The notes under the pieces were generated by a model. That model saw only the letters and a list, made by a program, of their open reading frames with translations. It made no database searches and had not been told where the DNA came from. Made by a program: the position numbers and the translations under genes. From positions 63,593 through 127,592 of the forward strand of contig NZ_JABEKV010000007.1 in NCBI RefSeq assembly GCF_013283645.1: DNA of 64,000 nucleotides, read 5' to 3'. Position 1 is the stretch's first letter. Every line of letters begins with the position of its first letter. This DNA comes from Sinorhizobium psoraleae (GTDB lineage: Bacteria; Pseudomonadota; Alphaproteobacteria; Rhizobiales; Rhizobiaceae). Positions 1 to 64,000 of this stretch are shown piece after piece.

Positions 1-822
1 TGTCGCAATGACCAGCACCGCAAGCGCGCGGATCGCTTCACCGCTCGCGATCCAGGCCCCGCCCGCCAAAACGATTGTGACTACAAGAAATACGAGCGCG
101 TAACTGTCGGCCAGCCGAACAATAGGCGCCTTCGCGGCCTTTGCGGCCGCCACCAGACTAACGATTGCCGCGTAGGTACTGTCGCTCGCCGCGCTGGAGG
201 CTACCATTTCAAAGGCATCTCCGGCGTTCATCGTGCCGCTCGTTACGGGCTCGCCGGAGCCGCGGCGGACCGGCAGGGCTTCGCCCGTCAGGGCCGACTC
301 GTCCAGCACTGCGATTCCATCCAGCACGTTTCCGTCGACGGGCACCACCTCGCCACGGCGTATCAGGATTCGGGCGCCAGGATTCAGTTCTTCGATGGAA
401 ACCTCCTGCAACTGCCCATCCGCGTAACGAGCGGCGGTACGCGGTACCCGATTGAGCAGCGCCGTCAGTTCCCGGCGTGCGCGCCTTTGAGCGAAATCCT
501 CGAGCGCCTGCCCACCCGTGTACATCAGTGCGACGATGCTGCCGGTGAGGTATTCGCCGAGAAGCAGGGCGCCGCCCATCGCGAGCGCCGCGATGAGATC
601 CAGCCCGAATTCCTTCCTTCCAAGACTGATGACGATCTCGGCAATGAGGCTCGCAAGGATAATCGCGGTGCCTGCAGCCCAGGACGAGGCGCTGAGGTCG
701 GGTCGGTCGGCGAGCCAGGCGGCCGTGCCGGCGAGCAAGGCTACAGCGATGAGGGAGAGGAGAATCCGCCTACCCAGCTCTCTCCCTTGCCAAAACGGTT
801 CGACAACTCGGCTCTTGGTCAA
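1..822 (-). CDS. Heavy-metal P1B-type ATPase, N-terminal part, cut by window edge
   Basis: Reading leftwards, the frame is open to the window edge, giving 274 codons. It has two to four hydrophobic segments, then an actuator domain with the motif DESALTGEALPV, then a further membrane segment ending in ALAVLVIAT just where the CPC helix should follow. There is no N-terminal HMA metal-binding domain. The layout matches metal-exporting P1B ATPases (ZntA/CadA/Cop type), which sit in the inner membrane; the metal cannot be read because the CPC region is outside the window. I chose a TTG start because GGAGAG lies 5-6 bases before it and there is no ATG between it and the upstream stop near 906. A degenerate FixK box lies about 58 bp upstream. 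Confidence 0.85.
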   Translation of the reverse strand, partial: MTKSRVVEPFWQGRELGRRILLSLIAVALLAGTAAWLADRPDLSASSWAAGTAIILASLIAEIVISLGRKEFGLDLIAALAMGGALLLGEYLTGSIVALMYTGGQALEDFAQRRARRELTALLNRVPRTAARYADGQLQEVSIEELNPGARILIRRGEVVPVDGNVLDGIAVLDESALTGEALPVRRGSGEPVTSGTMNAGDAFEMVASSAASDSTYAAIVSLVAAAKAAKAPIVRLADSYALVFLVVTIVLAGGAWIASGEAIRALAVLVIAT

Positions 823-873
823 CGTGCTCTCCGACTGATCTTGTGAAGGATACTGGATTACAGGATCGTTGGC

Positions 874-887
874 TTGATCCCGCGCAA
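874..887. promoter_or_regulatory. Degenerate FixK/FNR-like box
   Basis: TTGATCCCGCGCAA matches TTGA-N6-TCAA except for one base in the right half (GCAA). It is centred about 58 bp before the TTG start of the P1B ATPase, the same spacing as the exact boxes elsewhere in the window. Confidence 0.4.
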
Positions 888-1029
888 GGGCCCTACGGAA
901 TCGCTAAACGGCGGCCGAGGCAAAAAAATGCATGCCATGTGATGGCGGCGCCATTCTTCGACGATCGCGAGCTTGCAACACGGGGTCGCATTTGCTTTCC
1001 TTGCCAGGGTTTCACTTGGATCATCACAA

Positions 1030-1707
1030 ATGACGGTACAGCGGCGCCGGCGCATCATTAAGCGTCAGAGGAGTTCTGTTGGTTTGGCGCTCGTCGCCAC
1101 AATATCTTTCCTTGCAGGCATGACCGATGCGATAGGACTTATGTCCCTCGGAGATTTTGTGTCCTTCATGAGCGGCAATACGACTCGCGCATCCGTCGCT
1201 CTAATGCAGGGCGACGTCGCTCGGGGAGTGCTTCTCATCGGCGGACTGGTCACCTTCGTGATTGGGAACGCCGCGGGAGTAATGGTTGCAATGAGGTTCA
1301 GGCCGCAAGCTGTTTTGCTATTTGTATCCGTTTTGCTGTTATGCGCGGCCCTAACAGGTGATCAAAGAGAGCTCCGCTTCCTTTTGCTTATTCTGGCGAT
1401 GGGCGCGATCAACGCCTCTGTCGAGCAGATCGAAGGTCTGCCCGTTGGTTTGACATATGTTACCGGGGCGCTGTCACGCTTCGGACGAGGTTTGGGACGC
1501 TGAGCGATGGGCATCCGCAACGCGCATTGGATCATCCAAATCGTGCCGTGGCTCGGCATGATGGCAGGAGCACTTTTAGGGGCGACCCTCGTGCAAGGGG
1601 TAGGGGACCTGGCATTATGGCTGCCGGTTGCTACCGCCCTGGCTTTAACAGCAGTCGCGGTCCAAATACCCCGGCATTGGCAAGGCAGGTACGTTCAACA
1701 TCGTTAG
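1030..1707 (+). pseudogene. DUF1275 (YoaK-like) membrane protein with an in-frame TGA
   Basis: The reading frame starts at ATG 1030 and shows the DUF1275 pattern: a GMTDAIG motif after a short basic N-terminus, the FMSGNTT motif, then several hydrophobic helices. At 1501-1503 a TGA interrupts the frame, and the same frame continues without shift to the TAG at 1705-1707 with the expected C-terminal helices. Reading through gives about 225 residues, the usual family size, so this is a single nonsense change; a Trp codon (TGG) is the simplest ancestor. The function of the family is not established. It diverges from the P1B ATPase. The start has only a weak ribosome site. Confidence 0.75.
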
Positions 1708-1854
1708 CGGCTTTCCGCAAGTGATGCGGCTTGCTGCGCGGCGCTCCAAATCGGATATGCTTTGCGGCCTGACTCACCGGAGTGGTGGCGCACGACTTGG
1801 GCTTTCACGGAACTCCGACATCAATACGTTGCACGGGGGCGAAGCCGCAAGCGA

Positions 1855-3105
1855 ATGGAACCTCTTATTCTCCGTCTAGGGCTCGCCCTTGCCATAGGCC
1901 TGCTCGTGGGACTTGAACGTGGATGGCGGGAAAGGGAAGCGCCGGAAGGCAGCCGCACGGCAGGCATCCGCACCTACGGTATTTCGGGTCTGCTTGGCGG
2001 GATCTTGGCGGCACTGTCCGATGCACAGCGGAGCGACCTGATCTTTGCGGCAGGCTTCATGAGCTTCGCGCTGAGTTTCACCTGGTTCAAGCTGCGCGAG
2101 GCGCGGCACGATGAGGATTTCAGCGTCACCGGCGTTATTGCCGGGTTGGCGGTTTTTGGGCTCGGCGGATTGGCGGTGACTGGCGATTACAGCGTGGCGG
2201 CGGCGGGCGCGGCTGCACTCGCTGGCGTGCTCGCCAGCCGCGAGCTAACGCACAATCTTCTCAAGAATCTGTCATGGATCGAGCTGCGTTCGGCTCTGGT
2301 GCTGGCGGCGATGACAGCCATCGGCCTGCCTCTTCTTCCAAACCATGCCATTGACCCATGGGGCGGCCTCAATCCGCGTGAGATTTGGCTCTTCACGGTC
2401 CTGAGCGCCACCATTTCGTTTGTCGGGTACGTCGCGGTTCGTCTGCTTGGGTCGTCGAGAGGATTGTTGGTGAGCGGGCTAGTGGGTGCGGTCGTTTCGT
2501 CGACTGCCGTGACGGCCAGCTTTGGTCAGAAGGCGCGCGCTGGTGAGCGACCAGGGCCTTTGGCGGGAGCCGCAAGCATAGCCGCCGTCGTATCGTTGTT
2601 GCGAGTGCTGACGGTCGTCCTTCTCGTTTCCCCGCGCGTCTTCCCCGTAGTCGTACTCCCGATCGTCGCGGCTGCGGTGGTTTTCGCCGCGAGCGGCGCC
2701 GCACTGATGGCAAGAACCGCACCTCACGGCGACGAACCGATCAGTCCGCGAAATCCGTTTGAGCTCTTTGCGCTTCTGGTCTTTGCGGGCCTGTTTGCCC
2801 TAACCGCAACGACCGGCGCAGCGTTGATGAGCGGCATGGGCGACGACAGCTTGATCGGCATCTCAGCGGTGTCGGGAATTTTTGACGTGGATGTCGCGAT
2901 ACTCACGGCGCTTCGCGCTGGCGGCGGAGCGACACCTTTGCAGCCTGTTGGTGCAGCGGTGCTTGCCGCGGTACTCGCAAACGCAGGTGGAAGGGTGTTG
3001 GTGGCTGTGGGGGCTGGAACGCTACGTTACTGGACATCGCTTGCCGCCGTTTCACTCGTCGCTGCCGGAGCCGGAGCCGCAATCCACTTCTTCATTGATC
3101 GCTAG
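1855..3105 (+). CDS. MgtC/SapB N-terminal plus DUF4010 membrane protein
   Basis: This is a 416-residue inner-membrane protein. The first 130 residues form the MgtC/SapB-type region (GLLVGLERGW, then AGIRTYG) and the rest is a run of about eight hydrophobic helices of the DUF4010 type. MgtC relatives are linked to Mg homeostasis and ATP-synthase control, but the two-domain family is functionally uncharacterised. I start at the ATG at 1855 because the MgtC region begins there; an upstream ATG would add a non-hydrophobic extension. Its 3' end overlaps the 3' end of the convergent cation ATPase by 14 bp. Two further cation ATPases nearby fit an ion-homeostasis role. Confidence 0.8.
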   Translation: MEPLILRLGLALAIGLLVGLERGWREREAPEGSRTAGIRTYGISGLLGGILAALSDAQRSDLIFAAGFMSFALSFTWFKLREARHDEDFSVTGVIAGLAVFGLGGLAVTGDYSVAAAGAAALAGVLASRELTHNLLKNLSWIELRSALVLAAMTAIGLPLLPNHAIDPWGGLNPREIWLFTVLSATISFVGYVAVRLLGSSRGLLVSGLVGAVVSSTAVTASFGQKARAGERPGPLAGAASIAAVVSLLRVLTVVLLVSPRVFPVVVLPIVAAAVVFAASGAALMARTAPHGDEPISPRNPFELFALLVFAGLFALTATTGAALMSGMGDDSLIGISAVSGIFDVDVAILTALRAGGGATPLQPVGAAVLAAVLANAGGRVLVAVGAGTLRYWTSLAAVSLVAAGAGAAIHFFIDR

Positions 3106-5770
3106 TGGAACGGCGAACCCGCCATTTGTCGAGTTCCACGACGATCAGGGCAGAAGACGCCGCAACCAGCAGGATTGCCCACTCAAAAACCGAAATCGGA
3201 GACACTTGCAGTGTTTCATCGAGGAGGGGAGTGTACATCGCAGCAATATGGAGTGCCTGGGCAGCCGCGATGGAGAAAAGCAGAAGCGGGTTGGCAAGAA
3301 AGCCCAGCTGGAAGACTGATTTGCGCTCTGATCGGCTCGCGTAGGTCTGGAAGTTCTCGAACAGGACAAACAGCAGCAGAAGAAGATTGCGTGCCTCGGT
3401 TTCGCCGTAGCCCTGTTGGAGTGCAACGTAGAACGCCGCGAAGCCGCCGCCGCCCATGACCAGGGTAGATTGAAGAATCCGCCGGATCATAACTCGATCA
3501 AAGATCGGCTCGCTCGGCTTTCGAGGCCCTTGCAGGAGCTCGTCTCCCTCGGGGTTCTCGCCGGAGAGCGCAATGTCCTGAATGCCGTTGGTCACCAGGT
3601 TGAGCCAGAGTAGCTGCACGGGAAGAAGTGGCATCGGCATGCCGAGAGGGATTGCCAGCAGGAAGAGCAGCAATTCCGCGGCCCCTGTCGACATCAGCAT
3701 GAAAATGACCTTGCGGATATTCGCATAGGCGACCCGGCCCTCCCGAATTCCGCTGACGATCGAAGCGAAGTTGTCATCGGTGATGACGATGTCGGCGCTT
3801 TCCTTGGCCACCTCCGTCCCCTTGCGCCCCATCGCCACGCCGATATGCGCGTGCTTCAGCGCCGGCGCATCGTTAACGCCGTCGCCCGTGACTGCGACGA
3901 AGTGACCGTTGCGCGCGAGCGAGAGGACAAGTGCCAGTTTCTGCGAAGGGGCCACACGCGCGTAGATGCGGCCATTGCGAGTCAGTCTGTCGACACTTTC
4001 CTGTCCATTTTCCTCAGCCCTGCGCACATCGTCTCCGGTGACGATCTGCTCTTCGGTGAAGATCAGCCCGGCCGCGGAGCCGATGGCCGCTGCGGTCTTG
4101 GGATCGTCTCCAGTGACCATCGCAACGTCCAGGCCTGCAGAGTGGCAATCGCGAACGGCTTGCGGTACCTCAGGCCGCACCGGATCCTGCATTCCGGCAA
4201 GGCCCAGGAAGACGAGATCGACGAGGAGGTGCCGACCGAAGCCTCCATCCGCCTGGATCGCCGTCTCGCCCTCTGCAAAGGCAAGCACCCGCAAACCACG
4301 CGCGGCCATCTCTTCCTTTTGCCTGATGAGAGCTTCCCGATCGATCGGTTCGGCACGACCGACCACGTCCATCCGGTCGGCCATGTCGATCAGTGTTTCC
4401 GCGGCGCCTTTGACGAAGATGCGAACGCTGTCGCCGTGGCGGTGGAATGAGGCGGCATATTTGAGGTCCGGCTCATAGGGGATCCGGGCGACAAGAGGAT
4501 AGTCATTCGCGATTTCCTCACGCAGCAAGCCCGCCTTGTAGGCGGCTGCCAGCAATGCGACGTCGACCGTATCGCCGACGGCGCTCCAGCCATTCGCTTC
4601 CTTGACGATCGACGCTTCGTTGGGCAACGACGCGGCTTTGAACAAGGCAATGGCCCGTTCCCGTGCCTCCGCGGGAGGGGTCCCATTGCCCCGGATCGTG
4701 CAGGCGTCCAGATCGGCGCCCGTGTCGCACACAATATCGGTACCGTCCGGCAGGCGAATATCAGTTACAGTCAATTCGTTGAGCGTCAATGTGCCGGTCT
4801 TATCGGTGGCGATCATCGTGCAGGAGCCAAGAGCCTCGACTGCCGGCATTCGACTCACGATCACGTGCGCCTTCGCCACACGGCGCATGCTGATTGCCAA
4901 CGCGACCGAGATCGCTATCGGCAGACCCTCCGGAATTGCACTCACCGCCAGTCCGACCGACATCATGAACAGCTCGTTGAGCGTCATTGCGCGGGCAATC
5001 CCGACCGCGACGAGAAGAGTCACGACAGCCGCGACGGTCCAGGCGATGAACCGGGAGAAGCGATCCAGCCTAATCATCAGGGGGGGCTTGGTGACGGACG
5101 CCCTGCCGATCTCAGTGGCAATCTTGCCGATCTCGGTTGCTGCTCCTGTCGCTGCGACTACACCCTGTCCGCGGCCGCGCGTGACGAGCGTTCCGGCAAA
5201 GGCCGTGGAGCGCTCGCCCTCTCCCGGAGCAGCCTCGAGAATCGAGCTGGGCTTGTGAACCGGTGCTGATTCCCCCGTCAGCAGGGATTCGTCGCAAATA
5301 AGATCGGTCGCTGAGAGGAGCCGGATATCGGCCGGCACGCGTCCACCTGCCTCGAGCGCGACGATATCGCCCGGCACCAACAGTCGGGCGTCGATTTCCT
5401 GCAAGCGCCCATCGCGGAAGACGCTCGCCTTCGGTTGTTCCAACCTGCGCAACGCCAATGCGGCTTTGCCGGCCGTATGCTCCTGCAAAGACCCGATGAT
5501 GCCGTTCGCGATCAGCACGAGGCCGATGAAAAGGGCATCTTTCAGATCCCCCAATATTAGAGATACCAATACCGCAGCAAGCAGGATGTAGATCAGCGGG
5601 CTGCGGAACTGGCGCAGGAAAGTGGTCAATAGAGAGGGGGCTTGCGGTTCCGGAAGACTGTTCGGACCAAAACGCGCAAGCCTTAGGCGAGCCTCCTCTT
5701 GGCTAAGTCCCGCACTGCCGACCAGTGCCCCCCCGAGGGAGGCAAGGTCAGGGATTACAGCGGAGGTCAT
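3092..5770 (-). CDS. Type II cation-transporting P-type ATPase (Ca/Na-type)
   Basis: This 892-residue inner-membrane pump is complete. It shows the actuator motif TGESAPV, the phosphorylation site DKTGTLT, the nucleotide-domain TGDDPKTA, the hinge GDGVNDAP and a transmembrane-4 PEGLP motif typical of Ca-type (type II) ATPases, followed by a C-terminal cation_ATPase_C region. The transported ion cannot be fixed from sequence alone. I prefer the second ATG (5770) because GGAG lies 6 bases before it; a first ATG at 5782 directly abuts the stop of the upstream BON gene. It is translated downstream of the BON protein, so the FixK box at 6524 probably controls both. Confidence 0.88.
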   Translation of the reverse strand: MTSAVIPDLASLGGALVGSAGLSQEEARLRLARFGPNSLPEPQAPSLLTTFLRQFRSPLIYILLAAVLVSLILGDLKDALFIGLVLIANGIIGSLQEHTAGKAALALRRLEQPKASVFRDGRLQEIDARLLVPGDIVALEAGGRVPADIRLLSATDLICDESLLTGESAPVHKPSSILEAAPGEGERSTAFAGTLVTRGRGQGVVAATGAATEIGKIATEIGRASVTKPPLMIRLDRFSRFIAWTVAAVVTLLVAVGIARAMTLNELFMMSVGLAVSAIPEGLPIAISVALAISMRRVAKAHVIVSRMPAVEALGSCTMIATDKTGTLTLNELTVTDIRLPDGTDIVCDTGADLDACTIRGNGTPPAEARERAIALFKAASLPNEASIVKEANGWSAVGDTVDVALLAAAYKAGLLREEIANDYPLVARIPYEPDLKYAASFHRHGDSVRIFVKGAAETLIDMADRMDVVGRAEPIDREALIRQKEEMAARGLRVLAFAEGETAIQADGGFGRHLLVDLVFLGLAGMQDPVRPEVPQAVRDCHSAGLDVAMVTGDDPKTAAAIGSAAGLIFTEEQIVTGDDVRRAEENGQESVDRLTRNGRIYARVAPSQKLALVLSLARNGHFVAVTGDGVNDAPALKHAHIGVAMGRKGTEVAKESADIVITDDNFASIVSGIREGRVAYANIRKVIFMLMSTGAAELLLFLLAIPLGMPMPLLPVQLLWLNLVTNGIQDIALSGENPEGDELLQGPRKPSEPIFDRVMIRRILQSTLVMGGGGFAAFYVALQQGYGETEARNLLLLLFVLFENFQTYASRSERKSVFQLGFLANPLLLFSIAAAQALHIAAMYTPLLDETLQVSPISVFEWAILLVAASSALIVVELDKWRVRRSTSDQ

Positions 5771-5782
5771 TTGACACTCCAT

Positions 5783-6457
5783 TCAGGCATTGCGGTGCCT
5801 TTGGGGTTCTTCGATGGTCAAGTGATCCTCGACCGCCGTGACGCCTCGAGCCGACCAGGCCGCTCGTTCTGCCACGGTCCTTTCATACCGGCTTTGAACC
5901 TTGCCACGTAAGCTGACATGACTGCCGGACACTTCTATGTCGATGTTTTCGGCCTCTATCTCAGCATTGCGTTTGAGCGCCTCCCTGATGCCATGCCGGA
6001 TGTCGAGCGCATCCATCATGGGGCGAATCCTGAGGCGGTTGTCGATCCCCGTGATGCCCGTCAGACGACGCACCAAACTCTCGGCCGCATTACGCTGGAA
6101 ATAAAAATCGACCGTTCCCGCCAGGGTCACGTAACCGTTTTCAACCTTGACTTGGATGTCCTTGAGCTCGGCAATTGCGGCTCCCCAGGCAAGAATTTTT
6201 ACCACGCGGCTGGCGATTTCGTCATCGGCGGTCTTCTTGTTCTCCGGCAGCCGCACCTCGATTTCCTCGGCGATTGCGCGCACGCCCTTCACCCGTTGCG
6301 CAACCCGTTCCGCAGTGTGTTTTTCCGCAAAGCTGTGAACATGGCCCGTTAAAGTGACGACGCCGTCCTCGACCGTTACTCCGATGTTCGCGGCGTCTAT
6401 GCTTGGTTCATATTCGAGCTCATCCAGGATGTCCTGGCGCAGGCGAATGTCGCTCAT
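5783..6457 (-). CDS. Triple BON-domain protein
   Basis: The protein has 224 residues and three consecutive BON repeats (about residues 5-70, 80-145 and 150-215), each with the GxVTLxGxV core, for example GVVTLTGHV and GYVTLAGTV. There is no signal peptide, which suggests a cytoplasmic protein or one exported by another route. BON domains bind phospholipid or other ligands and occur in osmotic-stress proteins (OsmY type). A strong AAGGAG site precedes the ATG at 6457; a longer upstream frame lacks one. The gene lies just upstream of a cation ATPase and 66 bp from a FixK box shared with the divergent flavin-binding protein. Confidence 0.88.
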   Translation of the reverse strand: MSDIRLRQDILDELEYEPSIDAANIGVTVEDGVVTLTGHVHSFAEKHTAERVAQRVKGVRAIAEEIEVRLPENKKTADDEIASRVVKILAWGAAIAELKDIQVKVENGYVTLAGTVDFYFQRNAAESLVRRLTGITGIDNRLRIRPMMDALDIRHGIREALKRNAEIEAENIDIEVSGSHVSLRGKVQSRYERTVAERAAWSARGVTAVEDHLTIEEPQRHRNA

Positions 6458-6523
6458 GATAGTCTCCTTCCTCAAAGCCGGCAAACACTGGCTCAAGTAT
6501 TGGCCATTCCCGGCTATCGGTCT

Positions 6524-6537
6524 TTGAGGGACATCAA
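6524..6537. promoter_or_regulatory. FixK/FNR box between BON and PPOX genes
   Basis: TTGAGGGACATCAA is an exact TTGA-N6-TCAA. Its centre is about 73 bp from the BON start (minus strand) and 71 bp from the PPOX-like start (plus strand), so one site could serve both divergent promoters. Confidence 0.8.
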
Positions 6538-6601
6538 GGCACAACCGCTCTCTGCAGATTTAATCTAAACTCGGAGGTCAACCTCTTAAGGAGGGGAGAT
6601 C

Positions 6602-7057
6602 ATGTTTATCAAGGAATTGTCCCGTCACGAATGCAACAGCGTGGTTCAGGCCGGCCACCTTGCTCGTCTTGCCTGTTGTAATGAGGGCAGGCCGTATATC
6701 GTGCCCATCACTTATGCCTTTGCGGGCAACTGCCTTTATTGCTTTTCCATGCCCGGCAAGAAGATCGATTGGATGCGCGCGAATCCGCATGTGTGCCTTC
6801 AAGTCGAAGAGTTTTCAGGTGAGCGGCGGTGGAAAAGCGTCCTTGTATTCGGCCGCTACCAGGAACTGTCACCGGAAGGACGATGGCAGAGAGAGTGCAT
6901 GCATGGCTGGTCGCTTCTCGCGACGCGGCCAAACTGGTGGGAGCCGGGCGGGCTGAAGCCGCACCAACCGGAGATAGCAGCGGCTTCGCCGCATGTCTTC
7001 TTCTGCGTCGATATTGACGAAATGACCGGCAGAGGCGCCTTCCAAGGTGAAGTATGA
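6602..7057 (+). CDS. Pyridoxamine 5'-phosphate oxidase-like flavin-binding protein
   Basis: This 151-residue protein has the split-barrel FMN-binding pattern: an early GHLARLAC stretch, RPYIVPITYAF, a FSMPGKKIDWMR segment and VCLQVEE, as in the pyridoxamine-oxidase-like (nucleotide-binding, nitroimidazole-resistance related) families. The precise substrate is unknown. A very strong site (TAAGGAGGGGAG) lies six bases before the ATG. It diverges from the BON gene and shares its FixK box. PPOX-like flavoproteins also appear in hypoxic regulons of other bacteria, which suits the context. Confidence 0.85.
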   Translation: MFIKELSRHECNSVVQAGHLARLACCNEGRPYIVPITYAFAGNCLYCFSMPGKKIDWMRANPHVCLQVEEFSGERRWKSVLVFGRYQELSPEGRWQRECMHGWSLLATRPNWWEPGGLKPHQPEIAAASPHVFFCVDIDEMTGRGAFQGEV

Positions 7058-7067
7058 CGCTAAAGAA

Positions 7068-7095
7068 GAAGGCGCCTTATGAAAGCGGCGCCTTC
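7068..7095. terminator. Bidirectional hairpin between convergent genes
   Basis: GAAGGCGCC (7068-7076) and GGCGCCTTC (7087-7095) form a perfect 9-bp stem around a 10-base loop. It sits between the stop of the PPOX-like gene and the stop of the convergent usp gene. No long T-tract follows on either side. Confidence 0.6.
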
Positions 7096-7115
7096 AATTC
7101 TGTGTAGCGGAATGC

Positions 7116-7949
7116 TCAATGCAACATCAGCACCGGTACAATGGGCGCCTCGATCATCGCCTTGGTAACACCACCGAATACTCTCTCGCGAAGACGTGTA
7201 TGTCCATATGCGCCCATCACGATCAGATCGGCAGAGGTGTCAATAGCATGCTGGCTGAGGACCTCCTCGACCCGGCGTCCGGCGCTCGGAAGCCGATCGA
7301 CGATCACTTTAATGCCATGGCGGGCAAGGTAGGTGGCAATGTCAGCGCCTGGTTCTTCGCCGTTTTTGGCCGAAGCTGCGCTCGGGTCGACCAGCACGAC
7401 GTTCACTTCCTCCGCGCTCTCCATCATTTCCAACGCTTCGCGAGCCGCTCTCGCGGCTTCCATGGTCGAGTTCCATGCGAGAAGGATCTTTTTCGGACGC
7501 AAGGTGATGGATTGGCGATTGGTTGCGAGCAGAACCGGTCGCGCCGAATAGAAGAGCGCGCCGTCTATGGCACGCGCGCGCAACGGCGAATCCATCTTCA
7601 GGCTGGCACCGATCAGTGTAATGTCGGCGTAGCGTGCACGCTCCCCAACATCGTCGTCGGCCCGTGCCATCTCGGAGTACATGCCGTTGGCGTCGAATGA
7701 GATACCGAGATCGTTCAAAGTGGCGCGCGCTTCGTCCACCGCCTTATCCAGTTGCTCCTTGTCCCGCGCCCGCTCGTCGAGCCAGGCGACCGACATTGCC
7801 GCAAACTCTCCGACAGGAGGTGGAGCGGCGAGCTTGACCAGGAGAACCGAGAGATGGGCATTGGCGGCTGTGCAGAGATCCGCCGCCGCTGTCAGATCGT
7901 TCTCATGGCGGTCAACGTCGATTACCAAGAGAATCGTCTTGTAGGTCAT
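7116..7949 (-). CDS. Universal stress protein, tandem UspA domains (copy 1)
   Basis: The protein has 277 residues with two Usp-like halves. The C-terminal half ends in the ATP-binding-type signature GAYGHTRLRERVFGG followed by PVLML. A strong GGAGGAGA site precedes the ATG at 7949; a longer frame upstream is non-coding in character. It is closely related to the next gene at 8134-8961 (same MTYK start and same GVTKAMIEAPIVP ending), so the pair arose by tandem duplication, yet each keeps its own FixK box about 70 bp upstream. The role is cytoplasmic stress survival; the partner is unknown. Confidence 0.9.
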   Translation of the reverse strand: MTYKTILLVIDVDRHENDLTAAADLCTAANAHLSVLLVKLAAPPPVGEFAAMSVAWLDERARDKEQLDKAVDEARATLNDLGISFDANGMYSEMARADDDVGERARYADITLIGASLKMDSPLRARAIDGALFYSARPVLLATNRQSITLRPKKILLAWNSTMEAARAAREALEMMESAEEVNVVLVDPSAASAKNGEEPGADIATYLARHGIKVIVDRLPSAGRRVEEVLSQHAIDTSADLIVMGAYGHTRLRERVFGGVTKAMIEAPIVPVLMLH

Positions 7950-8012
7950 TGCATTCTCCTCCAAAGCATCGGCAGTTTCTTGAGCAATGTACTCTACGTG
8001 GCGGCGGCTACA

Positions 8013-8026
8013 TTGATCGCCATCAA
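8013..8026. promoter_or_regulatory. FixK/FNR box upstream of usp copy 1
   Basis: TTGATCGCCATCAA, centred about 70 bp before the ATG of the usp gene at 7949 (minus strand). Confidence 0.8.
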
Positions 8027-8133
8027 GAAGCTCCCGCATTCCTTGGAGTTGAATTGCCGGGTGCGGCGCTATCGCATACTCGAACTGAGCGCCGCACAAA
8101 GCGGCGCCCAGTTTCGAGGTGGCCTGAGTGATG

Positions 8134-8961
8134 TCAGCGGACCATCAACACCGGCACGATGGGTGCCTCGATCATCGCCTTGGTAACGCCACCGAATACC
8201 TTCTCGCGAAGACGTGTGTGACCGTATGCGCCCATCACGATCAGGTCGGCGGAGGTATCAACTGCAAGCCGGTTGAGAACCTCCTCGACCCGGCGTCCGG
8301 CGCTGGGAAGCCGATCAACGGTCACCTTTATGCCGTGGCGGGCAAGATAAGTCGCAATGTCCGCGCCAGGTTCGTCGCCGTTGTTGCGGGACGCCGCCGT
8401 CGGGTCAACCAAAACGACGTTTACGCTGTCGGCGTTTCTCATCATGTCGAGCGCTTCGCGGGCCGCCCTCGTGCATTCAAAACTTGAGTTCCACGCCAGC
8501 ACAATCCTCTTCGGAAGCAACGTCATCGATTGGCCGTGGGCCGCAAGCAGGACCGGGCGCGCCGAATAGAAAAGCACACCTTCGATGGAGCGCGTCCGCA
8601 ATGCCGGATCCATGCTGGTTCCGATCAATGTAACGTCAGCGTAGCGTGCCCGCTCTCCAATGAGGTCGTTGTCCCATGCAGTCTCGGTGTACTCGCCGGC
8701 GACGTCGAACGATATTCCGAGGTCCTTGAGCGTCGTTCGCGCCGCCACGACGGCCCTGTCGAGCTGTTCGATCTCGCCCATCCGTATGTCCAGGCACGCG
8801 ACCGAGAGGCCCGCATCGTCCCCGAACTGAAGCGGAGCCGCGACCTTCACCAGGAGGACCGAGAGATGAGCGTTGGCGGCGGCGCAGAGATCTGCCGCCT
8901 CTGTAAGGTCCGTTTCAAACTGGTTTGCATCGAGCACTTGAAGAACTGACTTGTAGGTCAT
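8134..8961 (-). CDS. Universal stress protein, tandem UspA domains (copy 2)
   Basis: This 275-residue paralogue of the preceding Usp has the same two-domain plan and the C-terminal signature GAYGHTRLREKVFGG. The start at 8961 matches the MTYK start of copy 1 and has GGGGGA about ten bases upstream; the extra upstream codons have no counterpart. The intergenic region to copy 1 carries a separate FixK box, so the two genes are probably transcribed from separate promoters although they are co-oriented. Confidence 0.9.
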   Translation of the reverse strand: MTYKSVLQVLDANQFETDLTEAADLCAAANAHLSVLLVKVAAPLQFGDDAGLSVACLDIRMGEIEQLDRAVVAARTTLKDLGISFDVAGEYTETAWDNDLIGERARYADVTLIGTSMDPALRTRSIEGVLFYSARPVLLAAHGQSMTLLPKRIVLAWNSSFECTRAAREALDMMRNADSVNVVLVDPTAASRNNGDEPGADIATYLARHGIKVTVDRLPSAGRRVEEVLNRLAVDTSADLIVMGAYGHTRLREKVFGGVTKAMIEAPIVPVLMVR

Positions 8962-9026
8962 TGCTCTGGTCCCCCAGACGCTTTGGAATTCTGAAAGCCA
9001 ATCTAGGCCAGATGGGGACCGCCACA

Positions 9027-9040
9027 TTGATCCCGGTCAA
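9027..9040. promoter_or_regulatory. FixK/FNR box upstream of usp copy 2
   Basis: TTGATCCCGGTCAA, centred about 72 bp before the usp ATG at 8961 (minus strand). It overlaps the stop codon of the upstream ligase/acetyltransferase gene. Confidence 0.8.
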
Positions 9041-11736
9041 GAAGTTCCCGCCTGAGGCTGCAGCGCCAGTGTCGCAATCCTCAGGGTTGAATCGGCCGGA
9101 TGCGACGAAATCGCAAATCCAAACTCCCGGCACATTCTGAGCATTTTCGCATTATCACTCAGAACGAGCCCTTCGATGCGTTGCAGACCATCGGCCGCAG
9201 CATAGTCCCTGAGATGGGTGAGGAGAGCCCAGCCAAGACCGTGACCCTGCAGGTCGGTCCTGACCAGCAAGCCATATTCCGCGACCTCGTGATCGGGATC
9301 CGCGTAAAGCCTGGCAATCCCGGCGAGCGCGCCGCTTTGATTGTCGAGAGCGACGAAAGCCATCTCGCGTTCATAGTCGATCTGCGTGAGCCTAATCAGC
9401 ATCTGGTCCTGGAAGTGCTTGCGCGATGACAGGAAACGAAATCGGATGTCCGTCGAGGACGTCTTTGCCAGAAAATCCGGATAGAGCGCTGCGTCTGCCG
9501 GTGTGATTGGCCGCAGATGGTAAAGCCGGTCGGTGAGCGCGACCTGCTTTTCCCAATCGCTTGGATATGGGCGGATTGCGAGATCGCGATTGGGACCGGG
9601 GCGCGCGACGGCCTGCGGATCAATTTCGATGCGTGCGTCAAGGGCGATGACGCCCTCGGCGCTGGCGACCAGCGGGTTAATATCCATCGAAAGCACACAG
9701 GGCAAATCGACGATGATTTGTGATAGCGCCTTAAGTGCTTTGCAGATCGCTGCCCTGTCCGCGGCCGGCTCGTTGCGAAAACCTGCGAGGAGCTTCCCGA
9801 CCCGCGTCTGGTCGATCAAGTTGCCTGCGAGCACGGCATCAAGCGGCGGAAGCGCCACCGCGGTGTCTGCGACCACTTCCACGGAGACGCCCCCCGAGCC
9901 AAAGAGAATAACCGGACCAAAGATCGGATCTCGGGTGATGCCCAGAACCAGTTCCCACGCATGTCTGCGTTCGATCATCGGCTGAACGGCAAAGCCGTCG
10001 ACCACGGCGGCTGGGTCATACATCTTGAGCCGCGCGGTAATGCTCTCGGCAGCTTGCCGACCGGCGAGGGGAGTCCGGATGTCAAGGGCGACGCCGTCCA
10101 CATCGGATTTGTGTGTGATCGACTTCGATATCAGCTTGACCACCACCTTCGGTACGCTCGCAAGCAGCGAGCGGGCCGCGGCTTCCGCCTCCTCCGCTGA
10201 CCTTGCGATCACGGTTTGAGGGACGGGAATGCCGTAGGCTGCGATCACCGCCTTGGCCTCCGGTTCAGTGAGCATCCGGCGACCTTCGGTCGCCACTTTC
10301 CGGAAAATGGATTGCACGAAGCCCCGCTGATGAGGCACTTCGTCGCTTTGGCTCGGGGGTACACGGACCAGCGACTCCTGCGCTTTCGACCATCTGGCGA
10401 GACAGGAAGCAGCCAGGGCCACATCCGATGGCGTCTCGTAACTTGCCAGTCCGGCATCTTGAAGCACATGACGACCGTCGCGAGCGGTCAGGCCGCCCAA
10501 CCAGCATGTCAGAACGGGCTTGTCTGAGATTGTCCCGGCCCGCGCAAGGGAGCCCGACCGCTTGAGCGGCATCAACGGGCGAGGCAAGGCCGGTCGGGCA
10601 ATTCATGACGATCAGAATGTCCACTCCCGCGTCCTGAACGATGATCTCGACCGTCGTCTTGTAGCGCTCGGGTGGGGCATCTCCGATTATATCAACGGGA
10701 TTAGCATGCGACCAATTGGCGGGCAAAATCCGGTCGAGTGCGCGAGTGGTCTCTGGCGAAAGCTCCGCGAGCTCGCACCCGAAGTCGACCAGTCGATCCA
10801 CTGCGAGGACCCCGGCTCCGCCACCATTGGTGACGATTGCGACACGGCTGCGCTCAAGAGGAGGAAAACGCGCGATGGTCTCGGTCGCGTCAAACAGTTC
10901 GCCGAGGCCGTCAATTCTCAAGATACCGGCACGGCGCAGAGCGGCGTCGACCACCCGATCGGCCCCTGAAAGCGCGCCAGTATGCGTGGCCGCCGCTTTG
11001 GCCGCCTCGGCATGACGGCCCGCCTTGATTGCGATGATCGGCTTTACTCGCGCCGCTGCTCGGGCTGCCGAGAGGAACTTCCGGGGATTGGGGATCGTCT
11101 CGAGATACATAACGATCGCCCGCGTTTCGGGATCTCCGGCAAGCAGGTCGAGAAAATCGCCAGCGTCGGCGTCAGCCATGTCACCGAGAGAAATGATCTT
11201 AGAGAAGCCGACATTGTTCTCCGCCGCCCAGTCGATCAACGAAGTCGCGATCGCCCCGGATTGCGAAAGCAGTGCTATTCCGCCATGCGGTGCCGCCAAA
11301 TGCGCGAAGCTCGCATTCAGTTTCGCGGAAGGAACGATGAGACCCACCGTGTTGGGTCCGATGATGCGAAGCAGAAATGGTCTCGCGGCGTCGAGCATCG
11401 CTTGTTTCAGTCCATGATCAGCGTCGAGATCCGCCGTGATGACCACCGCGGCGCGCGTTCCCTTCGTGCCCAACTCATGGATCAGAGCCGGCACAGTCCG
11501 TGGTGGAGTCACAATGATGGCTAGATCAGGAACACCCGGAACATCTGCTACTCGGCGGTAGCAGTGGAGGCCGGAAACCTCGACATGTTTGGGATTTACC
11601 GGCCAGATATCGCCCTCGAATTCGGCCGCGAGCACGTTCTCCACGACCACGCGGCCAAGCGACCCGGCTCGGTTCGAGGCGCCGAGAATTGCAACCGACT
11701 TCGGAGCGATGGCGTGATGAAGGTTGCGTATGCCAT
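9037..11736 (-). pseudogene. ADP-forming acetate-CoA ligase / GNAT fusion (Pat-like), two frameshifts
   Basis: The combined product would be about 900 residues: a CoA-binding domain (SVAILGASNRAGSLG near the start), a ligase-CoA domain (GIALLSQSGAIATS, TNGGGAG), an ATP-grasp domain, and a C-terminal GNAT acetyltransferase ending near GHGLGWALL. Such fusions act as lysine acetyltransferases or acetyl-CoA ligases. The ATG at 11736 has a ribosome site, but its frame leaves the family sequence after two codons; one extra base there restores MAIRNLHHAIAPKSV. A second shift lies in the C-run at about 10553-10555, where removing one base joins the two large frames. Both breaks are single-base, so sequencing error is possible. 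A FixK box lies 60 bp upstream. Confidence 0.8.
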
Positions 11737-11789
11737 GGCCTCATCTCCGATCTTCGCGACAGAGAATATCGCGCTGTCTCGAAGGCGCG

Positions 11790-11803
11790 TTGATCGCGCT
11801 CAA
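11790..11803. promoter_or_regulatory. FixK/FNR box between Pat-like and mgtA-like genes
   Basis: TTGATCGCGCTCAA, an exact TTGA-N6-TCAA. It is centred about 60 bp from the Pat-like start (11736, minus) and about 118 bp from the ATPase start (11915, plus). Confidence 0.75.
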
Positions 11804-11914
11804 TGCGAAGCTGTCCGCACTTTGCAAATTGACCTTCCTCAATGCGTTCGCGTTGGCGGCGGTGACATTCTCGTCAGTATCGGCCTACTCCGAGCGCCGG
11901 CAGGAATGGATTCG

Positions 11915-14539
11915 ATGACAGTGTTATCGCCCAATTCGGGGGGAGGGAGCCCATACTGGGCCGCCCCGGCCGCTGACCTGATCGCCGAGTATGGTACGCG
12001 CGCGACAGGCCTGAGCAGCAGGGAGGCTCATGAGCGCCTATCGCGGTACGGCCGCAATTCCGTAACACGCGGGGACAGATTTCCTGCGCTTTCCGTTCTG
12101 ATCAGGCAGTTCCGCAGCCCGCTCGTTCTTATCCTTGTATTCGCGGCTGGCATGTCGGTCGTCGTGGGTGAACGAAACGATGCGGTCATCATCATTCTGA
12201 TTGTTCTCTTAAGCTGCGCGCTGAGCTTCATGCAGGAACACCGGGCGTCGCGAGCCGTGGAGGCGCTTCGCAAGCGCATCGCCCAAAAGGCGACGGTGCT
12301 GAGAGATGGAGCGGCAAAAATGATCCCGGCGTTGGATGTGGTGCCTGGGGATATTATTCAGCTTTCTGCGGGCAACCTGGTGCCTGCGGACGGCGTCATA
12401 CTTGAAGCACGGGACTTCAACGTCAGCGAAGCAGCCCTCACGGGCGAAGCTTTTCCTGTCGCCAAGTATCCAGGAACGGTCGACCCTGGAACCCCCTTGT
12501 CGCGGAGACTGAACTCGGTCTTTACGGGCACCTCGGTTCGCAGCGGAACCGCGAAGGTCATGGCAATCAGAACAGGCGGCGCAACTGAATTCGCGGCGAT
12601 TGCCGCGGCGATCGGACGGCGCAGTCCAGAGACCGAATTCGCGCGCGGGATTCGCCAGTTCGGCTACCTTATGACCGAGATCATGCTGGTGATCGTGATC
12701 CTCGTCTTCTTTGCCAACTTGCTCCTACATCGCGAGCCGATCGATTCTCTGCTGTTCTCTATCGCACTCGCCGTCGGGCTCAGTCCCGAACTCCTGCCGG
12801 CGATCATAAGTATCACGCTCGCGCGTGGAGCGCGGGCGATGGCGCAAAGCGGCGTGCTCGTCCGGCGTCTCGAGGCAATCGAGAATCTCGGCAGCATGAA
12901 CCTGTTGTGTACCGACAAGACAGGGACGCTCACCGAAGGGGTCGTGCGGCTGGACGCCTGCCTTGACGTCAATGGAAGCCCTTCGTCGAAGGTTTATCTG
13001 TGGGCGGGTTTGAATGCATCGATGCAAACGGGGCTGCAGAACCCGCTCGATGAAGCGATCGTTGCCGCGGACGAGGCGCCGCCTTCTTCGCGTCTTTACT
13101 CGAAGGTGGACGAGATTCCCTATGACTTCGTGCGAAAGCGGCTTTCGGTCATCGTCCGGAAGGATGGCGGTCCCGACGGCGATCTGTTGATTTGCAAGGG
13201 TGCGGTTGAAAACGTGCTCGCGGTTTGTTCTTCCATGCTGAACGGGGAGGCGCCCGAACCTTTCACGGGTGTGGCGAGGGAGGCGATCGAGGAGAAGTTT
13301 CGCTGTTGGAGCGCCAAAGGTTTCCGAGTGCTCGGCCTGGCTGTTCGCACGTCGGCGCCGTTGCAAGCATACGGCAGGCAAGATGAAGAAGGCCTGAGCT
13401 TCGCCGGGTTCCTGCTATTTCTCGATCCACCGAAGCCAGGTATCAGCGAAAGCCTTAAAGCGCTCGCGAAACGCGGCATCGGCTTGAAGATGGTCACGGG
13501 AGACAACCGTCATGTCGCCGTTCATCTGGCGGACACCATCGGCCTGAGAGCGTCGCGTGTTCTCACGGGCGCAGAATTGTCGAAGATGACAATGGATTCG
13601 CTGTTCGCGCGGGCTCCCGAGACCGATCTCTTCGTTGAAATCGACCCGAACCAGAAGGAACGGGTAATCGAGGCCCTGCGCCGCGCAGGTCACGTAGTCG
13701 GTTATCTCGGAGACGGGATCAACGACGCGCCCGCATTGCATGAAGCCGATGTCGGCATCTCCGTCGATGGCGCCGTCGATGTCGCGAGGGAAGCGGCGGA
13801 TATCGTGCTGTTGAAGCGCGACCTGAATGTCCTTCTTCGCGGCATCGATGACGGCCGAAGGTCCTTTGCGAACACGATGAAATACATCTCCATTACGACC
13901 AGCGCTAATTTCGGCAACATGATCAGCATGGCCTTCGCCTCCATGTTTCTGCCGTTCCTGCCCCTGCTCGCCAAACAGATCCTTCTCAACAATCTCTTGT
14001 CTGATGTGCCGGCGCTCGCCATCGCAGGCGACAAGGTCGATCGCGAGGAAACGCGTAACCCCCGCCGCTGGGATATTCGCTATGTACGCCGATTCATGGT
14101 GAGCTTCGGACTGATAAGCTCGCTATTCGACTTGGTCACCTTTGCTGGCCTTGTTCTGCTGGTTAACGCGGCTCCGGCGACTTTCCAGACCGCCTGGTTC
14201 GTCGAGTCCCTTCTTACCGAGCTGGCCATCGTGCTGATCGTGCGCACACGGTCCTTCTTCTGGCGGAGCAGGCCGGGCGGACTGTTATCCTTTTTGACGC
14301 TGACAACCGCGATCGTGGCCGTGGCACTTCCCTATGCGCCTTTTGCGGAGTATTTCGGGTTCGTGCCGTTGCCTTGGCCGATCATGGCAGGTCTGCTGCT
14401 GATCACGATGATGTATCTGCTGTCTTCCGAATTCACCAAGCTGCGGTTCGTTCGGTGGGACAGGCGAGCGCATGAACGATCGTATTCTCCTGCAGCTCAT
14501 GCTCGAAGAAGAGCTCTGAATAAATCGGGATCGGCTTGA
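11915..14539 (+). CDS. mgtA: Mg-translocating-type P-type ATPase (MgtA-like)
   Basis: This 874-residue inner-membrane P-type ATPase (type IIIB-like) carries the actuator TGEAFPV, the phosphorylation site CTDKTGTLTEG, TGDNRHV and GDGINDAP, and the ten-helix arrangement of Mg-importing MgtA/MgtB. MgtA proteins import Mg across the inner membrane. I start at the second ATG (11915), nine bases after AGGA, because the first ATG (11906) directly abuts that site; the alternative adds only three residues. It is the third intact or partial P-type ATPase in 14 kb and is divergent from the Pat-like gene with a FixK box between them. It converges with fixL. Confidence 0.85.
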   Translation: MTVLSPNSGGGSPYWAAPAADLIAEYGTRATGLSSREAHERLSRYGRNSVTRGDRFPALSVLIRQFRSPLVLILVFAAGMSVVVGERNDAVIIILIVLLSCALSFMQEHRASRAVEALRKRIAQKATVLRDGAAKMIPALDVVPGDIIQLSAGNLVPADGVILEARDFNVSEAALTGEAFPVAKYPGTVDPGTPLSRRLNSVFTGTSVRSGTAKVMAIRTGGATEFAAIAAAIGRRSPETEFARGIRQFGYLMTEIMLVIVILVFFANLLLHREPIDSLLFSIALAVGLSPELLPAIISITLARGARAMAQSGVLVRRLEAIENLGSMNLLCTDKTGTLTEGVVRLDACLDVNGSPSSKVYLWAGLNASMQTGLQNPLDEAIVAADEAPPSSRLYSKVDEIPYDFVRKRLSVIVRKDGGPDGDLLICKGAVENVLAVCSSMLNGEAPEPFTGVAREAIEEKFRCWSAKGFRVLGLAVRTSAPLQAYGRQDEEGLSFAGFLLFLDPPKPGISESLKALAKRGIGLKMVTGDNRHVAVHLADTIGLRASRVLTGAELSKMTMDSLFARAPETDLFVEIDPNQKERVIEALRRAGHVVGYLGDGINDAPALHEADVGISVDGAVDVAREAADIVLLKRDLNVLLRGIDDGRRSFANTMKYISITTSANFGNMISMAFASMFLPFLPLLAKQILLNNLLSDVPALAIAGDKVDREETRNPRRWDIRYVRRFMVSFGLISSLFDLVTFAGLVLLVNAAPATFQTAWFVESLLTELAIVLIVRTRSFFWRSRPGGLLSFLTLTTAIVAVALPYAPFAEYFGFVPLPWPIMAGLLLITMMYLLSSEFTKLRFVRWDRRAHERSYSPAAHARRRALNKSGSA

Positions 14540-14569
14540 CGCGCCGCCTGTCGGCCGCCACCTCGCACG

Positions 14570-16483
14570 TCAATCGAGCAGCTCTCGCAGCCGCAACGCC
14601 AACTCGCTGGCGGTGTAGGGTTTTTGCAGCCAACTCCCTGCCGCCCTGCCGGCGGCGCCCGGTTCGGCATAGCCGGACGTGAACAGCATCTTCACATCGG
14701 GTCTGAGGGCGCGCACGTGCCGGCCCAATTCGTCGCCATTCATTCTGCCTGGCATAATCATGTCCGTGAAAACGAGGGAGACCTCCGGATGCGCCTCAAG
14801 CAGTTGAAGTGCCTGCGCGCCGGCTTCCGCCTCGATGACGGTGTATCCGGCGTCGCGCAGTCGCGAGACAACGACTCGGCGCACGCGTTCATCGTCCTCC
14901 ACGACAAGGATCGTCTCATGGCCTCTCGGAATGGGCTCCGGGTAGGCAGTTTCATCTACGCCAATTTGTGCCGACTGGCTTTCTCCCCGCGCGGCCGGCA
15001 GAAAGAGGCGCACGCTCGTGCCGCGGTCAGGCTCACTGTAGAGCTGAACATGCCCGCCAGATTGCTTGACGAAGCCGTAGACCATGCTGAGGCCAAGTCC
15101 TGTCCCCGCACCGGTGCCTTTCGTTGTGAAGAAGGGCTCGAAGGCGCGACGCTTGATGTCTTCTGTCATCCCTACGCCGGTGTCGGTGACGGCAACCAGA
15201 ACATAGTGTCCCATTCGGACCTCCGGGTACATCTGGGCGTAGTCACGATCGAGGGCCGTAGTCGAAATCTCGATGGTTGCTCGGCCACCATTCGGCATTG
15301 CGTCGCGCGCGTTCAGCCCCAGGTTCAGGAGAGTGTTTTGAAGTTGGGAAACGTCGATCAGCGCGAGATTGCTGCTGCCCTTCACGACGGTCGATAATTC
15401 TATCGTCTCGCCCAGCGTTCTGGTCAGAAGCTTCGAAAAGCTAGAGACGAGTTCTCCAACGTCAACGAGCTTCGGCGTTAGAGGCTGACGCCGGCCGAAT
15501 GCGAGCAATTGTGCCGTCAACTTTGCCCCATCGTCAGCCGCCGCCTGCGCTTCGCGCAAGAGTTCCCTGAGCCTCTCGTCTTCCAGCCGGGTCTCGATCA
15601 TCTCCAGATTGCCGGTGATCACAGTCAACAGATTGTTGAAATCATGCGCCAAGCCCCCGGTCAGTTGCCCGACGGCCTCCATCTTCTGCGCTTGCCTGAG
15701 TTCTTCCTCGATGCGTTGTCGGCTGGTGAGATCCCGAATGAAACCGGTGAATATGCGGCGGCCATTGGTCATCGCTTCCCCGACTGAGAGCTCCATTGGG
15801 AACGTTGTACCGTCCTTTCGTAGCCCGGTGACGACCCTTCCAATCCCGATGATGCGCCGTTCGCCCGTGCGCAGGTAGTTGTTCAGGTATTGGTCATGCG
15901 CATCGCGGTGGGGGGAGGGCATCAGGACCTTGACGTTGTGGCCAACGACATCGCTTTCGGCGTGTCCGAAGAGGCGTTCCGCTGCTGCGCTGAAGGAACT
16001 GATCGACCCTCTTTCATCAATTACGACCATCGCCTCGGGAACCGTGTCGAGAATCGAGCGAAGATGTGCCTCTCGCGCCGCCAGATCGGCCTGAGCACGC
16101 TTGAGATTTGTAATGTCGCTGTCAGTTTGCACGATTACGAGGTGCCCGGCAGACGCGGTATCTACCCATCGGCTCGCGACAAATACGGGGCTTCCATTGC
16201 TGTGCCTTTGCACCAGCTCGCCCGACCACGTGCCATGAGAGCGCAAGTGGTCGCGAATTTGCTCGAGCGGCTGAGGGAAGGTAGTGGATAGGAGATCATG
16301 AACAACCTTGCCCTTCGCCTCAGCGCGTGACCAGCCGTAGAGCGCTTCGCAGCCGTTGCTCCAATGCGTAATGATTCCGTCGAGCCCGTGGACAATCACG
16401 TTGGCGTCGTCGAGAGCATTGACGAAGTTCGCGTCCCGTTGCTCCATCTCGCGCTGTCGCCTTTCATGCGTTGACGGATGCAT
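14570..16483 (-). CDS. fixL: Hybrid FixL: PAS, haem-PAS, histidine kinase and receiver
   Basis: The 637-residue protein reads PAS (about 15-125), a second PAS (about 143-255), a kinase core with the phosphoacceptor H280 in [10 protein letters not shown], an N box ([11 protein letters not shown]), G boxes, and a C-terminal receiver with D574 in FTDMIMPG. The second PAS matches the FixL haem domain: [10 protein letters not shown] with the proximal-type H196, and IIGIGRVV with R216 at the ligand-switch arginine position. It should therefore bind haem and sense O2. A receiver-bearing FixL without a FixJ nearby is the hFixL type known from Rhizobium etli and R. leguminosarum. There is no transmembrane segment, so it is cytoplasmic. 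The start overlaps the fixK stop by 20 bp, implying co-translation; a later ATG at 16447 is possible. Confidence 0.9.
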
Positions 16484-17213
16484 GTGTCACTGCGCGGACG
16501 AGAGAGGGCATCCATCGCTCGCTTTCGTCGCCCTCCGCCAGCAGTCGAAGCGTTTCCATCTTCAAGATCTTGATCGAGCGCCGACCCGCTCCTTCAATGA
16601 TACCGCTGTTCGCGAGTTTTGTTATAGTGCGAGATACCGTCTCGATCGTCATTCCCAAATAATTCGCGATATCGAGCCTTGTCATGGGGAGCTCAATAAT
16701 CGAACGGTGCTCTGAGTTCCCCCTCTGCCTCATCATCAGCAAGAAGTTGGCAAGCTTCTCGTCGGCGCTCCTGCGCGAAAGCAAGACGGTTTGATCCTGC
16801 GCGGCGGTCATCTCATCGCGCAGCTTGGAGACGAGTTGCTCCTGCAAGTGTGAATTGCGTGCCACTTCGTCCTCGAACCGGCCTCGAGGGAAGCGACGAA
16901 GTTGCACGGGGGAGATTGCCTCGACTGTATAAAGATAACGCTCCTTGAGCGACACACCGAGGAGATCTCCGGGGCCCAAGAAGCCAACTATAATACGGCG
17001 GCCGTCGCCGAGCAGACGAAGCGCTCGCAGCATTCCATCCGCGACTTCGAAAACATGCGTGGCCTCGTCACTCTCCCAGAATATTGCCTCACCGGGCTCG
17101 AACCTTTCGAGCGGCTGTCGGCTGAAAAGTGAGCAAAGGTCTGCTGCCGACGGGGTCCGCGAATCCATCGCAATTGCGCGACCATCCGGCATCGCTAAGA
17201 CGTGAACGCTCAT
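16464..17213 (-). CDS. fixK: FixK-type Crp/Fnr transcriptional regulator
   Basis: This 249-residue Crp/Fnr protein has a cyclic-nucleotide-type beta roll (residues about 30-140) and a C-terminal winged helix with [17 protein letters not shown]. The E-x-x-S-R recognition pattern (ETVSR) is the one that reads TTGA half-sites. Only one cysteine is present, so it cannot hold an Fnr iron-sulphur cluster and belongs to the FixK rather than the FnrN type. A GGAGGAG site precedes the ATG. Its upstream region carries the K-box and a short palindrome, and no FixK box, so it should be driven by FxkR. It is the obvious candidate to bind the many TTGA-N6-TCAA sites here. Confidence 0.88.
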
Positions 17214-17258
17214 GACGTCTCCTCCCTCCTTTCTAACGACAAGAGTTGAACGCTAAGC

Positions 17259-17273
17259 CGTCATTTCATGACG
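17259..17273. promoter_or_regulatory. Palindrome in the fixK promoter region
   Basis: CGTCAT-TTC-ATGACG forms a perfect inverted repeat with 6-bp arms, 46-60 bp before the fixK ATG and between that gene and the K-box. It could be an operator or overlap the promoter core; its binder is unknown. Confidence 0.4.
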
Positions 17274-17300
17274 ACACGCGTGCAAAAATTGGTACGATAT

Positions 17301-17316
17301 TGTAACAAAGTGTAAC
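17301..17316 (-). promoter_or_regulatory. K-box-like direct repeat upstream of fixK
   Basis: On the minus strand the sequence is GTTACA-CTTT-GTTACA, an exact direct repeat with a 4-base spacer. This matches the K-box described for FxkR activation of fixK in Rhizobium etli, as I recall it. It lies 88 bp before the fixK ATG and in the fixK-fxkR intergenic region. Confidence 0.8.
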
Positions 17317-17354
17317 GGCGCTCCGGGCAAAACGGCGCCGTTCGGGGTGGTTTA

Positions 17355-18095
17355 ATGGGGAGTGTGCGGATCTTGCCCGAGCACATCCTGGTCGTCGATG
17401 ACGACTCGAGGATCCGGCAGATGCTTTCGCGGTACTTCGAAGAGGAAGGATATCGCGTCAGTCTCGCGGGCGACGGACAGGAGATGCGCGAGTGCCTCGA
17501 CAAACATTCAATCGACATCATTCTGCTCGACCTGATGCTGCCTGGCGAGGACGGGTTGGCACTTGCGCGCGATCTACGCGCGCGCTCGGACGTTCCGATC
17601 ATCATGCTGACCGGTCGCAATGACGTCGTCGACAGGGTGGTCGGGCTGGAGGTGGGTGCCGACGACTACGTTGCGAAACCTTTCCATCTTCGCGAGGTAT
17701 TGGCGCGCGTCAGGGTTGTTCTTCGTCGCCGGCAACCTCGGCCGACGTACGACGCCGTCGACCCGACGTTAGAAATCTACTGCTTCGAGGGACTGCGCCT
17801 CGACGTTCCTCGCCGCCAACTCCTGTCAGTTGATGGGAGCGAGATCCTGCTGACGACCGGCGAATTCGACATGCTTTGCGTGCTCGTGAAGCACGCGGGT
17901 CGCGTCCTTCAACGCGAACTGCTTATGGATCTGACGAGGGGCCGGGATCTCGACGCCTTCGACCGCACCATTGACGCGCAGATCGCTCGGCTGAGGCGGA
18001 AGATCGAGCATGACCCCAGCCGCCCCGCTTTGATCAAATCGGTGAGAGGCGTCGGTTATGTCTTCAGTGCAAGGACGACGCGGCAAGACAGCTAG
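17355..18095 (+). CDS. fxkR: FxkR-like OmpR/PhoB-family response regulator
   Basis: The 246-residue regulator has an N-terminal receiver (VVDDD acidic pocket, phosphoacceptor D59 in ILLDLMLPGEDG, conserved T and K in MLTGR and AKPF) and a C-terminal winged helix of the OmpR type ending in KSVRGVGYVFSA. It is divergent from fixK-fixL with the K-box in between, which is the expected position for FxkR, the regulator that links hybrid FixL to fixK in rhizobia lacking FixJ. A perfect 12-bp palindrome (AACGGCGCCGTT, 17331-17342) lies just before its start and may matter for its own expression. GGGGTGG serves as ribosome site. Confidence 0.85.
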   Translation: MGSVRILPEHILVVDDDSRIRQMLSRYFEEEGYRVSLAGDGQEMRECLDKHSIDIILLDLMLPGEDGLALARDLRARSDVPIIMLTGRNDVVDRVVGLEVGADDYVAKPFHLREVLARVRVVLRRRQPRPTYDAVDPTLEIYCFEGLRLDVPRRQLLSVDGSEILLTTGEFDMLCVLVKHAGRVLQRELLMDLTRGRDLDAFDRTIDAQIARLRRKIEHDPSRPALIKSVRGVGYVFSARTTRQDS

Positions 18096-18142
18096 AGCCA
18101 TTTCGCCATGCAGCGCCTAAATGGCCTTGCGCCAAGAACGAC

Positions 18143-18586
18143 TTACTGAACAGGGATGAGGATCCCGCCGCCGTTTCGCCCGCAAATATCTGTCGATCCC
18201 GGCCAATTGGTCGGTTGGAGAGCGGCGACGCGAATGAACCCGCAATGTCTGTTGCGAGCAATCGCCAAAAGGTAGTTCAACAGCGACCTGGACACACCAC
18301 GCGAATCCGCAGCACTCGCCACGATAAAGACCGGCACGCCGAGGACGTTGCCGTAGATTTTATCGTGCGTCCGGCGCATGATGCAGACGCCCGCTATATA
18401 TCCGAGCGGATTTTCTGCAGTTATAACTTCTTCGACATACGGCGACGGCCAGTTCCGTGCGAAGGCCGCCTCGCAGAAATCACGCCAAACCTGCAAATTG
18501 ACATGATAGCCAACAGCCTCGATCAGCTTATAGGTCTTATCGACTTGATGGCACTTGATCGGACCGATGAGATAGGCAACGGCCAT
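18143..18586 (-). CDS. Uncharacterised protein, possibly GNAT-like
   Basis: This 147-residue protein starts at the ATG at 18586, which has GGAGAG five bases upstream; the upstream extension of the frame has no ribosome site. I do not recognise the family with certainty. The stretch GVPVFIVASAADSRGVSRSLLNYLLAIARN is reminiscent of a GNAT acetyl-CoA loop and helix, but the canonical Q/RxxGxG/A is not clear. No signal peptide is seen. Two FixK boxes lie 150-200 bp upstream, between it and the divergent carbamoyltransferase-like gene. Confidence 0.55.
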   Translation of the reverse strand: MAVAYLIGPIKCHQVDKTYKLIEAVGYHVNLQVWRDFCEAAFARNWPSPYVEEVITAENPLGYIAGVCIMRRTHDKIYGNVLGVPVFIVASAADSRGVSRSLLNYLLAIARNRHCGFIRVAALQPTNWPGSTDICGRNGGGILIPVQ

Positions 18587-18734
18587 GTTGCTCTCCAATA
18601 GAATGCCGACCTGATGCCCTGGTTCCGCTGCGAGCATTGAGGAAGACTGCCATGATTCAGCGCCGCGGACCGATGCAGCTTTCTGCGCATCCACGGGCCA
18701 GCGAACAGTTTCCGGGAAGCAGCAGGCGCAGTCG

Positions 18735-18748
18735 TTGATGTTCGTCAA
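18735..18748. promoter_or_regulatory. FixK/FNR box, first of a tandem pair
   Basis: TTGATGTTCGTCAA, exact match. It is centred about 155 bp before the start of the gene at 18586 (minus) and 152 bp before the gene at 18894 (plus). Confidence 0.65.
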
Positions 18749-18769
18749 AAACGTGGAAGCGCCGCAAAT

Positions 18770-18783
18770 TTGATGAGGGTCAA
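18770..18783. promoter_or_regulatory. FixK/FNR box, second of a tandem pair
   Basis: TTGATGAGGGTCAA, exact match, 35 bp centre-to-centre from the first box and about 117 bp before the carbamoyltransferase-like start at 18894. Confidence 0.7.
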
Positions 18784-18893
18784 AGCCTGCGGCTCGCATC
18801 TGTTGTTCAGTTCAGTTGAAGAGCCTTCGAGCGGGAGCAATGCTCGCGACTTCGCCGTATTCCAATCCACTACCTGAACCGACGGGGCATGCG

Positions 18894-19898
18894 ATGTCCA
18901 TCAGTCTTCAAGGCCGTAGCCTCCTGACCCTCGACGAATTCACTTCAGAGGAGATCGGATTTCTGTTGCAGCGCGCCGCCGAGTTGAAGGCTGACAAGCG
19001 AAGCGATAATGAAATCCCCCGGCTCAGCGGTAAGAACATCGCGCTTGTCAGCGAGGCGGATCAGATCGGCACTTTCTTCGGATCCGAAGTTGCAGCCTAT
19101 GATCAGGGCGCACGCGTCATCAGCCTGAGACTCGACGCGGGGCCACAGTGCGGATCGACCAAGGACTCGGCCCGTGCGCTCGGCAGAATCTATGACGCTA
19201 TCGAATATTGCGGCCACGCCCAAACCACCGTGGAGGAGCTGGCGGCATACGCCCAGGTGCCGGTCTACAATGGATCCACCGACGAATCCTGTCCGATCCA
19301 GGCATTGGCAGATTTTCTCACGATGCGGGAGGCCGCCAAAAAAGAGCTGTCGGACATCACGGTCGCCTTTATGGGCGACGGCCGCAGTCCTATCGCCAAG
19401 TCGCTCGCCACAGGAGCGTCCAAGCTCGCGATGGATTTTAGGATCGTCTCGCCGCCGATATTCTGGCCGGCTCCGCCCTTCGTCGACCGCGTTACCTCGG
19501 AAGCGCGGAAGAATGGCGGGAAGTTCTCGGTCCTGGAGCATGTCGGCGTTGGGGTGTTGGGTGCAGACTTCGTCTACACGGCGTCGTGGCTGGGAGAACA
19601 TGAGGCGGGCTGGGCCGAGCGCATCAGGCTGCTGGCGCCTTTCGGCGTCAGGGCAAATGTCCTGGAAGCGACCGACAATCCGTATTGCAAGGTCATGCAT
19701 TGCTTGCCTGCCTTCCACGACAGGAGCTCAAGGACAGGAGCACGCGTCGCCAAGGAGTTCGGGCTCGACTGCATGGAAGTCTCTGACGCGATCTTTGAAT
19801 CGAACGCTTCCGTCGTCTTCGACCAGGCGGAAAACCGCATGCATGCGGTCAAGGCCGTTTTCGTGGCCACAATTGAAAACCGGAAGTCTGCTGTATGA
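18894..19898 (+). CDS. Ornithine carbamoyltransferase-like protein without the STRTR loop
   Basis: The 334-residue protein aligns with ornithine carbamoyltransferase along its whole length: N-terminal QGRSLLTLDEFT, EVAAYDQGARV, the domain hinge, and HCLPAFHD near residue 275. However, the carbamoyl-phosphate loop that normally reads S-T-R-T-R (near residues 55-59) is replaced by QIGTFFGS, and the HPTQ motif is CPIQ (133-136). The ornithine-side HCLP motif is kept. It is thus probably not an ordinary carbamoyltransferase; it may use another phosphate substrate, be regulatory or be inactive. The ATG at 18894 fits the family start; upstream ATGs would add about 26 residues. Two FixK boxes precede it, reminiscent of anaerobic arginine catabolism. 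Confidence 0.75.
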   Translation: MSISLQGRSLLTLDEFTSEEIGFLLQRAAELKADKRSDNEIPRLSGKNIALVSEADQIGTFFGSEVAAYDQGARVISLRLDAGPQCGSTKDSARALGRIYDAIEYCGHAQTTVEELAAYAQVPVYNGSTDESCPIQALADFLTMREAAKKELSDITVAFMGDGRSPIAKSLATGASKLAMDFRIVSPPIFWPAPPFVDRVTSEARKNGGKFSVLEHVGVGVLGADFVYTASWLGEHEAGWAERIRLLAPFGVRANVLEATDNPYCKVMHCLPAFHDRSSRTGARVAKEFGLDCMEVSDAIFESNASVVFDQAENRMHAVKAVFVATIENRKSAV

Positions 19899-20253
19899 GA
19901 TCGAGACTGTTGAGAACGGCATCGCTGAGGCGTGCCCGCCCATAGGCTGCGTTCGCGGGCGGGAGGGGATCCAAAAGAGGGCCACTGGCGCTCGCGACCG
20001 GATGAGCTGCATGGCAACTATCGACACCCCTTCCGGCCACAGGCCCTGAGCAGGCGCCAGTGCCGAGTACAGCCTGGCCGCCGCACTCCAGGTGCGCCTG
20101 CTGCATCCCAGCCAACGCGACGAACTCAAGCGAGCCGAGCAGAAAACAGCGTCGCAGGATGGCAGTGGCCATAACCGACGCTCGGCGTTACGGAGCGAGG
20201 TCGTCAGCTTGCCCACCGATACAGGTGGAGGCGGAACACTCCGCAGAGATCCC
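19899..20253. other. Intergenic stretch without recognised gene
   Basis: About 355 bp between the convergent carbamoyltransferase-like and DUF6448 genes. I see no coding pattern, FixK box or convincing terminator; possibly a remnant. Confidence 0.4.
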
Positions 20254-20880
20254 TCATTCCGTACCCTGGTGGTGATCCTGGGTAGGCGCTGCTTCAACGT
20301 GCATTCCGCCCTTCGCGGCGAGATGGATGCCCTCGACATAGCCTATGAAAGCGAGTTCGGCGCTTACTCGGGCACGGGCCTTGGCAACGTCGGCCTGGGC
20401 AGTTGGCTCCCTCGTAACCGCGCGGTGAGCCCTGGCCTCGCGGTATCTTTGCGCGATTCCGTGGCTGACCTCCTCACTCATGAGGGCGGTCAGCGCATCC
20501 GGCTTCCCGGTCTCGAGCGCCTCTTCGGCGGCTGGGATTGCTGGGCCGAAATCGGTACCGGCCGGTTTTAACCCGGTGTAAGGCGCTCCCTCCCCAGCAC
20601 GGTGGAGCCGCACTGCGGTTTCCATGAAGTAGCGATCAGCCAATGCCTTGGCATCGGGTCCCTGCTTGCGCACGTTGAGCGACTGCTCAAAGGCCGAGCG
20701 CAACTCAGGCTCGGCCGGAGCAGGCGCAAATGGGAGTATGAGATTGACGTTTCCGCGATCAAGTGCCCGAACCGCGGCCGTGGCCACCGGACCGTCTGCG
20801 GCGTCGCAATGGGCCCGAGCGCTGATTGGAATAAGCGCCACTCCAAGCAAGATAACAACAGTTGCGAGCATTTTTGACAT
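20254..20880 (-). CDS. DUF6448 family secreted protein
   Basis: The 208-residue product has a cleavable signal peptide (hydrophobic residues 5-20, ending SARA) and a mature start HCDAADGPVATAA, followed by a helical domain rich in Ala and Arg and a His-rich tail (HVEAAPTQDHHQ). This agrees with the DUF6448 family of periplasmic proteins, whose role is unknown. An AGAGGAG site precedes the ATG. It is downstream of a damaged hemerythrin-like gene on the same strand and may share its FixK-box promoter at 21459. Confidence 0.75.
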   Translation of the reverse strand: MSKMLATVVILLGVALIPISARAHCDAADGPVATAAVRALDRGNVNLILPFAPAPAEPELRSAFEQSLNVRKQGPDAKALADRYFMETAVRLHRAGEGAPYTGLKPAGTDFGPAIPAAEEALETGKPDALTALMSEEVSHGIAQRYREARAHRAVTREPTAQADVAKARARVSAELAFIGYVEGIHLAAKGGMHVEAAPTQDHHQGTE

Positions 20881-20914
20881 TCGATGCTCCTCTGGTTGAT
20901 TGCTGACAGCAGGT

Positions 20915-21377
20915 TTAGCGGGGGAGCCACCTTCCGAGCACGAGCTTTACATAGCGGCCGACCAGGAGCGCAGCGAATAGAGGACTTCCTCGTCGGTGCG
21001 GGCGTGCAACATCAGTTTCTCCGCGAAGATTGTATATCCGGAACGTTTTTGGCCTTCGCCGCAGCCACGAGGTCGCCAAGTGCCACGACGATCTGCTTGT
21101 GCTCGCTCAGCATTTCCGGCAACTCGGCCTCAAGTCTATCTGTCAGCGTGAGAACATCGGCCATGCCCGGCACTACATTGCCCGTCGCCAAGGGTGCGAG
21201 CAAACAAAGCGGAGGTAATGTGAACTCCTCCTCCCGCACGAAATGCGGCGGATGCAGACGCATTGCGACTTCTTTCGCGGCTTCGCCTACGCGACCGCCC
21301 GCCTTCGTCGCGTCAGCCAACTCCGCGTGAAGTTTGGCATGCTCGACTTTTAGAGATTCGGGGATCGGAAATTCCAT
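20915..21377 (-). pseudogene. Hemerythrin-like protein, two single-base losses near the 3' end
   Basis: The first ~110 residues show a hemerythrin HHE pattern (LKVEHAKLHAEL, then LHPPHFVREEEFTLPPL, later LSEHKQIV). After NVPD the frame departs from the family. One added base gives YTIFAEKLMLHARTDEEVLY, and a second added base gives AALLVGRYVKLVLG to a stop at 20915-20917. The intact protein would be about 155 residues, with a diiron site for O2, NO or redox sensing. As it stands the final helix and its histidine ligand (LMLHARTDEE) are lost, unless these two gaps are sequencing errors. A FixK box lies 88 bp before the start. Confidence 0.7.
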
Positions 21378-21458
21378 CGATTGCTCCTTTCAGGGGGGAG
21401 CGCAGCATCCGGCAATGGCACCTGAAGATGCAGTGTCGCACACCTTTGAGTTCGTCAT

Positions 21459-21472
21459 TTGATACAGATCAA
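21459..21472. promoter_or_regulatory. FixK/FNR box upstream of hemerythrin-like gene
   Basis: TTGATACAGATCAA, an excellent match including the TTGAT/ATCAA half-sites, centred about 88 bp before the start at 21377 (minus strand). Confidence 0.8.
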
Positions 21473-21782
21473 TCCGGCTGACGCTTCGATAGGAATCGTC
21501 TGCCACCGTTCGGCTAGTCGCCGCGGCTTTTGAGAGCCGCAATTGCCTAGAAGCTCCTCGCCAAGGCGGGTCTTCCCGCTGAAGTAATCAACGGGCCGCC
21601 CGATTTCCTGAAAAGCTTGCGTTATGGAAAACAGATACGCTGATCGAAACTAGGCCAAGATCGCGGCCGGTTTTCCTTGCGGCCATGGGAGCCGACCGCT
21701 TGCGTGACGACAGCCAGGCATGGTGAAGCTCACGGGAAAGGTCTGCTCCTGTGTCCGACTGGCTCGGCACGTCCTTTGCGCG
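21473..21782. other. Intergenic stretch without recognised gene
   Basis: About 310 bp between the cyclase stop and the FixK box. I see no convincing reading frame, repeat or terminator. Confidence 0.4.
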
Positions 21783-23153
21783 TTACCCGGCTGGCTTGGT
21801 CCCTGTGTAGGCAAAGACCGCCACATGCTCGCCACGCCCTCCCAATGGTTCTCGGCAAACCGCCTCCCACGAGCATTGCTGCCGTGCCCGCAATACCACG
21901 GTCTCTGAAGCTAGCAGGGCGGTATCGAACCGCTTAGTAGCCTGTTCAATCTTGGCAGCCACATTGACAGTGTCGCCAAGCACTGTGAACTCAAGTCGTT
22001 GGTCGTCACCGACCAGCCCGTAATACAGCTCACCGCTGTGGATGCCGATTCCGACCCGGACAGGCGGATCGAATCCGCGTTTAATGTTCCACTGATCCAT
22101 AAGTGCGAGAAGCCGGTGAGCGCAGGCTATGGCGCGAGCGCAATCATCACTTTGGGGTTCTGGAATGCCAAACACAACAAGAGCGCCATCGCCGATAAAC
22201 TTGTCGATCACACCACCAAATGCCTCAGTTGCACGCATGACGCGTCGCCGAAAGGACGAGATGAAGATGGACAGCCTCCCAGGGTCTAATTTCTCGGCAT
22301 AAGCCGTGAACCCCCGTATATCGATGAACAGGACAGTGCCCTGCTGGCGTCGGCCCTGGCGCCAGGTAGCTACATCATTCTCCCCCACCAATGGCGCAAT
22401 CTCGGCTGGCAGGAAGCGAGCCAGGTTTGCTCTTCTGGCTGTCTCACTGACCTCGCGCACGAGAAGGCGCCGAGAGCGCGCCATTGCGAATGCCGTCGTG
22501 AGGCCGATGAGCATCAGCATGACGGCCCGCATAAGATAAGCAGGTAGTGAAAAGAGGCGGCCGACACTTTCTCCCAATGCGCCGATTGGCGGGGTCTCAA
22601 TGCCAGACGGAGACAAGCGAAAGCCAAGCACGGAAGCGACCCCGACTACAGCGATCATTGTTGCCGTGGTGGCCCATATTTGCACGAGCGGTCGATATCG
22701 AAGCGCGCCGACCGCAAGGAGGAGGGGTACAGCCCAGATCGTCGGTAGGGCCGCGACCCAATTGCCCGCTAAGCCAATGCCGTGCAGGGCAAAATAGAGG
22801 CTGACGCCAAGAATTGCTGCATCGCCGGTAACGAGGACGAATGCCATCCAGGGCCTGAACCTGCCGCTGACAACTAGGAGAAACGATGTGATGCCGAGGG
22901 CCAAAAAGGCGAATACCGTGATCAACGCCGCGGCGCGAAGTTGGTTTAGGTTGTTCTCTTGGGTGAGCTCAGTCGTCCCAGAAGAGACCAGGAGACCACT
23001 CGCAAACAGGGCAATGCCCAACGTGATCCTTACCCAACCGATCGTGTATTCGGCCTCGCTCTCCGATTCCCAGAACAGCTTTTCGACAGGGGTTCTGGCG
23101 AGGGCCGAGCGGCTTGCGTCGGATCGATGGGCATTAAGTTGAAAAAATCCCAT
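21783..23153 (-). CDS. Membrane-bound class III adenylate/guanylate cyclase
   Basis: The 456-residue protein has an N-terminal membrane region of six hydrophobic segments (residues about 35-230) and a C-terminal class III cyclase domain. The catalytic landmarks are visible: metal-binding aspartates in FIDIRGFTAYAEK and FIGDGALVVFG, and EFTVLGDTVNVAAKIEQATK. It would make cAMP or cGMP at the inner face of the membrane. A GAGGAGG site seven bases before the ATG at 23153 fixes the start; the frame extends upstream without one. It is the last gene of a minus-strand run that begins with the damaged Cu-ATPase. Confidence 0.88.
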   Translation of the reverse strand: MGFFQLNAHRSDASRSALARTPVEKLFWESESEAEYTIGWVRITLGIALFASGLLVSSGTTELTQENNLNQLRAAALITVFAFLALGITSFLLVVSGRFRPWMAFVLVTGDAAILGVSLYFALHGIGLAGNWVAALPTIWAVPLLLAVGALRYRPLVQIWATTATMIAVVGVASVLGFRLSPSGIETPPIGALGESVGRLFSLPAYLMRAVMLMLIGLTTAFAMARSRRLLVREVSETARRANLARFLPAEIAPLVGENDVATWRQGRRQQGTVLFIDIRGFTAYAEKLDPGRLSIFISSFRRRVMRATEAFGGVIDKFIGDGALVVFGIPEPQSDDCARAIACAHRLLALMDQWNIKRGFDPPVRVGIGIHSGELYYGLVGDDQRLEFTVLGDTVNVAAKIEQATKRFDTALLASETVVLRARQQCSWEAVCREPLGGRGEHVAVFAYTGTKPAG

Positions 23154-23230
23154 AAACAAACCTCCTCTCCTAATAGGCTTCACCCCGTCGGCGAGGCCGA
23201 TGAGGACTGCTCGCCAATACCTCGGCAAAG

Positions 23231-23589
23231 CTATCCGGTTGACGTACCAGCGGGGTAGATCGTGCCGAACAGCGGGCCAAGGAGCTTGCCCGCGAACGTT
23301 GCCGGATAATCAAAATCGATGAACACGCGCAGTCGCGAAGCCTCCCCAGAAGGGCGGATCTCGAATCCCATTCGGTAGGCGCCGATGACGAGGAGCTTCG
23401 GTTGCCCACGCGTCTCCAACACTTTGCGGCATGGCGGCTGATGCTCGATGACCTCCACTCGCCGAGCATCATCATCGACGGCTTCTGCACGTGCGAGCCA
23501 AGGTTCGCCTGGTCGTCGAGATAGGCGAACAGCACCTGTGCGGGCGTCGGGACGTCCGCAGTGGCTTGTGCTGCGTAGGCGTAGGTCAT
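23231..23589 (-). pseudogene. SRPBCC-fold protein with a frame-breaking internal loss
   Basis: The frame opening at 23589 ([18 protein letters not shown]) begins like a SRPBCC/polyketide-cyclase-type protein and runs to KPSMMMLG. The family continuation then resumes in another frame (VEVIEHQPPCRKVLETRG, IGAYRMGFEI, RLRVFIDFDYP) down to a stop at 23231. About 25 residues expected between the two parts appear to be missing, so I infer a deletion with a frameshift. The start overlaps the stop of the DUF2933 gene by 4 bp, which indicates one operon. Confidence 0.6.
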
Positions 23590-23795
23590 GTTGGGTCGTC
23601 CGTCTTCGTGCGATGGTCGCCAGCGCCATGGCGATGTCGACCGTGGCCATGGAAGAGATGCATCAGCGGGCAGGCAAGCAACAGCAGGTAGGATGCGAGA
23701 CCCAACGCATGCTGCCAGTGCTCACGAAGGACGAAGAACGCGGCAATTACCGTGAGCGAAGCGGCAAACAGTGTCCATCTGCGATCCCAGGTCAT
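23586..23795 (-). CDS. DUF2933 small membrane protein
   Basis: This 69-residue protein has two hydrophobic segments, [10 protein letters not shown] and [18 protein letters not shown], then a His/Gly-rich tail (HGHGRHRHG). That is the DUF2933 pattern, often found beside copper or heavy-metal ATPases. It overlaps the Cu-ATPase stop and the SRPBCC start by 4 bp each (ATGA-type), so translation is coupled. The His-rich tail suggests metal binding. Confidence 0.8.
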
Positions 23796-25618
23796 ATCCG
23801 GGCACTCCTCAATCTGAGCGAATTGCCGATCACGCTGACCGACGAGAGCGCTATGGCGGCGGCGGCGATGATCAGCGACAGTAGAAGTCCGAGGGCGGGG
23901 TAGAGCACGCCAGCCGCAACCGGGACGCCAGCGGCGTTGTAGATGAAGGCGAAGAACAGATTCTGCCGGATGTTCCGCATCGTCGCGTGACTGAGCTGCC
24001 GCGCCCGTACAACCCCCTGCAGGTCGCCCTTCAGCGGCGTCACGCCAGCACTCTCGATTGCCACATCGGTTCCGGTGCCCATCGCGATGCCGACGTCAGC
24101 GGCGGCAAGGGCAGGAGCATCGTTCACGCCGTCGCCCGCCATGGCAACGATCCTGCCCTCATTGCGCAGACGAGCGACGATCTCGCTCTTATGCTCGGGC
24201 AGGACTTCCGCCTCGACCTCGCTGATCCCAAGCTTGCGGGCGACCGCATTGGCGGTGGTCTTGTTGTCCCCGGTGAGCATGAGCACGCGCACGCCGTCCT
24301 TGATCAGCGCCTCGACGGCGGTGGGTGTCGTCCCCTTGATCGGGTCGGAGATCGCGAACAACCCGCCGAGACGACCGTCGATGGACGCGAAGATGACCGT
24401 CGCTCCTTCGCCGCGCAGCTCCTCCGCCTTTTGCGAGAGGGCGGAGACGTCCACCCCTTCCTCGGACATGACCTGGTGGCTGCCGATAATCATCCTGCGG
24501 TCATCAACGAGACCGGTCACACCCTTGCCAACCGGGCTGTCAAAATCTTCCGCCTTCCCGAGTACCATTCCGCGCTCATTTTCGGCCTCGACAATGGCGG
24601 TCGCCAACGGATGCTCGCTCGAACGCTCCAAGGTAGCTGCCAATCGCAGGAGGGCCTCCTCCGGAGTGCCGTCCGACGCGACAATCGAGGTGACCTTCGG
24701 CTTGCCCTGGGTCAGGGTCCCCGTCTTGCCGACGCCAACCATGATCGACATCGGGGTGGCGAGGCCGAGCGCACAGGGGCGGGCGATGATCAGCACCGCC
24801 ACTGCGGCTACCAGTCCATGGGTGAAGCGGGGTTCCGGCCCGACAGCCATCCACGTGGCGAAGGCGACGATGGCGATCAGAATGACAGCGGGAACGAACC
24901 AGCCAGAGACTTCGTCGGCCAGGCGTTGGATGGGAGCGCGAGACGGTTGGGCTTCGGCGACCATGCGGACGATCTGCGATAGCATGGTGTCGCGGCCGAC
25001 CTTGCCCGCTTCCATGACGAAGCCGCCCGTCTTGTTCATCGTGCCACCGATCAGCTTCGCGCCGACCACCTTGGTGACCGGCATCGATTGCCCGGTGATC
25101 CTCGATTCATCGGCGGTGGCGACCACGCTGTAGACCAAGGCGACGCCCGTGCCCATGGCGATCAGGGTGAACATGTTCAGGTGTCGCGTGACGAGGGACC
25201 GCCAAGCCCGCTCGACGAAGGGAGCGCCTGCCCAGAGCACGACAGGCGTTGCGAAGACGAGTTGCAGCCAGTTCGAGGTCTGAGGGCTGACCATCATATG
25301 CAGATCGAAAAGGTGGCCTCCCATTTCTAGGATCAGAACGGGTACGGTGAGCGCCAGTCCGATCCAGAACCTCCGTCGCATGTCGACCAGCTCTGGGCTG
25401 GGACCCGTTTCGGCGGTCACGACTTCGGGTTCGAGGGCCATGCCGCAGATCCGGCAGTTGCCGGGACCGATCTGACGCACCTGCGGGTGCATCGGGCAGG
25501 TGTAGATTACCTCGTCACGATCTTCCTTGCGGACGTTCCGGCCGCTTGCCGCAGTGACGTTCTCGCTTGCATGATGATGCTGATGATGGTGCTCGTGACG
25601 GTTCTCGTGCTCACTCAT
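23792..25618 (-). pseudogene. Copper P1B ATPase with in-frame deletions, catalytic aspartate lost
   Basis: The frame is open for 608 residues but key parts are gone. The N-terminus (His-rich, then [22 protein letters not shown]) is a metal-binding domain. After VYSVVAT the sequence jumps to [14 protein letters not shown], so about 85 residues containing a helix and part of the actuator are missing. The CPC motif reads RPC ([10 protein letters not shown]). VGVG then runs directly into [10 protein letters not shown], deleting about 27 residues and the phosphorylated Asp of DKTGT. TGDNKTT and GDGVNDAP remain. It cannot pump. The start at 25618 has GGAG nine bases upstream. A FixK box lies about 146 bp before it. 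Confidence 0.85.
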
Positions 25619-25757
25619 GGCGAAGAGCTCCATGAAAGGACTCGCTCATCCAGCAAAGATGAAGCCAGATGCTTTACGGCAATGTTGCCCCCAAAACGGT
25701 TCGCGCGAGGCCTTGGCGCTGGTTCAAGCACATTGGGGCGAGTTCACCACGCGTGCC

Positions 25758-25771
25758 TTGATCTTCGTCAA
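25758..25771. promoter_or_regulatory. FixK/FNR box upstream of Cu-ATPase remnant
   Basis: TTGATCTTCGTCAA, exact match, centred about 146 bp before the start at 25618 (minus strand). Confidence 0.6.
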
Positions 25772-25814
25772 CGCAACCGACGACGTTATCCCGCATTCCT
25801 TTCGCAGTGACCGA

Positions 25815-26432
25815 TCATTTAACTTCCAGCCAACCGCCGTCGAAGCCGGCGCGCCGCAATCCCGTCAGCACATAGGGGCAGGTCCGCATCAACCGCCACA
25901 ACAGGCCGCTCCAATGGTTCTCGATCATCAGCACGATCGGTCCCTGATTGAGTCCGAAGTGCCAGGGCGACACCCACCAGCCATAGGGGGTCGCGATCTC
26001 GCTAATTTCCCGTTCGCGAGCGTCCGCCAAGTCGAAGTACGCCGCAGCCGACAGGGCCCCGGCCAGGAGCAGGGCGCTATCGATCGTCGACAGCTCGCAT
26101 TGCCAGGCGCGACGCCCGGATGCCATGTCAAGGAAATGATAGTAAAAACCTTTGTACCCGGTGGCATCAGGCTCCGGTCCCTGAGGGCTGGATGAGAAGA
26201 AACGAAGCGTGGCTAACGTTCGCGCGACGGCGCCTGAGCGGCTCATCAGTCCGTTCTCCACGGCGACGGGGTAGCAGGCGAGGGCGAGACCTGTCGCGGC
26301 GATGCTCGATGGCCAGTTCTCGGCCGTCTTGTCGAGGATCAGACCGTTGGCGGGGTTCACTTCCTTGAGAAAGTAGTCGAACGCCTCCCGCTGAAGTTGG
26401 CGAAGGTCATCCGTAGACCTGGCTGCTTCCAT
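25815..26432 (-). pseudogene. Glucoamylase-type (PF10091-like) protein with large in-frame deletion
   Basis: The 205-residue frame begins like the glycoamylase family (LQREAFDYFLKEVNPANGLILDKT, later GYKGFYYHFLDM, STIDSALLLAGAL) and ends with its C-terminus (GWWVSPWHFGLNQGPIVLMIENH, GLRRAGFDGGWL). Between DLADARERE and GWWVSPWHF roughly 200 residues usual for the family are missing, including most of the catalytic barrel, yet the frame is kept. Intact proteins of this family are about 430-460 residues and act on beta-glucans. The AGGAG site six bases before ATG 26432 sets the start. It is probably non-functional. Confidence 0.7.
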
Positions 26433-26655
26433 GTTCGGCTCCTGCCGCGAAATTGCATCGTGGAGAAATCGTGACGCGATGGATTTCGCAGTATACCGCA
26501 TCGGGAGCTGTGAAGCGCTTATGCTCGGCACCGATGACCTTGTCGCTCCGGTTGCCCGGATGGCGTTTCTGCGCTTCAGAGCGGAGCAAAAGGTCCGCGG
26601 CCATGATGGTTCCCCTGGTGTCAGTTCCTGACCAGACGGCTGTGATCGGCGCAGC

Positions 26656-26669
26656 TTGATCCGCATCAA
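26656..26669. promoter_or_regulatory. FixK/FNR box upstream of Spy-like gene
   Basis: TTGATCCGCATCAA, exact match, about 100 bp before the plus-strand start at 26763 and 230 bp before the minus-strand start at 26432. The rest of the 330-bp interval (26433-26762) shows no gene. Confidence 0.75.
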
Positions 26670-26762
26670 GGTAGATTTGTTGCCGCAGCGATATTTTCGA
26701 AATGATGCGGGATAATCGCTGATTGGCGGCTACCCATTCAGACAAATGTCGGGAGGTGAGAA

Positions 26763-27392
26763 ATGGCGACCTTGCGAACTATGCTGCTTACGAGTGCACT
26801 TGTCCTGGTTGGCATGCCTGCCTTTGCCGAAGACGCACACCATCCCCAGGCCACGGCCGGCCAAGGGAGCGGAGACGCGCAAATTCAAGCACCCGCCGCG
26901 AGTTCGAGCGCCGTGACGCCGTATGGCATGATGTCAGGTGACATGATGAGCGGAATGATGGGCGGTGGCCGGGATCCCATGGGCATGATGGCCGCAGGAC
27001 AAGGCCCGACGGGACAGGGCGGCATGGGGTGGGCGATGGCCCAGATGATGGCCCCTGAACATATCGAGGGCCGGATCGCGTTCTTGAAGACAGAGCTTAA
27101 GATAACGCCCGAGCAGGAGTCTGTTTGGAATGCATTTGCCGAGGCGCTGCGTACCAATGCCGGCGGCGCGCAGAATGGTATGATGCAGATGCCGGGCGCA
27201 ATGGGCGGGCCGGGTAGAACGGCGGCGACTCCATTGCAGCGTATCGAGCTCCGGGAAAGCGCTCTCGCCAGGCGCCTCGAAAGCGTGCGCAAGCTGAAGG
27301 CATCCCTCGTTCCTCTCTATCAGGCGCTGGATGGAACGCAGAAGCAGATGGCCGACAAGCTTCTCCTACCTCCAATGATGGGAATGATGTAG
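26763..27392 (+). CDS. Spy/CpxP-like periplasmic protein, Met/Gly-rich
   Basis: The 209-residue product has a signal peptide (residues 1-22, ending AFA) and a Met-Gly-rich linker with repeated MMSGDMMSGMMGGG-type runs (about residues 55-90). A helical domain with the LTxxQ-like core (LKITPEQESVWNAFAEAL) follows, and the tail ends PPMMGMM. This agrees with the Spy/CpxP chaperone group, which protects envelope proteins; the Met-rich segments could bind Cu(I), in keeping with the copper-ATPase remnant nearby. A GGGAGGTGAG site precedes the ATG and a FixK box lies about 100 bp upstream. Confidence 0.8.
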   Translation: MATLRTMLLTSALVLVGMPAFAEDAHHPQATAGQGSGDAQIQAPAASSSAVTPYGMMSGDMMSGMMGGGRDPMGMMAAGQGPTGQGGMGWAMAQMMAPEHIEGRIAFLKTELKITPEQESVWNAFAEALRTNAGGAQNGMMQMPGAMGGPGRTAATPLQRIELRESALARRLESVRKLKASLVPLYQALDGTQKQMADKLLLPPMMGMM

Positions 27393-27446
27393 GTGGCAGG
27401 GCAGCCACTTCGATGAGCAGCGTTATGACTACCTAAGGCACGAGTT

Positions 27447-27749
27447 CTAGGAGCGGATGCTGAAGGCATAGAAACCAACACCCGCATCGACCTCCGCGTT
27501 TCCGGTCTCGACCGCCGTTCCCAACTGCTCACCTCGATCGATGAAGTGGATCGTCTTGCTGAAGGGAACAAGGATGCGGATCAAACGGCGCTTCTCCATA
27601 CCGTCGAGATCGCCTGTCCAAGCACTATTTCCACGCGTTGGCGCTGCATGCCCGGCATATGAACCGTCCATTGAAACGCCGATGGCGGCCATAACGGCAA
27701 GAATGAGAGGGACACACCTACGCGCAACGAAAGCGAGACGCGTCAGCAT
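27447..27749 (-). pseudogene. Truncated MltF-like periplasmic protein
   Basis: The 100-residue frame has a signal-like N-terminus, then WTGDLDGMEKRRLIRILVPFSKTIHFIDRGEQLG, which matches the start of MltF-type transglycosylase/solute-binding proteins. After about residue 80 the family sequence stops and an unrelated-looking 20-residue tail ends the frame. Nearly all of the binding domain and the whole lysozyme-like domain are absent, so this is a remnant left by deletion. Confidence 0.5.
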
Positions 27750-27970
27750 CGCCTGAAAGCCCCTGTGCGTCGGCTCACATCCGATCGCTTCACACATCGC
27801 CGCTGACCAAGCACCGCTCAAATTGAGACTACACCCTGCGGAATCGATGGCAAGCGACACAAAATGCAATCTTCAGGCGATCGAGCATTATTCTGTTCGG
27901 GTCAGGGGGCGCATCATTATCGATCAAAGTGCGTATTGACGGATCAATTCGCCGCAAGAAGCGCCGCCAG

Positions 27971-28513
27971 CTATTTGATAGGTTCATAAGCTGTGGAGCG
28001 AGCGACTTTCTTCGCTTCTCGAATTTGACTGTGCGTGTTCAGGCTACCTCCCTCGATCCGGCGCGTATTCATTGCCAACGCTCGGTTCGAATAGGAGCGG
28101 TTTCCCGTTATTTCCGGTCCTAGCCATATCGGGCGTGGCGGATCCTCGTCTGCATTTCGGAGTTCGACCTCCGCGATGACAAGGCCGCGGTGCAGACCGG
28201 TGTAGACGTCGATTTCCCAGCAATGGCCTTGATAATCCACCTCGTAACGAGTCTTCTCGACTACGCCCAGAGCGTGCTCGAACAATCCTATCGCGTCAGC
28301 ATAGGGGATTTCGTACTCGTACTCTTCACGTCTCGCAGGGCCGATCCGGATCTTGAGGGCCAGTGTTGCCCGAACCGCGTTTACGGTCCTGACGCGAACC
28401 ACGCGGTTTCTCGTACTCACAATGTAAGCTTGCCTAATTTCAGAAGCTCTGGAGGCGTGTTTCCGCCAACGATCGTCCAAGACGTGGAATTTTCGCTCAA
28501 TCTCAACCCTCAT
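27971..28513 (-). CDS. CYTH-domain protein (triphosphate tunnel family)
   Basis: The 180-residue protein starts with VEIERKFHV, the ExExK signature of CYTH (CyaB/thiamine-triphosphatase) domains. The alternating charged strands (RVVRVRTVNAVRATLALKI, EYEYEI, KTRYEVDY, IAEVEL) that line the triphosphate tunnel follow. It probably hydrolyses inorganic or organic triphosphates in the cytoplasm. A GAGAGG site five bases before the ATG sets the start. A CHAD-domain protein and a polyphosphate kinase lie within 4 kb, which suggests a phosphate-related group. Confidence 0.85.
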   Translation of the reverse strand: MRVEIERKFHVLDDRWRKHASRASEIRQAYIVSTRNRVVRVRTVNAVRATLALKIRIGPARREEYEYEIPYADAIGLFEHALGVVEKTRYEVDYQGHCWEIDVYTGLHRGLVIAEVELRNADEDPPRPIWLGPEITGNRSYSNRALAMNTRRIEGGSLNTHSQIREAKKVARSTAYEPIK

Positions 28514-28583
28514 TTTAACCTCTCGCGGATCATGATGCAGCATCGCCCGACCAAGGCGATCGGCTAGCTGCCGCTGCCAAGGT

Positions 28584-28910
28584 TCATTCTCGTGACATGA
28601 CTGGCGTAACGTCCTTGTATTCGTCGATGCTGTCGTATCTCTGCAGAAGGAAACCGACACCGGGGCGCCAGAAGACGCCATTCTATGGAATGGCGAGCGC
28701 ACCGAAATTGATTTGCAACAAAGTCAGTTCCTGGACACGCACCTTTCCTCCTCGCTCGAGGTACCCAAAACCTAGGCCAAGCGCCATACACATGCTCGGC
28801 GTGGCTCGACATCGGGGCTCCTGGGGCCGGCGCAACGTTGCGAAAGGCAGCCCCTATTACACGGCTCCAAGACTTCGCATGGCTACACGTTGCCAGATCG
28901 GAAAATCCAT
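28584..28910 (-). pseudogene. Decayed unidentified gene
   Basis: No single frame is intact, but protein-like pieces occur in successive frames on the minus strand: MDFPIWQRVAMRSLGAV from an ATG at 28910, then IGAAFRNVAPAPG and HAEHVYGAW in another frame, and finally FWRPGVGFLLQRYDSIDEYKDV to a stop at 28584. I cannot name the family. A FixK box lies just upstream at 28947, so this may be a former regulon member. The remaining parts of 28514-29064 hold no other gene that I can see. Confidence 0.35.
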
Positions 28911-28946
28911 CGGTTGCTGACGAGGAGGAAGAAGGGCTCCGCAAGA

Positions 28947-28960
28947 TTGACGCGGGTCAA
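28947..28960. promoter_or_regulatory. FixK/FNR box upstream of pentapeptide gene
   Basis: TTGACGCGGGTCAA, exact match, about 112 bp before the plus-strand start at 29065 and about 43 bp before the first ATG of the decayed minus-strand gene. Confidence 0.65.
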
Positions 28961-29064
28961 ATTGTCCCGATGAGATTTCCGGTACTTTGCAAGAGCCTCA
29001 TGGATCGGCTCCCCTTGTCGGCGCGCACCGGTCCGGACCTAAATGCACGCTCTGGTAAGACGAT

Positions 29065-29826
29065 ATGCGAATGGGTGATGAAATTCTGAACTGTTTCGAC
29101 GACGGCACCGCAAACGTCGCTACCGTACATAGAGCCTCCACATCCGTCTTTCCCGCCCTGTTTGGCGCAGTTCTTGCCCTGGCGTGGGCGGATCCGGCGG
29201 CCGCCGAGCATTGCAAGAACTCTCCTGCGCCAGGGCTGGACTGGAGCGAGTGCAGGAAGAGCCGCCTTATGCTCAGCGAAGCTGACCTCGAAAGCGCCAA
29301 TCTCTTCAAGACCAACTTCACCCTCACCGATCTGCGCCGCGCTAATCTCAAATCGGCTAACCTCGAGAAGGCGAAACTAGTCCGCGCCTCACTCGTTGGT
29401 GCAAGTGCTGAAAAAGCGAACTTTGCCCAGGTCGAAGCGCACCGGGCAAATTTCGCGGGCATCTCCGCGAAAGGCGCCTCCTTTGTCAATGCTGAACTGC
29501 AGCGCGCGGACTTCAGCCAGGCGCGCCTGACGGACGCGAATTTTGAGAAGGCCGAACTCGGGCGGGCCACGTTCCACGGAGCGAAACTGAAAGGCACCCG
29601 GTTTTCGCGTGCCAACCTTTCACGCGCCGACTTCAGCGGCGCTTACATCGAGGGGGCGATTGCGTTAGACGGATCAATCCTCTTTTTGACCAGGATTGAG
29701 GGAGTGGACCTCTCGGCCGCAACTGGCCTGCAGCAGGCGCAGGTCGATCAGACCTGCGGCGATGCTGCGACCAAACTTCCACCTGGACTTGCCGTCCCAG
29801 CAAGGTGGCCTTGTGAATTCGATTAA
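29065..29826 (+). CDS. Secreted pentapeptide-repeat protein
   Basis: The 253-residue protein has a hydrophobic signal-type segment (about residues 28-47, ending PAAAEHC) and then around 25 pentapeptide repeats of the A(D/N)LxX type (for example ANLKSANLEKAKL and ADFSQARLTDANF), which form a right-handed beta helix. A C-terminal part with two cysteines (QTCGDAA, WPCEFD) follows. Such proteins are structural or protective; the target is not known. A FixK box lies upstream. Confidence 0.85.
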   Translation: MRMGDEILNCFDDGTANVATVHRASTSVFPALFGAVLALAWADPAAAEHCKNSPAPGLDWSECRKSRLMLSEADLESANLFKTNFTLTDLRRANLKSANLEKAKLVRASLVGASAEKANFAQVEAHRANFAGISAKGASFVNAELQRADFSQARLTDANFEKAELGRATFHGAKLKGTRFSRANLSRADFSGAYIEGAIALDGSILFLTRIEGVDLSAATGLQQAQVDQTCGDAATKLPPGLAVPARWPCEFD

Positions 29827-29907
29827 GGAACAAATACTGCAGGACATCTCGAATGGCCCGTGCCTGCGCTTGCGAAATGAAATAATAGCATCTGCTTCTC
29901 AGCAGAA

Positions 29908-31356
29908 TCACCAGAAGCGCTTGGTGTTGGCAAAGGCATCGTGCGCCTTGGCGGCTCGGCGCAGTAGCCTTGCCTTCTCATCCATGCCGAACAGATCCTC
30001 CGTCCCGACCGCACCGGACAGTCCGAGCTCGGAAAACATATCGCTGGCAACGGCGAGGTCATTGAGATTTCCAAGTTGGTCCTGAAGACCTGCCAGCACA
30101 GTGGTGAAGCGGTGATGGCGCTTGACTTGGGTCTTGCTCAAGTAAAGCAGTTCAAAGAACTCCGCCGCGTAGCGCAGTTTTTTGGCGGCGATGCGCAACC
30201 TGTGCCGGGCCTCGTCATCCGCGTCGATGAGGTTGCGGCCGCCCTTTACTACTTTCTTCCGAAGTCGATTCAGCGCCACGGAGGCGAAATCCCTGACGAG
30301 TTCCGCGTGAACGACCTTGGATGATGTATCTGCTCTCCGGTCGTCAATGGAAAACCATTCGACAAGATCAATCATAAGGGATCGGACGCGCACGGAGGAT
30401 AAGGACGTATTAAGCGCTCGGTAAGCGTCCTCGCGGGCCGCTTGCAGGCGGGCTATTAGCTCTTCATTCGTCGCTCGACTAAGCATGACGTCGATGTTGC
30501 GCGCCCGCCCTGTCTCTGCGGCCAGCCAGCGCAATTCTTCACGAAAGCGATCGAATCTGCTGTCTAGCAACAGGGGCTTACAGATGGAGAAAAGCGAGCG
30601 CAGTCGTCGCAGCGACACGCGAGCCTGATGCAGGACTTCCGCGTCACGTGACCAAGTCAGCGCCATTTCGTTCAAACGAAACTGCTTGAGAGACTCGGCG
30701 GCAATTTGTACGAAGGCCGTTGCGGCGCTCATATGAGGCGTAAGCGGTGCCGGCTTCGCCTTGACAGCGCCTGGCGCCGGCCCAAGGAGCCGATAGCCGC
30801 GCTCTGCCTTGCTTAAGACGCCGAGACGAGCGGGGGCGACCAGGTCGACCTTTCGTGCGAGCTCGAACAGCGCGGCCGGCGTGCCTGCCTTCTTTTCCAG
30901 CTCGATCTCACAGACGGGTGATTCCCGATCGGCCGCCACGATCTTCCCGAGGTCCAGGCTGACTTCAACCGTGGCCTCGCTTGAGGTGACGTTCCAACGA
31001 TGCCGTCGGACTTGTACCTCGAATAGGGGTACCAGTCGCGGCGCGGCACCCGCAAGCAGGGCGCCAATCTGTGGATCGTCGAGGACTGGCTTGTCGCCGG
31101 TGACCGGCCGCTCCCATTCGTCGCGGATGAACGGTCCGGCGGCGGTTCCGTCGCCAGCTTTTACGGTCTGCACCCGTTCATTTCCCGATTGCCTGATGCG
31201 CAGCGACAAACCGCGCTTGGACAAATCCCGGCCAAGCGTGTCGAAATAGGTGGATGTTTGCTGAAGGACCGTGGGCGAGGTTCCGAACGGATTAGTCTTC
31301 AGCAGCGTCTCTGCCCCCGCCTGTGAAAGCTCGAGATTAAGTTCCGTCTCTTGCAT
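29908..31356 (-). CDS. CYTH-CHAD protein (polyphosphate-associated)
   Basis: The 482-residue protein has an N-terminal CYTH-like domain (about 1-200: ETELNLEL, TYFDTLGRDLSKRGLSLRIR, DEWERPV, EVSLDLGKI) and a C-terminal helical CHAD domain (about 215-480) with conserved histidines (LHQARVSLRRLRSLF, ARHRLRIAAKKLRYAAEFF). The ExExK motif is altered to ExExN. CHAD domains bind polyphosphate granules; together with CYTH they suggest phosphate storage or hydrolysis. The GGAGGTG site sets the start. The 434-bp interval to ppk2 (31357-31790) holds a FixK box and no other gene. Confidence 0.85.
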   Translation of the reverse strand: MQETELNLELSQAGAETLLKTNPFGTSPTVLQQTSTYFDTLGRDLSKRGLSLRIRQSGNERVQTVKAGDGTAAGPFIRDEWERPVTGDKPVLDDPQIGALLAGAAPRLVPLFEVQVRRHRWNVTSSEATVEVSLDLGKIVAADRESPVCEIELEKKAGTPAALFELARKVDLVAPARLGVLSKAERGYRLLGPAPGAVKAKPAPLTPHMSAATAFVQIAAESLKQFRLNEMALTWSRDAEVLHQARVSLRRLRSLFSICKPLLLDSRFDRFREELRWLAAETGRARNIDVMLSRATNEELIARLQAAREDAYRALNTSLSSVRVRSLMIDLVEWFSIDDRRADTSSKVVHAELVRDFASVALNRLRKKVVKGGRNLIDADDEARHRLRIAAKKLRYAAEFFELLYLSKTQVKRHHRFTTVLAGLQDQLGNLNDLAVASDMFSELGLSGAVGTEDLFGMDEKARLLRRAAKAHDAFANTKRFW

Positions 31357-31633
31357 GAGCACCTCCGCGGCAGCACTTCGTCGTAACCTGATTGAGCGTT
31401 GCGCTCTCATTGTTCATACGGCCGACAGAAATTCTATCGCGCCACGAACCTCACGCAGGCAACCTTTCTCCGTCCATGCGCGACAAGCGCATAAGCTTTC
31501 CTGCTGGACCTTTTTCAGGATGCCCTCATTGCACCAGCTTATTTACCTCAAGGTGAGATGCGCTGTCGTGTCCTTTATCCGCATCGCTCCTCTTTAAACC
31601 CAGGTAACATACAGCCGCAGCGGAATTGGAACT

Positions 31634-31647
31634 TTGAGGCTAATCAA
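31634..31647. promoter_or_regulatory. FixK/FNR box upstream of ppk2
   Basis: TTGAGGCTAATCAA, exact match, centred about 150 bp before the ppk2 start and about 285 bp before the CHAD gene start. Confidence 0.6.
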
Positions 31648-31790
31648 TGCTGAAAGTACCGTTTTTCTTATTCTGCTTCGACTGCGTGTCAGGTTGACGT
31701 CGCATTGCTTCGAAGGCTGGGCGTTCCCTTAGAATCGGATGCGTTGACCGCTCGCGTTGAAAATGTTCCCGCAACGAGGGAGAAGAGGCC

Positions 31791-32633
31791 ATGACCAAAA
31801 ATGGCAAGGACAAACTGAGGAACAGGAGCAGCGATCCCGCCGCTGCAGATACCGCCGACAGCCAGTCGAGCAGCGATTACAAGAAGGAGCTCGCTCGATT
31901 GCAGGTCGAAATCGCCCACCTTCAGGCGTGGGTGAAGAAGTCGGGAGCGCGCATCGTCATCATTTTCGAAGGCCGGGACGCGGCCGGCAAAGGCGGCGTG
32001 ATCAAGCGCATCACCGAGCGCGTCAGCCCACGCGTCTTCCGCGTCGTCGCACTGCCGGCGCCAACCGACCGCGAGAAAAGCCAAATCTATATGCAACGCT
32101 ACATTCCGCATCTGCCGGCCGCAGGCGAGGTCGTGATTTTCGACCGCTCCTGGTACAACCGCCCGGGCGTCGAGCGGGTGATGGGTTTTCGCAGCGATCG
32201 CAAGGCGCGGCGGTTTCTCGAACTCGCACCGCGTTTTGAAGCAGCCATCGTCGAGAGCGGGATCATCCTGCTGAAGTATTTCCTGGATGTCAGCGAAGAA
32301 GAGCAGGAACGGCGCTTCCGCCAGCGCATTGGCGATCCGCTCCGCCAATGGAAGCTCAGCCCGATGGACATCGAATCCTATAGACGTTGGTGGGACTACT
32401 CCCGCGCCTACGACGAGATGATCCGAATGACCGACACCGAATATGCGCCATGGTGGATCGTTCGCTCGGACGACAAGAAGCGAGCACGCGTGAACTGCAT
32501 CTCGCACATCCTCGGGTCGATCTCCTATGAACGCGTAGCATTCGACGAACCCGAACTCGGAAAGCGCCAGAAGCGTCCCGACGATTACTCGGAGATGAAG
32601 CACGTTTGCCGGTTCGTCCCCAGTGTTTATTGA
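31791..32633 (+). CDS. ppk2: Polyphosphate kinase 2
   Basis: This 280-residue PPK2 has a Walker A motif (FEGRDAAGKGG), a Walker B and lid region (VVIFDRSWYNRPGVERVMGF), and the conserved RRWWDYSRAYDEM segment. It catalyses reversible phosphate transfer between polyphosphate and nucleoside diphosphates and thereby can supply ATP or GTP when respiration is limited. The first ~45 residues are a charged extension. A GAGGGAGAAGAGG run lies before the ATG. It is followed after 48 bp by mscS on the same strand, so the two may be cotranscribed. Confidence 0.92.
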   Translation: MTKNGKDKLRNRSSDPAAADTADSQSSSDYKKELARLQVEIAHLQAWVKKSGARIVIIFEGRDAAGKGGVIKRITERVSPRVFRVVALPAPTDREKSQIYMQRYIPHLPAAGEVVIFDRSWYNRPGVERVMGFRSDRKARRFLELAPRFEAAIVESGIILLKYFLDVSEEEQERRFRQRIGDPLRQWKLSPMDIESYRRWWDYSRAYDEMIRMTDTEYAPWWIVRSDDKKRARVNCISHILGSISYERVAFDEPELGKRQKRPDDYSEMKHVCRFVPSVY

Positions 32634-32647
32634 CCCGGGGCGGGTCA
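32631..32647. terminator. Hairpin overlapping the ppk2 stop
   Basis: TGACCCG and CGGGTCA form a perfect 7-bp stem around a GGG loop, starting at the ppk2 stop codon. No T-tract follows, so it may be an mRNA stabiliser or weak attenuator ahead of mscS rather than a true terminator. Confidence 0.35.
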
Positions 32648-32681
32648 GTCTTGCATTGAATAAAGTAGATGGGCAGTCCCG

Positions 32682-34790
32682 ATGTGCAAGTGCCGTTACA
32701 GGGCGATTCTTTTCGTTTCGCTCCTTCTGCTTCTCTCAGTGATTTTCGGCTTCGCCGTTCCTCTGGCGGCGCAGGAACCGGAAACGGCGGCGCCTCCGGC
32801 GAAGGTCAAACAACTGGTCGCACTGCTGAATGACCCCGAAGTGCGTCAATGGCTGGCGGCTAAGGATGCGCCGCCGAAGTCCATTGCGAATACCCCCCAA
32901 GGAGGGATCGCCTCCCGGTGGGTTGCCGAGATCAGGAGACGTCTCTTCGGACTCCGCAATGCCGTTCCGCGCGTTCTGCCGGAATTGCGGGCAGCGAGAC
33001 AACGCATAATCAACCACACGCAGGGCCATGGAACGATGCCGGTTCTCAGGGGCTTCGCCATCGTCATCTTCCTCGCCTATGCTGCGGAGTTTCTGTCGCG
33101 CCGCCTTCTGTACCGTAACGCCACGCGGAACAGCGCCCAGCCGGGGCGTGCTCTCGCAGCCTTCCTTAGTATCGCGCCGCTTGTCGTTTTCGCAATTGTT
33201 GCGGTTGCGGCATTTGTATTCGCGGACTGGCCTTCCGAATTGGAGGCGGCGGTCGCGCCGCTGTTGATCGCTTGGATCGCCGCACGGTTGCTGGTTTCGA
33301 TAACATCGGCCGTGCTGGAACCCGCGATTGCGGGTGACACGGGGGTCGAGGCTTCCTCGCAGCAGGTTCGGCTCGCCCCAATTCTGGCTGGCTTCTGGTA
33401 CAGGCGGTCCGTCCTGTTTATCTGCGTGCTGATATTCGTATTGGCCGCGAGCGATGTGATGCAGGCTCTGTTGTTCCCGGAGGACGTCCGCAATCTTTTC
33501 GCGGCCGGCCTCGGTTTGGTACTCCTTGGTCTGGCAATCGAAACGACGCTACGGCGACCCGCTAACGATTTGACGCGCTGGCGACCGACGCTGACCAATG
33601 CGCTACTCATCGGTTTCCTGAGCCTGTTGTGGCTTGTATGGGTCGCGGGCATGAAGGTATTGTTCTGGGTGGCAATCTACATTTTCGCATTGCCGCCGCT
33701 ATTGCATTTCACGAGTTCCGTGACCCGGTCGATGCTCGACACCGACGCTCAAAACTTCCTGCGCGTTACTCGGAACGTCATGATCGATCGCGGTGCGCGT
33801 TTCATCACCATCGGACTTGCCGCCTTTTGGCTCGCCGTTGTCTTCCGCTTCGACGGTAGCTCGATGTTGCAGGACGATGTCTTTGATCGCACCTTCAGGG
33901 GAGTGCTCGCCGGGGTCATCATATTGCTTGCCGCGGACCTTATCTGGCAACTGACGAAGGAGTTCATCAATCTCCGCATGAGACAGGCGAGCGTCGACAT
34001 CGGGGACCCCGCTCAATTAGCCCGCAACACGCGCCTGCGCACGCTCCTACCGATCCTGCGCAATTTTCTCGCAGCCTTTATCGCCGTCATGGCCTGCATG
34101 ATGGTGCTCTCCGGCCTCGGCGTCGAGGTTGGTCCGTTGATCGCCGGCGCCGGCGTCTTCGGTGTCGCCATCGGCTTCGGATCCCAAAGCCTGGTCAAAG
34201 ACATCATCAGCGGCGTGTTCTACATGATGGATGATGCCTTCCGGGTCGGCGAATACATCCAGAGCGGCAGCTATATGGGCACCGTCGAATCCTTCAGCAT
34301 CCGCTCCGTCAAGCTGCGCCACCACCGCGGCCCAGTTTTCACCGTTCCCTTCGGCTCGCTCGGAGCCGTCCAGAACATGAGCCGGGACTGGGTCATCGAC
34401 AAGTTCAAGATCAACGTCTCCTATGAGACCGATGTCGCCAACGTGAAGAAGGTCGTGAAGGGTGTCGGGGCGAAATTGCTCGAGGATCCAGAGCTCGGCC
34501 CTTTGATCATCGAAACGGTGAAGATGAAGGGCGTCGAGCAGTTCGGCGACTACGGCATCACCCTGAGCTTCGCCATGACCACCAAGCCGGGCCACCAGGC
34601 CCAGGTCCGGCGTCGAGCGCAGGCAATGATCAAAGATGCGTTTGACGCAAACGGCACTCACTTCGCCTCGCCAACGGTTCAGGTCGCCGGCGACGAAGCC
34701 CAGGCGGCGGCCGCCGCCGCAACGCGTGACGCTATCGCAAAGAAGAACCTGGTCGCCTTGGAGGGGCAAGGAGCACCGCAGAGTATTTGA
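32682..34790 (+). CDS. Large MscS-family mechanosensitive channel
   Basis: The 702-residue inner-membrane protein has a signal-like N-terminus (ending PLAAQEP), a periplasmic region, about ten hydrophobic helices and a C-terminal MscS core. The core shows the pore helix (LIAGAGVFGVAIGFGSQ), the KDIISGVFYMMDDAFRVGE loop and the beta domain with MGTVESFSIRSVKLR. It opens under hypo-osmotic membrane tension and resembles the large MscK/YbdG-like variants. It follows ppk2 and precedes MarC and Ca/H antiporter genes, again pointing to envelope and ion homeostasis. Confidence 0.9.
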   Translation: MCKCRYRAILFVSLLLLLSVIFGFAVPLAAQEPETAAPPAKVKQLVALLNDPEVRQWLAAKDAPPKSIANTPQGGIASRWVAEIRRRLFGLRNAVPRVLPELRAARQRIINHTQGHGTMPVLRGFAIVIFLAYAAEFLSRRLLYRNATRNSAQPGRALAAFLSIAPLVVFAIVAVAAFVFADWPSELEAAVAPLLIAWIAARLLVSITSAVLEPAIAGDTGVEASSQQVRLAPILAGFWYRRSVLFICVLIFVLAASDVMQALLFPEDVRNLFAAGLGLVLLGLAIETTLRRPANDLTRWRPTLTNALLIGFLSLLWLVWVAGMKVLFWVAIYIFALPPLLHFTSSVTRSMLDTDAQNFLRVTRNVMIDRGARFITIGLAAFWLAVVFRFDGSSMLQDDVFDRTFRGVLAGVIILLAADLIWQLTKEFINLRMRQASVDIGDPAQLARNTRLRTLLPILRNFLAAFIAVMACMMVLSGLGVEVGPLIAGAGVFGVAIGFGSQSLVKDIISGVFYMMDDAFRVGEYIQSGSYMGTVESFSIRSVKLRHHRGPVFTVPFGSLGAVQNMSRDWVIDKFKINVSYETDVANVKKVVKGVGAKLLEDPELGPLIIETVKMKGVEQFGDYGITLSFAMTTKPGHQAQVRRRAQAMIKDAFDANGTHFASPTVQVAGDEAQAAAAAATRDAIAKKNLVALEGQGAPQSI

Positions 34791-35127
34791 CCGGAGCCCG
34801 GAACTCCACTGCATTTCTCTTTGTTGCCGGTGGACGGCAACCATACTCGCGACTCTACTCTGACACCGTTCCAGCACTCGCTCGGACCGGCAGCGCTCCG
34901 AGATTGCCGATCCGGTCGTCTGCATTGAAGCGGAACGATAGGTGATGAATAGTTTCGGCGTGCGTGCGGGCGTTCCGCCTTATCGCCTTCGGCTTTCAAA
35001 GGAAGAGCGCTGTGCTTGGGCGCTTGCCATAGCCATGGGAGAGTATAGCTTAAATTCTGCGGGGACGGGGACGCGATGTTACGGTCGGCGAGCGGCCAAT
35101 CTGGCGTAGAAGTTCTGGTGGACGCAA
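34791..35127. other. Intergenic stretch with a terminator-like hairpin
   Basis: About 337 bp after mscS. GTTGCCG (34823-34829) and CGGCAAC (34835-34841) form a 7-bp stem with a 5-base loop, a possible terminator without T-tract. I see no gene or FixK box. Confidence 0.4.
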
Positions 35128-35919
35128 ATGGCGACCATTGCCTGCGAATACATCGTTGGATGCAAGGATCTGGCGTTACGACAGTTCGGCCGAAGGCGCA
35201 TAGGTTTATTTTTTTATGCTGGCCTCGCTATGCTCGTCTCCACGTCAGCCTTCGCGCAAGTGTCGTCTACTCAAGGCGCCCAGATGCCCGAAATCAGTGC
35301 CCGGAAAATATTCTTCATGCTGTTTCTGATGCTGGGACCGATCAAGATCCTGGTCCCCTTCGTAGGCCTGACGCGCGATTTCGACTCCGTCTTTCGCCGT
35401 GCTTTGGCGCGGAGAGCGATTCTGTTTTCCGCAGCGGCGCTTGCGCTTGCCGGGATCCTTGGGCGCAGCATGCTCGAAAATTTTGAGATTGCCTTACCTG
35501 TGCTGGCCCTAACCGGCGGCGTGATACTGTTTCTCGTGGCTCTGCAAACCGTACTGCAGCAATCCGCTGGCGCCGCGAACCTCCCAAGCGCGATCGACAG
35601 GTCGCCTGATCTCAAACTGGCCTTCACGCCGCTCGCGTTTCCCACGATTGTGACGCCTTACGGAATAGCAGCGGTGATCGTATTTGCGACGTTGGCCGGC
35701 AATCGATACGATGCAGGACTGACCGTAGCTGGGATTGTGCTCTTCATCCTCGCATTGGACTGGGCGGCCATGCTGTTTGCCGAAACCATACTGAAATGGG
35801 TGGGAACGGCCCTTCAGGTATTTGCCGTCGTTCTCGGCGTAACCCAGGTGGCTCTGGGTCTCCAAGTGATCCTCCATAGCCTCGCGATGATGGGCGTCTT
35901 TGCCGAACTTCCCCTCTAG
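35128..35919 (+). CDS. MarC-family membrane protein
   Basis: The 263-residue protein has a basic N-terminus with a signal-like segment and then six hydrophobic helices. The features include FLMLGPIKILVPFVGLT, a central LTGGVILFLVALQ and TPLAFPTIVTPYGIAAVIVF, which match MarC/YchE proteins. The function of this family is unsettled; earlier links to antibiotic resistance were not confirmed. No FixK box was found upstream. Confidence 0.85.
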   Translation: MATIACEYIVGCKDLALRQFGRRRIGLFFYAGLAMLVSTSAFAQVSSTQGAQMPEISARKIFFMLFLMLGPIKILVPFVGLTRDFDSVFRRALARRAILFSAAALALAGILGRSMLENFEIALPVLALTGGVILFLVALQTVLQQSAGAANLPSAIDRSPDLKLAFTPLAFPTIVTPYGIAAVIVFATLAGNRYDAGLTVAGIVLFILALDWAAMLFAETILKWVGTALQVFAVVLGVTQVALGLQVILHSLAMMGVFAELPL

Positions 35920-36024
35920 CCGATCGCCTCTCCGGGACGTGCCGCTCCTCAGGTTCGCAGTATCTCTACGGAAATCGTACCTCTGACCAGGTCACCCAAA
36001 AGTCCACGAGCGCATAAGCACGAA

Positions 36025-36038
36025 TTGAGGCGCATCAA
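36025..36038. promoter_or_regulatory. FixK/FNR box upstream of cax
   Basis: TTGAGGCGCATCAA, exact match, centred about 82 bp before the antiporter start at 36113. Confidence 0.8.
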
Positions 36039-36112
36039 TGCGGAACACCGGTCGGGGGCCGATTCTACGGGGACATTCTCCGTGAGGTTCCACTGCTGCT
36101 GAGGATAATCCG

Positions 36113-37258
36113 ATGCGCAATTTCAAGGAAACGAGCATCATTCCGTCGCCGCGTTCCTGGATGGGAACAGTCTTGGCCGAGGTTCGGCGAACCCCTCTTT
36201 TCCCGCTCACCGTCTTCGTGCCCCTCGTTTTTCTTTTAGAGCAGGCGCTGCCCGAGGCGCGTACCTGGCTTTTCCTCCTCTCAGTTGCGGCGATTGTGCC
36301 GCTCGCGGCGCTGCTCAGCCGCGCGACCGAGTCGGTGGCGGCGAAGACCGGCGACGCGGTCGGCGGCTTGCTAAACGCCACGCTTGGCAATTTAACCGAA
36401 CTCGTGATTTCGCTCGCTGCCCTGCAGGCTGGGCAGTACCTGTTGGTCAAGGCCTCGATCGCAGGCGCTATCGTCACCAACACCCTCTTCATGCTGGGTG
36501 GCGCCTTTCTCGTCGGCGGGCTCAAACATCACCTGCAGGAATTCAATCGGGTGAACGCACGCTTCCAGGCGAGCCTGTTGTTCCTGGCGACGATCGCAAT
36601 TCTGGTTCCCTCGTTGGTCGGTGAAGTGGATCAGGCGCCCGCGGCCGCCTTCTCCCAGAGGCTGAGCCTCGGGTTGGCAGTCCTTCTCATCGCCGTCTAT
36701 GCTCTGGGGATGCTGTTCTCATTGAGGACGCACCGAGAGCTTTTTGCCAGCGCCGGTCATGCCGGAATCGACGAGAAACCTTGGCCGCTTCCGGTGGGCG
36801 TCGCGGTGCTGATCGTCGTCACGCTCCTGGTCGCGTTGGTCAGCGAAATATTCGTCGGTTCCGTGCAAGTCGCCGCGCAGCATCTCGGAATGACGCCCGC
36901 CTTCGTCGGCTTCATTGTCGTCGCCCTCGTGGGGGGAGCCGCGGAGATGACCAGCGCCTTTTCGGCAGCGCGCGCCAACCGCCTCGACCTGAGCGTCGGC
37001 ATCGCCCTCGGAAGTGCGGCGCAGATCGCTCTCTTTGTTGCACCCGTCCTGGTGCTTGTCAGCTATTTTATAGGTCCGGAACCGATGTCGCTGCAATTTT
37101 GGCCAGGCGCGGTCGCAATGATGCTGATTGCAACGATGGCCGCCACTCTTCTGTCCAATGGCGGACGTGCAGCGTGGTACGCGGGCGTGATGGCCCTCGC
37201 AGTCTACGGCATATTCGCGTTGACCCTGTTCCTCCTGCCGCCCGGAGCGGGGCAATGA
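36113..37258 (+). CDS. Ca/H antiporter (CaCA family, Cax/ChaA type)
   Basis: The 381-residue inner-membrane protein has eleven helices and both alpha repeats of the CaCA superfamily. The first is GDAVGGLLNATLGNLTELVIS and the second is ALVGGAAEMTSAFSAA with DLSVGIALGSAAQIALF. These acidic repeats carry Ca against protons, exporting Ca from the cytoplasm. A GAGGATAATCC run precedes the ATG, and a FixK box lies about 82 bp upstream. The stop overlaps the start of the next gene (ATGA), so the two are translationally coupled. Confidence 0.92.
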   Translation: MRNFKETSIIPSPRSWMGTVLAEVRRTPLFPLTVFVPLVFLLEQALPEARTWLFLLSVAAIVPLAALLSRATESVAAKTGDAVGGLLNATLGNLTELVISLAALQAGQYLLVKASIAGAIVTNTLFMLGGAFLVGGLKHHLQEFNRVNARFQASLLFLATIAILVPSLVGEVDQAPAAAFSQRLSLGLAVLLIAVYALGMLFSLRTHRELFASAGHAGIDEKPWPLPVGVAVLIVVTLLVALVSEIFVGSVQVAAQHLGMTPAFVGFIVVALVGGAAEMTSAFSAARANRLDLSVGIALGSAAQIALFVAPVLVLVSYFIGPEPMSLQFWPGAVAMMLIATMAATLLSNGGRAAWYAGVMALAVYGIFALTLFLLPPGAGQ

Positions 37259-37932
37259 TCGACGGCCCGGCCGGGAGCGGAGCCGCAAAGCGCATCTTCC
37301 GCGGCGCCCTCGACCCTGTCGACCGATCGAGTGAAGTTCTTTTCGGACTCATCATGGTGATGACATTCACGAACTCGTTGAGCGTCGCGGAGGCGGGACG
37401 TGCGGACGTGCGCTCAATGTTGATCGGAGCTCTCGGCTGCAACTTGGCGTGGGGGATTATCGACGCGACGATGTTCTTCATGAGCTCGATGGCCGAGCGA
37501 AAGCTCGCCGAGCAGACCCTACAGCGAGTGCGTGCAGCGCACGATGAAGCAACGGCTCGCGACATCGTGAGAGAGGCACTTCCCCCCATCATTCGACCGG
37601 TTCTCTCATCCAGCGATCTGGATCGGATTCGGCTGCACCTGGCCCAACTACCAGCAGACAAGGTGCGGGCGAGGCCGGGCGCATCCGACTTTCTGGGCGC
37701 TGTGGGCGTCTTTCTTTTGGTGTTCTTGTGCACGCTGCCTGCGGTCGCGCCTTTTATGGTTGTCGCGAATGTCACCATGGCCATGAGAGTCTCCAACGCG
37801 ATTGCTTCCGGGCTATTGTTTCTGACCGGGTATTCCTTGGGCCGCCGCTCCGGCAATCCGTTCCGCCTCGGGCTTTCGATGGTTGCGGTTGGATTGGCTC
37901 TGGTCGCCGTAGCTTCAGCTCTGGGGGGATGA
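37255..37932 (+). CDS. VIT1/CCC1-like membrane protein
   Basis: The 225-residue protein starts at an ATG that overlaps the antiporter stop by 4 bp. It has a first helix pair near VLFGLIMVMTFTNSLSVAEAG and LIGALGCNLAWGIIDATMFFM, a charged cytoplasmic section (residues about 85-145), and two more helices at the end. This resembles CCC1/VIT1 metal-transport proteins, but the metal-binding domain is short. Coupling to a Ca/H antiporter suggests a divalent-metal role; that is inference. Confidence 0.65.
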   Translation: MIDGPAGSGAAKRIFRGALDPVDRSSEVLFGLIMVMTFTNSLSVAEAGRADVRSMLIGALGCNLAWGIIDATMFFMSSMAERKLAEQTLQRVRAAHDEATARDIVREALPPIIRPVLSSSDLDRIRLHLAQLPADKVRARPGASDFLGAVGVFLLVFLCTLPAVAPFMVVANVTMAMRVSNAIASGLLFLTGYSLGRRSGNPFRLGLSMVAVGLALVAVASALGG

Positions 37933-37976
37933 ACTCCATGACCTTGCCGGGCAGGTGCTATCAGCAAGCACGTCGG

Positions 37977-37994
37977 CGACGGCAGTAGCCGTCG
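37977..37994. terminator. Rho-independent-like hairpin after VIT-like gene
   Basis: CGACGGC and GCCGTCG form a perfect 7-bp stem around AGTA, followed by TTAAGATTT. It lies 45 bp after the VIT-like stop. The T-tract is weak. Confidence 0.55.
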
Positions 37995-38092
37995 TTAAGA
38001 TTTCAAGCTCCCTCGCTTACTCACTTGTCGGTCTGACGCCCGAACGTCGCGGCCCGATAACGGCTGAGGATGTCTCAAATGGCGTTTCATCT

Positions 38093-38106
38093 TTGATTGA
38101 CATCAA
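38093..38106. promoter_or_regulatory. FixK/FNR box upstream of beta-CASP gene
   Basis: TTGATTGACATCAA, exact match, centred about 69 bp before the ATG at 38168. Confidence 0.8.
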
Positions 38107-38167
38107 GTCGCCTGCCTAGGGAAGCGTGCATGCTCAGACATTCCGTCTTTCCAATCAGGTCCACGAC

Positions 38168-39763
38168 ATGGCGATTGAATCCATTATCCGATTCCATGGT
38201 GCCGCTGGCACCGTTACAGGCTCCTGCCAGCTCGTGGAATTCGGCGCCACGAGGATCCTCGTCGACTGCGGTCTGTTCCAGGGATCGAAGACGGAGAAAG
38301 AACTGAACTACCGTCAATTTCCCTTCGATCCCAAGAAGATCGACGCCGTCATCCTCACACATGCGCATATCGATCATTCCGGCCTGCTGCCGAAGCTTGC
38401 CCGGCTTGGCTATGACGGCCCGATCTTTGCGACGCCCGCGACGACAGACCTCTGCTCCGTCATGCTGGCGGACTCCGCTCACATTCAGGAGAGCGAAGTC
38501 GATCAGCTCAATCGCCGCAATCTGCGCCGGGGCCGTCAGACCGTGACACCCATCTATACCGCCCGCGATGCCGCCGTCGCGGTCGAGCTGTTTCGGCAGG
38601 TGCGTCTTGGGGCCTGGGAGGAGGCGGGGGAGGGAGTCCGTTTTCGATTCTGGAATGCGGGACATCTGCTCGGATCCGCGTCGGTCGAGATGGAGATCGA
38701 TACCAGGCCATCAGCATTGCGATTGCTGTTTTCGGGCGACATCGGTCCTCGCCACAAGCTCTTGCAGTTCGATGCAAAAGCGCCGACAGGTTGGGACTAT
38801 GTCATTTGCGAGAGTACCTACGGCGATGTCGAGCGCGAGGAAGCCGACGATTCCGCCCGGCGCAATATTCTGCGATCGGAGGTCTTAAACGCGACGCATC
38901 CAAACGGCGCACTTCTCATCCCCTCTTTCGCGGTGGAACGCACGCAGGAACTGCTGACCGATCTTGTCCATCTGATAGAAGTCGGCGCCGTTCCCAGATG
39001 TCCAATCATTATTGACTCTCCCCTCGCGACTCGTGCCAGCGAGATTTTCCGCAGACATGCGCGCGAGCTTGAAAACGGCGACGCCCTTGTCAGGGCCACC
39101 GAGTCGAAAAACGTTCGCTTCACCGAGACGGTGGAGCAGTCAAAGGCCGTCGACCTCGTCAGGGGATTCCATATCGTCATCGCCGCTAGCGGAATGTGCG
39201 AGGCGGGGCGGATCCGGCATCGATTGAAGAATTGGCTCTGGCGCGACGAGGCGACAGTGCTGCTGGTCGGGTATCAGGCGGCCGGCACGCTCGGGCGCTT
39301 TCTCGAAGACGGCGCCTCGACGGTGCGCATCCAGGGCGACGATATCCGCGTCCGTGCCCGCATCAGGAAGTTGGACATCTATAGTGGCCATGCCGACGGC
39401 GGTGAGCTTGCCGACTGGGTGAAGGCCCGGCAGCCGATCAGCGCTGGTGTCTTTCTCGTCCATGGAGAGGACGAGGCACTAGAAGGGCTCAGGGGACGTC
39501 TGTCCATCTTTTTACCGGAGAATCTTCTGATCCGGCCGAGGCTGGACAGTGCATTTCGTCTTGGGTCGCACGGCGCGGTGGAGATATCCGAAGCAGTGGC
39601 TCCGCCGCGTATCGATCCTGTTCGGGCCGGAAGAACGGATTGGCACAATGACTTCCAGTCGCTCGTCCTCGATCTTCAGGACGAACTGGCCAAAGCCGCT
39701 GACGACAAGGCGCGTGGGGTCGTCATCCGTCGTCTGCGGCGCGCCTTGCAGGACGAAGCGTGA
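38168..39763 (+). CDS. Metallo-beta-lactamase/beta-CASP ribonuclease-like protein
   Basis: The 531-residue protein has the metal-binding THAHIDHSG motif near residue 60, later GHLLGSAS, FSGDIG and ESTYGD, and the beta-CASP plus RMMBL motifs (IASGMCEAGRIRHRLKNWL, SGHADGGEL). These features are those of the CPSF73-like RNA-processing nucleases (YSH1 family, COG1236), which cut or trim RNA with two zinc ions. A start at 38168 fits the family; an upstream ATG adds 14 residues without similarity. The next gene follows within 50 bp. Confidence 0.88.
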   Translation: MAIESIIRFHGAAGTVTGSCQLVEFGATRILVDCGLFQGSKTEKELNYRQFPFDPKKIDAVILTHAHIDHSGLLPKLARLGYDGPIFATPATTDLCSVMLADSAHIQESEVDQLNRRNLRRGRQTVTPIYTARDAAVAVELFRQVRLGAWEEAGEGVRFRFWNAGHLLGSASVEMEIDTRPSALRLLFSGDIGPRHKLLQFDAKAPTGWDYVICESTYGDVEREEADDSARRNILRSEVLNATHPNGALLIPSFAVERTQELLTDLVHLIEVGAVPRCPIIIDSPLATRASEIFRRHARELENGDALVRATESKNVRFTETVEQSKAVDLVRGFHIVIAASGMCEAGRIRHRLKNWLWRDEATVLLVGYQAAGTLGRFLEDGASTVRIQGDDIRVRARIRKLDIYSGHADGGELADWVKARQPISAGVFLVHGEDEALEGLRGRLSIFLPENLLIRPRLDSAFRLGSHGAVEISEAVAPPRIDPVRAGRTDWHNDFQSLVLDLQDELAKAADDKARGVVIRRLRRALQDEA

Positions 39764-39809
39764 GATGTGCTTGCTCGACGGACGTGACGCAAGATCGGGG
39801 GAAGCAAAT

Positions 39810-40384
39810 GTGAGCGCTATGCCGGCGCCCGACGATTGCTACACGATCCTGATCCGCGTCGACCAGGTTGCGCGTCTTTTCAATTCCCTCGACCCGACGC
39901 CGTTTCGGAAGCGGGACCTGGACGACGATGCCGAGCGATTCATCGTCGAATGGGCTCAAGAGGCTCCCAGCAACGCGCCCATAGAGATCATCGTCCACTT
40001 ACTGGCGACGGAAGCAAAGCCGGAATACACGCACGCTCTGCAGGCGGCGGTGCGGTACAATTTCGAGAGTCGCGCTAATCAGGCACACCGGGAATTACGC
40101 GAACTCCTGAGAGAAGGGCGACGCGTCCTGCTCATCGGCATCCCAATGGGTCAGCCTAATCGCCAGCCATGATCAGCGATGCCGCGGGAACGGCAACATA
40201 TTCGCGGGTGATCGGGGAAAGCCTGCTGATCTTCGGCTGGGTGGCTAATTGGCGCGCCCTGGAGATCTTCCTCTACGGCTGGTGGCCGATTGTACGCCGG
40301 CACCGACTTTATCGCCGCCTCGCTGCAGCAACGGTCAAGGCCTTGTGGGTCGGATCTTTCTCGTCCTCCCCCAGCGCGAGTTGA
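39810..40384 (+). pseudogene. Small membrane-associated protein with two indels
   Basis: From the GTG at 39810 (GGGGGAAG five bases before it) the frame reads about 115 residues: a Leu/Asp-rich domain (LFNSLDPTPFRKRDLDDDAERFIVEW, AIEIIVHL-type segment, AQAHRELRELLREGRR). It then stops at 40172 where a transmembrane segment should start. Pieces of the continuation occur in two other frames (SLIAS, then RVIGESLLIFGWVANW and EIFLYGWWPIVRRHRLYRRLAAA) down to 40384. Two single-base changes near 40150-40168 explain this. The family is a recurrent hypothetical protein with an RxSL(F)IxGWVAxW signature; its role is unknown. Confidence 0.6.
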
Positions 40385-40394
40385 TGCGCATCAA
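40381..40394. promoter_or_regulatory. FixK/FNR box upstream of DegP-like gene
   Basis: TTGATGCGCATCAA, exact match, centred about 64 bp before the protease start at 40451 and overlapping the stop of the preceding pseudogene. Confidence 0.8.
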
Positions 40395-40450
40395 TGCATC
40401 GCCGGGCAAACTCGGCTGAAATTTCGGGCATTGCTGCATGGAGCGCGAAG

Positions 40451-41782
40451 ATGCTCAAGATCTCAACGCTGCTAGCCTTGGCCGCGCTACTCAACAGCTT
40501 AGGAGGGTCGGCCGGAGCAACCGAAATCGAATCGGGCGTGTCCGCGGTGTTGCAGCGGGTACAACCGGCGGTCGTCAGTATACGCACGATAAGCAGTGGA
40601 ATTTTCAGAAGCGAAGCGCTCGATGATCCGAATGTGCGGAGAGTGTTGGGTCTTCCCGACGATATGGTTATCTTGCAAACCGGTGTGACTGCGACGGGGT
40701 CAGGAGTGATCATCGATCGGGAGAACGGCTACATCATCACGAGTCGTCACCTTGTTGCCAACGCCGACGACGTGTCCGTGAAGCTTGCTGACGGACGGGT
40801 ATTCCAGGGCGACAGGGTGGGGGAGGATGCACCGACCGACCTCGCGGTGGTCAAAATCGAGGCACCAAACCTTTCGTCGGTCAAGTGGGGACATTCATCC
40901 GAACTGAAAGTCGGTGACTTCGTCATCGCGGTGGGCAGTCCTTTTGGTCTGACGCAAACGGCGACCTTCGGCATCGTCAGCGGTTTGGGCCGCTCGGGCT
41001 TGGGTGCCGATGAGTACGAGGACTACATCCAGACCGATGCGGCCATTAATTCAGGCAATTCGGGCGGTGCGCTGGTCAATGCCTCCGGTGAGTTGGTCGG
41101 TATTGCGCGCGGGATTGCTGCGTCAGGCGAAGCGAGTACCGGCATAGGTTTTGCGATTCCGTCCGACATCGCAGTGCAAATCGTGCGGGAGCTGATCGCC
41201 CACGGCGAATACAAGCGCGGCTGGCTTGGCCTCTCGGTCACAGGCGCCGCAGACATTCGGGTAGGCAGTGCCGCTGAGACGCACGGGTTTGTTGTTAGTG
41301 AGCTTGTCTGCAATTCGCCGGCGGAACGACAAGGCGTCCGCCTCGGCGACATCATCGTCGCATTGGATGGCCGGACGTTCCCGACGGACGCAGCTTTCAG
41401 GAACGCGATCAGCCTGCTCCCGGCGAACGCCCGCATCACTCTTGATGTTCGTCGAGGAGAAAAGTCGCAGAAGCTGAGTGTCACGCTTTCTGACGCGGCC
41501 GCTCGGCGCGATTTGGACTTGGACCAGGAAGCGGTCGTCGTTGAGTTTCCCTCCGCCAATGGCTCGCCGGCTTGCGCTCCGGCGGGAGCAGTCTTCGTTG
41601 ACGTTGCATCGGGTAGCGTCGCCTATTCGATGGGGCTGAGAACAGGCGATTATCTGACGGCCATCAACGGCGAGCCGCCCGTCTCGGTTGATCAGATCCG
41701 AAGCGTTCTGGAAAGCACACAAGGGAGCGCTTCCGTCGACATCCTGCGCGCAGGTACCGCGTACCGGCTGGAACTCGAATAA
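40451..41782 (+). CDS. DegP/HtrA-type periplasmic serine protease, two PDZ domains
   Basis: The 443-residue protein has a signal peptide (residues about 1-24), a trypsin-like domain with His in TSRHLVAN, Asp in PTDLAVVKI and the nucleophile in NSGNSGGAL, and two PDZ domains (RGWLGLSV onwards, and VASGSVAYSMGLRTGDYL). It degrades or holds misfolded envelope proteins. The start at 40451 has GGAG seven bases upstream; a longer frame from 40394 lacks one. It has its own FixK box. Confidence 0.9.
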   Translation: MLKISTLLALAALLNSLGGSAGATEIESGVSAVLQRVQPAVVSIRTISSGIFRSEALDDPNVRRVLGLPDDMVILQTGVTATGSGVIIDRENGYIITSRHLVANADDVSVKLADGRVFQGDRVGEDAPTDLAVVKIEAPNLSSVKWGHSSELKVGDFVIAVGSPFGLTQTATFGIVSGLGRSGLGADEYEDYIQTDAAINSGNSGGALVNASGELVGIARGIAASGEASTGIGFAIPSDIAVQIVRELIAHGEYKRGWLGLSVTGAADIRVGSAAETHGFVVSELVCNSPAERQGVRLGDIIVALDGRTFPTDAAFRNAISLLPANARITLDVRRGEKSQKLSVTLSDAAARRDLDLDQEAVVVEFPSANGSPACAPAGAVFVDVASGSVAYSMGLRTGDYLTAINGEPPVSVDQIRSVLESTQGSASVDILRAGTAYRLELE

Positions 41783-41819
41783 GCGCAAGCTGGTGCATGC
41801 CTCCTTAAAAATCGTCGAC

Positions 41820-41833
41820 GCACTTCAAAGTGC
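41820..41833. repeat. Short inverted repeat resembling a Sinorhizobium intergenic element
   Basis: GCACTT-CA-AAGTGC is followed by TACAGCATCCTTTGCGCG. This string resembles a repeated motif that I recall from many Sinorhizobium intergenic regions. It lies between convergent genes and may also act as a terminator. Confidence 0.35.
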
Positions 41834-41865
41834 TACAGCATCCTTTGCGCGGCGCGGCAGGCGGG

Positions 41866-43065
41866 CTAGCGCTCCACGATAGCGACCCCGTCCTTGACCC
41901 GGTCGCTCGGGTACAGAATAACTCTGTCCCCAGGACCGAGTCCTTCCCGGATTTCCACGGAGAGCGTGTTTCGCTGGCCGACGGCAACGCGGCGCAATAG
42001 CGCCCGTCCCTCTGCTGCGACAAACACGGCCCATTCGTCGCCCTGCCGGAACAGAGCGCCAAGCGGCAGGTTCAGGACTTCGCCTTCGAACAGGATGACC
42101 CGCACGTCGACGCGATAACCATGCCCCAGCGAACGCCAACGTTCCGGCGGATCGGCAAAATCCAGCACGACGTCTACTCGCTGTTCCTCGATCCCGAGTG
42201 CCGACACCTCGGTTTGTCCGAAGGGCTCGATGCGCCGCACCACCGCGTTGAGATCCTCTCCGCCCCAGCCGGTGATGATCGCCTTCTGGTCCGGCCTGAT
42301 CTGGACCGCATCCTCCGAGAGAAAATTGGCGACGATCTCCAGATCCGCAGGATCGCCGATATCGAGCAGCGGCGTTCCGGCTTCCACGACGCCTTCACTG
42401 CGGCGCATGATCTGCAGCACCACACCACTCACCGGCGCGGTTACAGACATGCATTCGCAGTCGTCACCAAGGCTCCGGATCTCCTGCCGCGACAGGAGGC
42501 GTGATTGCGCCTGATGAAGCTCGTGCTCTCGCACTTTCAGCGCCGCTTCGGCGGTAGCGAGATTGGCTTGTGCGACGTTGTGGGCACGCTCGGCATCTTC
42601 GAGGGCGCGCTGAGAGATCGTCCTGCGTTCGATCAGCAGTCGGGCGCGGGCGCGCTCTCCTTCGGCGAACGTCAAGTCGGCTTTGGCCTTGTTGAGTTCG
42701 GCCGCGGCGAGGTTATGAGCCGCCCGCGCCGCCTCGACGGCCGCCTGCAGCTCCGCCTCGATGCGCACGTCCAGGAAGGCTGGCGGAGCGGGCTCGATTT
42801 GTGCGAGCTGGGTCTTTCCCGCCTCGACGAAATCGCCGGCCTCGGCGGTGATACGCTGCAATTGGCCACGCAACGGTGCATGAAGCGTGTAGACGTCGCG
42901 CACGCGCGTTTCGCCCTCCTCGTCGAGGGTGACGCGGAGCAAGCCCTTCTCCGCCGTGGCGAGGTCGACCGGGATCGGCTGCGATCGCAATGCGTAGGCG
43001 ATGCCGGCTACGAGAAAAGCCAACAGACCACCCCAGATCACCAACCTGCGTTTCACAACGTTCAC
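41866..43065 (-). CDS. HlyD/MacA-type membrane fusion protein
   Basis: The 399-residue protein has one N-terminal membrane anchor (LVIWGGLLAFLVAGIAYAL), a biotinyl-lipoyl half (YTLHAPLRGQLQRITAEAGDFVEAG), a long coiled coil (about 100-200; Ala/Glu/Arg-rich), the second lipoyl half (VTAPVSGVVLQIMRRSEGVV) and a beta-barrel. It would link an inner-membrane ABC transporter to the outer envelope. It starts three bases after the permease stop, completing a three-gene export set (ATPase, permease, fusion protein). Confidence 0.88.
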   Translation of the reverse strand: MNVVKRRLVIWGGLLAFLVAGIAYALRSQPIPVDLATAEKGLLRVTLDEEGETRVRDVYTLHAPLRGQLQRITAEAGDFVEAGKTQLAQIEPAPPAFLDVRIEAELQAAVEAARAAHNLAAAELNKAKADLTFAEGERARARLLIERRTISQRALEDAERAHNVAQANLATAEAALKVREHELHQAQSRLLSRQEIRSLGDDCECMSVTAPVSGVVLQIMRRSEGVVEAGTPLLDIGDPADLEIVANFLSEDAVQIRPDQKAIITGWGGEDLNAVVRRIEPFGQTEVSALGIEEQRVDVVLDFADPPERWRSLGHGYRVDVRVILFEGEVLNLPLGALFRQGDEWAVFVAAEGRALLRRVAVGQRNTLSVEIREGLGPGDRVILYPSDRVKDGVAIVER

Positions 43066-43068
43066 GGA

Positions 43069-45435
43069 CTACTCCCTTGTCTTCAGCACTGCGATCAGGT
43101 CCAGACGATCGAGCCGCCGACGCACGACCGCGGCGCAGACCAGCGTGGCCACGAGCGCGATCAGCGCAGCCTTGCCGTAGGTTGCATCCCTCAAGACGAG
43201 CGGCACGCGGTAGAGCTCCGTCTCGAAGGCGCTCGTCATGTACCATGCAAGGCCATAGCCGATGATTGCGCCGAGCGGGATCGCGAGCCATGTCAGAATG
43301 CCGACTTCGCCAAGCAGGATGTAGGAGATTTCCCAGCGGCTGAAGCCGAGTACGCGGAGCGTCGCCAATTCGCGCGCCCGTTCGGAAAGCGCGATGCGGA
43401 TCGAATTGTAGGTGACGCCGACTGAAAGCGTCATCGAGAAGGCGACGAAAAAGCCGATGAAGATAAAGATCGTTTCTCCCATCGTGTTGTAGAACGTGTC
43501 GATCGCGGCCTGGCGGAAAAGCACAGCGGCGATGTTGGGGATGTCCTTGAGCCTCGCCAGCAACGTCGCGCGGCTCGGAGCATCGACGCGCATGTGCAGG
43601 CCACTCACGACGCGGCCGTCGCCGGCCATCCGGTTGAGCGCGGTCATGTCCATATAGGCGGGTGTGCCGAGATAGGTTTCGAAGACTTGCGCTACGGGCA
43701 GGCTCAGTCGCTTCTGTCGCCCTTCCAGGAGTTCCACGTCGACGGTGTCGCCGGCGTTCACATCAAGAAGCTCGGCGAGCTTGCGTGAGACCATGAGCCC
43801 CCCGGGAGAGACCTCGATGCGTCCCCGCTTGACGTCGAAGACGGGGCTGAGGATAGCGCTGGGCGGGACGCCGATGATGCCCTGCCGCTCGGCGAGATGG
43901 CCGTGCCTGATGCGTGCCGAGACATAGCGATAGGGCTCGGCCGCCAGGACGCCGGGCAGGTTCTCGAAGTCTGCGACGGCGTCGATCGGCTGCAGGTCGT
44001 TAAACGCAACTGTCGCGTCCTGGTGCTGTCCACGCTCGAAGGCCGTCTCGGCAAGAGAATCGATGGCGTCGACCCATTGCAAGGCCATGATCAGCACAGC
44101 GACCGACAGGGCGAGGCCGAGGCTCGCGAGGAAGGCCCGCACAGGCCATCGGATGATGCGCCGGAAGATCATGCGCGATGGCTCGTCCAGCGCACGGGCG
44201 AGTGCGGTCCGCGATGCCCAAATGCGCCGATAGACCGGCGGGGAAGGGGGTAGCATGGCTTCCGCAGGCGGCAGCCGCACGGCCCGACGTACCGCGGCGA
44301 GGCTGCCGGCGAGCGCCGCACCGAGGCTGACCGTGCCGGCAATCACAAAGCCGGCCGGGCCGGGGCGGTAGAGCAGGAAGGGAAAGCGATAGAACTTGGT
44401 GTAGAGCTCCGTGTTCCAATGAGCGAGCCAGGCGCCGATCAGGGAGCCGATCAGGATACCGATCGCCCCGATGACGAAGACCATCTTGGCGTAGTGCCAG
44501 CCGATAGCCCAATTTCCATAGCCGAAGGCCTTCAGGAGTCCGATTTCGCGGCGTTCCGTCTCGATCAGCCGTGCCATAACCATGTTGGTCAGAAAGGCGG
44601 CGACCGCCAGGAAGATGGTCGGCATGATCCGCGACATGTTCTTCTGCTGGGCGATTTCGCTCTCCAGGAACCAGTTCGAGGTCTGGTCGGCGCGACCGTA
44701 GGCACCGATGCCGCCGAAGGGAGCCAGGAGGCCGTCGAGCCGGCGGATGACGTCCTTTTCGTCAGCGCCGGGCAGTAGGCTGAGTGTGATACTGTTGAAG
44801 GATGCCTTGAGGTCGAAGGCAGCCGCCAGTGCATCGTGCCCCATCCACAGGATGCCGAAACGTTCGTCGTCCGGCATGAGGCCGCCGGGGGCAATCGCGT
44901 AGACGAATTCGGGGCTGAGTGCCGTGCCAACGACCTGCAGCGTGCGTTTACGCCCCCTCAAGACGGCATCGAAATTGTCGCCGGGCTTCAATTGGTGAGC
45001 CTCGGCGAAAGGCTCGCTGACGACCACCTCGTCAGGCCGGGCCGGGTCGGCCAGGCGTCCGGATCTGACAACCAACGCGTTCAGAAGCTGGAGCCCCCGT
45101 TCCGGCAGCGAGAGCAGTTGCGCAACGACCGGCTCGGCAAAGCCGGGCATGTCGAGAATTGCACCTTCGACGATACGCGTCTCCACGAGGCGGACGCTTG
45201 GAATATCCGCGATTTCGCGGCCAAGACGTTCGGGCGCGCGCTTTGCCTGGGCAAACACATCGGCAAAACGCGTCCGCTCGTAATAGGCGGCAGTCGTCTC
45301 CTCGAGCGCCTCGATCGTCGTCAGCGCCATGATGAGCAGGGCGGTACCGGACGCGATCACCAGCGCGATCGCAAGAACCTGCGCCTTCAGTCTCCAGAGT
45401 TCACGGATGAGCTTGCGATCGAGACTGCTCATCAT
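43069..45435 (-). CDS. FtsX-like ABC export permease (duplicated)
   Basis: The 788-residue protein has the FtsX/MacB permease plan twice: a first helix, a large periplasmic domain, three helices, then a short repeat of the same layout. Typical segments are TNMVMARLIETERREIGLLKAFGYG and IRIALSERARELATLRVLGFSR. It moves lipids, peptides or toxins out of the inner membrane. It follows the ATPase with a GTGA overlap, so a GTG at 45441 is an alternative start to the ATG given. Confidence 0.88.
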   Translation of the reverse strand: MMSSLDRKLIRELWRLKAQVLAIALVIASGTALLIMALTTIEALEETTAAYYERTRFADVFAQAKRAPERLGREIADIPSVRLVETRIVEGAILDMPGFAEPVVAQLLSLPERGLQLLNALVVRSGRLADPARPDEVVVSEPFAEAHQLKPGDNFDAVLRGRKRTLQVVGTALSPEFVYAIAPGGLMPDDERFGILWMGHDALAAAFDLKASFNSITLSLLPGADEKDVIRRLDGLLAPFGGIGAYGRADQTSNWFLESEIAQQKNMSRIMPTIFLAVAAFLTNMVMARLIETERREIGLLKAFGYGNWAIGWHYAKMVFVIGAIGILIGSLIGAWLAHWNTELYTKFYRFPFLLYRPGPAGFVIAGTVSLGAALAGSLAAVRRAVRLPPAEAMLPPSPPVYRRIWASRTALARALDEPSRMIFRRIIRWPVRAFLASLGLALSVAVLIMALQWVDAIDSLAETAFERGQHQDATVAFNDLQPIDAVADFENLPGVLAAEPYRYVSARIRHGHLAERQGIIGVPPSAILSPVFDVKRGRIEVSPGGLMVSRKLAELLDVNAGDTVDVELLEGRQKRLSLPVAQVFETYLGTPAYMDMTALNRMAGDGRVVSGLHMRVDAPSRATLLARLKDIPNIAAVLFRQAAIDTFYNTMGETIFIFIGFFVAFSMTLSVGVTYNSIRIALSERARELATLRVLGFSRWEISYILLGEVGILTWLAIPLGAIIGYGLAWYMTSAFETELYRVPLVLRDATYGKAALIALVATLVCAAVVRRRLDRLDLIAVLKTRE

Positions 45436-45437
45436 GT

Positions 45438-46160
45438 TCACCAGGCGAGTTCGCCGGGGGCGCGTTGGGCGGCGTTGGTCCGCGTTTCGACGATGCGCCC
45501 GTCGGCAAAGTAGAGCACGCGATTGGCAATCTCGGCAATGACGGCGTTATGAGTAATGAGCGCCGTGGTCGTACCGAGTTCGCGATTGATCCTGAGGATC
45601 GCGTCGAGCACGAGGATTCCGGTCTTGCTGTCGAGTGCGCCTGTCGGCTCATCGCAGAGAAGCAGGTCGGGGCGCTTGGCGATTGCGCGGGCAATGGCAA
45701 CGCGCTGCTGCTCGCCGCCGGAAAGTTGCGCGGGGAAGTGATCGAGTCTGTCGCCGAGCCCAACGATCGAAAGCGCCTCAACGGGCGACATTGGGTCTCT
45801 GGCGATCTCCGTCACGAGGGAGACGTTTTCGCGCGCCGTCAAGCTGGGGATGAGATTGTAGAATTGGAAAACGAAACCGACGTGGTTGCGCCGGTAAAGG
45901 TTGAGTGCGCGTTCGCTATCCAGCGTGAGGGGCTCTCCGCGAAACCTGACCGTTCCGCCAGTCGGCGTATCGAGGCCGCCAAGAATATTGAGCAGGGTCG
46001 ACTTGCCGCTGCCGGATGGGCCCAATAGCACCACCAGTTCGCCCTCGCGAAGGGCCACCTCCACTCCGCGCAGGGCGTGAACTTCCACCGCACCCATCCG
46101 ATAGACCTTGGTGAGTTCGCGCGCCTCCAGGGCGATGGCCGATGCCTCGTTCTCCACCAC
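45438..46160 (-). CDS. LolD/MacB-type ABC ATPase
   Basis: The 240-residue ATPase has Walker [13 protein letters not shown], the Q-loop [10 protein letters not shown], the signature LSGGEQQR, Walker [13 protein letters not shown] and the switch His in ALITHN. It drives the two-part permease encoded immediately downstream, with which it overlaps. The start is a GTG with GAGGAG about six bases upstream. It lies 63 bp after the host-attachment gene. Confidence 0.92.
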
Positions 46161-46223
46161 TCACTCCTCGGGTCGGCGGCGTATCACCGGGACCGCGAAC
46201 CTCGCTCCCGTCTCAGGGGGGTG

Positions 46224-46670
46224 TCATTGCAAAAGATAATGCTCGATCTTGGGAATTGGAAACCCCACCAGATCCTTGGCCACCTCAGCGATGACTAAGG
46301 CGCGGGCCGAGGAATCCAGTTGCTTGCGCAGAGGGCCAAGAACACGCGGCGCTGCAACGCGAACCAGTTTATTGATGCCCTCGTCGCGTGCGAATGCGAC
46401 AAGTTTCTCGCAAACGTGGGAGACGAAGGCTTCCTCTGCCCGGTCATGCCAGTCCGTTTGCTGGACTGCGCTTCGAGCGCCACCCTGCGACTGATAAACT
46501 CGCCCCTCACGGTGCGTTCCGAGTTCCCGCGCCGGAGGCTGATATTCCGATTCGACATTAACCGGAATGAGATTGATGAGCTTGGCATCCCCTTGGTTAC
46601 GCAGGATGAGAGCCTTGGCTCCATCACACACCAGCACTACGCTGCCGTGCGGAATTCTTATCGTCGACAT
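46224..46670 (-). CDS. Host-attachment protein family (baeRF-like)
   Basis: The 148-residue protein starts MSTIRIPHGSVVLVCDGAKALILRN and has the conserved WHDRAEEAFVSHVCEKL and LVRVAAPRVLGPLRKQL stretches of the family annotated as required for attachment to host cells (AtsE-like, related to bacterial eRF1). Its biochemical function is unknown; an RNA or ribosome role has been proposed for the fold. It sits in the hsp20-usp operon, 36 bp after usp. Confidence 0.85.
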   Translation of the reverse strand: MSTIRIPHGSVVLVCDGAKALILRNQGDAKLINLIPVNVESEYQPPARELGTHREGRVYQSQGGARSAVQQTDWHDRAEEAFVSHVCEKLVAFARDEGINKLVRVAAPRVLGPLRKQLDSSARALVIAEVAKDLVGFPIPKIEHYLLQ

Positions 46671-46706
46671 GATACTGGCCTCAGTCGCAAGCGTTCGAAA
46701 TCTTCA

Positions 46707-47537
46707 TCATCGCGCGATCAAGACGGGGAGCCGGGCTTCGGTGAGCATCGATTGTGTGACGCCACCGAATACGAGCTCACGCAGCCGTGGGTGACCATAG
46801 GCGCCCATGACGATCATATCGGCCGCAATATCAACGGCATGTCGCTGCAGGACCTGCGCCACGGTCCGGCCCTCGCTCGGCAGCGCATCGACGGTCACAT
46901 CGATGCCGTGGCGCGTTAGATAGGCGGCGACATCTGCTCCGGGTTCTTCTCCGCTCGCCCTAAGCGTCGCCGTGGGATCCACCATGGTGACGTGAACGGA
47001 CTCGGCGTCGGCCATCAACTGGAGTGCTTCTCGCGCCGCATGTGCGGATTGAGCGCGCGAGTCCCAGGCTAACAGGACGGTCTTCGGCTTAAGCGTCGGG
47101 CTACATGCGGGCGGGATAAGCAACACCGGACGTTCCGATTGAAAGAGGCCACCGCCAATAATCTGCTTCTTGAGATCGTCGTCTTCGAAGGCGCCGGGAC
47201 CGATCAGGATAAGATCGGCATAAAGCGCCCGTTCGCCTATGTCGTAATTGGCGCCTGCCACCTCCGCATAGATGCTGTCGACATCAAATGAAATCTCCCG
47301 CTTTGAGAGTTTGTCGCGAACCTTCTTTACGGTTTCGCCAAGCGCTTGCAGGTTTCGCTCGCGCTGTTCGAGCCATGCCGGTGCAAGCGTTGCATACCGT
47401 CCGGTCGGTTGTTGCGCAAAGCCGACGATAAGAGCGCTTAAGTGCGCGGAAACTTGTTCGGAGATATCCGTCGCCACCTGCAGGTCGCGGTCGGTCTGCG
47501 GAACGCCAATGACGGCAAGCATCGTCTTGAACGGCAT
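46707..47537 (-). CDS. Universal stress protein, tandem UspA domains (copy 3)
   Basis: The 276-residue protein has the two-domain Usp plan with the C-terminal signature GAYGHPRLRELVFGG. It is related to the copies at 7116 and 8134 but more distant, for example MPFKTMLAVIG at the start. GGAGGAGAAC before ATG 47537 sets the start. It lies 90 bp after hsp20 in the same operon and ahead of the host-attachment gene. Confidence 0.9.
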   Translation of the reverse strand: MPFKTMLAVIGVPQTDRDLQVATDISEQVSAHLSALIVGFAQQPTGRYATLAPAWLEQRERNLQALGETVKKVRDKLSKREISFDVDSIYAEVAGANYDIGERALYADLILIGPGAFEDDDLKKQIIGGGLFQSERPVLLIPPACSPTLKPKTVLLAWDSRAQSAHAAREALQLMADAESVHVTMVDPTATLRASGEEPGADVAAYLTRHGIDVTVDALPSEGRTVAQVLQRHAVDIAADMIVMGAYGHPRLRELVFGGVTQSMLTEARLPVLIAR

Positions 47538-47627
47538 GTTCTCCTCCATTGAAACGTCGAAGTGTGACCCGAGAATGAACCAGCAAGACGCGCCAGCCGG
47601 CGCGTCCTGCTCTCCCAGTACGAAATG

Positions 47628-48155
47628 CTAGGCTGGTTTGATCTGGATCTTGCGTTCGCTCTGCTGCGCTTCGCGAGTCTTTGGCAGGCTCACGGAAAGA
47701 ACGCCCTTGGAAAAATTGGCGGCGATGTTGTCGGCATCAACACCATCAGGCAATCGGAAGGCTCTCTGGAATGAGCCGTAGCGACGCTCCGAAAGGACGT
47801 AGTCCTTGTTCTTCTCTTCTTTCTGCTCCTGTTTCTCACCCCGGATCGTCAGGGTTCCGTTGGAGACGGCGACCTCTATGTCCTTTTCCTCCATCCCGGG
47901 CAGCTCGCAGGTAATTTCGTAGCCCTTCTCTGTCTCCGCGACGTCGACGGCGGGCGCGATCTTGAACTCCGGCAGCCGCGGCATCCGACGCATGAATGCG
48001 GACGCAAGGGGGCGATGCCATAGGGTCGGAGCGAAATCGTCGAACAGGCGGTCGATTTCGGATCGGAGGCTTTCGAACGGGAGCCACGGCTCGCCGCGAT
48101 GCTCGACGGCTTTCTCGTCCGACTTGACAGGCAATTTGGTTACAGGTTCAGCCAT
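47628..48155 (-). CDS. Small heat-shock protein Hsp20
   Basis: The 175-residue chaperone has an N-terminal arm with FESLRSEIDRLFDDF and then an alpha-crystallin domain (about 60-155: PAVDVAETEKGYEITCELPGMEEKDIEVAV, GTLTIRGEKQ, NFSKGVLSVSLPKT). It holds unfolding proteins for refolding, in the cytoplasm. AAGGAG before ATG 48155 sets the start; the upstream part of the frame is not part of the gene. It opens the operon that continues to the ABC exporter, with a FixK box about 156 bp upstream. Confidence 0.92.
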   Translation of the reverse strand: MAEPVTKLPVKSDEKAVEHRGEPWLPFESLRSEIDRLFDDFAPTLWHRPLASAFMRRMPRLPEFKIAPAVDVAETEKGYEITCELPGMEEKDIEVAVSNGTLTIRGEKQEQKEEKNKDYVLSERRYGSFQRAFRLPDGVDADNIAANFSKGVLSVSLPKTREAQQSERKIQIKPA

Positions 48156-48304
48156 GGCTGGTTCTCCTTCAAAGCAGAGTTGCAGGCTCATCGGGCCGCT
48201 CGTTGAAAGCACGACCGCAAAGCCGTCCTGGCTGGGCCTGTCGCGTTTTTCGCCGGTGTTCCAGCCAGTTCTGTGTATTAGAGCCCTATGTGGCACCAGC
48301 CTCA

Positions 48305-48318
48305 TTGATGCGCGTCAA
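48305..48318. promoter_or_regulatory. FixK/FNR box upstream of the hsp20 operon
   Basis: TTGATGCGCGTCAA, exact match, about 156 bp before hsp20 (minus) and about 150 bp before a small plus-strand frame at 48461. The rest of 48156-48460 holds no gene that I can see. Confidence 0.65.
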
Positions 48319-48460
48319 AGACGGCACAAGCTGTAGAACCGAGAACCCGCCCGCCATTCGCTTTTTGACGGAGAACAAGGCGCGCTTCTAGGATGTGTGA
48401 TGTGCTTGTACGCGGTAGCCGTCGTTCGTGGGTGACGGTGAAGGTCAGCGGAAATCGACA

Positions 48461-48682
48461 ATGACCAGGCACAACCTATTTCACGCTATGCAGACAGCCA
48501 TTACGAGCAGGCTGCTTCTGATCATCATAGCGCTCATGATTGCCTCGCTTTTCAGCGTGCTGCCGATCAAGGGCTGCCCCACCACAGGCAGGCAGAGAGC
48601 AGACACGACAGAGATTTCGGCACTTCCCCACGCTGACCAGTCAAGCGGCGTTTCCGTCAGGCTCCGAGAACGGAGAGGTTAG
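48461..48682 (+). CDS. Possible small membrane protein
   Basis: A 73-residue frame contains one strong hydrophobic stretch (LLLIIIALMIASLFSVLPI, about residues 19-37) and a polar tail. It overlaps the end of the divergent glucokinase-like pseudogene by 4 bp. There is no good ribosome site and no family is recognised, so it may not be coding. Confidence 0.3.
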   Translation: MTRHNLFHAMQTAITSRLLLIIIALMIASLFSVLPIKGCPTTGRQRADTTEISALPHADQSSGVSVRLRERRG

Positions 48683-49621
48683 TCCATTTGTTGATTGAGG
48701 GCCTTTGCTGCTCCGCGCAGGATGGCGTCTTCGCTTCTGATCAGCAAAACGGGTATTTGCGACAGCCAGCCCGATCGTCTCCCTTTCGCCTCGAATGCGA
48801 GACGGAAGGCACCGTCGTGCAGGAGCTTCTCCATGTTCCGCAGTATCGGGCCCCCACAGATAAACTCCGCCTCGCGCTTCATAACGGAGGGCTATATCGC
48901 CTGCAAATCTGCCGAGCCGGGTGGCGAAATAGTTTATCGCCGTTGTCGCGCAGCCATCGTGCCCCTGCAAGCCGGCGCCGACAATGTCAGCGGCCTGAAC
49001 GGAGCGCGCTGGTTGTCCCGAACTCTCAAGCAGGATCTGGTAAAGGTGTGCTAGTCCCGGGCCCGACAACAGATGCTCGACGGAAACATGGCCCACGTCG
49101 CTGCGAACGCGCTCCAGGATGTCAAGTTCCTCGTGCGTTCGGGGTGCAAAGGACATGCTTCCGGCGTGAGTGTGGAAGTGGGTGCAAGAGCCATTGATTT
49201 GAGTGAGTACCCCTACGCCGACTGCGTCGCCAATGCTTGCGACAGCCTTCGCCGCGTCGCGACGGCCCTCTGCCCCTCCGAATTGGACGACGTCATGCGG
49301 AGCGAGATCGGGCAAGATCAGCGAAAGCGCGTCGATGGAATCGATGATTTGAACGTGGTGCCATTCACCGGCATGTCCTTCGGCGAGCCTGCGTTCCAAA
49401 TCACTGACGGGCAACAATTCGCTGTTTGCGATTGTGATCCCCAAGGCAGGTGGACAGATTGGTAGAGAGCGCCGGTAAGCGGCCAGCGCCTCGACCACGG
49501 ATCCAAATACGTTCTTTCCGAACTGCACATAATCTTCGATCGTCAGCCTGTCAGTATGGACGACGGCGAAGCGCATGTGGGTCTCGCCAATGTCGGCCAC
49601 ATCATGTGTGAATTTGTTCAC
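48679..49621 (-). pseudogene. Glucokinase-like protein, active site degenerate and frame broken
   Basis: The sequence follows the bacterial glucokinase (Glk, COG0837) fold: ADIG-E-THMRFAVV at the phosphate-1 site (normally ADIGGTN), then ALGITIANSE, FGGAEGR, VGVGVLTQ, and APRTHEELDILERVRSDVGHVSVEHLLSGPGL. Key residues differ: the normal GGTN is GETH, the catalytic N-D-F is I-D-S-I-D, and the EGGH glucose motif is HAGS. Near 48880 a base change breaks the frame; the C-terminal part (GGPILRNMEKLLHDG, RLAFEAKGR) continues in another frame to 48679. A GTG start with GGAGG is preferred over an ATG at 49636. A FixK box is 61 bp upstream. Confidence 0.7.
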
Positions 49622-49675
49622 CTCGGCCTCCAACATATTCTGCTGAGAGTATGCGGCAGGCTAACCCCTCGCACT

Positions 49676-49689
49676 TTGATGGACGTCAA
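49676..49689. promoter_or_regulatory. FixK/FNR box between glucokinase-like and ppsA genes
   Basis: TTGATGGACGTCAA, exact match, about 61 bp from the minus-strand start at 49621 and 90 bp from the plus-strand start at 49772. Confidence 0.8.
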
Positions 49690-49771
49690 GGTCACCGATG
49701 TCGTGAAAGCATAGGGTATCGCTGTTTCGATGCGGAGCCTTGAGCGGGCAGTCTCAACACAGGAGGTGAAA

Positions 49772-52156
49772 ATGGTCGCTTCAATCATCTGGTTCGAGGA
49801 TGTGACGCGGCGCGATATCGCCAGTGTGGGAGGCAAGAACGCGTCACTCGGCGAGATGATCTCCGGACTTTCCGCGCATGGCATCAAGGTGCCGTGCGGC
49901 TTTGCGACGACAGCGGAGGCCTATGGGGACTTTATCGACGCCAATGACTTGCGCGCACCGATTACTGCCTTGCTTGAGAAATGGGAGGCCGGTGGAGCCA
50001 CGCTCGCTGAGACGGGTGCCGCAGTACGCGAGAGCATTCTCCGGGGTAGCTGGCCCACCGAGATCGAAGCGGAAATAACTGCCGCCTATCGTGCGCTGTC
50101 GCGCAAGCTCGACATCGAGGCGGCCTCGGTTGCTGTTCGCTCCAGCGCAACCGCCGAGGATCTCCCGACGGCGAGCTTTGCCGGGCAGCAGGAAAGCTTT
50201 CTCAATGTCGTCGGTGAGCGGGCACTGATGACCGCCTGTCGCCGTTGCTATGCCTCGCTCTTTACCGATCGAGCCATAAGCTACCGCAAGGTAAATGGCT
50301 TCGATCACATGAAGGTGGCTTTGTCCGTCGGCGTCCAGGAAATGGTCCGTTCCGACCTCGGCAGCGCAGGCGTCATGTTCTCGATCGAAACTGAGACTGG
50401 CTTTGATAAGGTCGTTCTGATCAATGCAGCCTTGGGTCTCGGAGAGTATGTCGTCAAAGGAACCGTCGATCCCGACGAATACCGCGTCTTCAAACCGTTG
50501 CTTGGCGACACAGCCCTTGTGCCTATTATTCAGAAGAGATGCGGCACGAAGACCAGTAAGCTCACCTATGGCGACAGTTTCGAGCCGACCCGGGGTGTCT
50601 CCACTTCCCGAGAAGAACAGACCACGCTCGTCCTCACCGATGAGGAGGTTCTTCAACTCGCCCGCTGGGCGATAGCGATCGAGGAGCATTACGGCTGCCC
50701 CATGGATATCGAATGGGCCAAAGACGGCCGCGACGGCCAGCTCCACATCGTGCAGGCTCGGCCCGAAACGGTGCAGGCGAAAGCAGCCTCCGATCAACTT
50801 CCAACCTATCGGATCGGCAAGAAGGGGCGCCTCCTGGCAAAGGGCCTTGCGATAGGCAATGCCATCGCGGCGGGTCCCGTGTGCATCATCGAGCATCCCG
50901 ACGACATCGGCAAGTTCAATGACGGCGCTATTCTGGTGACCAAAACCACCGACCCGGACTGGGTGCCGCTGATGAAGCGCGCCTCGGCAATCGTCACCGA
51001 TCATGGCGGACGCACCTCCCATGCAGCGATCGTCAGTCGCGAGCTTGGCCTGCCTGCAGTCGTCGGTGCAGAGAGCGCAACGAAGCTTTTGCACACGGGA
51101 GCGATCGTCACCGTGTCCTGCGCCGAGGGCGACGAGGGCCGCATCTATGAAGGGCAGGCCGAATTCAAGGCGGAGACGATCAGCCTCACTGACATTCCGG
51201 AAACGCGGACGAAGGTCCTGTTGAACCTTGCCGATCCGCAATCCGCATCTCGTTGGTGGAGGCTCCCGACCGGCGGTATCGGGCTTGCACGCATGGAATT
51301 TGTGGTCAGCAATGCGATACGGATCCATCCCATGGCCCTCGTGCACTTCGACCGGCTGCGCGATCAATCCGCAAAGCAGAAGATCGCCGCGCTGACATCG
51401 GGCTATGCGGAGCGGACCGACTATTTCGTCGAGGAGCTTTCGCGGGGCCTGGCGCGTCTCGCTGCAGTTGCCTATCCCAGGCCGATCATCGTGCGCATGA
51501 GCGATTTCAAGACGAATGAATATGCGGGGCTATGCGGCGGCGCCGAGTTTGAGCCGCAAGAAGAGAACCCGATGATCGGTTTCCGCGGCGCATCGCGCTA
51601 CTATTCGCCCAAATATCGCGACGGCTTCGCGCTTGAGTGCCGGGCGATCAAGCGGCTGCGCGAGGTGATGGGCTTTGGAAACGTCGTCGTGATGATTCCC
51701 TTTTGCCGGTCGGTCAAGGAAGCCGAGAAGGTCCTTGAGGTGATGACCGAAAACGGTCTTCAGCGCGGGGTCAACGGATTACAGGTCTATGTCATGTGCG
51801 AGATACCGTCCAACGTCATTCTCGCGGCCGATTTCGCGCGGCTTTTCGATGGCTTTTCGATCGGCTCGAATGACCTCACCCAATTGACGCTCGGTGTCGA
51901 CAGGGATTCGGAGGATCTCGCCACCTTGTTCGACGAGCAGGACGAAGCCGTGAAATGGATGATCTCCAAGGTCATCACGGACGCTCGGCGGGCCGGCGCC
52001 AAGATCGGCCTTTGTGGCCAGGCACCAAGCGATCATCCCGACTTCGCAGCATTTCTTGTCGAATGCGGCATCGACTCGATCTCGGTCACGCCCGACAGCT
52101 TTGTCGCTGTGAAGCGGACCGTGGCAGCGGCAGAAAAGGGTGGGGGAGCGATATAA
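49772..52156 (+). CDS. ppsA: Phosphoenolpyruvate synthase
   Basis: The 794-residue protein is complete. It has an N-terminal ATP-grasp domain (VGGKNASLGEM, VAVRSSATAEDLPTASFAGQ), a central phosphohistidine domain (VTDHGGRTSHAAIVSRELG) and a C-terminal PEP-binding barrel (VMCEIPSNV, GSNDLTQLTLGVDRDS, GLCGQAPSDHP with the catalytic Cys). It converts pyruvate and ATP to PEP, AMP and phosphate. A near-perfect AGGAGGTGA site marks the ATG at 49772. The link to PfkB and the glucokinase-like remnant in this window suggests rewiring of the pyruvate-hexose pathway at low oxygen. Confidence 0.92.
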   Translation: MVASIIWFEDVTRRDIASVGGKNASLGEMISGLSAHGIKVPCGFATTAEAYGDFIDANDLRAPITALLEKWEAGGATLAETGAAVRESILRGSWPTEIEAEITAAYRALSRKLDIEAASVAVRSSATAEDLPTASFAGQQESFLNVVGERALMTACRRCYASLFTDRAISYRKVNGFDHMKVALSVGVQEMVRSDLGSAGVMFSIETETGFDKVVLINAALGLGEYVVKGTVDPDEYRVFKPLLGDTALVPIIQKRCGTKTSKLTYGDSFEPTRGVSTSREEQTTLVLTDEEVLQLARWAIAIEEHYGCPMDIEWAKDGRDGQLHIVQARPETVQAKAASDQLPTYRIGKKGRLLAKGLAIGNAIAAGPVCIIEHPDDIGKFNDGAILVTKTTDPDWVPLMKRASAIVTDHGGRTSHAAIVSRELGLPAVVGAESATKLLHTGAIVTVSCAEGDEGRIYEGQAEFKAETISLTDIPETRTKVLLNLADPQSASRWWRLPTGGIGLARMEFVVSNAIRIHPMALVHFDRLRDQSAKQKIAALTSGYAERTDYFVEELSRGLARLAAVAYPRPIIVRMSDFKTNEYAGLCGGAEFEPQEENPMIGFRGASRYYSPKYRDGFALECRAIKRLREVMGFGNVVVMIPFCRSVKEAEKVLEVMTENGLQRGVNGLQVYVMCEIPSNVILAADFARLFDGFSIGSNDLTQLTLGVDRDSEDLATLFDEQDEAVKWMISKVITDARRAGAKIGLCGQAPSDHPDFAAFLVECGIDSISVTPDSFVAVKRTVAAAEKGGGAI

Positions 52157-52169
52157 GAGCTGGGCAGAG

Positions 52170-52499
52170 CTACCGCCTCTCCGTTTTGCTTTCGGCGTCC
52201 AGTTGTTCGGCGGCGACAAACAACAGCGCCCGCATCTTTTCCTGAAGCTCTTCCCTGGTCACAGCGATTCCGGCGCTCTCCAAATCCCGGAGGACCTTGC
52301 GCAGAATGTCGTCGTCGCCGGCTTCGGCCCGTCCGGCTTCAGCGATCTCCCCCGCGTAGGCGGTCGCGTCGCCTTTATCGAGCGCGTGGGCCGCCCATCC
52401 GGCAAGCAGGCGGTCTCGGCGTTCGCGAACTCTCAAGGAGCGCTCGAAATCGAGGATGTACTTTTCTTCGAGCGCTTTCTCTGGCTCCGTCAGTTCCAT
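52170..52499 (-). CDS. DUF1476 / ATP synthase zeta-type inhibitor
   Basis: The 109-residue helical protein (EKALEEKYILDFERSLRVRERRDRLLAGWAA, GDDDILRKVLRDLESAGI) belongs to the DUF1476 family, the zeta subunit that inhibits F1-ATPase in alphaproteobacteria. It would stop ATP hydrolysis when the proton gradient falls. An AGGAGGTAAAG site sets the start at 52499. It lies 57 bp after groEL on the same strand and probably shares its FixK promoter. It is likely an accessory paralogue of a chromosomal copy. Confidence 0.85.
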   Translation of the reverse strand: MELTEPEKALEEKYILDFERSLRVRERRDRLLAGWAAHALDKGDATAYAGEIAEAGRAEAGDDDILRKVLRDLESAGIAVTREELQEKMRALLFVAAEQLDAESKTERR

Positions 52500-52556
52500 G
52501 TCTTTACCTCCTGTCCCTGGGCTCGACCGGGCCTGCAACTATGGTTGCATCGCGGC

Positions 52557-54161
52557 TTAGGCCATTGCCTCCTTCGGCGTCTCGGGAAGCTCCGTCATCG
52601 TGGCTTCGGTCAGCAACAGCACGCTTGCGACCGAGACCGCATTTTCGAGGCCGACGCGGATCACTTTGGTGGGGTCGATGATGCCGGCCGAAACCAGATC
52701 GACATAGACCTTCTGGCCGGCGTCATAGCCGAAATTGCCCTGGCTCTCGAGCATCTTGGCAACCACGACGCCGCCGTCGGTTGCGGAGTTTTCCGCGATC
52801 TGCCGCGCCGGCGTCTCCAGTGAACGCTTGAGGATCTGAACGCCGGTGCGCTCATCGCCTTCGCAGGCTTGTTCCTCCTCTGCGAGGGCAGCGATGCACC
52901 GCAGGAGGGCCAATCCGCCACCCGGCAGGATGCCCTCGGCCACGGCCGCCTTGGTCGCGCTGATGGCGTCATCAAGCGCTTCTTTCTTCGCTTTGAGTTC
53001 CGCTTCCGTGGCTGCACCCACCTTGATCACCGCTACGCCGCCGGAAAGCTTCGCCAGTCGCTCCTGGAGCTTTTCACGGTCATAGTCGCTAGTGGTGGTC
53101 GAGATTTCCTTGCGGATCTGCTCCGCCCGGCTGCTGATGGCCTTCTTGTCTCCCGCTCCACCGATGATGGTGGTCGTATCTTTCGTAATGACGATCCGCT
53201 CGGCGCGGCCAAGTTGTTCGGGTGTAACCGTTTCGAGCTTTATGCCCAGCTCCTCGGAAATAAGCTGCCCACCCGTGAGTATGGCAATGTCCTGCAAGAG
53301 GGCTTTACGGCGGTCTCCGAACCCGGGCGCCTTGACGGCGCAGTTGTGTAGTGTTCCGCGCATCTGGTTGACAATCAAGGTCGCGAGGGCCTCGGTTTCC
53401 ACATCTTCGGCAATGATTAGCAGCGGTGTCCCGGCCTTGGCGATGGCCTCCAGGAGTCCCACGCAATCCTTGAGAGAGGTGATCTTGCGGTCGAACAGGA
53501 GGATCGCGGCGCTCTCGAGAACGACCTCCATTCGTTCGGCATCGGTGACGAAATAGGGAGAAAGATAACCGCGATCGAATTGCATGCCCTCCACAACCTC
53601 GAGGACCGTCTCGGTCGTTTTCGATTCCTCGACGCTGATGACTCCGTCGTCGCCGACCTTTTCCATCGCGTCTCCGACCAACGTGCCGATCTGTGCGTCG
53701 TTGTGGGCCGAAATCGTCGCCACCTGTTCTTTTTCACGCTTCTCGGAGACGGGCCGTGAGTTTTTCTTGAGCTCGGCGACCGCTCGTTTGACGCCGCGGT
53801 CGAGCCCGTGCTTGATGTCGATCGCGCTTGCGCCGGCAACGACATTGCGCAGGCCATCGGCGAAAATGGCGTGGGCAAGAATGGTCGATGTGGTGGTCCC
53901 GTCGCCGACGATTTCGCCTGTCTTCTCCGCTGCCTGGCGCAGCATGCGCGCGCCGAGATTTTCTTCGGGATCTTTGAGGTCGAATTCCTTGGCGATCGTC
54001 ACCCCGTCATTGCAGACGATCGGAGGCCCCCATTTCCTTTCGATCAGAACGGCTTTCGATCGCGGCCCGAGTGTGACCCGAATGGCATCTGCCAATTGCG
54101 AAGCGCCCTTCAAGATCTTTTCTCGGGCAGCCGAATGGAAAAGGACCTGCTTGTGAGCCAT
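52557..54161 (-). CDS. groEL: Divergent GroEL chaperonin
   Basis: The 534-residue chaperonin keeps the ATP-site motifs ([52 protein letters not shown] and GGGLALLRC), but with exchanges from the usual consensus such as LGPRSKAV for LGPKGRNV. It ends in ETPKEAMA without the GGM-rich tail, and no groES lies nearby. It may work with a chromosomal GroES or as a specialised chaperonin. GGAGG eight bases before the ATG at 54161 sets the start; a FixK box lies 57 bp upstream. It is followed by the zeta-type inhibitor gene. Confidence 0.92.
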
Positions 54162-54211
54162 AGCTTCATCCTCCGTTCTTTGCTTTTGTAGCACAGGGCG
54201 GAAGGGACGCT

Positions 54212-54225
54212 TTGACGCGCATCAA
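54212..54225. promoter_or_regulatory. FixK/FNR box upstream of groEL
   Basis: TTGACGCGCATCAA, exact match, about 57 bp before the groEL start (minus strand). Confidence 0.8.
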
Positions 54226-54265
54226 ACGACATCTGCAGGGCCGCTCAAGCGTCAGGCGATCATCT

Positions 54266-54279
54266 TTGATGCCGGTCAA
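54266..54279. promoter_or_regulatory. FixK/FNR box upstream of usp copy 4
   Basis: TTGATGCCGGTCAA, exact match, about 68 bp before the usp start at 54340. Together with the groEL box it forms a two-box divergent promoter region. Confidence 0.8.
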
Positions 54280-54339
54280 GGCGAGGCGGTCGATCGATGG
54301 TTAAGTTCTCCAAAGAGAGGCTAAACCGAGGTCGCGGCC

Positions 54340-55167
54340 ATGATTTACAACACGATACTGGTACACTTGGACATAGGCGATGGTGCAGCATCGCAGTTAA
54401 ATTTTGCGCGCGACCTCGCCGCACGCTTTGAGGCAAACCTCATCGGCTTTGCCGCCGGCGACATACGCCCGATTGCGGCGCCTCCGCCCGGGGTGATCGT
54501 CGATGCCGAGTTCATGCGGCTTGAGGCGAGGGAGATCGAACGCCGCCTGGAAGCGCTCAGAAGCGATCTCGATGCCAGCGGCGAGATGGGAGGGGCCGAT
54601 TCGCTGCGCACTACCGTCGGCGATCCGACAAGAGGGCTGGCAACCGCCGCGAGAGCAGCGGACCTTGTGATCGCGGGGTCGGGTGGCGACGCGGGTGGAC
54701 GCGACGCCCACACCGCCATAGACCTGGGCGCGTTGATACATGCGGCGGGCCGTCCGGTCCTCATACCGCGAGATGATCTCGCACCTCTCAAGGCGAGAAG
54801 CGTCATCGTTGCCTGGAAGGATGGCCGTGAGGCAAGACGGGCGGTCGCAGACGCGATGCCCTTCCTTGTCCATGCGCGCGAAGTCCTGGTGGCGACCGTC
54901 GCGGAGCACGAACCGGATCGGGCGATGGCCAGTGCCACCGACGTTGTCCGCTATCTGATCAATCATGGTGCAAAAGCCCGCGCCGAGATCGTGGACCATC
55001 GCGAAGGCGAGGCTGGGGAGGCGCTCGTTGGCATCACCAAGCAGATGGGAGCGGATCTGATCGTCTCGGGTGGCTATGGGCATGGCCGCCTCCGCGAATG
55101 GCTGCTTGGCGGCGTCACCCGATCGCTGCTGCGCGAAGGATCCCTTCACCGCCTGATGTCGGCCTGA
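54340..55167 (+). CDS. Universal stress protein, tandem UspA domains (copy 4)
   Basis: The 275-residue protein has two Usp halves, with DLVIAGSGGD in the first and the C-terminal GGYGHGRLREWLLGGVTRSLL signature in the second. It is unlike copies 1-3 at the N-terminus (MIYNTILVHLD). The stop codon overlaps the ATG of the next gene (TGATG), giving coupled translation. A Usp followed by a COG2187 kinase is also the arrangement of Rv2005c-Rv2004c in the mycobacterial hypoxia regulon. Confidence 0.9.
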   Translation: MIYNTILVHLDIGDGAASQLNFARDLAARFEANLIGFAAGDIRPIAAPPPGVIVDAEFMRLEAREIERRLEALRSDLDASGEMGGADSLRTTVGDPTRGLATAARAADLVIAGSGGDAGGRDAHTAIDLGALIHAAGRPVLIPRDDLAPLKARSVIVAWKDGREARRAVADAMPFLVHAREVLVATVAEHEPDRAMASATDVVRYLINHGAKARAEIVDHREGEAGEALVGITKQMGADLIVSGGYGHGRLREWLLGGVTRSLLREGSLHRLMSA

Positions 55168-56247
55168 TGATGCCTCGCGATTGCCGCTCACCGGGACTGA
55201 CCACTGGAAAGCGGAATGTTGAGATGCGCCCGGATTTCAGGGTGGCACTCGCGCAGAAGGTGCGATTCCTCTCCAATCCGGCTTCCTACCCGCAGCCACC
55301 AAGCAGTATCGAGGCCAAGGAGACCCATATGTCCTGGGTCTTCATCGCGGATGATTGGGTGCTCAAGCTCAAGAAGCCGGTCTTGCGATCCCACCTCGAT
55401 TTCAGCACGATCGAGGCGCGGAAATTCTTCTGCGAGGAGGAGCTTCGCCTCAACCGCCGGCTGGCACGCGAGACCTATCGCGCCGTCAAGGCGCTCTATT
55501 GTGACGACGGGGGAAATTTGACCTTCGAGAAATCCGCACACGTCGTCGATTGGCTCGTCGAGATGCGGCGATTGCCGGCGGACGACTTCCTGGATGCCCG
55601 CATCGCTGCGAACCGGGTAAGCACGGCGGAGATGGCCGCGATACCCGATCGGCTTGCCCGTTTCTATATCGGCTGACCGCCGGAGATTGCCGATGGCTCA
55701 GCATATATCCGGCACCTTCTTGAGGAACACGAAATCAACCGCGAGCTGCTGGTGCGCTCCGAATTCGAGCTCTCGGCATCGGGCGTGGCCGCCTTGCTCG
55801 ACGGTGTCGGTGTCGGTCTGGGCAAGATGCGTGGTGTCATCGAATCCCGCATCGCACGTGGAAAGATCGTCGAGGGCCACGGCGACCTGCGGCCGGAGCA
55901 TGTCTGCCTCGTCACCCCGCCGCAGATCATCGATTGTCTCGAATTCAACCGCTCGATGCGGATCATCGATCCCTACGACGAAATCGGTTACCTCGGGCTC
56001 GAATGCGAGGTGCTCGGGGCCGGTTGGATCCGGCCGCTGCTTCTGACTGCTCTGGAAAAAGCGCTTGGCGATCGTCCGGACGACCGCTTGCTTGCGCTTT
56101 ATAGCGGCTTTCGCGGCTTGCTGCGGGCAAGGCTGTGCCTGGTTCATCTCCTTGGAGCATCCGGTTCGGGAACCGAAGAAATGGCGTCCTTTGGCGCTTG
56201 CCTATCTGACACAAGCCCGGCGGCATCTGTCAGTCATCGTCGGCTAG
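55167..56247 (+). pseudogene. COG2187 (aminoglycoside-phosphotransferase-like) protein, stop and frameshift
   Basis: The sequence shows the COG2187 pattern (FLSNPASYPQPP, ETHMSWVFIADDWVLKLKKPV, RARLCLVHLL, GHGDLRPEHVCL with the catalytic HGD, IDCLEFNRSMRIIDPYDEIGYL). The frame is broken twice: an in-frame TGA at 55674-55676 between YIG and PPEIADG, where TGG (Trp) is expected, and a one-base insertion near 56155 after LVHLL. Removing one G there yields EHPVREPKKWRPLALAYLTQA to the TAG at 56247. It overlaps the usp stop. It is a homologue of Rv2004c, whose biochemical role is not settled. Confidence 0.75.
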
Positions 56248-56865
56248 AAGCTCTGTTATCGAGCCACCGAAGGCGAGCCGGCGAATGGCCTCGGCGACAA
56301 GCGGCGCACTCGGGACGACGTCGACGCACGATCGCAAGCGATGTTCAGGCAACCGGAATGGCGCAATGGAATCCGTTACGATCGTCCCGTCGACGGCGGG
56401 ATGGGCGAGAATTGCTTCGGCGCCCTTGCTGAAAAGGCCGTGCGTCGCCATCGCATAGACCGCCTTGGCGCCGCGCTGCCGGCAGGCTTCCGCTGCTCTC
56501 AGCATGGTGCCGCCGGTGCTGATCATGTCGTCGACAATGAAGACCGTCGCGTCTTTAACCTCTCCCGCAAAGAGCTCGCCCGAAACAACGCCGCGGCTGC
56601 GGCGCTTTTCCATGAATCCGAACCCTGCAGGCTCGCCAGACAGTCGTTCATAGGCCTCCTTCAGAAGCTGGGCTCGCTTGATACCGCCGCCATCCGGGGA
56701 GAGAATCGTAGCGGGCCTGCCTGCAGTTTTTCGGGCAATCAAGTCGGCGAGTAGCTCCTTTGCACTCAGATGAATCGTACGGCAGCGGAAGGCGTTCTGG
56801 AAAGCGGCAATGTTATGCACGTCAAGCGTCATCACCTGATCGGTGCCTGCTGCTTCGAAGAGCTG
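56230..56865 (-). pseudogene. prs: PRPP synthase, C-terminal fragment of a rearranged gene
   Basis: On the minus strand this block reads QLFEAAGTDQVMTLDVHN then the rest of ribose-phosphate pyrophosphokinase: AFQNAFRCRTIHLSAKELL, the PRPP-binding motif ATVFIVDDMISTGGTM and the C-terminus to ITELLADDD. The N-terminal half that should precede it is not contiguous; it lies in inverted orientation at 56984-57205 and in a third piece at 57206-57307. A short open frame from an ATG at 56835 exists, but it cannot encode a full enzyme. Confidence 0.8.
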
Positions 56866-56937
56866 CGTCGATCGCCACCTCCAAGGCTGAACAACTCACG
56901 TCGCTACAAAGTGCCGCGAGGGGGCACGTGCGGCCCG

Positions 56938-56951
56938 TCGATCAGCATCAA
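56938..56951. promoter_or_regulatory. Degenerate FixK box inside the rearranged prs region
   Basis: TCGATCAGCATCAA differs by one base from TTGA-N6-TCAA and lies about 40 bp before the displaced prs start codon (56984, plus). It may be the original prs promoter carried along by the inversion. Confidence 0.4.
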
Positions 56952-56983
56952 GAACGAGTGCAGTTGCCCTTTAGGATGCTCCC

Positions 56984-57205
56984 ATGCGCATCTTTGCACT
57001 GAATGCATCACGGGATTTTGGCGGAAAGCTTGCTTTCGCTCTCGGTGTGCCGATCGACGAACACGAGGAACGCGATTTCGAGGACGGTGAGCACAAGGCC
57101 AGACCGCTTGTCAGCGTGCGTGGCGAGGATGTCTACGTCCTGCAGCAACTGCATGGAAGTGCTCGGGAGTCTGTCAACGACAAGCTTTGCAAATTGCTGT
57201 TTTTC
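56984..57205 (+). pseudogene. prs: PRPP synthase, N-terminal fragment in inverted orientation
   Basis: A 74-codon stretch from ATG 56984 gives [16 protein letters not shown], then [22 protein letters not shown] and ending [10 protein letters not shown], the canonical start of PRPP synthase. AGGA lies seven bases before the ATG, so this is the true start of the gene. It should continue with the middle block but instead runs into the antisense of that block, so the frame then leaves the family. Confidence 0.8.
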
Positions 57206-57307
57206 CGCCACGTAGCGCGTGGTCACCGGGTCCCGCGCCTTCGTCTGCCGGTCCTTGCGCGCATAGGCGAGGTAAGGAACGACAGCCGTCACGCGTGAAG
57301 CGCCTCC
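57206..57307 (-). pseudogene. prs: PRPP synthase, middle fragment
   Basis: On the minus strand, 34 codons ([19 protein letters not shown], then [15 protein letters not shown]) match the segment that normally follows LCKLLFF. They are fused in frame to the small protein upstream (57308-57502). Order and orientation of the three prs blocks are thus C(-), N(+), middle(-). Confidence 0.75.
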
Positions 57308-57502
57308 TTCCCGACAGCAAGCGATGATTGCTCGTGCCTTTGTAAGCGCTTCCTCCTGAGTATCTGCCAAGACGTGGTCAGGGTCAGTTGGGAGGGAGCG
57401 CGGGCCGGGTATTATGTGCACTCGCCATGCCGAAGCATAGTGACTGGCCTCCAAACCGTAGCCGCGATAGTCGATATGGTGACTCGCAATCAACTGTGAC
57501 AT
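57308..57502 (-). CDS. Small conserved-looking protein, now fused to prs middle fragment
   Basis: From ATG 57502 the protein reads MSQLIASHHIDYRGYGLEAS, then HYASAWRVHIIPGPRSLPTD and ALTKARAII, a compact domain of about 65 residues that I do not recognise as a named family. No stop follows; the frame continues into prs material (57206-57307) and ends at 57008. The original C-terminus is probably lost. A FixK box 59 bp upstream suggests that it was a regulon member ahead of prs. Confidence 0.5.
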
Positions 57503-57554
57503 GTGAAAAACCCCATCTGTCTGTCAAATGTCGTATTACCTGGATTAGCCTGCA

Positions 57555-57568
57555 TTGACGCAAATCAA
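57555..57568. promoter_or_regulatory. FixK/FNR box upstream of the small protein and prs region
   Basis: TTGACGCAAATCAA, exact match, about 59 bp before the start at 57502 (minus strand). Confidence 0.8.
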
Positions 57569-57746
57569 GGATGTGGGTGAGGTCCAGCTGTGCGTTGCGG
57601 CCTTCACGATCGCGCCAGCAGAATGTTACGGGTCTTCGCACGGAGCACACTAGACGCGGACCAGACTGAGGTGAGCACGACCTGACGCAAGCAAGCCGAA
57701 CGGTTCTAGCGGCGCGGGGAGTATGGCGGCCTTGCCGCTCCCCTTA

Positions 57747-57760
57747 TTGACCGACGTCAA
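57747..57760. promoter_or_regulatory. FixK/FNR box upstream of the CBS-BON operon
   Basis: TTGACCGACGTCAA, exact match, about 66 bp before the CBS-BON start at 57819. Confidence 0.8.
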
Positions 57761-57818
57761 TCTACGCGGTCGACAAGTGAGCTATGTTTTAGGCGCCATA
57801 ATTCATGGGGAGCCTCAG

Positions 57819-58499
57819 ATGAAAGCCGCGGACATCATGGCCCGGAAGGTCATCGCCATAAGTCCCGAGCATAGCGTAAAGCATGCCGCGTGCGTAATGC
57901 TGGAAAACCACATAAGCGGCCTGCCAGTCCTTGACGACAATGGGAGTCTTGTCGGTATTCTGACCGAGGGAGATCTGTTGCGGCGCGCAGAATTGGGACC
58001 AGCCGCGTGGTGGGGTACGGGCAGCACGCACGAAGAGGCGCCGGAGATTTTCATCAAGGGAAACAGCTGGCGTATTGGTGATGTCATGACGCCAGGTGTC
58101 GTGACGGTGGGTGAAGACACTCCGGTTGACCGTATTGCTGCAGCTATGAAGACGCACGACATCAAACGTGTCCCTGTTGTACGCGCCGGCCAGATGGTGG
58201 GCATCGTCAGCCGCGGCGATATTTTGCAGGTGATCGCTGCGGCCGTGCCTGACATAACGGCTGCGGGCGACGAGGCCACGCGACGCGCTGTCCTGGCGAG
58301 GCTTTGTTCCGACGTCGGGCTCGACAAGGCGGCTATCGACGTGACAATCGAGGATGGCACAGTTTCCCTATGGGGGGAGGTCGCCAGTGAGGTCCAGCCC
58401 GAGGCGGCTCGCGTTGCCGCAGAAGCCGTGAGCGGCGTTGGGAGCGTCAAGAACAAGCTGCGTGTCGGAGCAGGCGCGACCTTATCAGAACGATCTTGA
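57819..58499 (+). CDS. Two CBS domains plus BON domain protein
   Basis: The 226-residue protein has two CBS domains (about 1-60 and 90-150; ADIMARKVIAISPEHSVKHAA, VLDDNGSLVGILTEGDLLRR, then VMTPGVVTVGEDTPVDRIA) and a C-terminal BON domain (about 160-220; ATIDVTIEDGTVSLWGEV-type core). CBS pairs sense adenine nucleotides and BON binds lipid or ligands. GGGGAG six bases before the ATG sets the start. It opens the operon with pfkB and the ABC importer. CBS proteins are also typical of hypoxia regulons (for example Rv2626c). Confidence 0.88.
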   Translation: MKAADIMARKVIAISPEHSVKHAACVMLENHISGLPVLDDNGSLVGILTEGDLLRRAELGPAAWWGTGSTHEEAPEIFIKGNSWRIGDVMTPGVVTVGEDTPVDRIAAAMKTHDIKRVPVVRAGQMVGIVSRGDILQVIAAAVPDITAAGDEATRRAVLARLCSDVGLDKAAIDVTIEDGTVSLWGEVASEVQPEAARVAAEAVSGVGSVKNKLRVGAGATLSERS

Positions 58500-58520
58500 A
58501 GCACCCTGGTGGAGTGAACC

Positions 58521-59486
58521 ATGCCTATCCTTGCAGTGGCTCTCAACCCCACCATCGACGTATGGAGTCAGGCTGAGCGGGTGCGTCCGACCGTCAAGAC
58601 CCGTACGCACAGCGAGCGGCAAAGACCGGGCGGCGGCGGCGTCAATGTCGCACGCGTCATCGCCGAGCTCGGCGGCGAGCCGGAGCTCCTCGTCCTTGCG
58701 GGCGGAGCGACTGGAGCCATGCTTAGAGAGGCCCTTGCGACATCAGCCATTCGAACTCACGCCGTACAGATAGCAGGGCTGACGCGAATTTCCTTTATGG
58801 TTCGGGAAGAGGAAACGGGGCTCGAATATCGCTTCGTTCCCGAAGGGCCGGAAGTCGCGCCGGGCGACATCGCGAAGGCCCTTGCGATCTTTGAAAGCTT
58901 CAGGGGCGACTTCGTCGTTGCCAGCGGAAGTCTGCCGCGCAACGCTCCCGAAGACATCTATGCTGAAATTGGCCGCATAGCCGCGAAAACCGGCGCCAGG
59001 TTCATTCTCGACTGCCCGGGCGCGACATTGCGCAGCACCTTGGGCAAGGCACCGGTTTTCCTCGTCAAACCGAGCATTGAAGAGTTGGAAACACTGGCCG
59101 GCCGGCGTCTGGACGAGAATGGGGTCGCGCAAGCCGCATCGGCTTTGGTGAAGGAAACTGCAGCAGAGTTCGTTGCAGTCACTATGGGCCGCGAGGGTGC
59201 CCTCTTGGCTGGAGCCTTCGGCGTTTTACGCGTCCCGTCTAAGCACGTCGTCGCCAAGTCCACCGTAGGTGCCGGCGACAGCTTCATCGGCGCTCTCACA
59301 TGGTTGCTGGCGGAAGGCAGGCCAATTGAGGAGGCGTTCCAGTTTGGTGTCGCCGCGGGAGCAGCCGCCGTCATCGCATCCGGAACCGAGCTGTGCCGGC
59401 GCGAGGACGTCTTTGAGATTTACAAGGGGACCGAACCGCCTCCACGCGTGCCGTCGACCTCCATGGAAAGCTCGGTTCATGAATGA
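58521..59486 (+). CDS. pfkB: PfkB-family sugar kinase (6-phosphofructokinase 2-like)
   Basis: The 321-residue protein shows the PfkB fold: LNPTIDVW at the start, GGGGVNVARVIAELGG (substrate site), a central FVVASGSLP, and the ATP site and catalytic Asp in KSTVGAGDSFIGALTW. It phosphorylates fructose 6-phosphate or a related sugar phosphate. It follows the CBS-BON gene after 21 bp and overlaps the solute-binding gene. In the mycobacterial DosR regulon the PfkB gene (Rv2029c) sits among Usp and Hsp genes too. Confidence 0.9.
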   Translation: MPILAVALNPTIDVWSQAERVRPTVKTRTHSERQRPGGGGVNVARVIAELGGEPELLVLAGGATGAMLREALATSAIRTHAVQIAGLTRISFMVREEETGLEYRFVPEGPEVAPGDIAKALAIFESFRGDFVVASGSLPRNAPEDIYAEIGRIAAKTGARFILDCPGATLRSTLGKAPVFLVKPSIEELETLAGRRLDENGVAQAASALVKETAAEFVAVTMGREGALLAGAFGVLRVPSKHVVAKSTVGAGDSFIGALTWLLAEGRPIEEAFQFGVAAGAAAVIASGTELCRREDVFEIYKGTEPPPRVPSTSMESSVHE

Positions 59487-60467
59487 ATTCCTGTCCAGAG
59501 CGCGGCGGCTGTTTGTGACGACGATTGCGGTGGGATTCTGTGCGTTTGGAACGGCCGGCGTTCGGGCGCAAGATCTCAAGATTCGGATTGGCCATTTCCC
59601 GAACGTGACACATGCGCAGGCGCTGGTTGCCAGAAACCTCGAACGGCAGGGCCGGAATTGGTACGCCGATCGGCTCGGTCCGAAGATCAAGGTCGAATGG
59701 TACGCCTATAATGCCGGTCCGAGTGCCATGGAAGCGATCTTCGCTGAGAGCATTGACCTTACCTATGTCGGACCGAATCCGGCGATTAATGCCTATGCCC
59801 GTTCGGGAGGACGAGAGATTCGCATCGTCGCCGGCTCGGTCAACGGTGGTTCTGCGCTCGTCGTGCAGCCGTATGAAAGCCTTGCGGCCGCCGCGGATTT
59901 CCGCGGTAAGCGGATCGCAACTCCCCAATTCGGAAATACTCAGGACGTGGCAGCACGCGCCTGGCTCTCAGCAGGAGGCTTGCGGATAACGCAGGCAGGC
60001 GGAGACGCCCAGGTTGTTCCGACTGCCAATCCGGAGCAGCTGTCACTCTTCAAAACAGGACAGCTCGATGCCGTCTGGACTGTCGAACCCTGGGTTTCGC
60101 GGCTCGAAATGGAGGCGGGTGGAAAGATCCTCGTCGAAGAAAAGGAAGCGGTCACCACAGTGCTCGTTGCGCGTGCAGCCTTTCTTTCGGAACACCGCGA
60201 TCTCGTTCGACGCTTTGTTGACGGCCATCGCGACCTTAGTGATTGGATCAAGCGTCACCCGTCCGACGCGCAGCGGATGATCCTGGACGAACTCAAGGCG
60301 TCGTTTCGGGTCAGCATGTCGCCGGAGCTCATTGCGCGCGCATGGGCGCGCATGGCGGTTACCAGCGAGATTTCACCCTCCGCATTGCAGACCTTCGTCA
60401 CCAAGGCTCAGCAGGTCGGCTTCCTGCGGGAGATGCCGGAGCTTTCGAGACTGATCGAGGTGCCCTG

Positions 60468-60468
<1 letters not shown>
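59479..60468 (+). CDS. Nitrate/sulfonate/taurine-type ABC substrate-binding protein
   Basis: The 329-residue protein has a signal peptide (residues about 1-31, ending VRAQ), then the periplasmic NMT1/SsuA-like fold: IRIGHFPNVTHAQALVA, IDLTYVGPNPAINAY, VQPYESLAAAADFRGKRIATPQFGN, FKTGQLDAVWTVEPW. The substrate is probably a small anion or an alkanesulfonate. The start overlaps the pfkB stop by 8 bp. The cognate ATPase is intact for most of its length but the permease is truncated, so uptake is unlikely. Confidence 0.85.
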
Positions 60469-61244
<776 letters not shown>

Positions 61245-61280
61245 TGCGCTTCGCGGCACTATCGGAGGCGGGGTGACAGA

Positions 61281-61475
61281 ATGAAGCGTTTCGCGATCGT
61301 GTCGAGCTTCCTCGTTATGCTGCTGGTCGGCTGGGAGTTGGCGTCTGAGAGCGGACGCTGGTCACCGGTACTCTTTCCCTCTGTCTTGAGCGTCGCGCGA
61401 TATCTCTGGGGTGCCATGATGGATGGCACACTTTTTGAAGCGATCAGGGTTACCATGCAGCGGCTTCTGGTTGCC
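61281..61475 (+). pseudogene. ABC importer permease, truncated at the start
   Basis: The first ~64 residues (MKRFAIVSSFLVMLLVGWELAS, then VLFPSVLSVARYLWGAMMDG, LFEAIRVTMQRLLV) are the N-terminus of an SsuC-type permease. The rest of the transmembrane domain is absent and unrelated sequence follows, which on the other strand is the end of the nicotinate phosphoribosyltransferase gene. The junction at about 61475 looks like a deletion that removed most of the permease and any genes after it. Confidence 0.75.
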
Positions 61476-61509
61476 AATGGCTTGCGCGCGATAATTCGCC
61501 GACCTCCCG

Positions 61510-62521
61510 TCATAACGGGCTCCAGAAGCCGTCGTCCGCCAAGTCCTCATAGCTGCGGCCAATGGTGTCTCCAACCGCGGCGCCGCTACGCATGTGACGA
61601 AAGGTCTGCTTGCGCCCGGGGAGCGTGACCTTGTTCGCAGAAAGCTTCATGCGGCCAATGCCGGCGTATTTCGTCAACTTGTAGGCGATATCGAGGGCGG
61701 CCGCGTCCGGGCGACACCATCATATCCGTGCCGACGCCAAACGCGTCGATCGGCGCGCCAGCTCGCAGGAGGCTTTCGATACTCCATTCATCGAGGCCGC
61801 CGCTGGCGAAGATCTGCATGTGTTGCAGCCCGCCCTCGTCCAGGAGTTGTCTTGATTGTCGGCCGTTCGAGCAGGTCGCCGGAATCCAGTCTTATGGCTC
61901 GCTGACGGTGGTGTCGTAGGTGTCAACGAGCAACGCCGTCTGAGGAAAGAGCTCGGCCAAACACCGAAACGACTCCATCTCGTTTGGAAAAGCCTGAACG
62001 AAGTTGTGGGCGACCGTTCCAGCGACCGGAATGCCGTAGCGCCGGCCTGCCTCCACATTCGATGTCGCCGACACTCCCGCAAGATAGGCGGCCTTGACGA
62101 TCCGTGCCGCTTTCGACGCGATCACGGTTTGAAAACCGATCTGAATGAGGATGAGTGTTTCGAGCAACTGTCCCTCTGCGATCGGCGCGATGACCTCCAA
62201 GATCGGCTCGTTGGCAAATACGGGGGTGCCCTCAGCTACCGCGAAAATCTCGCCGCTGAAGCGAAAGGACCTTAGCCAATCCAGGAACTCCGTCCTAAAT
62301 CTGCCAAGCGAAGCGAGATGGGCGATATCATCCTCGCGGAAGTGCAACTCCTCGATGTCATCCAGGAGCTCGTCGACTCCGCAGGCGATAAGGAAATTTC
62401 TCTCCGGCGGAAGCTTTCGCACGAACAGGCTGAAGACGGCGATGTCGTCCATGCTGAGCGAATGATAGGCATCCAGCATCGTCAGTTCATAGAGATCGGT
62501 GAAGAGCGCGGTTGCGGTCAT
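61510..62521 (-). pseudogene. Nicotinate phosphoribosyltransferase, several frameshifts
   Basis: The N-terminal frame (62521 to 61892) gives MTATALFTDLYELTMLDAYH, then PPERNFLIACGVDELLDDIEEL, VEAGRRYGIPVAGTVAHNFVQAF and LLVDTYDTT, which is clearly NAPRTase. Thereafter the family sequence is found piecemeal: RLDSGDLLER, then SRQLLDEGGLQHMQIFASGGLDE with GAPIDAFGVGTDMMVS, and last AGIGRMKLSANKVTLPG to a stop at 61510, each in a different frame with at least one gap. NAPRTase salvages nicotinate to NAD. It follows a broken usp gene on the same strand. Confidence 0.8.
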
Positions 62522-62620
62522 GATCTCAAGCTCGTCCTGGCGTCGCTGTCAGTTGTTCTCCGCAAAGCTGCTGTGGCCTCGTGCCGTTTCCAACTCGCCG
62601 GGGGGGGCGTCGCGAGATGT

Positions 62621-63141
62621 TCAGCGTACCACCAGCACGGAGCAATGTGCATGCTGTATGATCTTTTGCGACGCGCTTCCGACCAGCATACCCCTCAACC
62701 GCCCGAGCCCGCGGCTTCCAACGACGATCAAGTCCGCACCGATTTCCTCAGCGACCTTAAGAATCGTTTCAGCGTAGGCGCCGGGCTCGACGCGCGTCTC
62801 CACGCTACCGACGCCGATGCTTCGGGCAACATCGGCAGCGTCCTCGGCAATCCGGTCACCCAAGACCGAAACCATTTCTCCGATGTCGCCTTGCGAGGCA
62901 CGGAACAACTCGCCCATCGAGTTGGGAACACGTTCCAACTGTGGCAGGGTCACGGCCGATACACGGCGGACGAGGTGCTCCGGCTCAGCGAGGCGGCTCG
63001 CCTCCTCAGCCCTCAGCCCATGCAGGATGATTGAAGGATCGTAAGCCTTGCTCCGAGTGCTGTGGCTATGTTCGCCGCCATCGTCACGGCTTCTCGGGCT
63101 TTGTCGGATCCATCGGTTGCGACAAGAATGCGCTTGGTCAT
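62621..63141 (-). pseudogene. Single-domain Usp with a frameshift
   Basis: From ATG 63141 (GGAGGAAG upstream) the frame reads MTKRILVATDGSDKAREAV and stops after LTILQSSCMG at 63013. The rest of a Usp (LHGLRAEEASRLAEPEHLVRR, then DLIVVGSRGLGRLRGMLVGSASQKI and HCSVLVVR) lies in another frame to 62621. One base restores a protein of about 170 residues. The C-terminal ATP-binding motif GxRGxGRxRGxLxGS is perfect. A FixK box lies about 55 bp upstream. Confidence 0.8.
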
Positions 63142-63189
63142 CGCACTTCCTCCATTCGGCAAAGTATCAGGCAACTCCGGCCGAAGGCA

Positions 63190-63203
63190 TTGACTCGCGT
63201 CAA
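63190..63203. promoter_or_regulatory. FixK/FNR box upstream of broken usp
   Basis: TTGACTCGCGTCAA, exact match, about 55 bp before the start at 63141 (minus strand). Confidence 0.8.
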
Positions 63204-63246
63204 AGGCCACGGCGGCTTCCGTCACTTTGAGCCGAGCTCTCCGAGT

Positions 63247-63260
63247 TTGACACGGGTCAA
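63247..63260. promoter_or_regulatory. FixK/FNR box upstream of ftsH
   Basis: TTGACACGGGTCAA, exact match, about 67 bp before the ftsH start at 63320. With the usp box it forms a divergent pair 57 bp apart. Confidence 0.8.
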
Positions 63261-63319
63261 GGCGGCGGGCGGTGAGACATGAAAGGCTCGTTCGCAGCAA
63301 ACGAACCGGAAGCCGGCCT

Positions 63320-64000
63320 ATGAATACGAAATGGGTTTTCACTCTCGGCTATTTGCTCGCCGCACTCCTGTTGATCGGAATCTTTGAATTCTGGCTGGGC
63401 TATCGCGACGTCGCGCAGCTCAGTTATTCGGACGCTTTGCAGGCGGCGCAGGACGGCAGGCTCGCGTCCGTCGTCGTGACAGAGTCCTTGATCGAAGGAG
63501 AGTTCAAGCAGCCGCAGGACGGAAAGAAGTACTTCGTCGCGCATCGTGTCGATCCCTCGCTGGCCGAGGTCTTTGAGAAGGCAGGTGCAAAGGTGTCAGG
63601 CGGGACCGACAGGAATTGGGCGATGACGCTCCTTTCCTGGATCTTCCCGTTGCTGGTCTTCCTGGGACTTTGGTTCGTGCTCTTTCAGGGCGTCGCCGAG
63701 CGCGGCGGCCTCGTCAATATCGCAAAGTCAAAGGCGAAGGTCTATCTCGAGCGCCAAACGGGTGTGACCTTTGACGATGTGGCTGGCGTGGACGAGGCGA
63801 AGGCTGAGTTGCAGGAGGTGGTCGCCTTTCTGAAAGACCAGGCGAAATACAGTCGCCTCGGCGCGCATATTCCCAAAGGGATCCTCCTCGTCGGGCCGCC
63901 CGGTACGGGCAAGACGCTGATGGCGCGCGCGGTTGCAGGCGAGGCCGGCGTGCCTTTCTTCTCGATTTCCGGCTCGGAATTCGTCGAACTCTTCGTTGGC
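63320..64000 (+). CDS. ftsH: FtsH-type membrane AAA protease, N-terminal part, cut by window edge
   Basis: The visible 227 codons hold a first membrane helix ([21 protein letters not shown]), a small periplasmic domain, a second helix ([16 protein letters not shown]) and the start of the AAA domain ([20 protein letters not shown], Walker [17 protein letters not shown]). The zinc protease domain (HEXXH) lies beyond the window. FtsH degrades membrane and regulatory proteins. It is likely an accessory copy with a FixK box 67 bp upstream. The ATG at 63320 has GGAAG about eight bases before it. Confidence 0.9.

What the first reader, a model, noticed from the sequence alone, without database searches (positions are those of the whole stretch)
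874..63260. Array of 22 exact FixK/FNR boxes in 64 kb
TTGA-N6-TCAA occurs at 6524, 8013, 9027, 11790, 18735, 18770, 21459, 25758, 26656, 28947, 31634, 36025, 38093, 40381, 48305, 49676, 54212, 54266, 57555, 57747, 63190 and 63247. The pattern fixes eight bases, so about one match per 65 kb is expected by chance. Almost all lie between genes, and most are centred 55-90 bp before a start codon, the spacing expected for a FixK site near -41.5. The whole segment therefore reads as one co-regulated island rather than scattered targets. My scan was by eye and focused on intergenic regions.
Basis: partly seen in the sequence, partly recalled or inferred. Interest (0 to 1): 0.9.

Follow-up and report, generated by a model that had tools for sequence, protein, structure and literature searches.

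The report
Plasmid-borne low-oxygen survival gene island
A plasmid in a nitrogen-fixing soil bacterium carries about 68 kb of stress and energy-saving genes, many of them behind the same low-oxygen switch site, together with its own predicted oxygen sensor, so the block probably turns on together when air runs out.

Summary
TTGA-N6-TCAA occurs 24 times in the window (22 listed, plus 10562 and 11829) against 0.6 expected; 23 of 24 lie outside called genes, and only the 6-base gap is enriched. Outside the two box-rich contigs the genome has about one per 70 kb. The dense run (about 68 kb, 27 sites) sits on a repABC plasmid of a Sinorhizobium (Ensifer). Boxes show class II geometry: a -10-like element 29.5 bp from the box centre, ranked first in three of five island sequences, third and seventh in the others. 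Box state follows the gene in 165 of 186 orthologue pairs. The island encodes a hybrid FixL, FixK and FxkR, and the genome's only exact K-box lies 95 bp before this fixK. The near-colinear conjugative plasmid pSF45436d of S. fredii has 46 boxes; ten of its stress genes strongly induced in a published transcriptome are box-linked (nine directly, one in a boxed run). Best reading: a self-contained, exchanged low-oxygen survival regulon, related to a pSymA stretch of S. meliloti and analogous to the Burkholderia lxa locus: new variant of a known kind. Expression and oxygen response were not measured here, and other FixK/FnrN proteins may share the boxes.

The parts
6524..6537 (.). FixK/FNR box between the divergent BON gene (73 bp) and PPOX-family gene (71 bp)
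8013..8026 (.). box 70 bp before universal stress protein gene 7116-7949 (-)
9027..9040 (.). box 72 bp before universal stress protein gene 8134-8961 (-)
10562..10575 (.). box-like site inside the broken acetate-CoA ligase gene; the one site of 24 inside a called gene, probably not regulatory
11790..11842 (.). two boxes (11790, 11829) between the broken acetate-CoA ligase gene (-) and an MgtA-like P-type ATPase gene 11915-14539 (+)
   Evidence: the name MgtA from the pSF45436d annotation
14570..16483 (-). hFixL: hybrid PAS histidine kinase with C-terminal receiver; one PAS matches haem-PAS FixL structures
16464..17213 (-). FixK: Crp/FNR-type regulator without a Cys cluster, ETVSR in the recognition helix, best solved relative FixK2; overlaps the hFixL gene
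17301..17316 (-). exact K-box GTTACA-N4-GTTACA, centre 95.5 bp before fixK; the only exact one in the genome
17355..18095 (+). FxkR-like OmpR-family response regulator, divergent from fixK
18735..18783 (.). two boxes (18735, 18770) between a hypothetical gene (-) and an ornithine carbamoyltransferase-like gene 18894-19898 (+)
19900..38080 (.). block absent from the colinear place in pSF45436d; six boxes (21459, 25758, 26656, 28947, 31634, 36025); adenylate/guanylate cyclase, heavy-metal-type P-ATPase, LTXXQ chaperone, CYTH and CYTH-CHAD, PPK2, MscS, MarC and Na/Ca exchanger-like genes
38093..38106 (.). box 68 bp before MBL/beta-CASP RNase-like gene 38168-39763 (+)
40381..40394 (.). box 63 bp before trypsin-like/PDZ protease gene 40451-41782 (+)
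41866..48155 (-). run of six genes: hsp20, usp, host-attachment/baeRF12, ABC ATPase, FtsX permease, HlyD; box 48305-48318 upstream (156 bp)
49676..49689 (.). box between glucokinase (-, 46 bp) and PPDK/PEP synthase (+, 89 bp) genes
54212..54279 (.). two boxes, 57 bp before GroEL (-; followed by ATPase inhibitor zeta) and 67 bp before a USP gene (+)
57555..57760 (.). boxes 57555 and 57747 (65 bp before a run of CBS-BON, PfkB, NMT1-like and ABC ATPase genes, +)
63190..63260 (.). two boxes 123 and 66 bp before gene 63320-65197 (+), colinear with the ftsH gene of pSF45436d

Best explanation
The segment is a plasmid-borne low-oxygen survival regulon. When oxygen falls, the local haem-PAS hybrid kinase hFixL should phosphorylate the local FxkR, which binds the single K-box and switches on the fixK-hfixL operon; FixK then binds TTGA-N6-TCAA at about -41.5 of some two dozen transcription units (27 of 40 by a naive count) as a class II activator. 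The genes made are not nif genes or the cbb3 oxidase but universal stress proteins, chaperones, proteases and energy-economy enzymes (an acetate-CoA ligase of the succinyl-CoA-ligase-like type, PPDK, PPK2, PfkB, glucokinase, F1-ATPase inhibitor zeta). Box and gene behave as a unit that is exchanged, duplicated and rearranged among Sinorhizobium replicons. Shown by sequence: boxes, spacing, -10-like element, K-box, domain content, conservation, plasmid setting. Inferred: oxygen sensing, phosphotransfer, binding, induction and survival benefit.
For: 24 boxes against 0.6 expected, gap 6 only; 23 of 24 outside called genes; 27 of 40 naive transcription units have a box within 350 bp. Class II geometry: in 112 oriented sites xAxxxT starts 29.5 bp from the box centre in 40% against a 5.8% mean over 72 offsets; the TATAAT score there ranks 1 of 72 in C65, pSF45436d and G102, 3 in pSymA, 7 in C6; 15 non-island sites rank 46. 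hFixL matches FixL haem-PAS structures with the His equivalent to the haem ligand aligned; FixK best match is FixK2. Exact K-box unique in the genome. Box state agrees in 165 of 186 orthologue pairs over eight sequences. hFixL and the MBL gene occur in the same 15 of 33 genus genomes, which have more boxes per Mb (18.1 against 14.2, P 1.6e-4). pSF45436d has 46 boxes; of its ten genes in Table 1 of PMC8552645 (log2FC 3.58-7.04) nine have a box within 400 bp and the tenth follows hsp20, which has one.
Against: No expression data for this strain. The genome has further Crp/FNR-type proteins, three of them with the same ETVSR motif and one of these with an N-terminal Cys cluster, that could use the boxes. 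The transcriptome cited is a humic-material treatment, not an oxygen shift; its main text has no 'microaer' or 'anaerob' and I saw no oxygen measurement in the passages read; its authors say nod/nif/fix were unaffected although ccoO and ccoP rose 21.2- and 17.5-fold; Table 1 is a selection, and its 11 genes on other replicons, two strongly induced usp genes among them, were not checked for boxes. A boxed pSF45436d hsp20 (RS32390) is not in that table. hFixL relatives in G208, G078, G115 and G233 stand with only 5, 1, 1 and 0 boxes in 80 kb, so the cascade also exists without the array. The fixK beside hFixL on pSF45436d has a K-box with two mismatches; the exact K-box of that plasmid is before another regulator gene. 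13 of 40 units have no exact box. The E. sesbaniae copy of the MBL gene has no box within 140 bp of its match start (locus L111). Several island genes are broken.
Confidence: 0.75

Rival explanations
1. The boxes are real but served mainly by the cell's other regulators (an FnrN-like protein on contig C34, FixK-like proteins on C1 and C45, presumably under FixLJ), so the island is an appendix of the host regulon and its own cascade is minor.
For: Paralogues with the same recognition motif exist; FixK and FnrN recognise very similar sites (PMC4999443 passages); in R. leguminosarum FnrN is critical in the nodule (PMC7888657 passages). That genes of this stretch of pSymA answer to FixLJ-FixK in S. 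meliloti is recalled, not read. A FixLJ pair was not searched for in this genome.
Against: hFixL and the island marker gene share the same 15 of 33 genomes; the only exact K-box is in the island. Both are indirect.
Confidence: 0.22
2. Chance, base composition or copies of a longer repeat produced the array.
For: None found.
Against: Shuffles and gap controls; the biased columns over 112 oriented sites are the box, positions beside it and the -10-like element, with only weak bias elsewhere, not a longer repeat.
Confidence: 0.01
3. A decaying relic: boxes persist but the island no longer works as a unit in this strain.
For: Acetate-CoA ligase, PRPP synthase, nicotinate phosphoribosyltransferase, a gene matching hypothetical protein RS32635 and one USP gene are split, rearranged or truncated, the first four compared with pSF45436d.
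Against: The three regulator genes and many others are open frames; box state is kept in 40 of 41 pairs with pSF45436d, 27 of 28 with pSymA and 16 of 16 with C6.
Confidence: 0.05

Closest known systems
Sinorhizobium meliloti 1021 pSymA, 590-690 kb of NC_003037
   Same: Many of the same genes incl. hFixL-FixK-FxkR at about 72-88% nucleotide identity, 21 boxes in 100 kb, an exact K-box
   Different: Megaplasmid type that also carries nod/nif/fix (PMC13274422 passage); 19 of 27 gene neighbours kept, no OTC-like match at the place next to FxkR. The published microaerophilic regions named in the passages I saw are 200-390 and 679-708 kb (PMC3164228), so most of this stretch is not named there; its FixK control is recalled
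S. fredii CCBAU 45436 plasmid pSF45436d
   Same: Near-colinear over most of the window at about 75-94% identity; repABC; 46 boxes
   Different: Longer array (45 boxes in 123 kb), lacks the 18-kb block; its role is called unclear in PMC8552645
Burkholderia cenocepacia lxa locus
   Same: About 50-gene low-oxygen cluster with six USPs, alpha-crystallin, PfkB, a BON protein; an Anr/FixK-type regulator is proposed (PMC6127331, PMC9104464 passages)
   Different: Different class of bacteria; no sequence comparison was made here; a local hFixL cascade is not mentioned in the passages seen
hFixL-FxkR-FixK cascade of Rhizobium etli / R. leguminosarum
   Same: fixK-hfixL operon under a K-box, FxkR as response regulator (PMC7888657, PMC4999443 passages)
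   Different: There it drives fixNOQP and fnrN; here it lies in a stress island, and no exact or one-mismatch anaerobox was found within 250 bp before fixK or fxkR
Mycobacterium DosR dormancy regulon
   Same: Analogy only: USPs, alpha-crystallin, phosphofructokinase, low oxygen (likeness drawn for lxa in PMC6127331)
   Different: Unrelated regulator and operator (recalled); not compared by sequence here

Membership tests
FixK/FNR class II regulon | TTGA-N6-TCAA palindromes before genes above chance | tested here: met
   24 vs 0.6; 23 of 24 outside called genes
FixK/FNR class II regulon | box centred at -41.5 with a -10 element | tested here: met
   -10-like element at offset 29.5, rank 1 of 72 in three of five sequences, 3 and 7 in the others; no mapped transcription starts
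FixK/FNR class II regulon | induction at low oxygen dependent on FixK/FNR | not testable with these tools
   only indirect, from the pSF45436d transcriptome
hFixL-FxkR-FixK cascade | hybrid kinase with FixL-type haem PAS and receiver | tested here: met
   haem binding not tested
hFixL-FxkR-FixK cascade | OmpR-type FxkR response regulator | tested here: met
   receiver plus Trans_reg_C; orthology to R. etli FxkR not tested directly
hFixL-FxkR-FixK cascade | K-box before fixK | tested here: met
   exact, unique in the genome
FixK rather than FnrN | no N-terminal Cys cluster | tested here: met
   one Cys, residue 27
lxa locus | homologous gene set with B. cenocepacia lxa | not tested
   no Burkholderia lxa sequence was fetched
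nod/nif/fix symbiosis cluster | nif or cbb3 oxidase genes in the segment | tested here: not met
   none among 53 window proteins scanned with Pfam (50; a few short ORFs were not scanned); ccoN matches above the cut-off lie on C34 and C66

The most novel reading that the evidence does not exclude
The island and its plasmid relatives are a transmissible, plug-in oxygen-response regulon: sensor, relay, activator, unique operator and dozens of pre-wired box-gene units arrive together by conjugation and give the recipient anoxic survival without needing the host's own FixK cascade.
Probability: 0.35. Interest if true: 0.72.

Novelty: new variant of a known kind. Interest (0 to 1): 0.5.

Why it matters
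It gives a testable explanation for an accessory plasmid of a soybean symbiont whose role is described as unclear (pSF45436d, PMC8552645), links it to a predicted oxygen sensor, and suggests that whole regulons, operators included, can be traded between rhizobia. If true, it bears on how these bacteria survive in flooded soil and in nodules.

Tried and rejected
Chance or composition was rejected by shuffles, gap controls and genome density. A dispersed-repeat origin was rejected because no longer sequence is shared around the boxes. A nif/fix respiratory cluster was rejected: no such genes among the proteins scanned and ccoN above cut-off only on other contigs. The tRNA-Lys call at 38287-38368 lies inside the MBL gene and is probably spurious. 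No Rfam family reached its gathering score in the window. A guess of mine from reading that gene 48641-49636 was a release-factor relative was wrong; Pfam says glucokinase. The CBS-BON protein gave 25 solved sequences at E up to 1e-8, general CBS proteins and one OsmY, none named as a dormancy-regulon protein. The box-rich neighbourhood of the MBL gene is not universal: 26 of 58 named loci of at least 10 kb have three or more boxes, 22 of them Sinorhizobium/Ensifer, Rhizobium or labelled only Rhizobiales, and four outside; 8 of the 66 loci are shorter than 10 kb and were left out of this count.
Full report
Check of the observation. One hundred dinucleotide shuffles give a mean of 0.60 and a maximum of 3. 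With gaps of 0 to 12 bases only the 6-base gap stands out, 24 against 0 to 4. The genome (7,427,611 bases, 67 contigs) has 143 sites; the pattern read backwards has 31. Contig C65 (205,829 bases; window = 63593-127592) has 30 and contig C6 (58,992 bases) 11. On C65 the dense run is -2916 and -1556 (window coordinates), the 24 window sites and 65194: 27 sites in about 68 kb. The other three lie 18.6 to 54.3 kb to the left, and none in the 77 kb to the right. The remaining 102 sites of the genome give 0.91 per 64 kb, and 24 in one window has Poisson P 7e-26. Of 15 non-island sites sampled (of 143; the first loci returned, all on C1) 7 look coding. Distances: 13 of 24 boxes have a start 55-90 bp away, the other 11 nearest at 104-315 bp.

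Anatomy. Pfam scans covered 53 window proteins (50, three). They include four universal stress proteins and one truncated USP, Hsp20, GroEL, a trypsin/PDZ protease, an LTXXQ periplasmic protein, BON and CBS-BON proteins, a PPOX-family protein, three P-type ATPases, acetate-CoA ligase (in two frames), PPDK/PEP synthase, glucokinase, PfkB, PPK2, CYTH and CHAD proteins, ATPase inhibitor zeta, PRPP synthase pieces and the N-terminal part of nicotinate phosphoribosyltransferase. No nif or cbb3 gene was seen; two ccoN genes above the family cut-off lie on C34 and C66, and C65 has one match below the cut-off, 48 kb left of the window.

Regulators. Window 14570-16483 (-) is a PAS, PAS, HisKA, HATPase, receiver hybrid kinase. 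Its second PAS aligns to solved FixL haem-PAS domains; the His equivalent to the haem ligand (residue 196 here; that it is the ligand is recalled) and the IIGIGR stretch are kept. FixK (16464-17213, -) overlaps it, has a single Cys (residue 27), an ETVSR motif in its helix-turn-helix and FixK2 as best solved relative. The divergent regulator 17355-18095 (+) is of the OmpR type. Between them lies an exact K-box GTTACA-N4-GTTACA, the published FxkR operator (PMC4999443 and PMC7888657, passages), centred 95.5 bp before fixK. With one mismatch allowed the whole genome has this exact site and one single-mismatch site. No exact or one-mismatch anaerobox was found in the 250 bp before fixK or fxkR. 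The genome has five further matches to this FixK at E up to 1e-6; three (C34, C1, C45) have ETVSR, and the one on C34 has an N-terminal Cys cluster.

Promoter geometry. In five sequences (C65, C6, pSF45436d 15200-201059, pSymA 590000-689800, 100 kb of relative G102) there are 135 boxes, 130 outside called genes. Of 175 box-to-gene orientations within 350 bp, the 112 with a start within 130 bp and full flanks were aligned; 63 were left out. Besides the box, C at -8.5 and G at +8.5 are biased (54% and 79%), and a -10-like element appears at +29.5 from the box centre. That equals -12 to -7 if the box is centred at -41.5. xAxxxT occurs there in 40% against a mean of 5.8% over 72 offsets. The TATAAT score at this offset ranks 1 of 72 in C65, pSF45436d and G102, 3 in pSymA and 7 in C6; 15 non-island sites in both orientations rank 46. 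Sites in orthologous promoters are not independent.

Coverage. A naive grouping gives 40 transcription units from -2871 to 65197, some of them doubtful short ORFs and some sharing a box with a divergent neighbour; 27 have an exact box within 350 bp and 13 do not.

Relatives. The best match of the window is pSF45436d of S. fredii CCBAU 45436, a conjugative repABC plasmid by PLSDB typing and annotation, near-colinear at about 75-94% nucleotide identity. It has 46 boxes, 45 of them within 123 kb. Compared with it, the window has an extra block at about 19.9-38.1 kb that itself holds six boxes, and lacks at the colinear place the pSF stretch 75.5-126.4 kb with 20 boxes. Contig C6 is colinear with S. 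meliloti pSymA at mostly 85-93% (one stretch 74%), so this genome holds two versions of the island; no match to the hFixL, the FixK or the K-box was found on C6. C65 carries repABC (RepC 91% identical to that of pSF45436d) and VirB4/VirB11-like genes beside it, but no match to the TraA, TraG, VirB9 or VirB10 of that plasmid, so the window lies on a plasmid that may or may not be self-transmissible. Over eight sequences 186 reciprocal-best orthologue pairs were scored: both boxed 78, both unboxed 87, discordant 21 (Fisher P 9e-29, pairs not independent). Some G102 proteins are 91-99% identical to those of the window while most others are 58-89%, which suggests recent exchange; this was not tested with trees.

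Before the MBL gene an exact box stands 56-75 bp from the match start in 17 of 36 named loci examined, a one-mismatch site in 6 more, and none in 13, among these E. sesbaniae and E. adhaerens ST2 and the more distant genera; match starts are not always true start codons. Of all 66 named loci, 58 are at least 10 kb and 26 of these have three or more boxes, four of them outside Rhizobium, Sinorhizobium/Ensifer and unlabelled Rhizobiales.

Co-occurrence. At E up to 1e-150 the hFixL protein and the MBL/beta-CASP protein each match 15 of 33 genus genomes, and they are the same 15. Those have 18.1 boxes per Mb against 14.2 (counts, rounded genome sizes; Mann-Whitney P 1.6e-4, 2.8e-4 without this genome; shared ancestry not corrected). 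K-boxes are exact in 12 of 14 sequences scanned, one-mismatch in G078 and absent in C6. Against a strict link, hFixL relatives in G208, G078, G115 and G233 have 5, 1, 1 and 0 boxes in 80 kb.

Independent data. PMC8552645 (passages and section 8 read) reports that humic material raised 103 of 203 pSF45436d genes and says the plasmid's role is unclear; fixK does not occur in its main text. Ten of the 21 genes in its Table 1 carry pSF45436d locus tags, with log2FC 3.58-7.04. Nine have a box 57-281 bp upstream and the tenth directly follows boxed hsp20; the plasmid USP without a box (RS32565) is not in the table, but neither is a boxed hsp20 (RS32390). The other 11 genes were not checked. ccoO and ccoP rose 21.2- and 17.5-fold. 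That higher cell density lowered oxygen is my inference; the authors report nod/nif/fix as unaffected. A further paper on this strain's replicons, PMC5991415, does not mention FixK in its main text (passages).

Known and new. That rhizobial low-oxygen genes use FixK/FnrN boxes, that hFixL-FxkR acts through a K-box, and that pSymA has a microaerophilic gene set are published (passages); the regions named for that set in the passages I saw are 200-390 and 679-708 kb, which cover little of the stretch matched here. A low-oxygen island with USPs is known as lxa in Burkholderia, where a likeness to DosR was noted. The eight paper searches listed no title or abstract start describing pSF45436d or a like plasmid as a FixK-box array with its own cascade; the lists were capped at 20 (360 papers fitted), and two papers asked for by id, the original lxa paper and the S. 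meliloti FixJ regulon paper, were not held. The novelty claim is limited by that.

Verdict. A real, FixK/FNR-type, class II island on a plasmid, with its own predicted oxygen cascade. New variant of a known kind.

Noticed in passing
10490-10590: Acetate-CoA ligase gene is in two frames here (single 899-aa frame in pSF45436d); box-like site 10562 lies at the junction.
   Followed up: partly
55329-57502 and 61472-62521: A gene matching hypothetical protein RS32635, PRPP synthase and nicotinate phosphoribosyltransferase are split, partly inverted or truncated relative to pSF45436d.
   Followed up: partly
contig C6 (L024-L026): Second, pSymA-like copy of the island (11 boxes; 16 reciprocal-best orthologues, median 84.5% identical to window proteins), without hFixL, FixK or K-box.
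   Followed up: partly
L168, L101, L100, L096, L099: pSF45436d carries 46 boxes, further Crp/FNR-like genes with an exact K-box beside them, phosphoketolase and many stress genes.
   Followed up: partly
38287-38368: ARAGORN tRNA-Lys(ctt) call inside the MBL gene, probably spurious.
   Followed up: no
L145, L153, L151, L155: Stappia, Pseudotabrizicola and Pseudorhodobacter loci of the MBL gene also have 3-4 boxes.
   Followed up: no
52170-52499: ATPase inhibitor subunit zeta gene directly after boxed groEL, a plausible ATP-saving brake.
   Followed up: no
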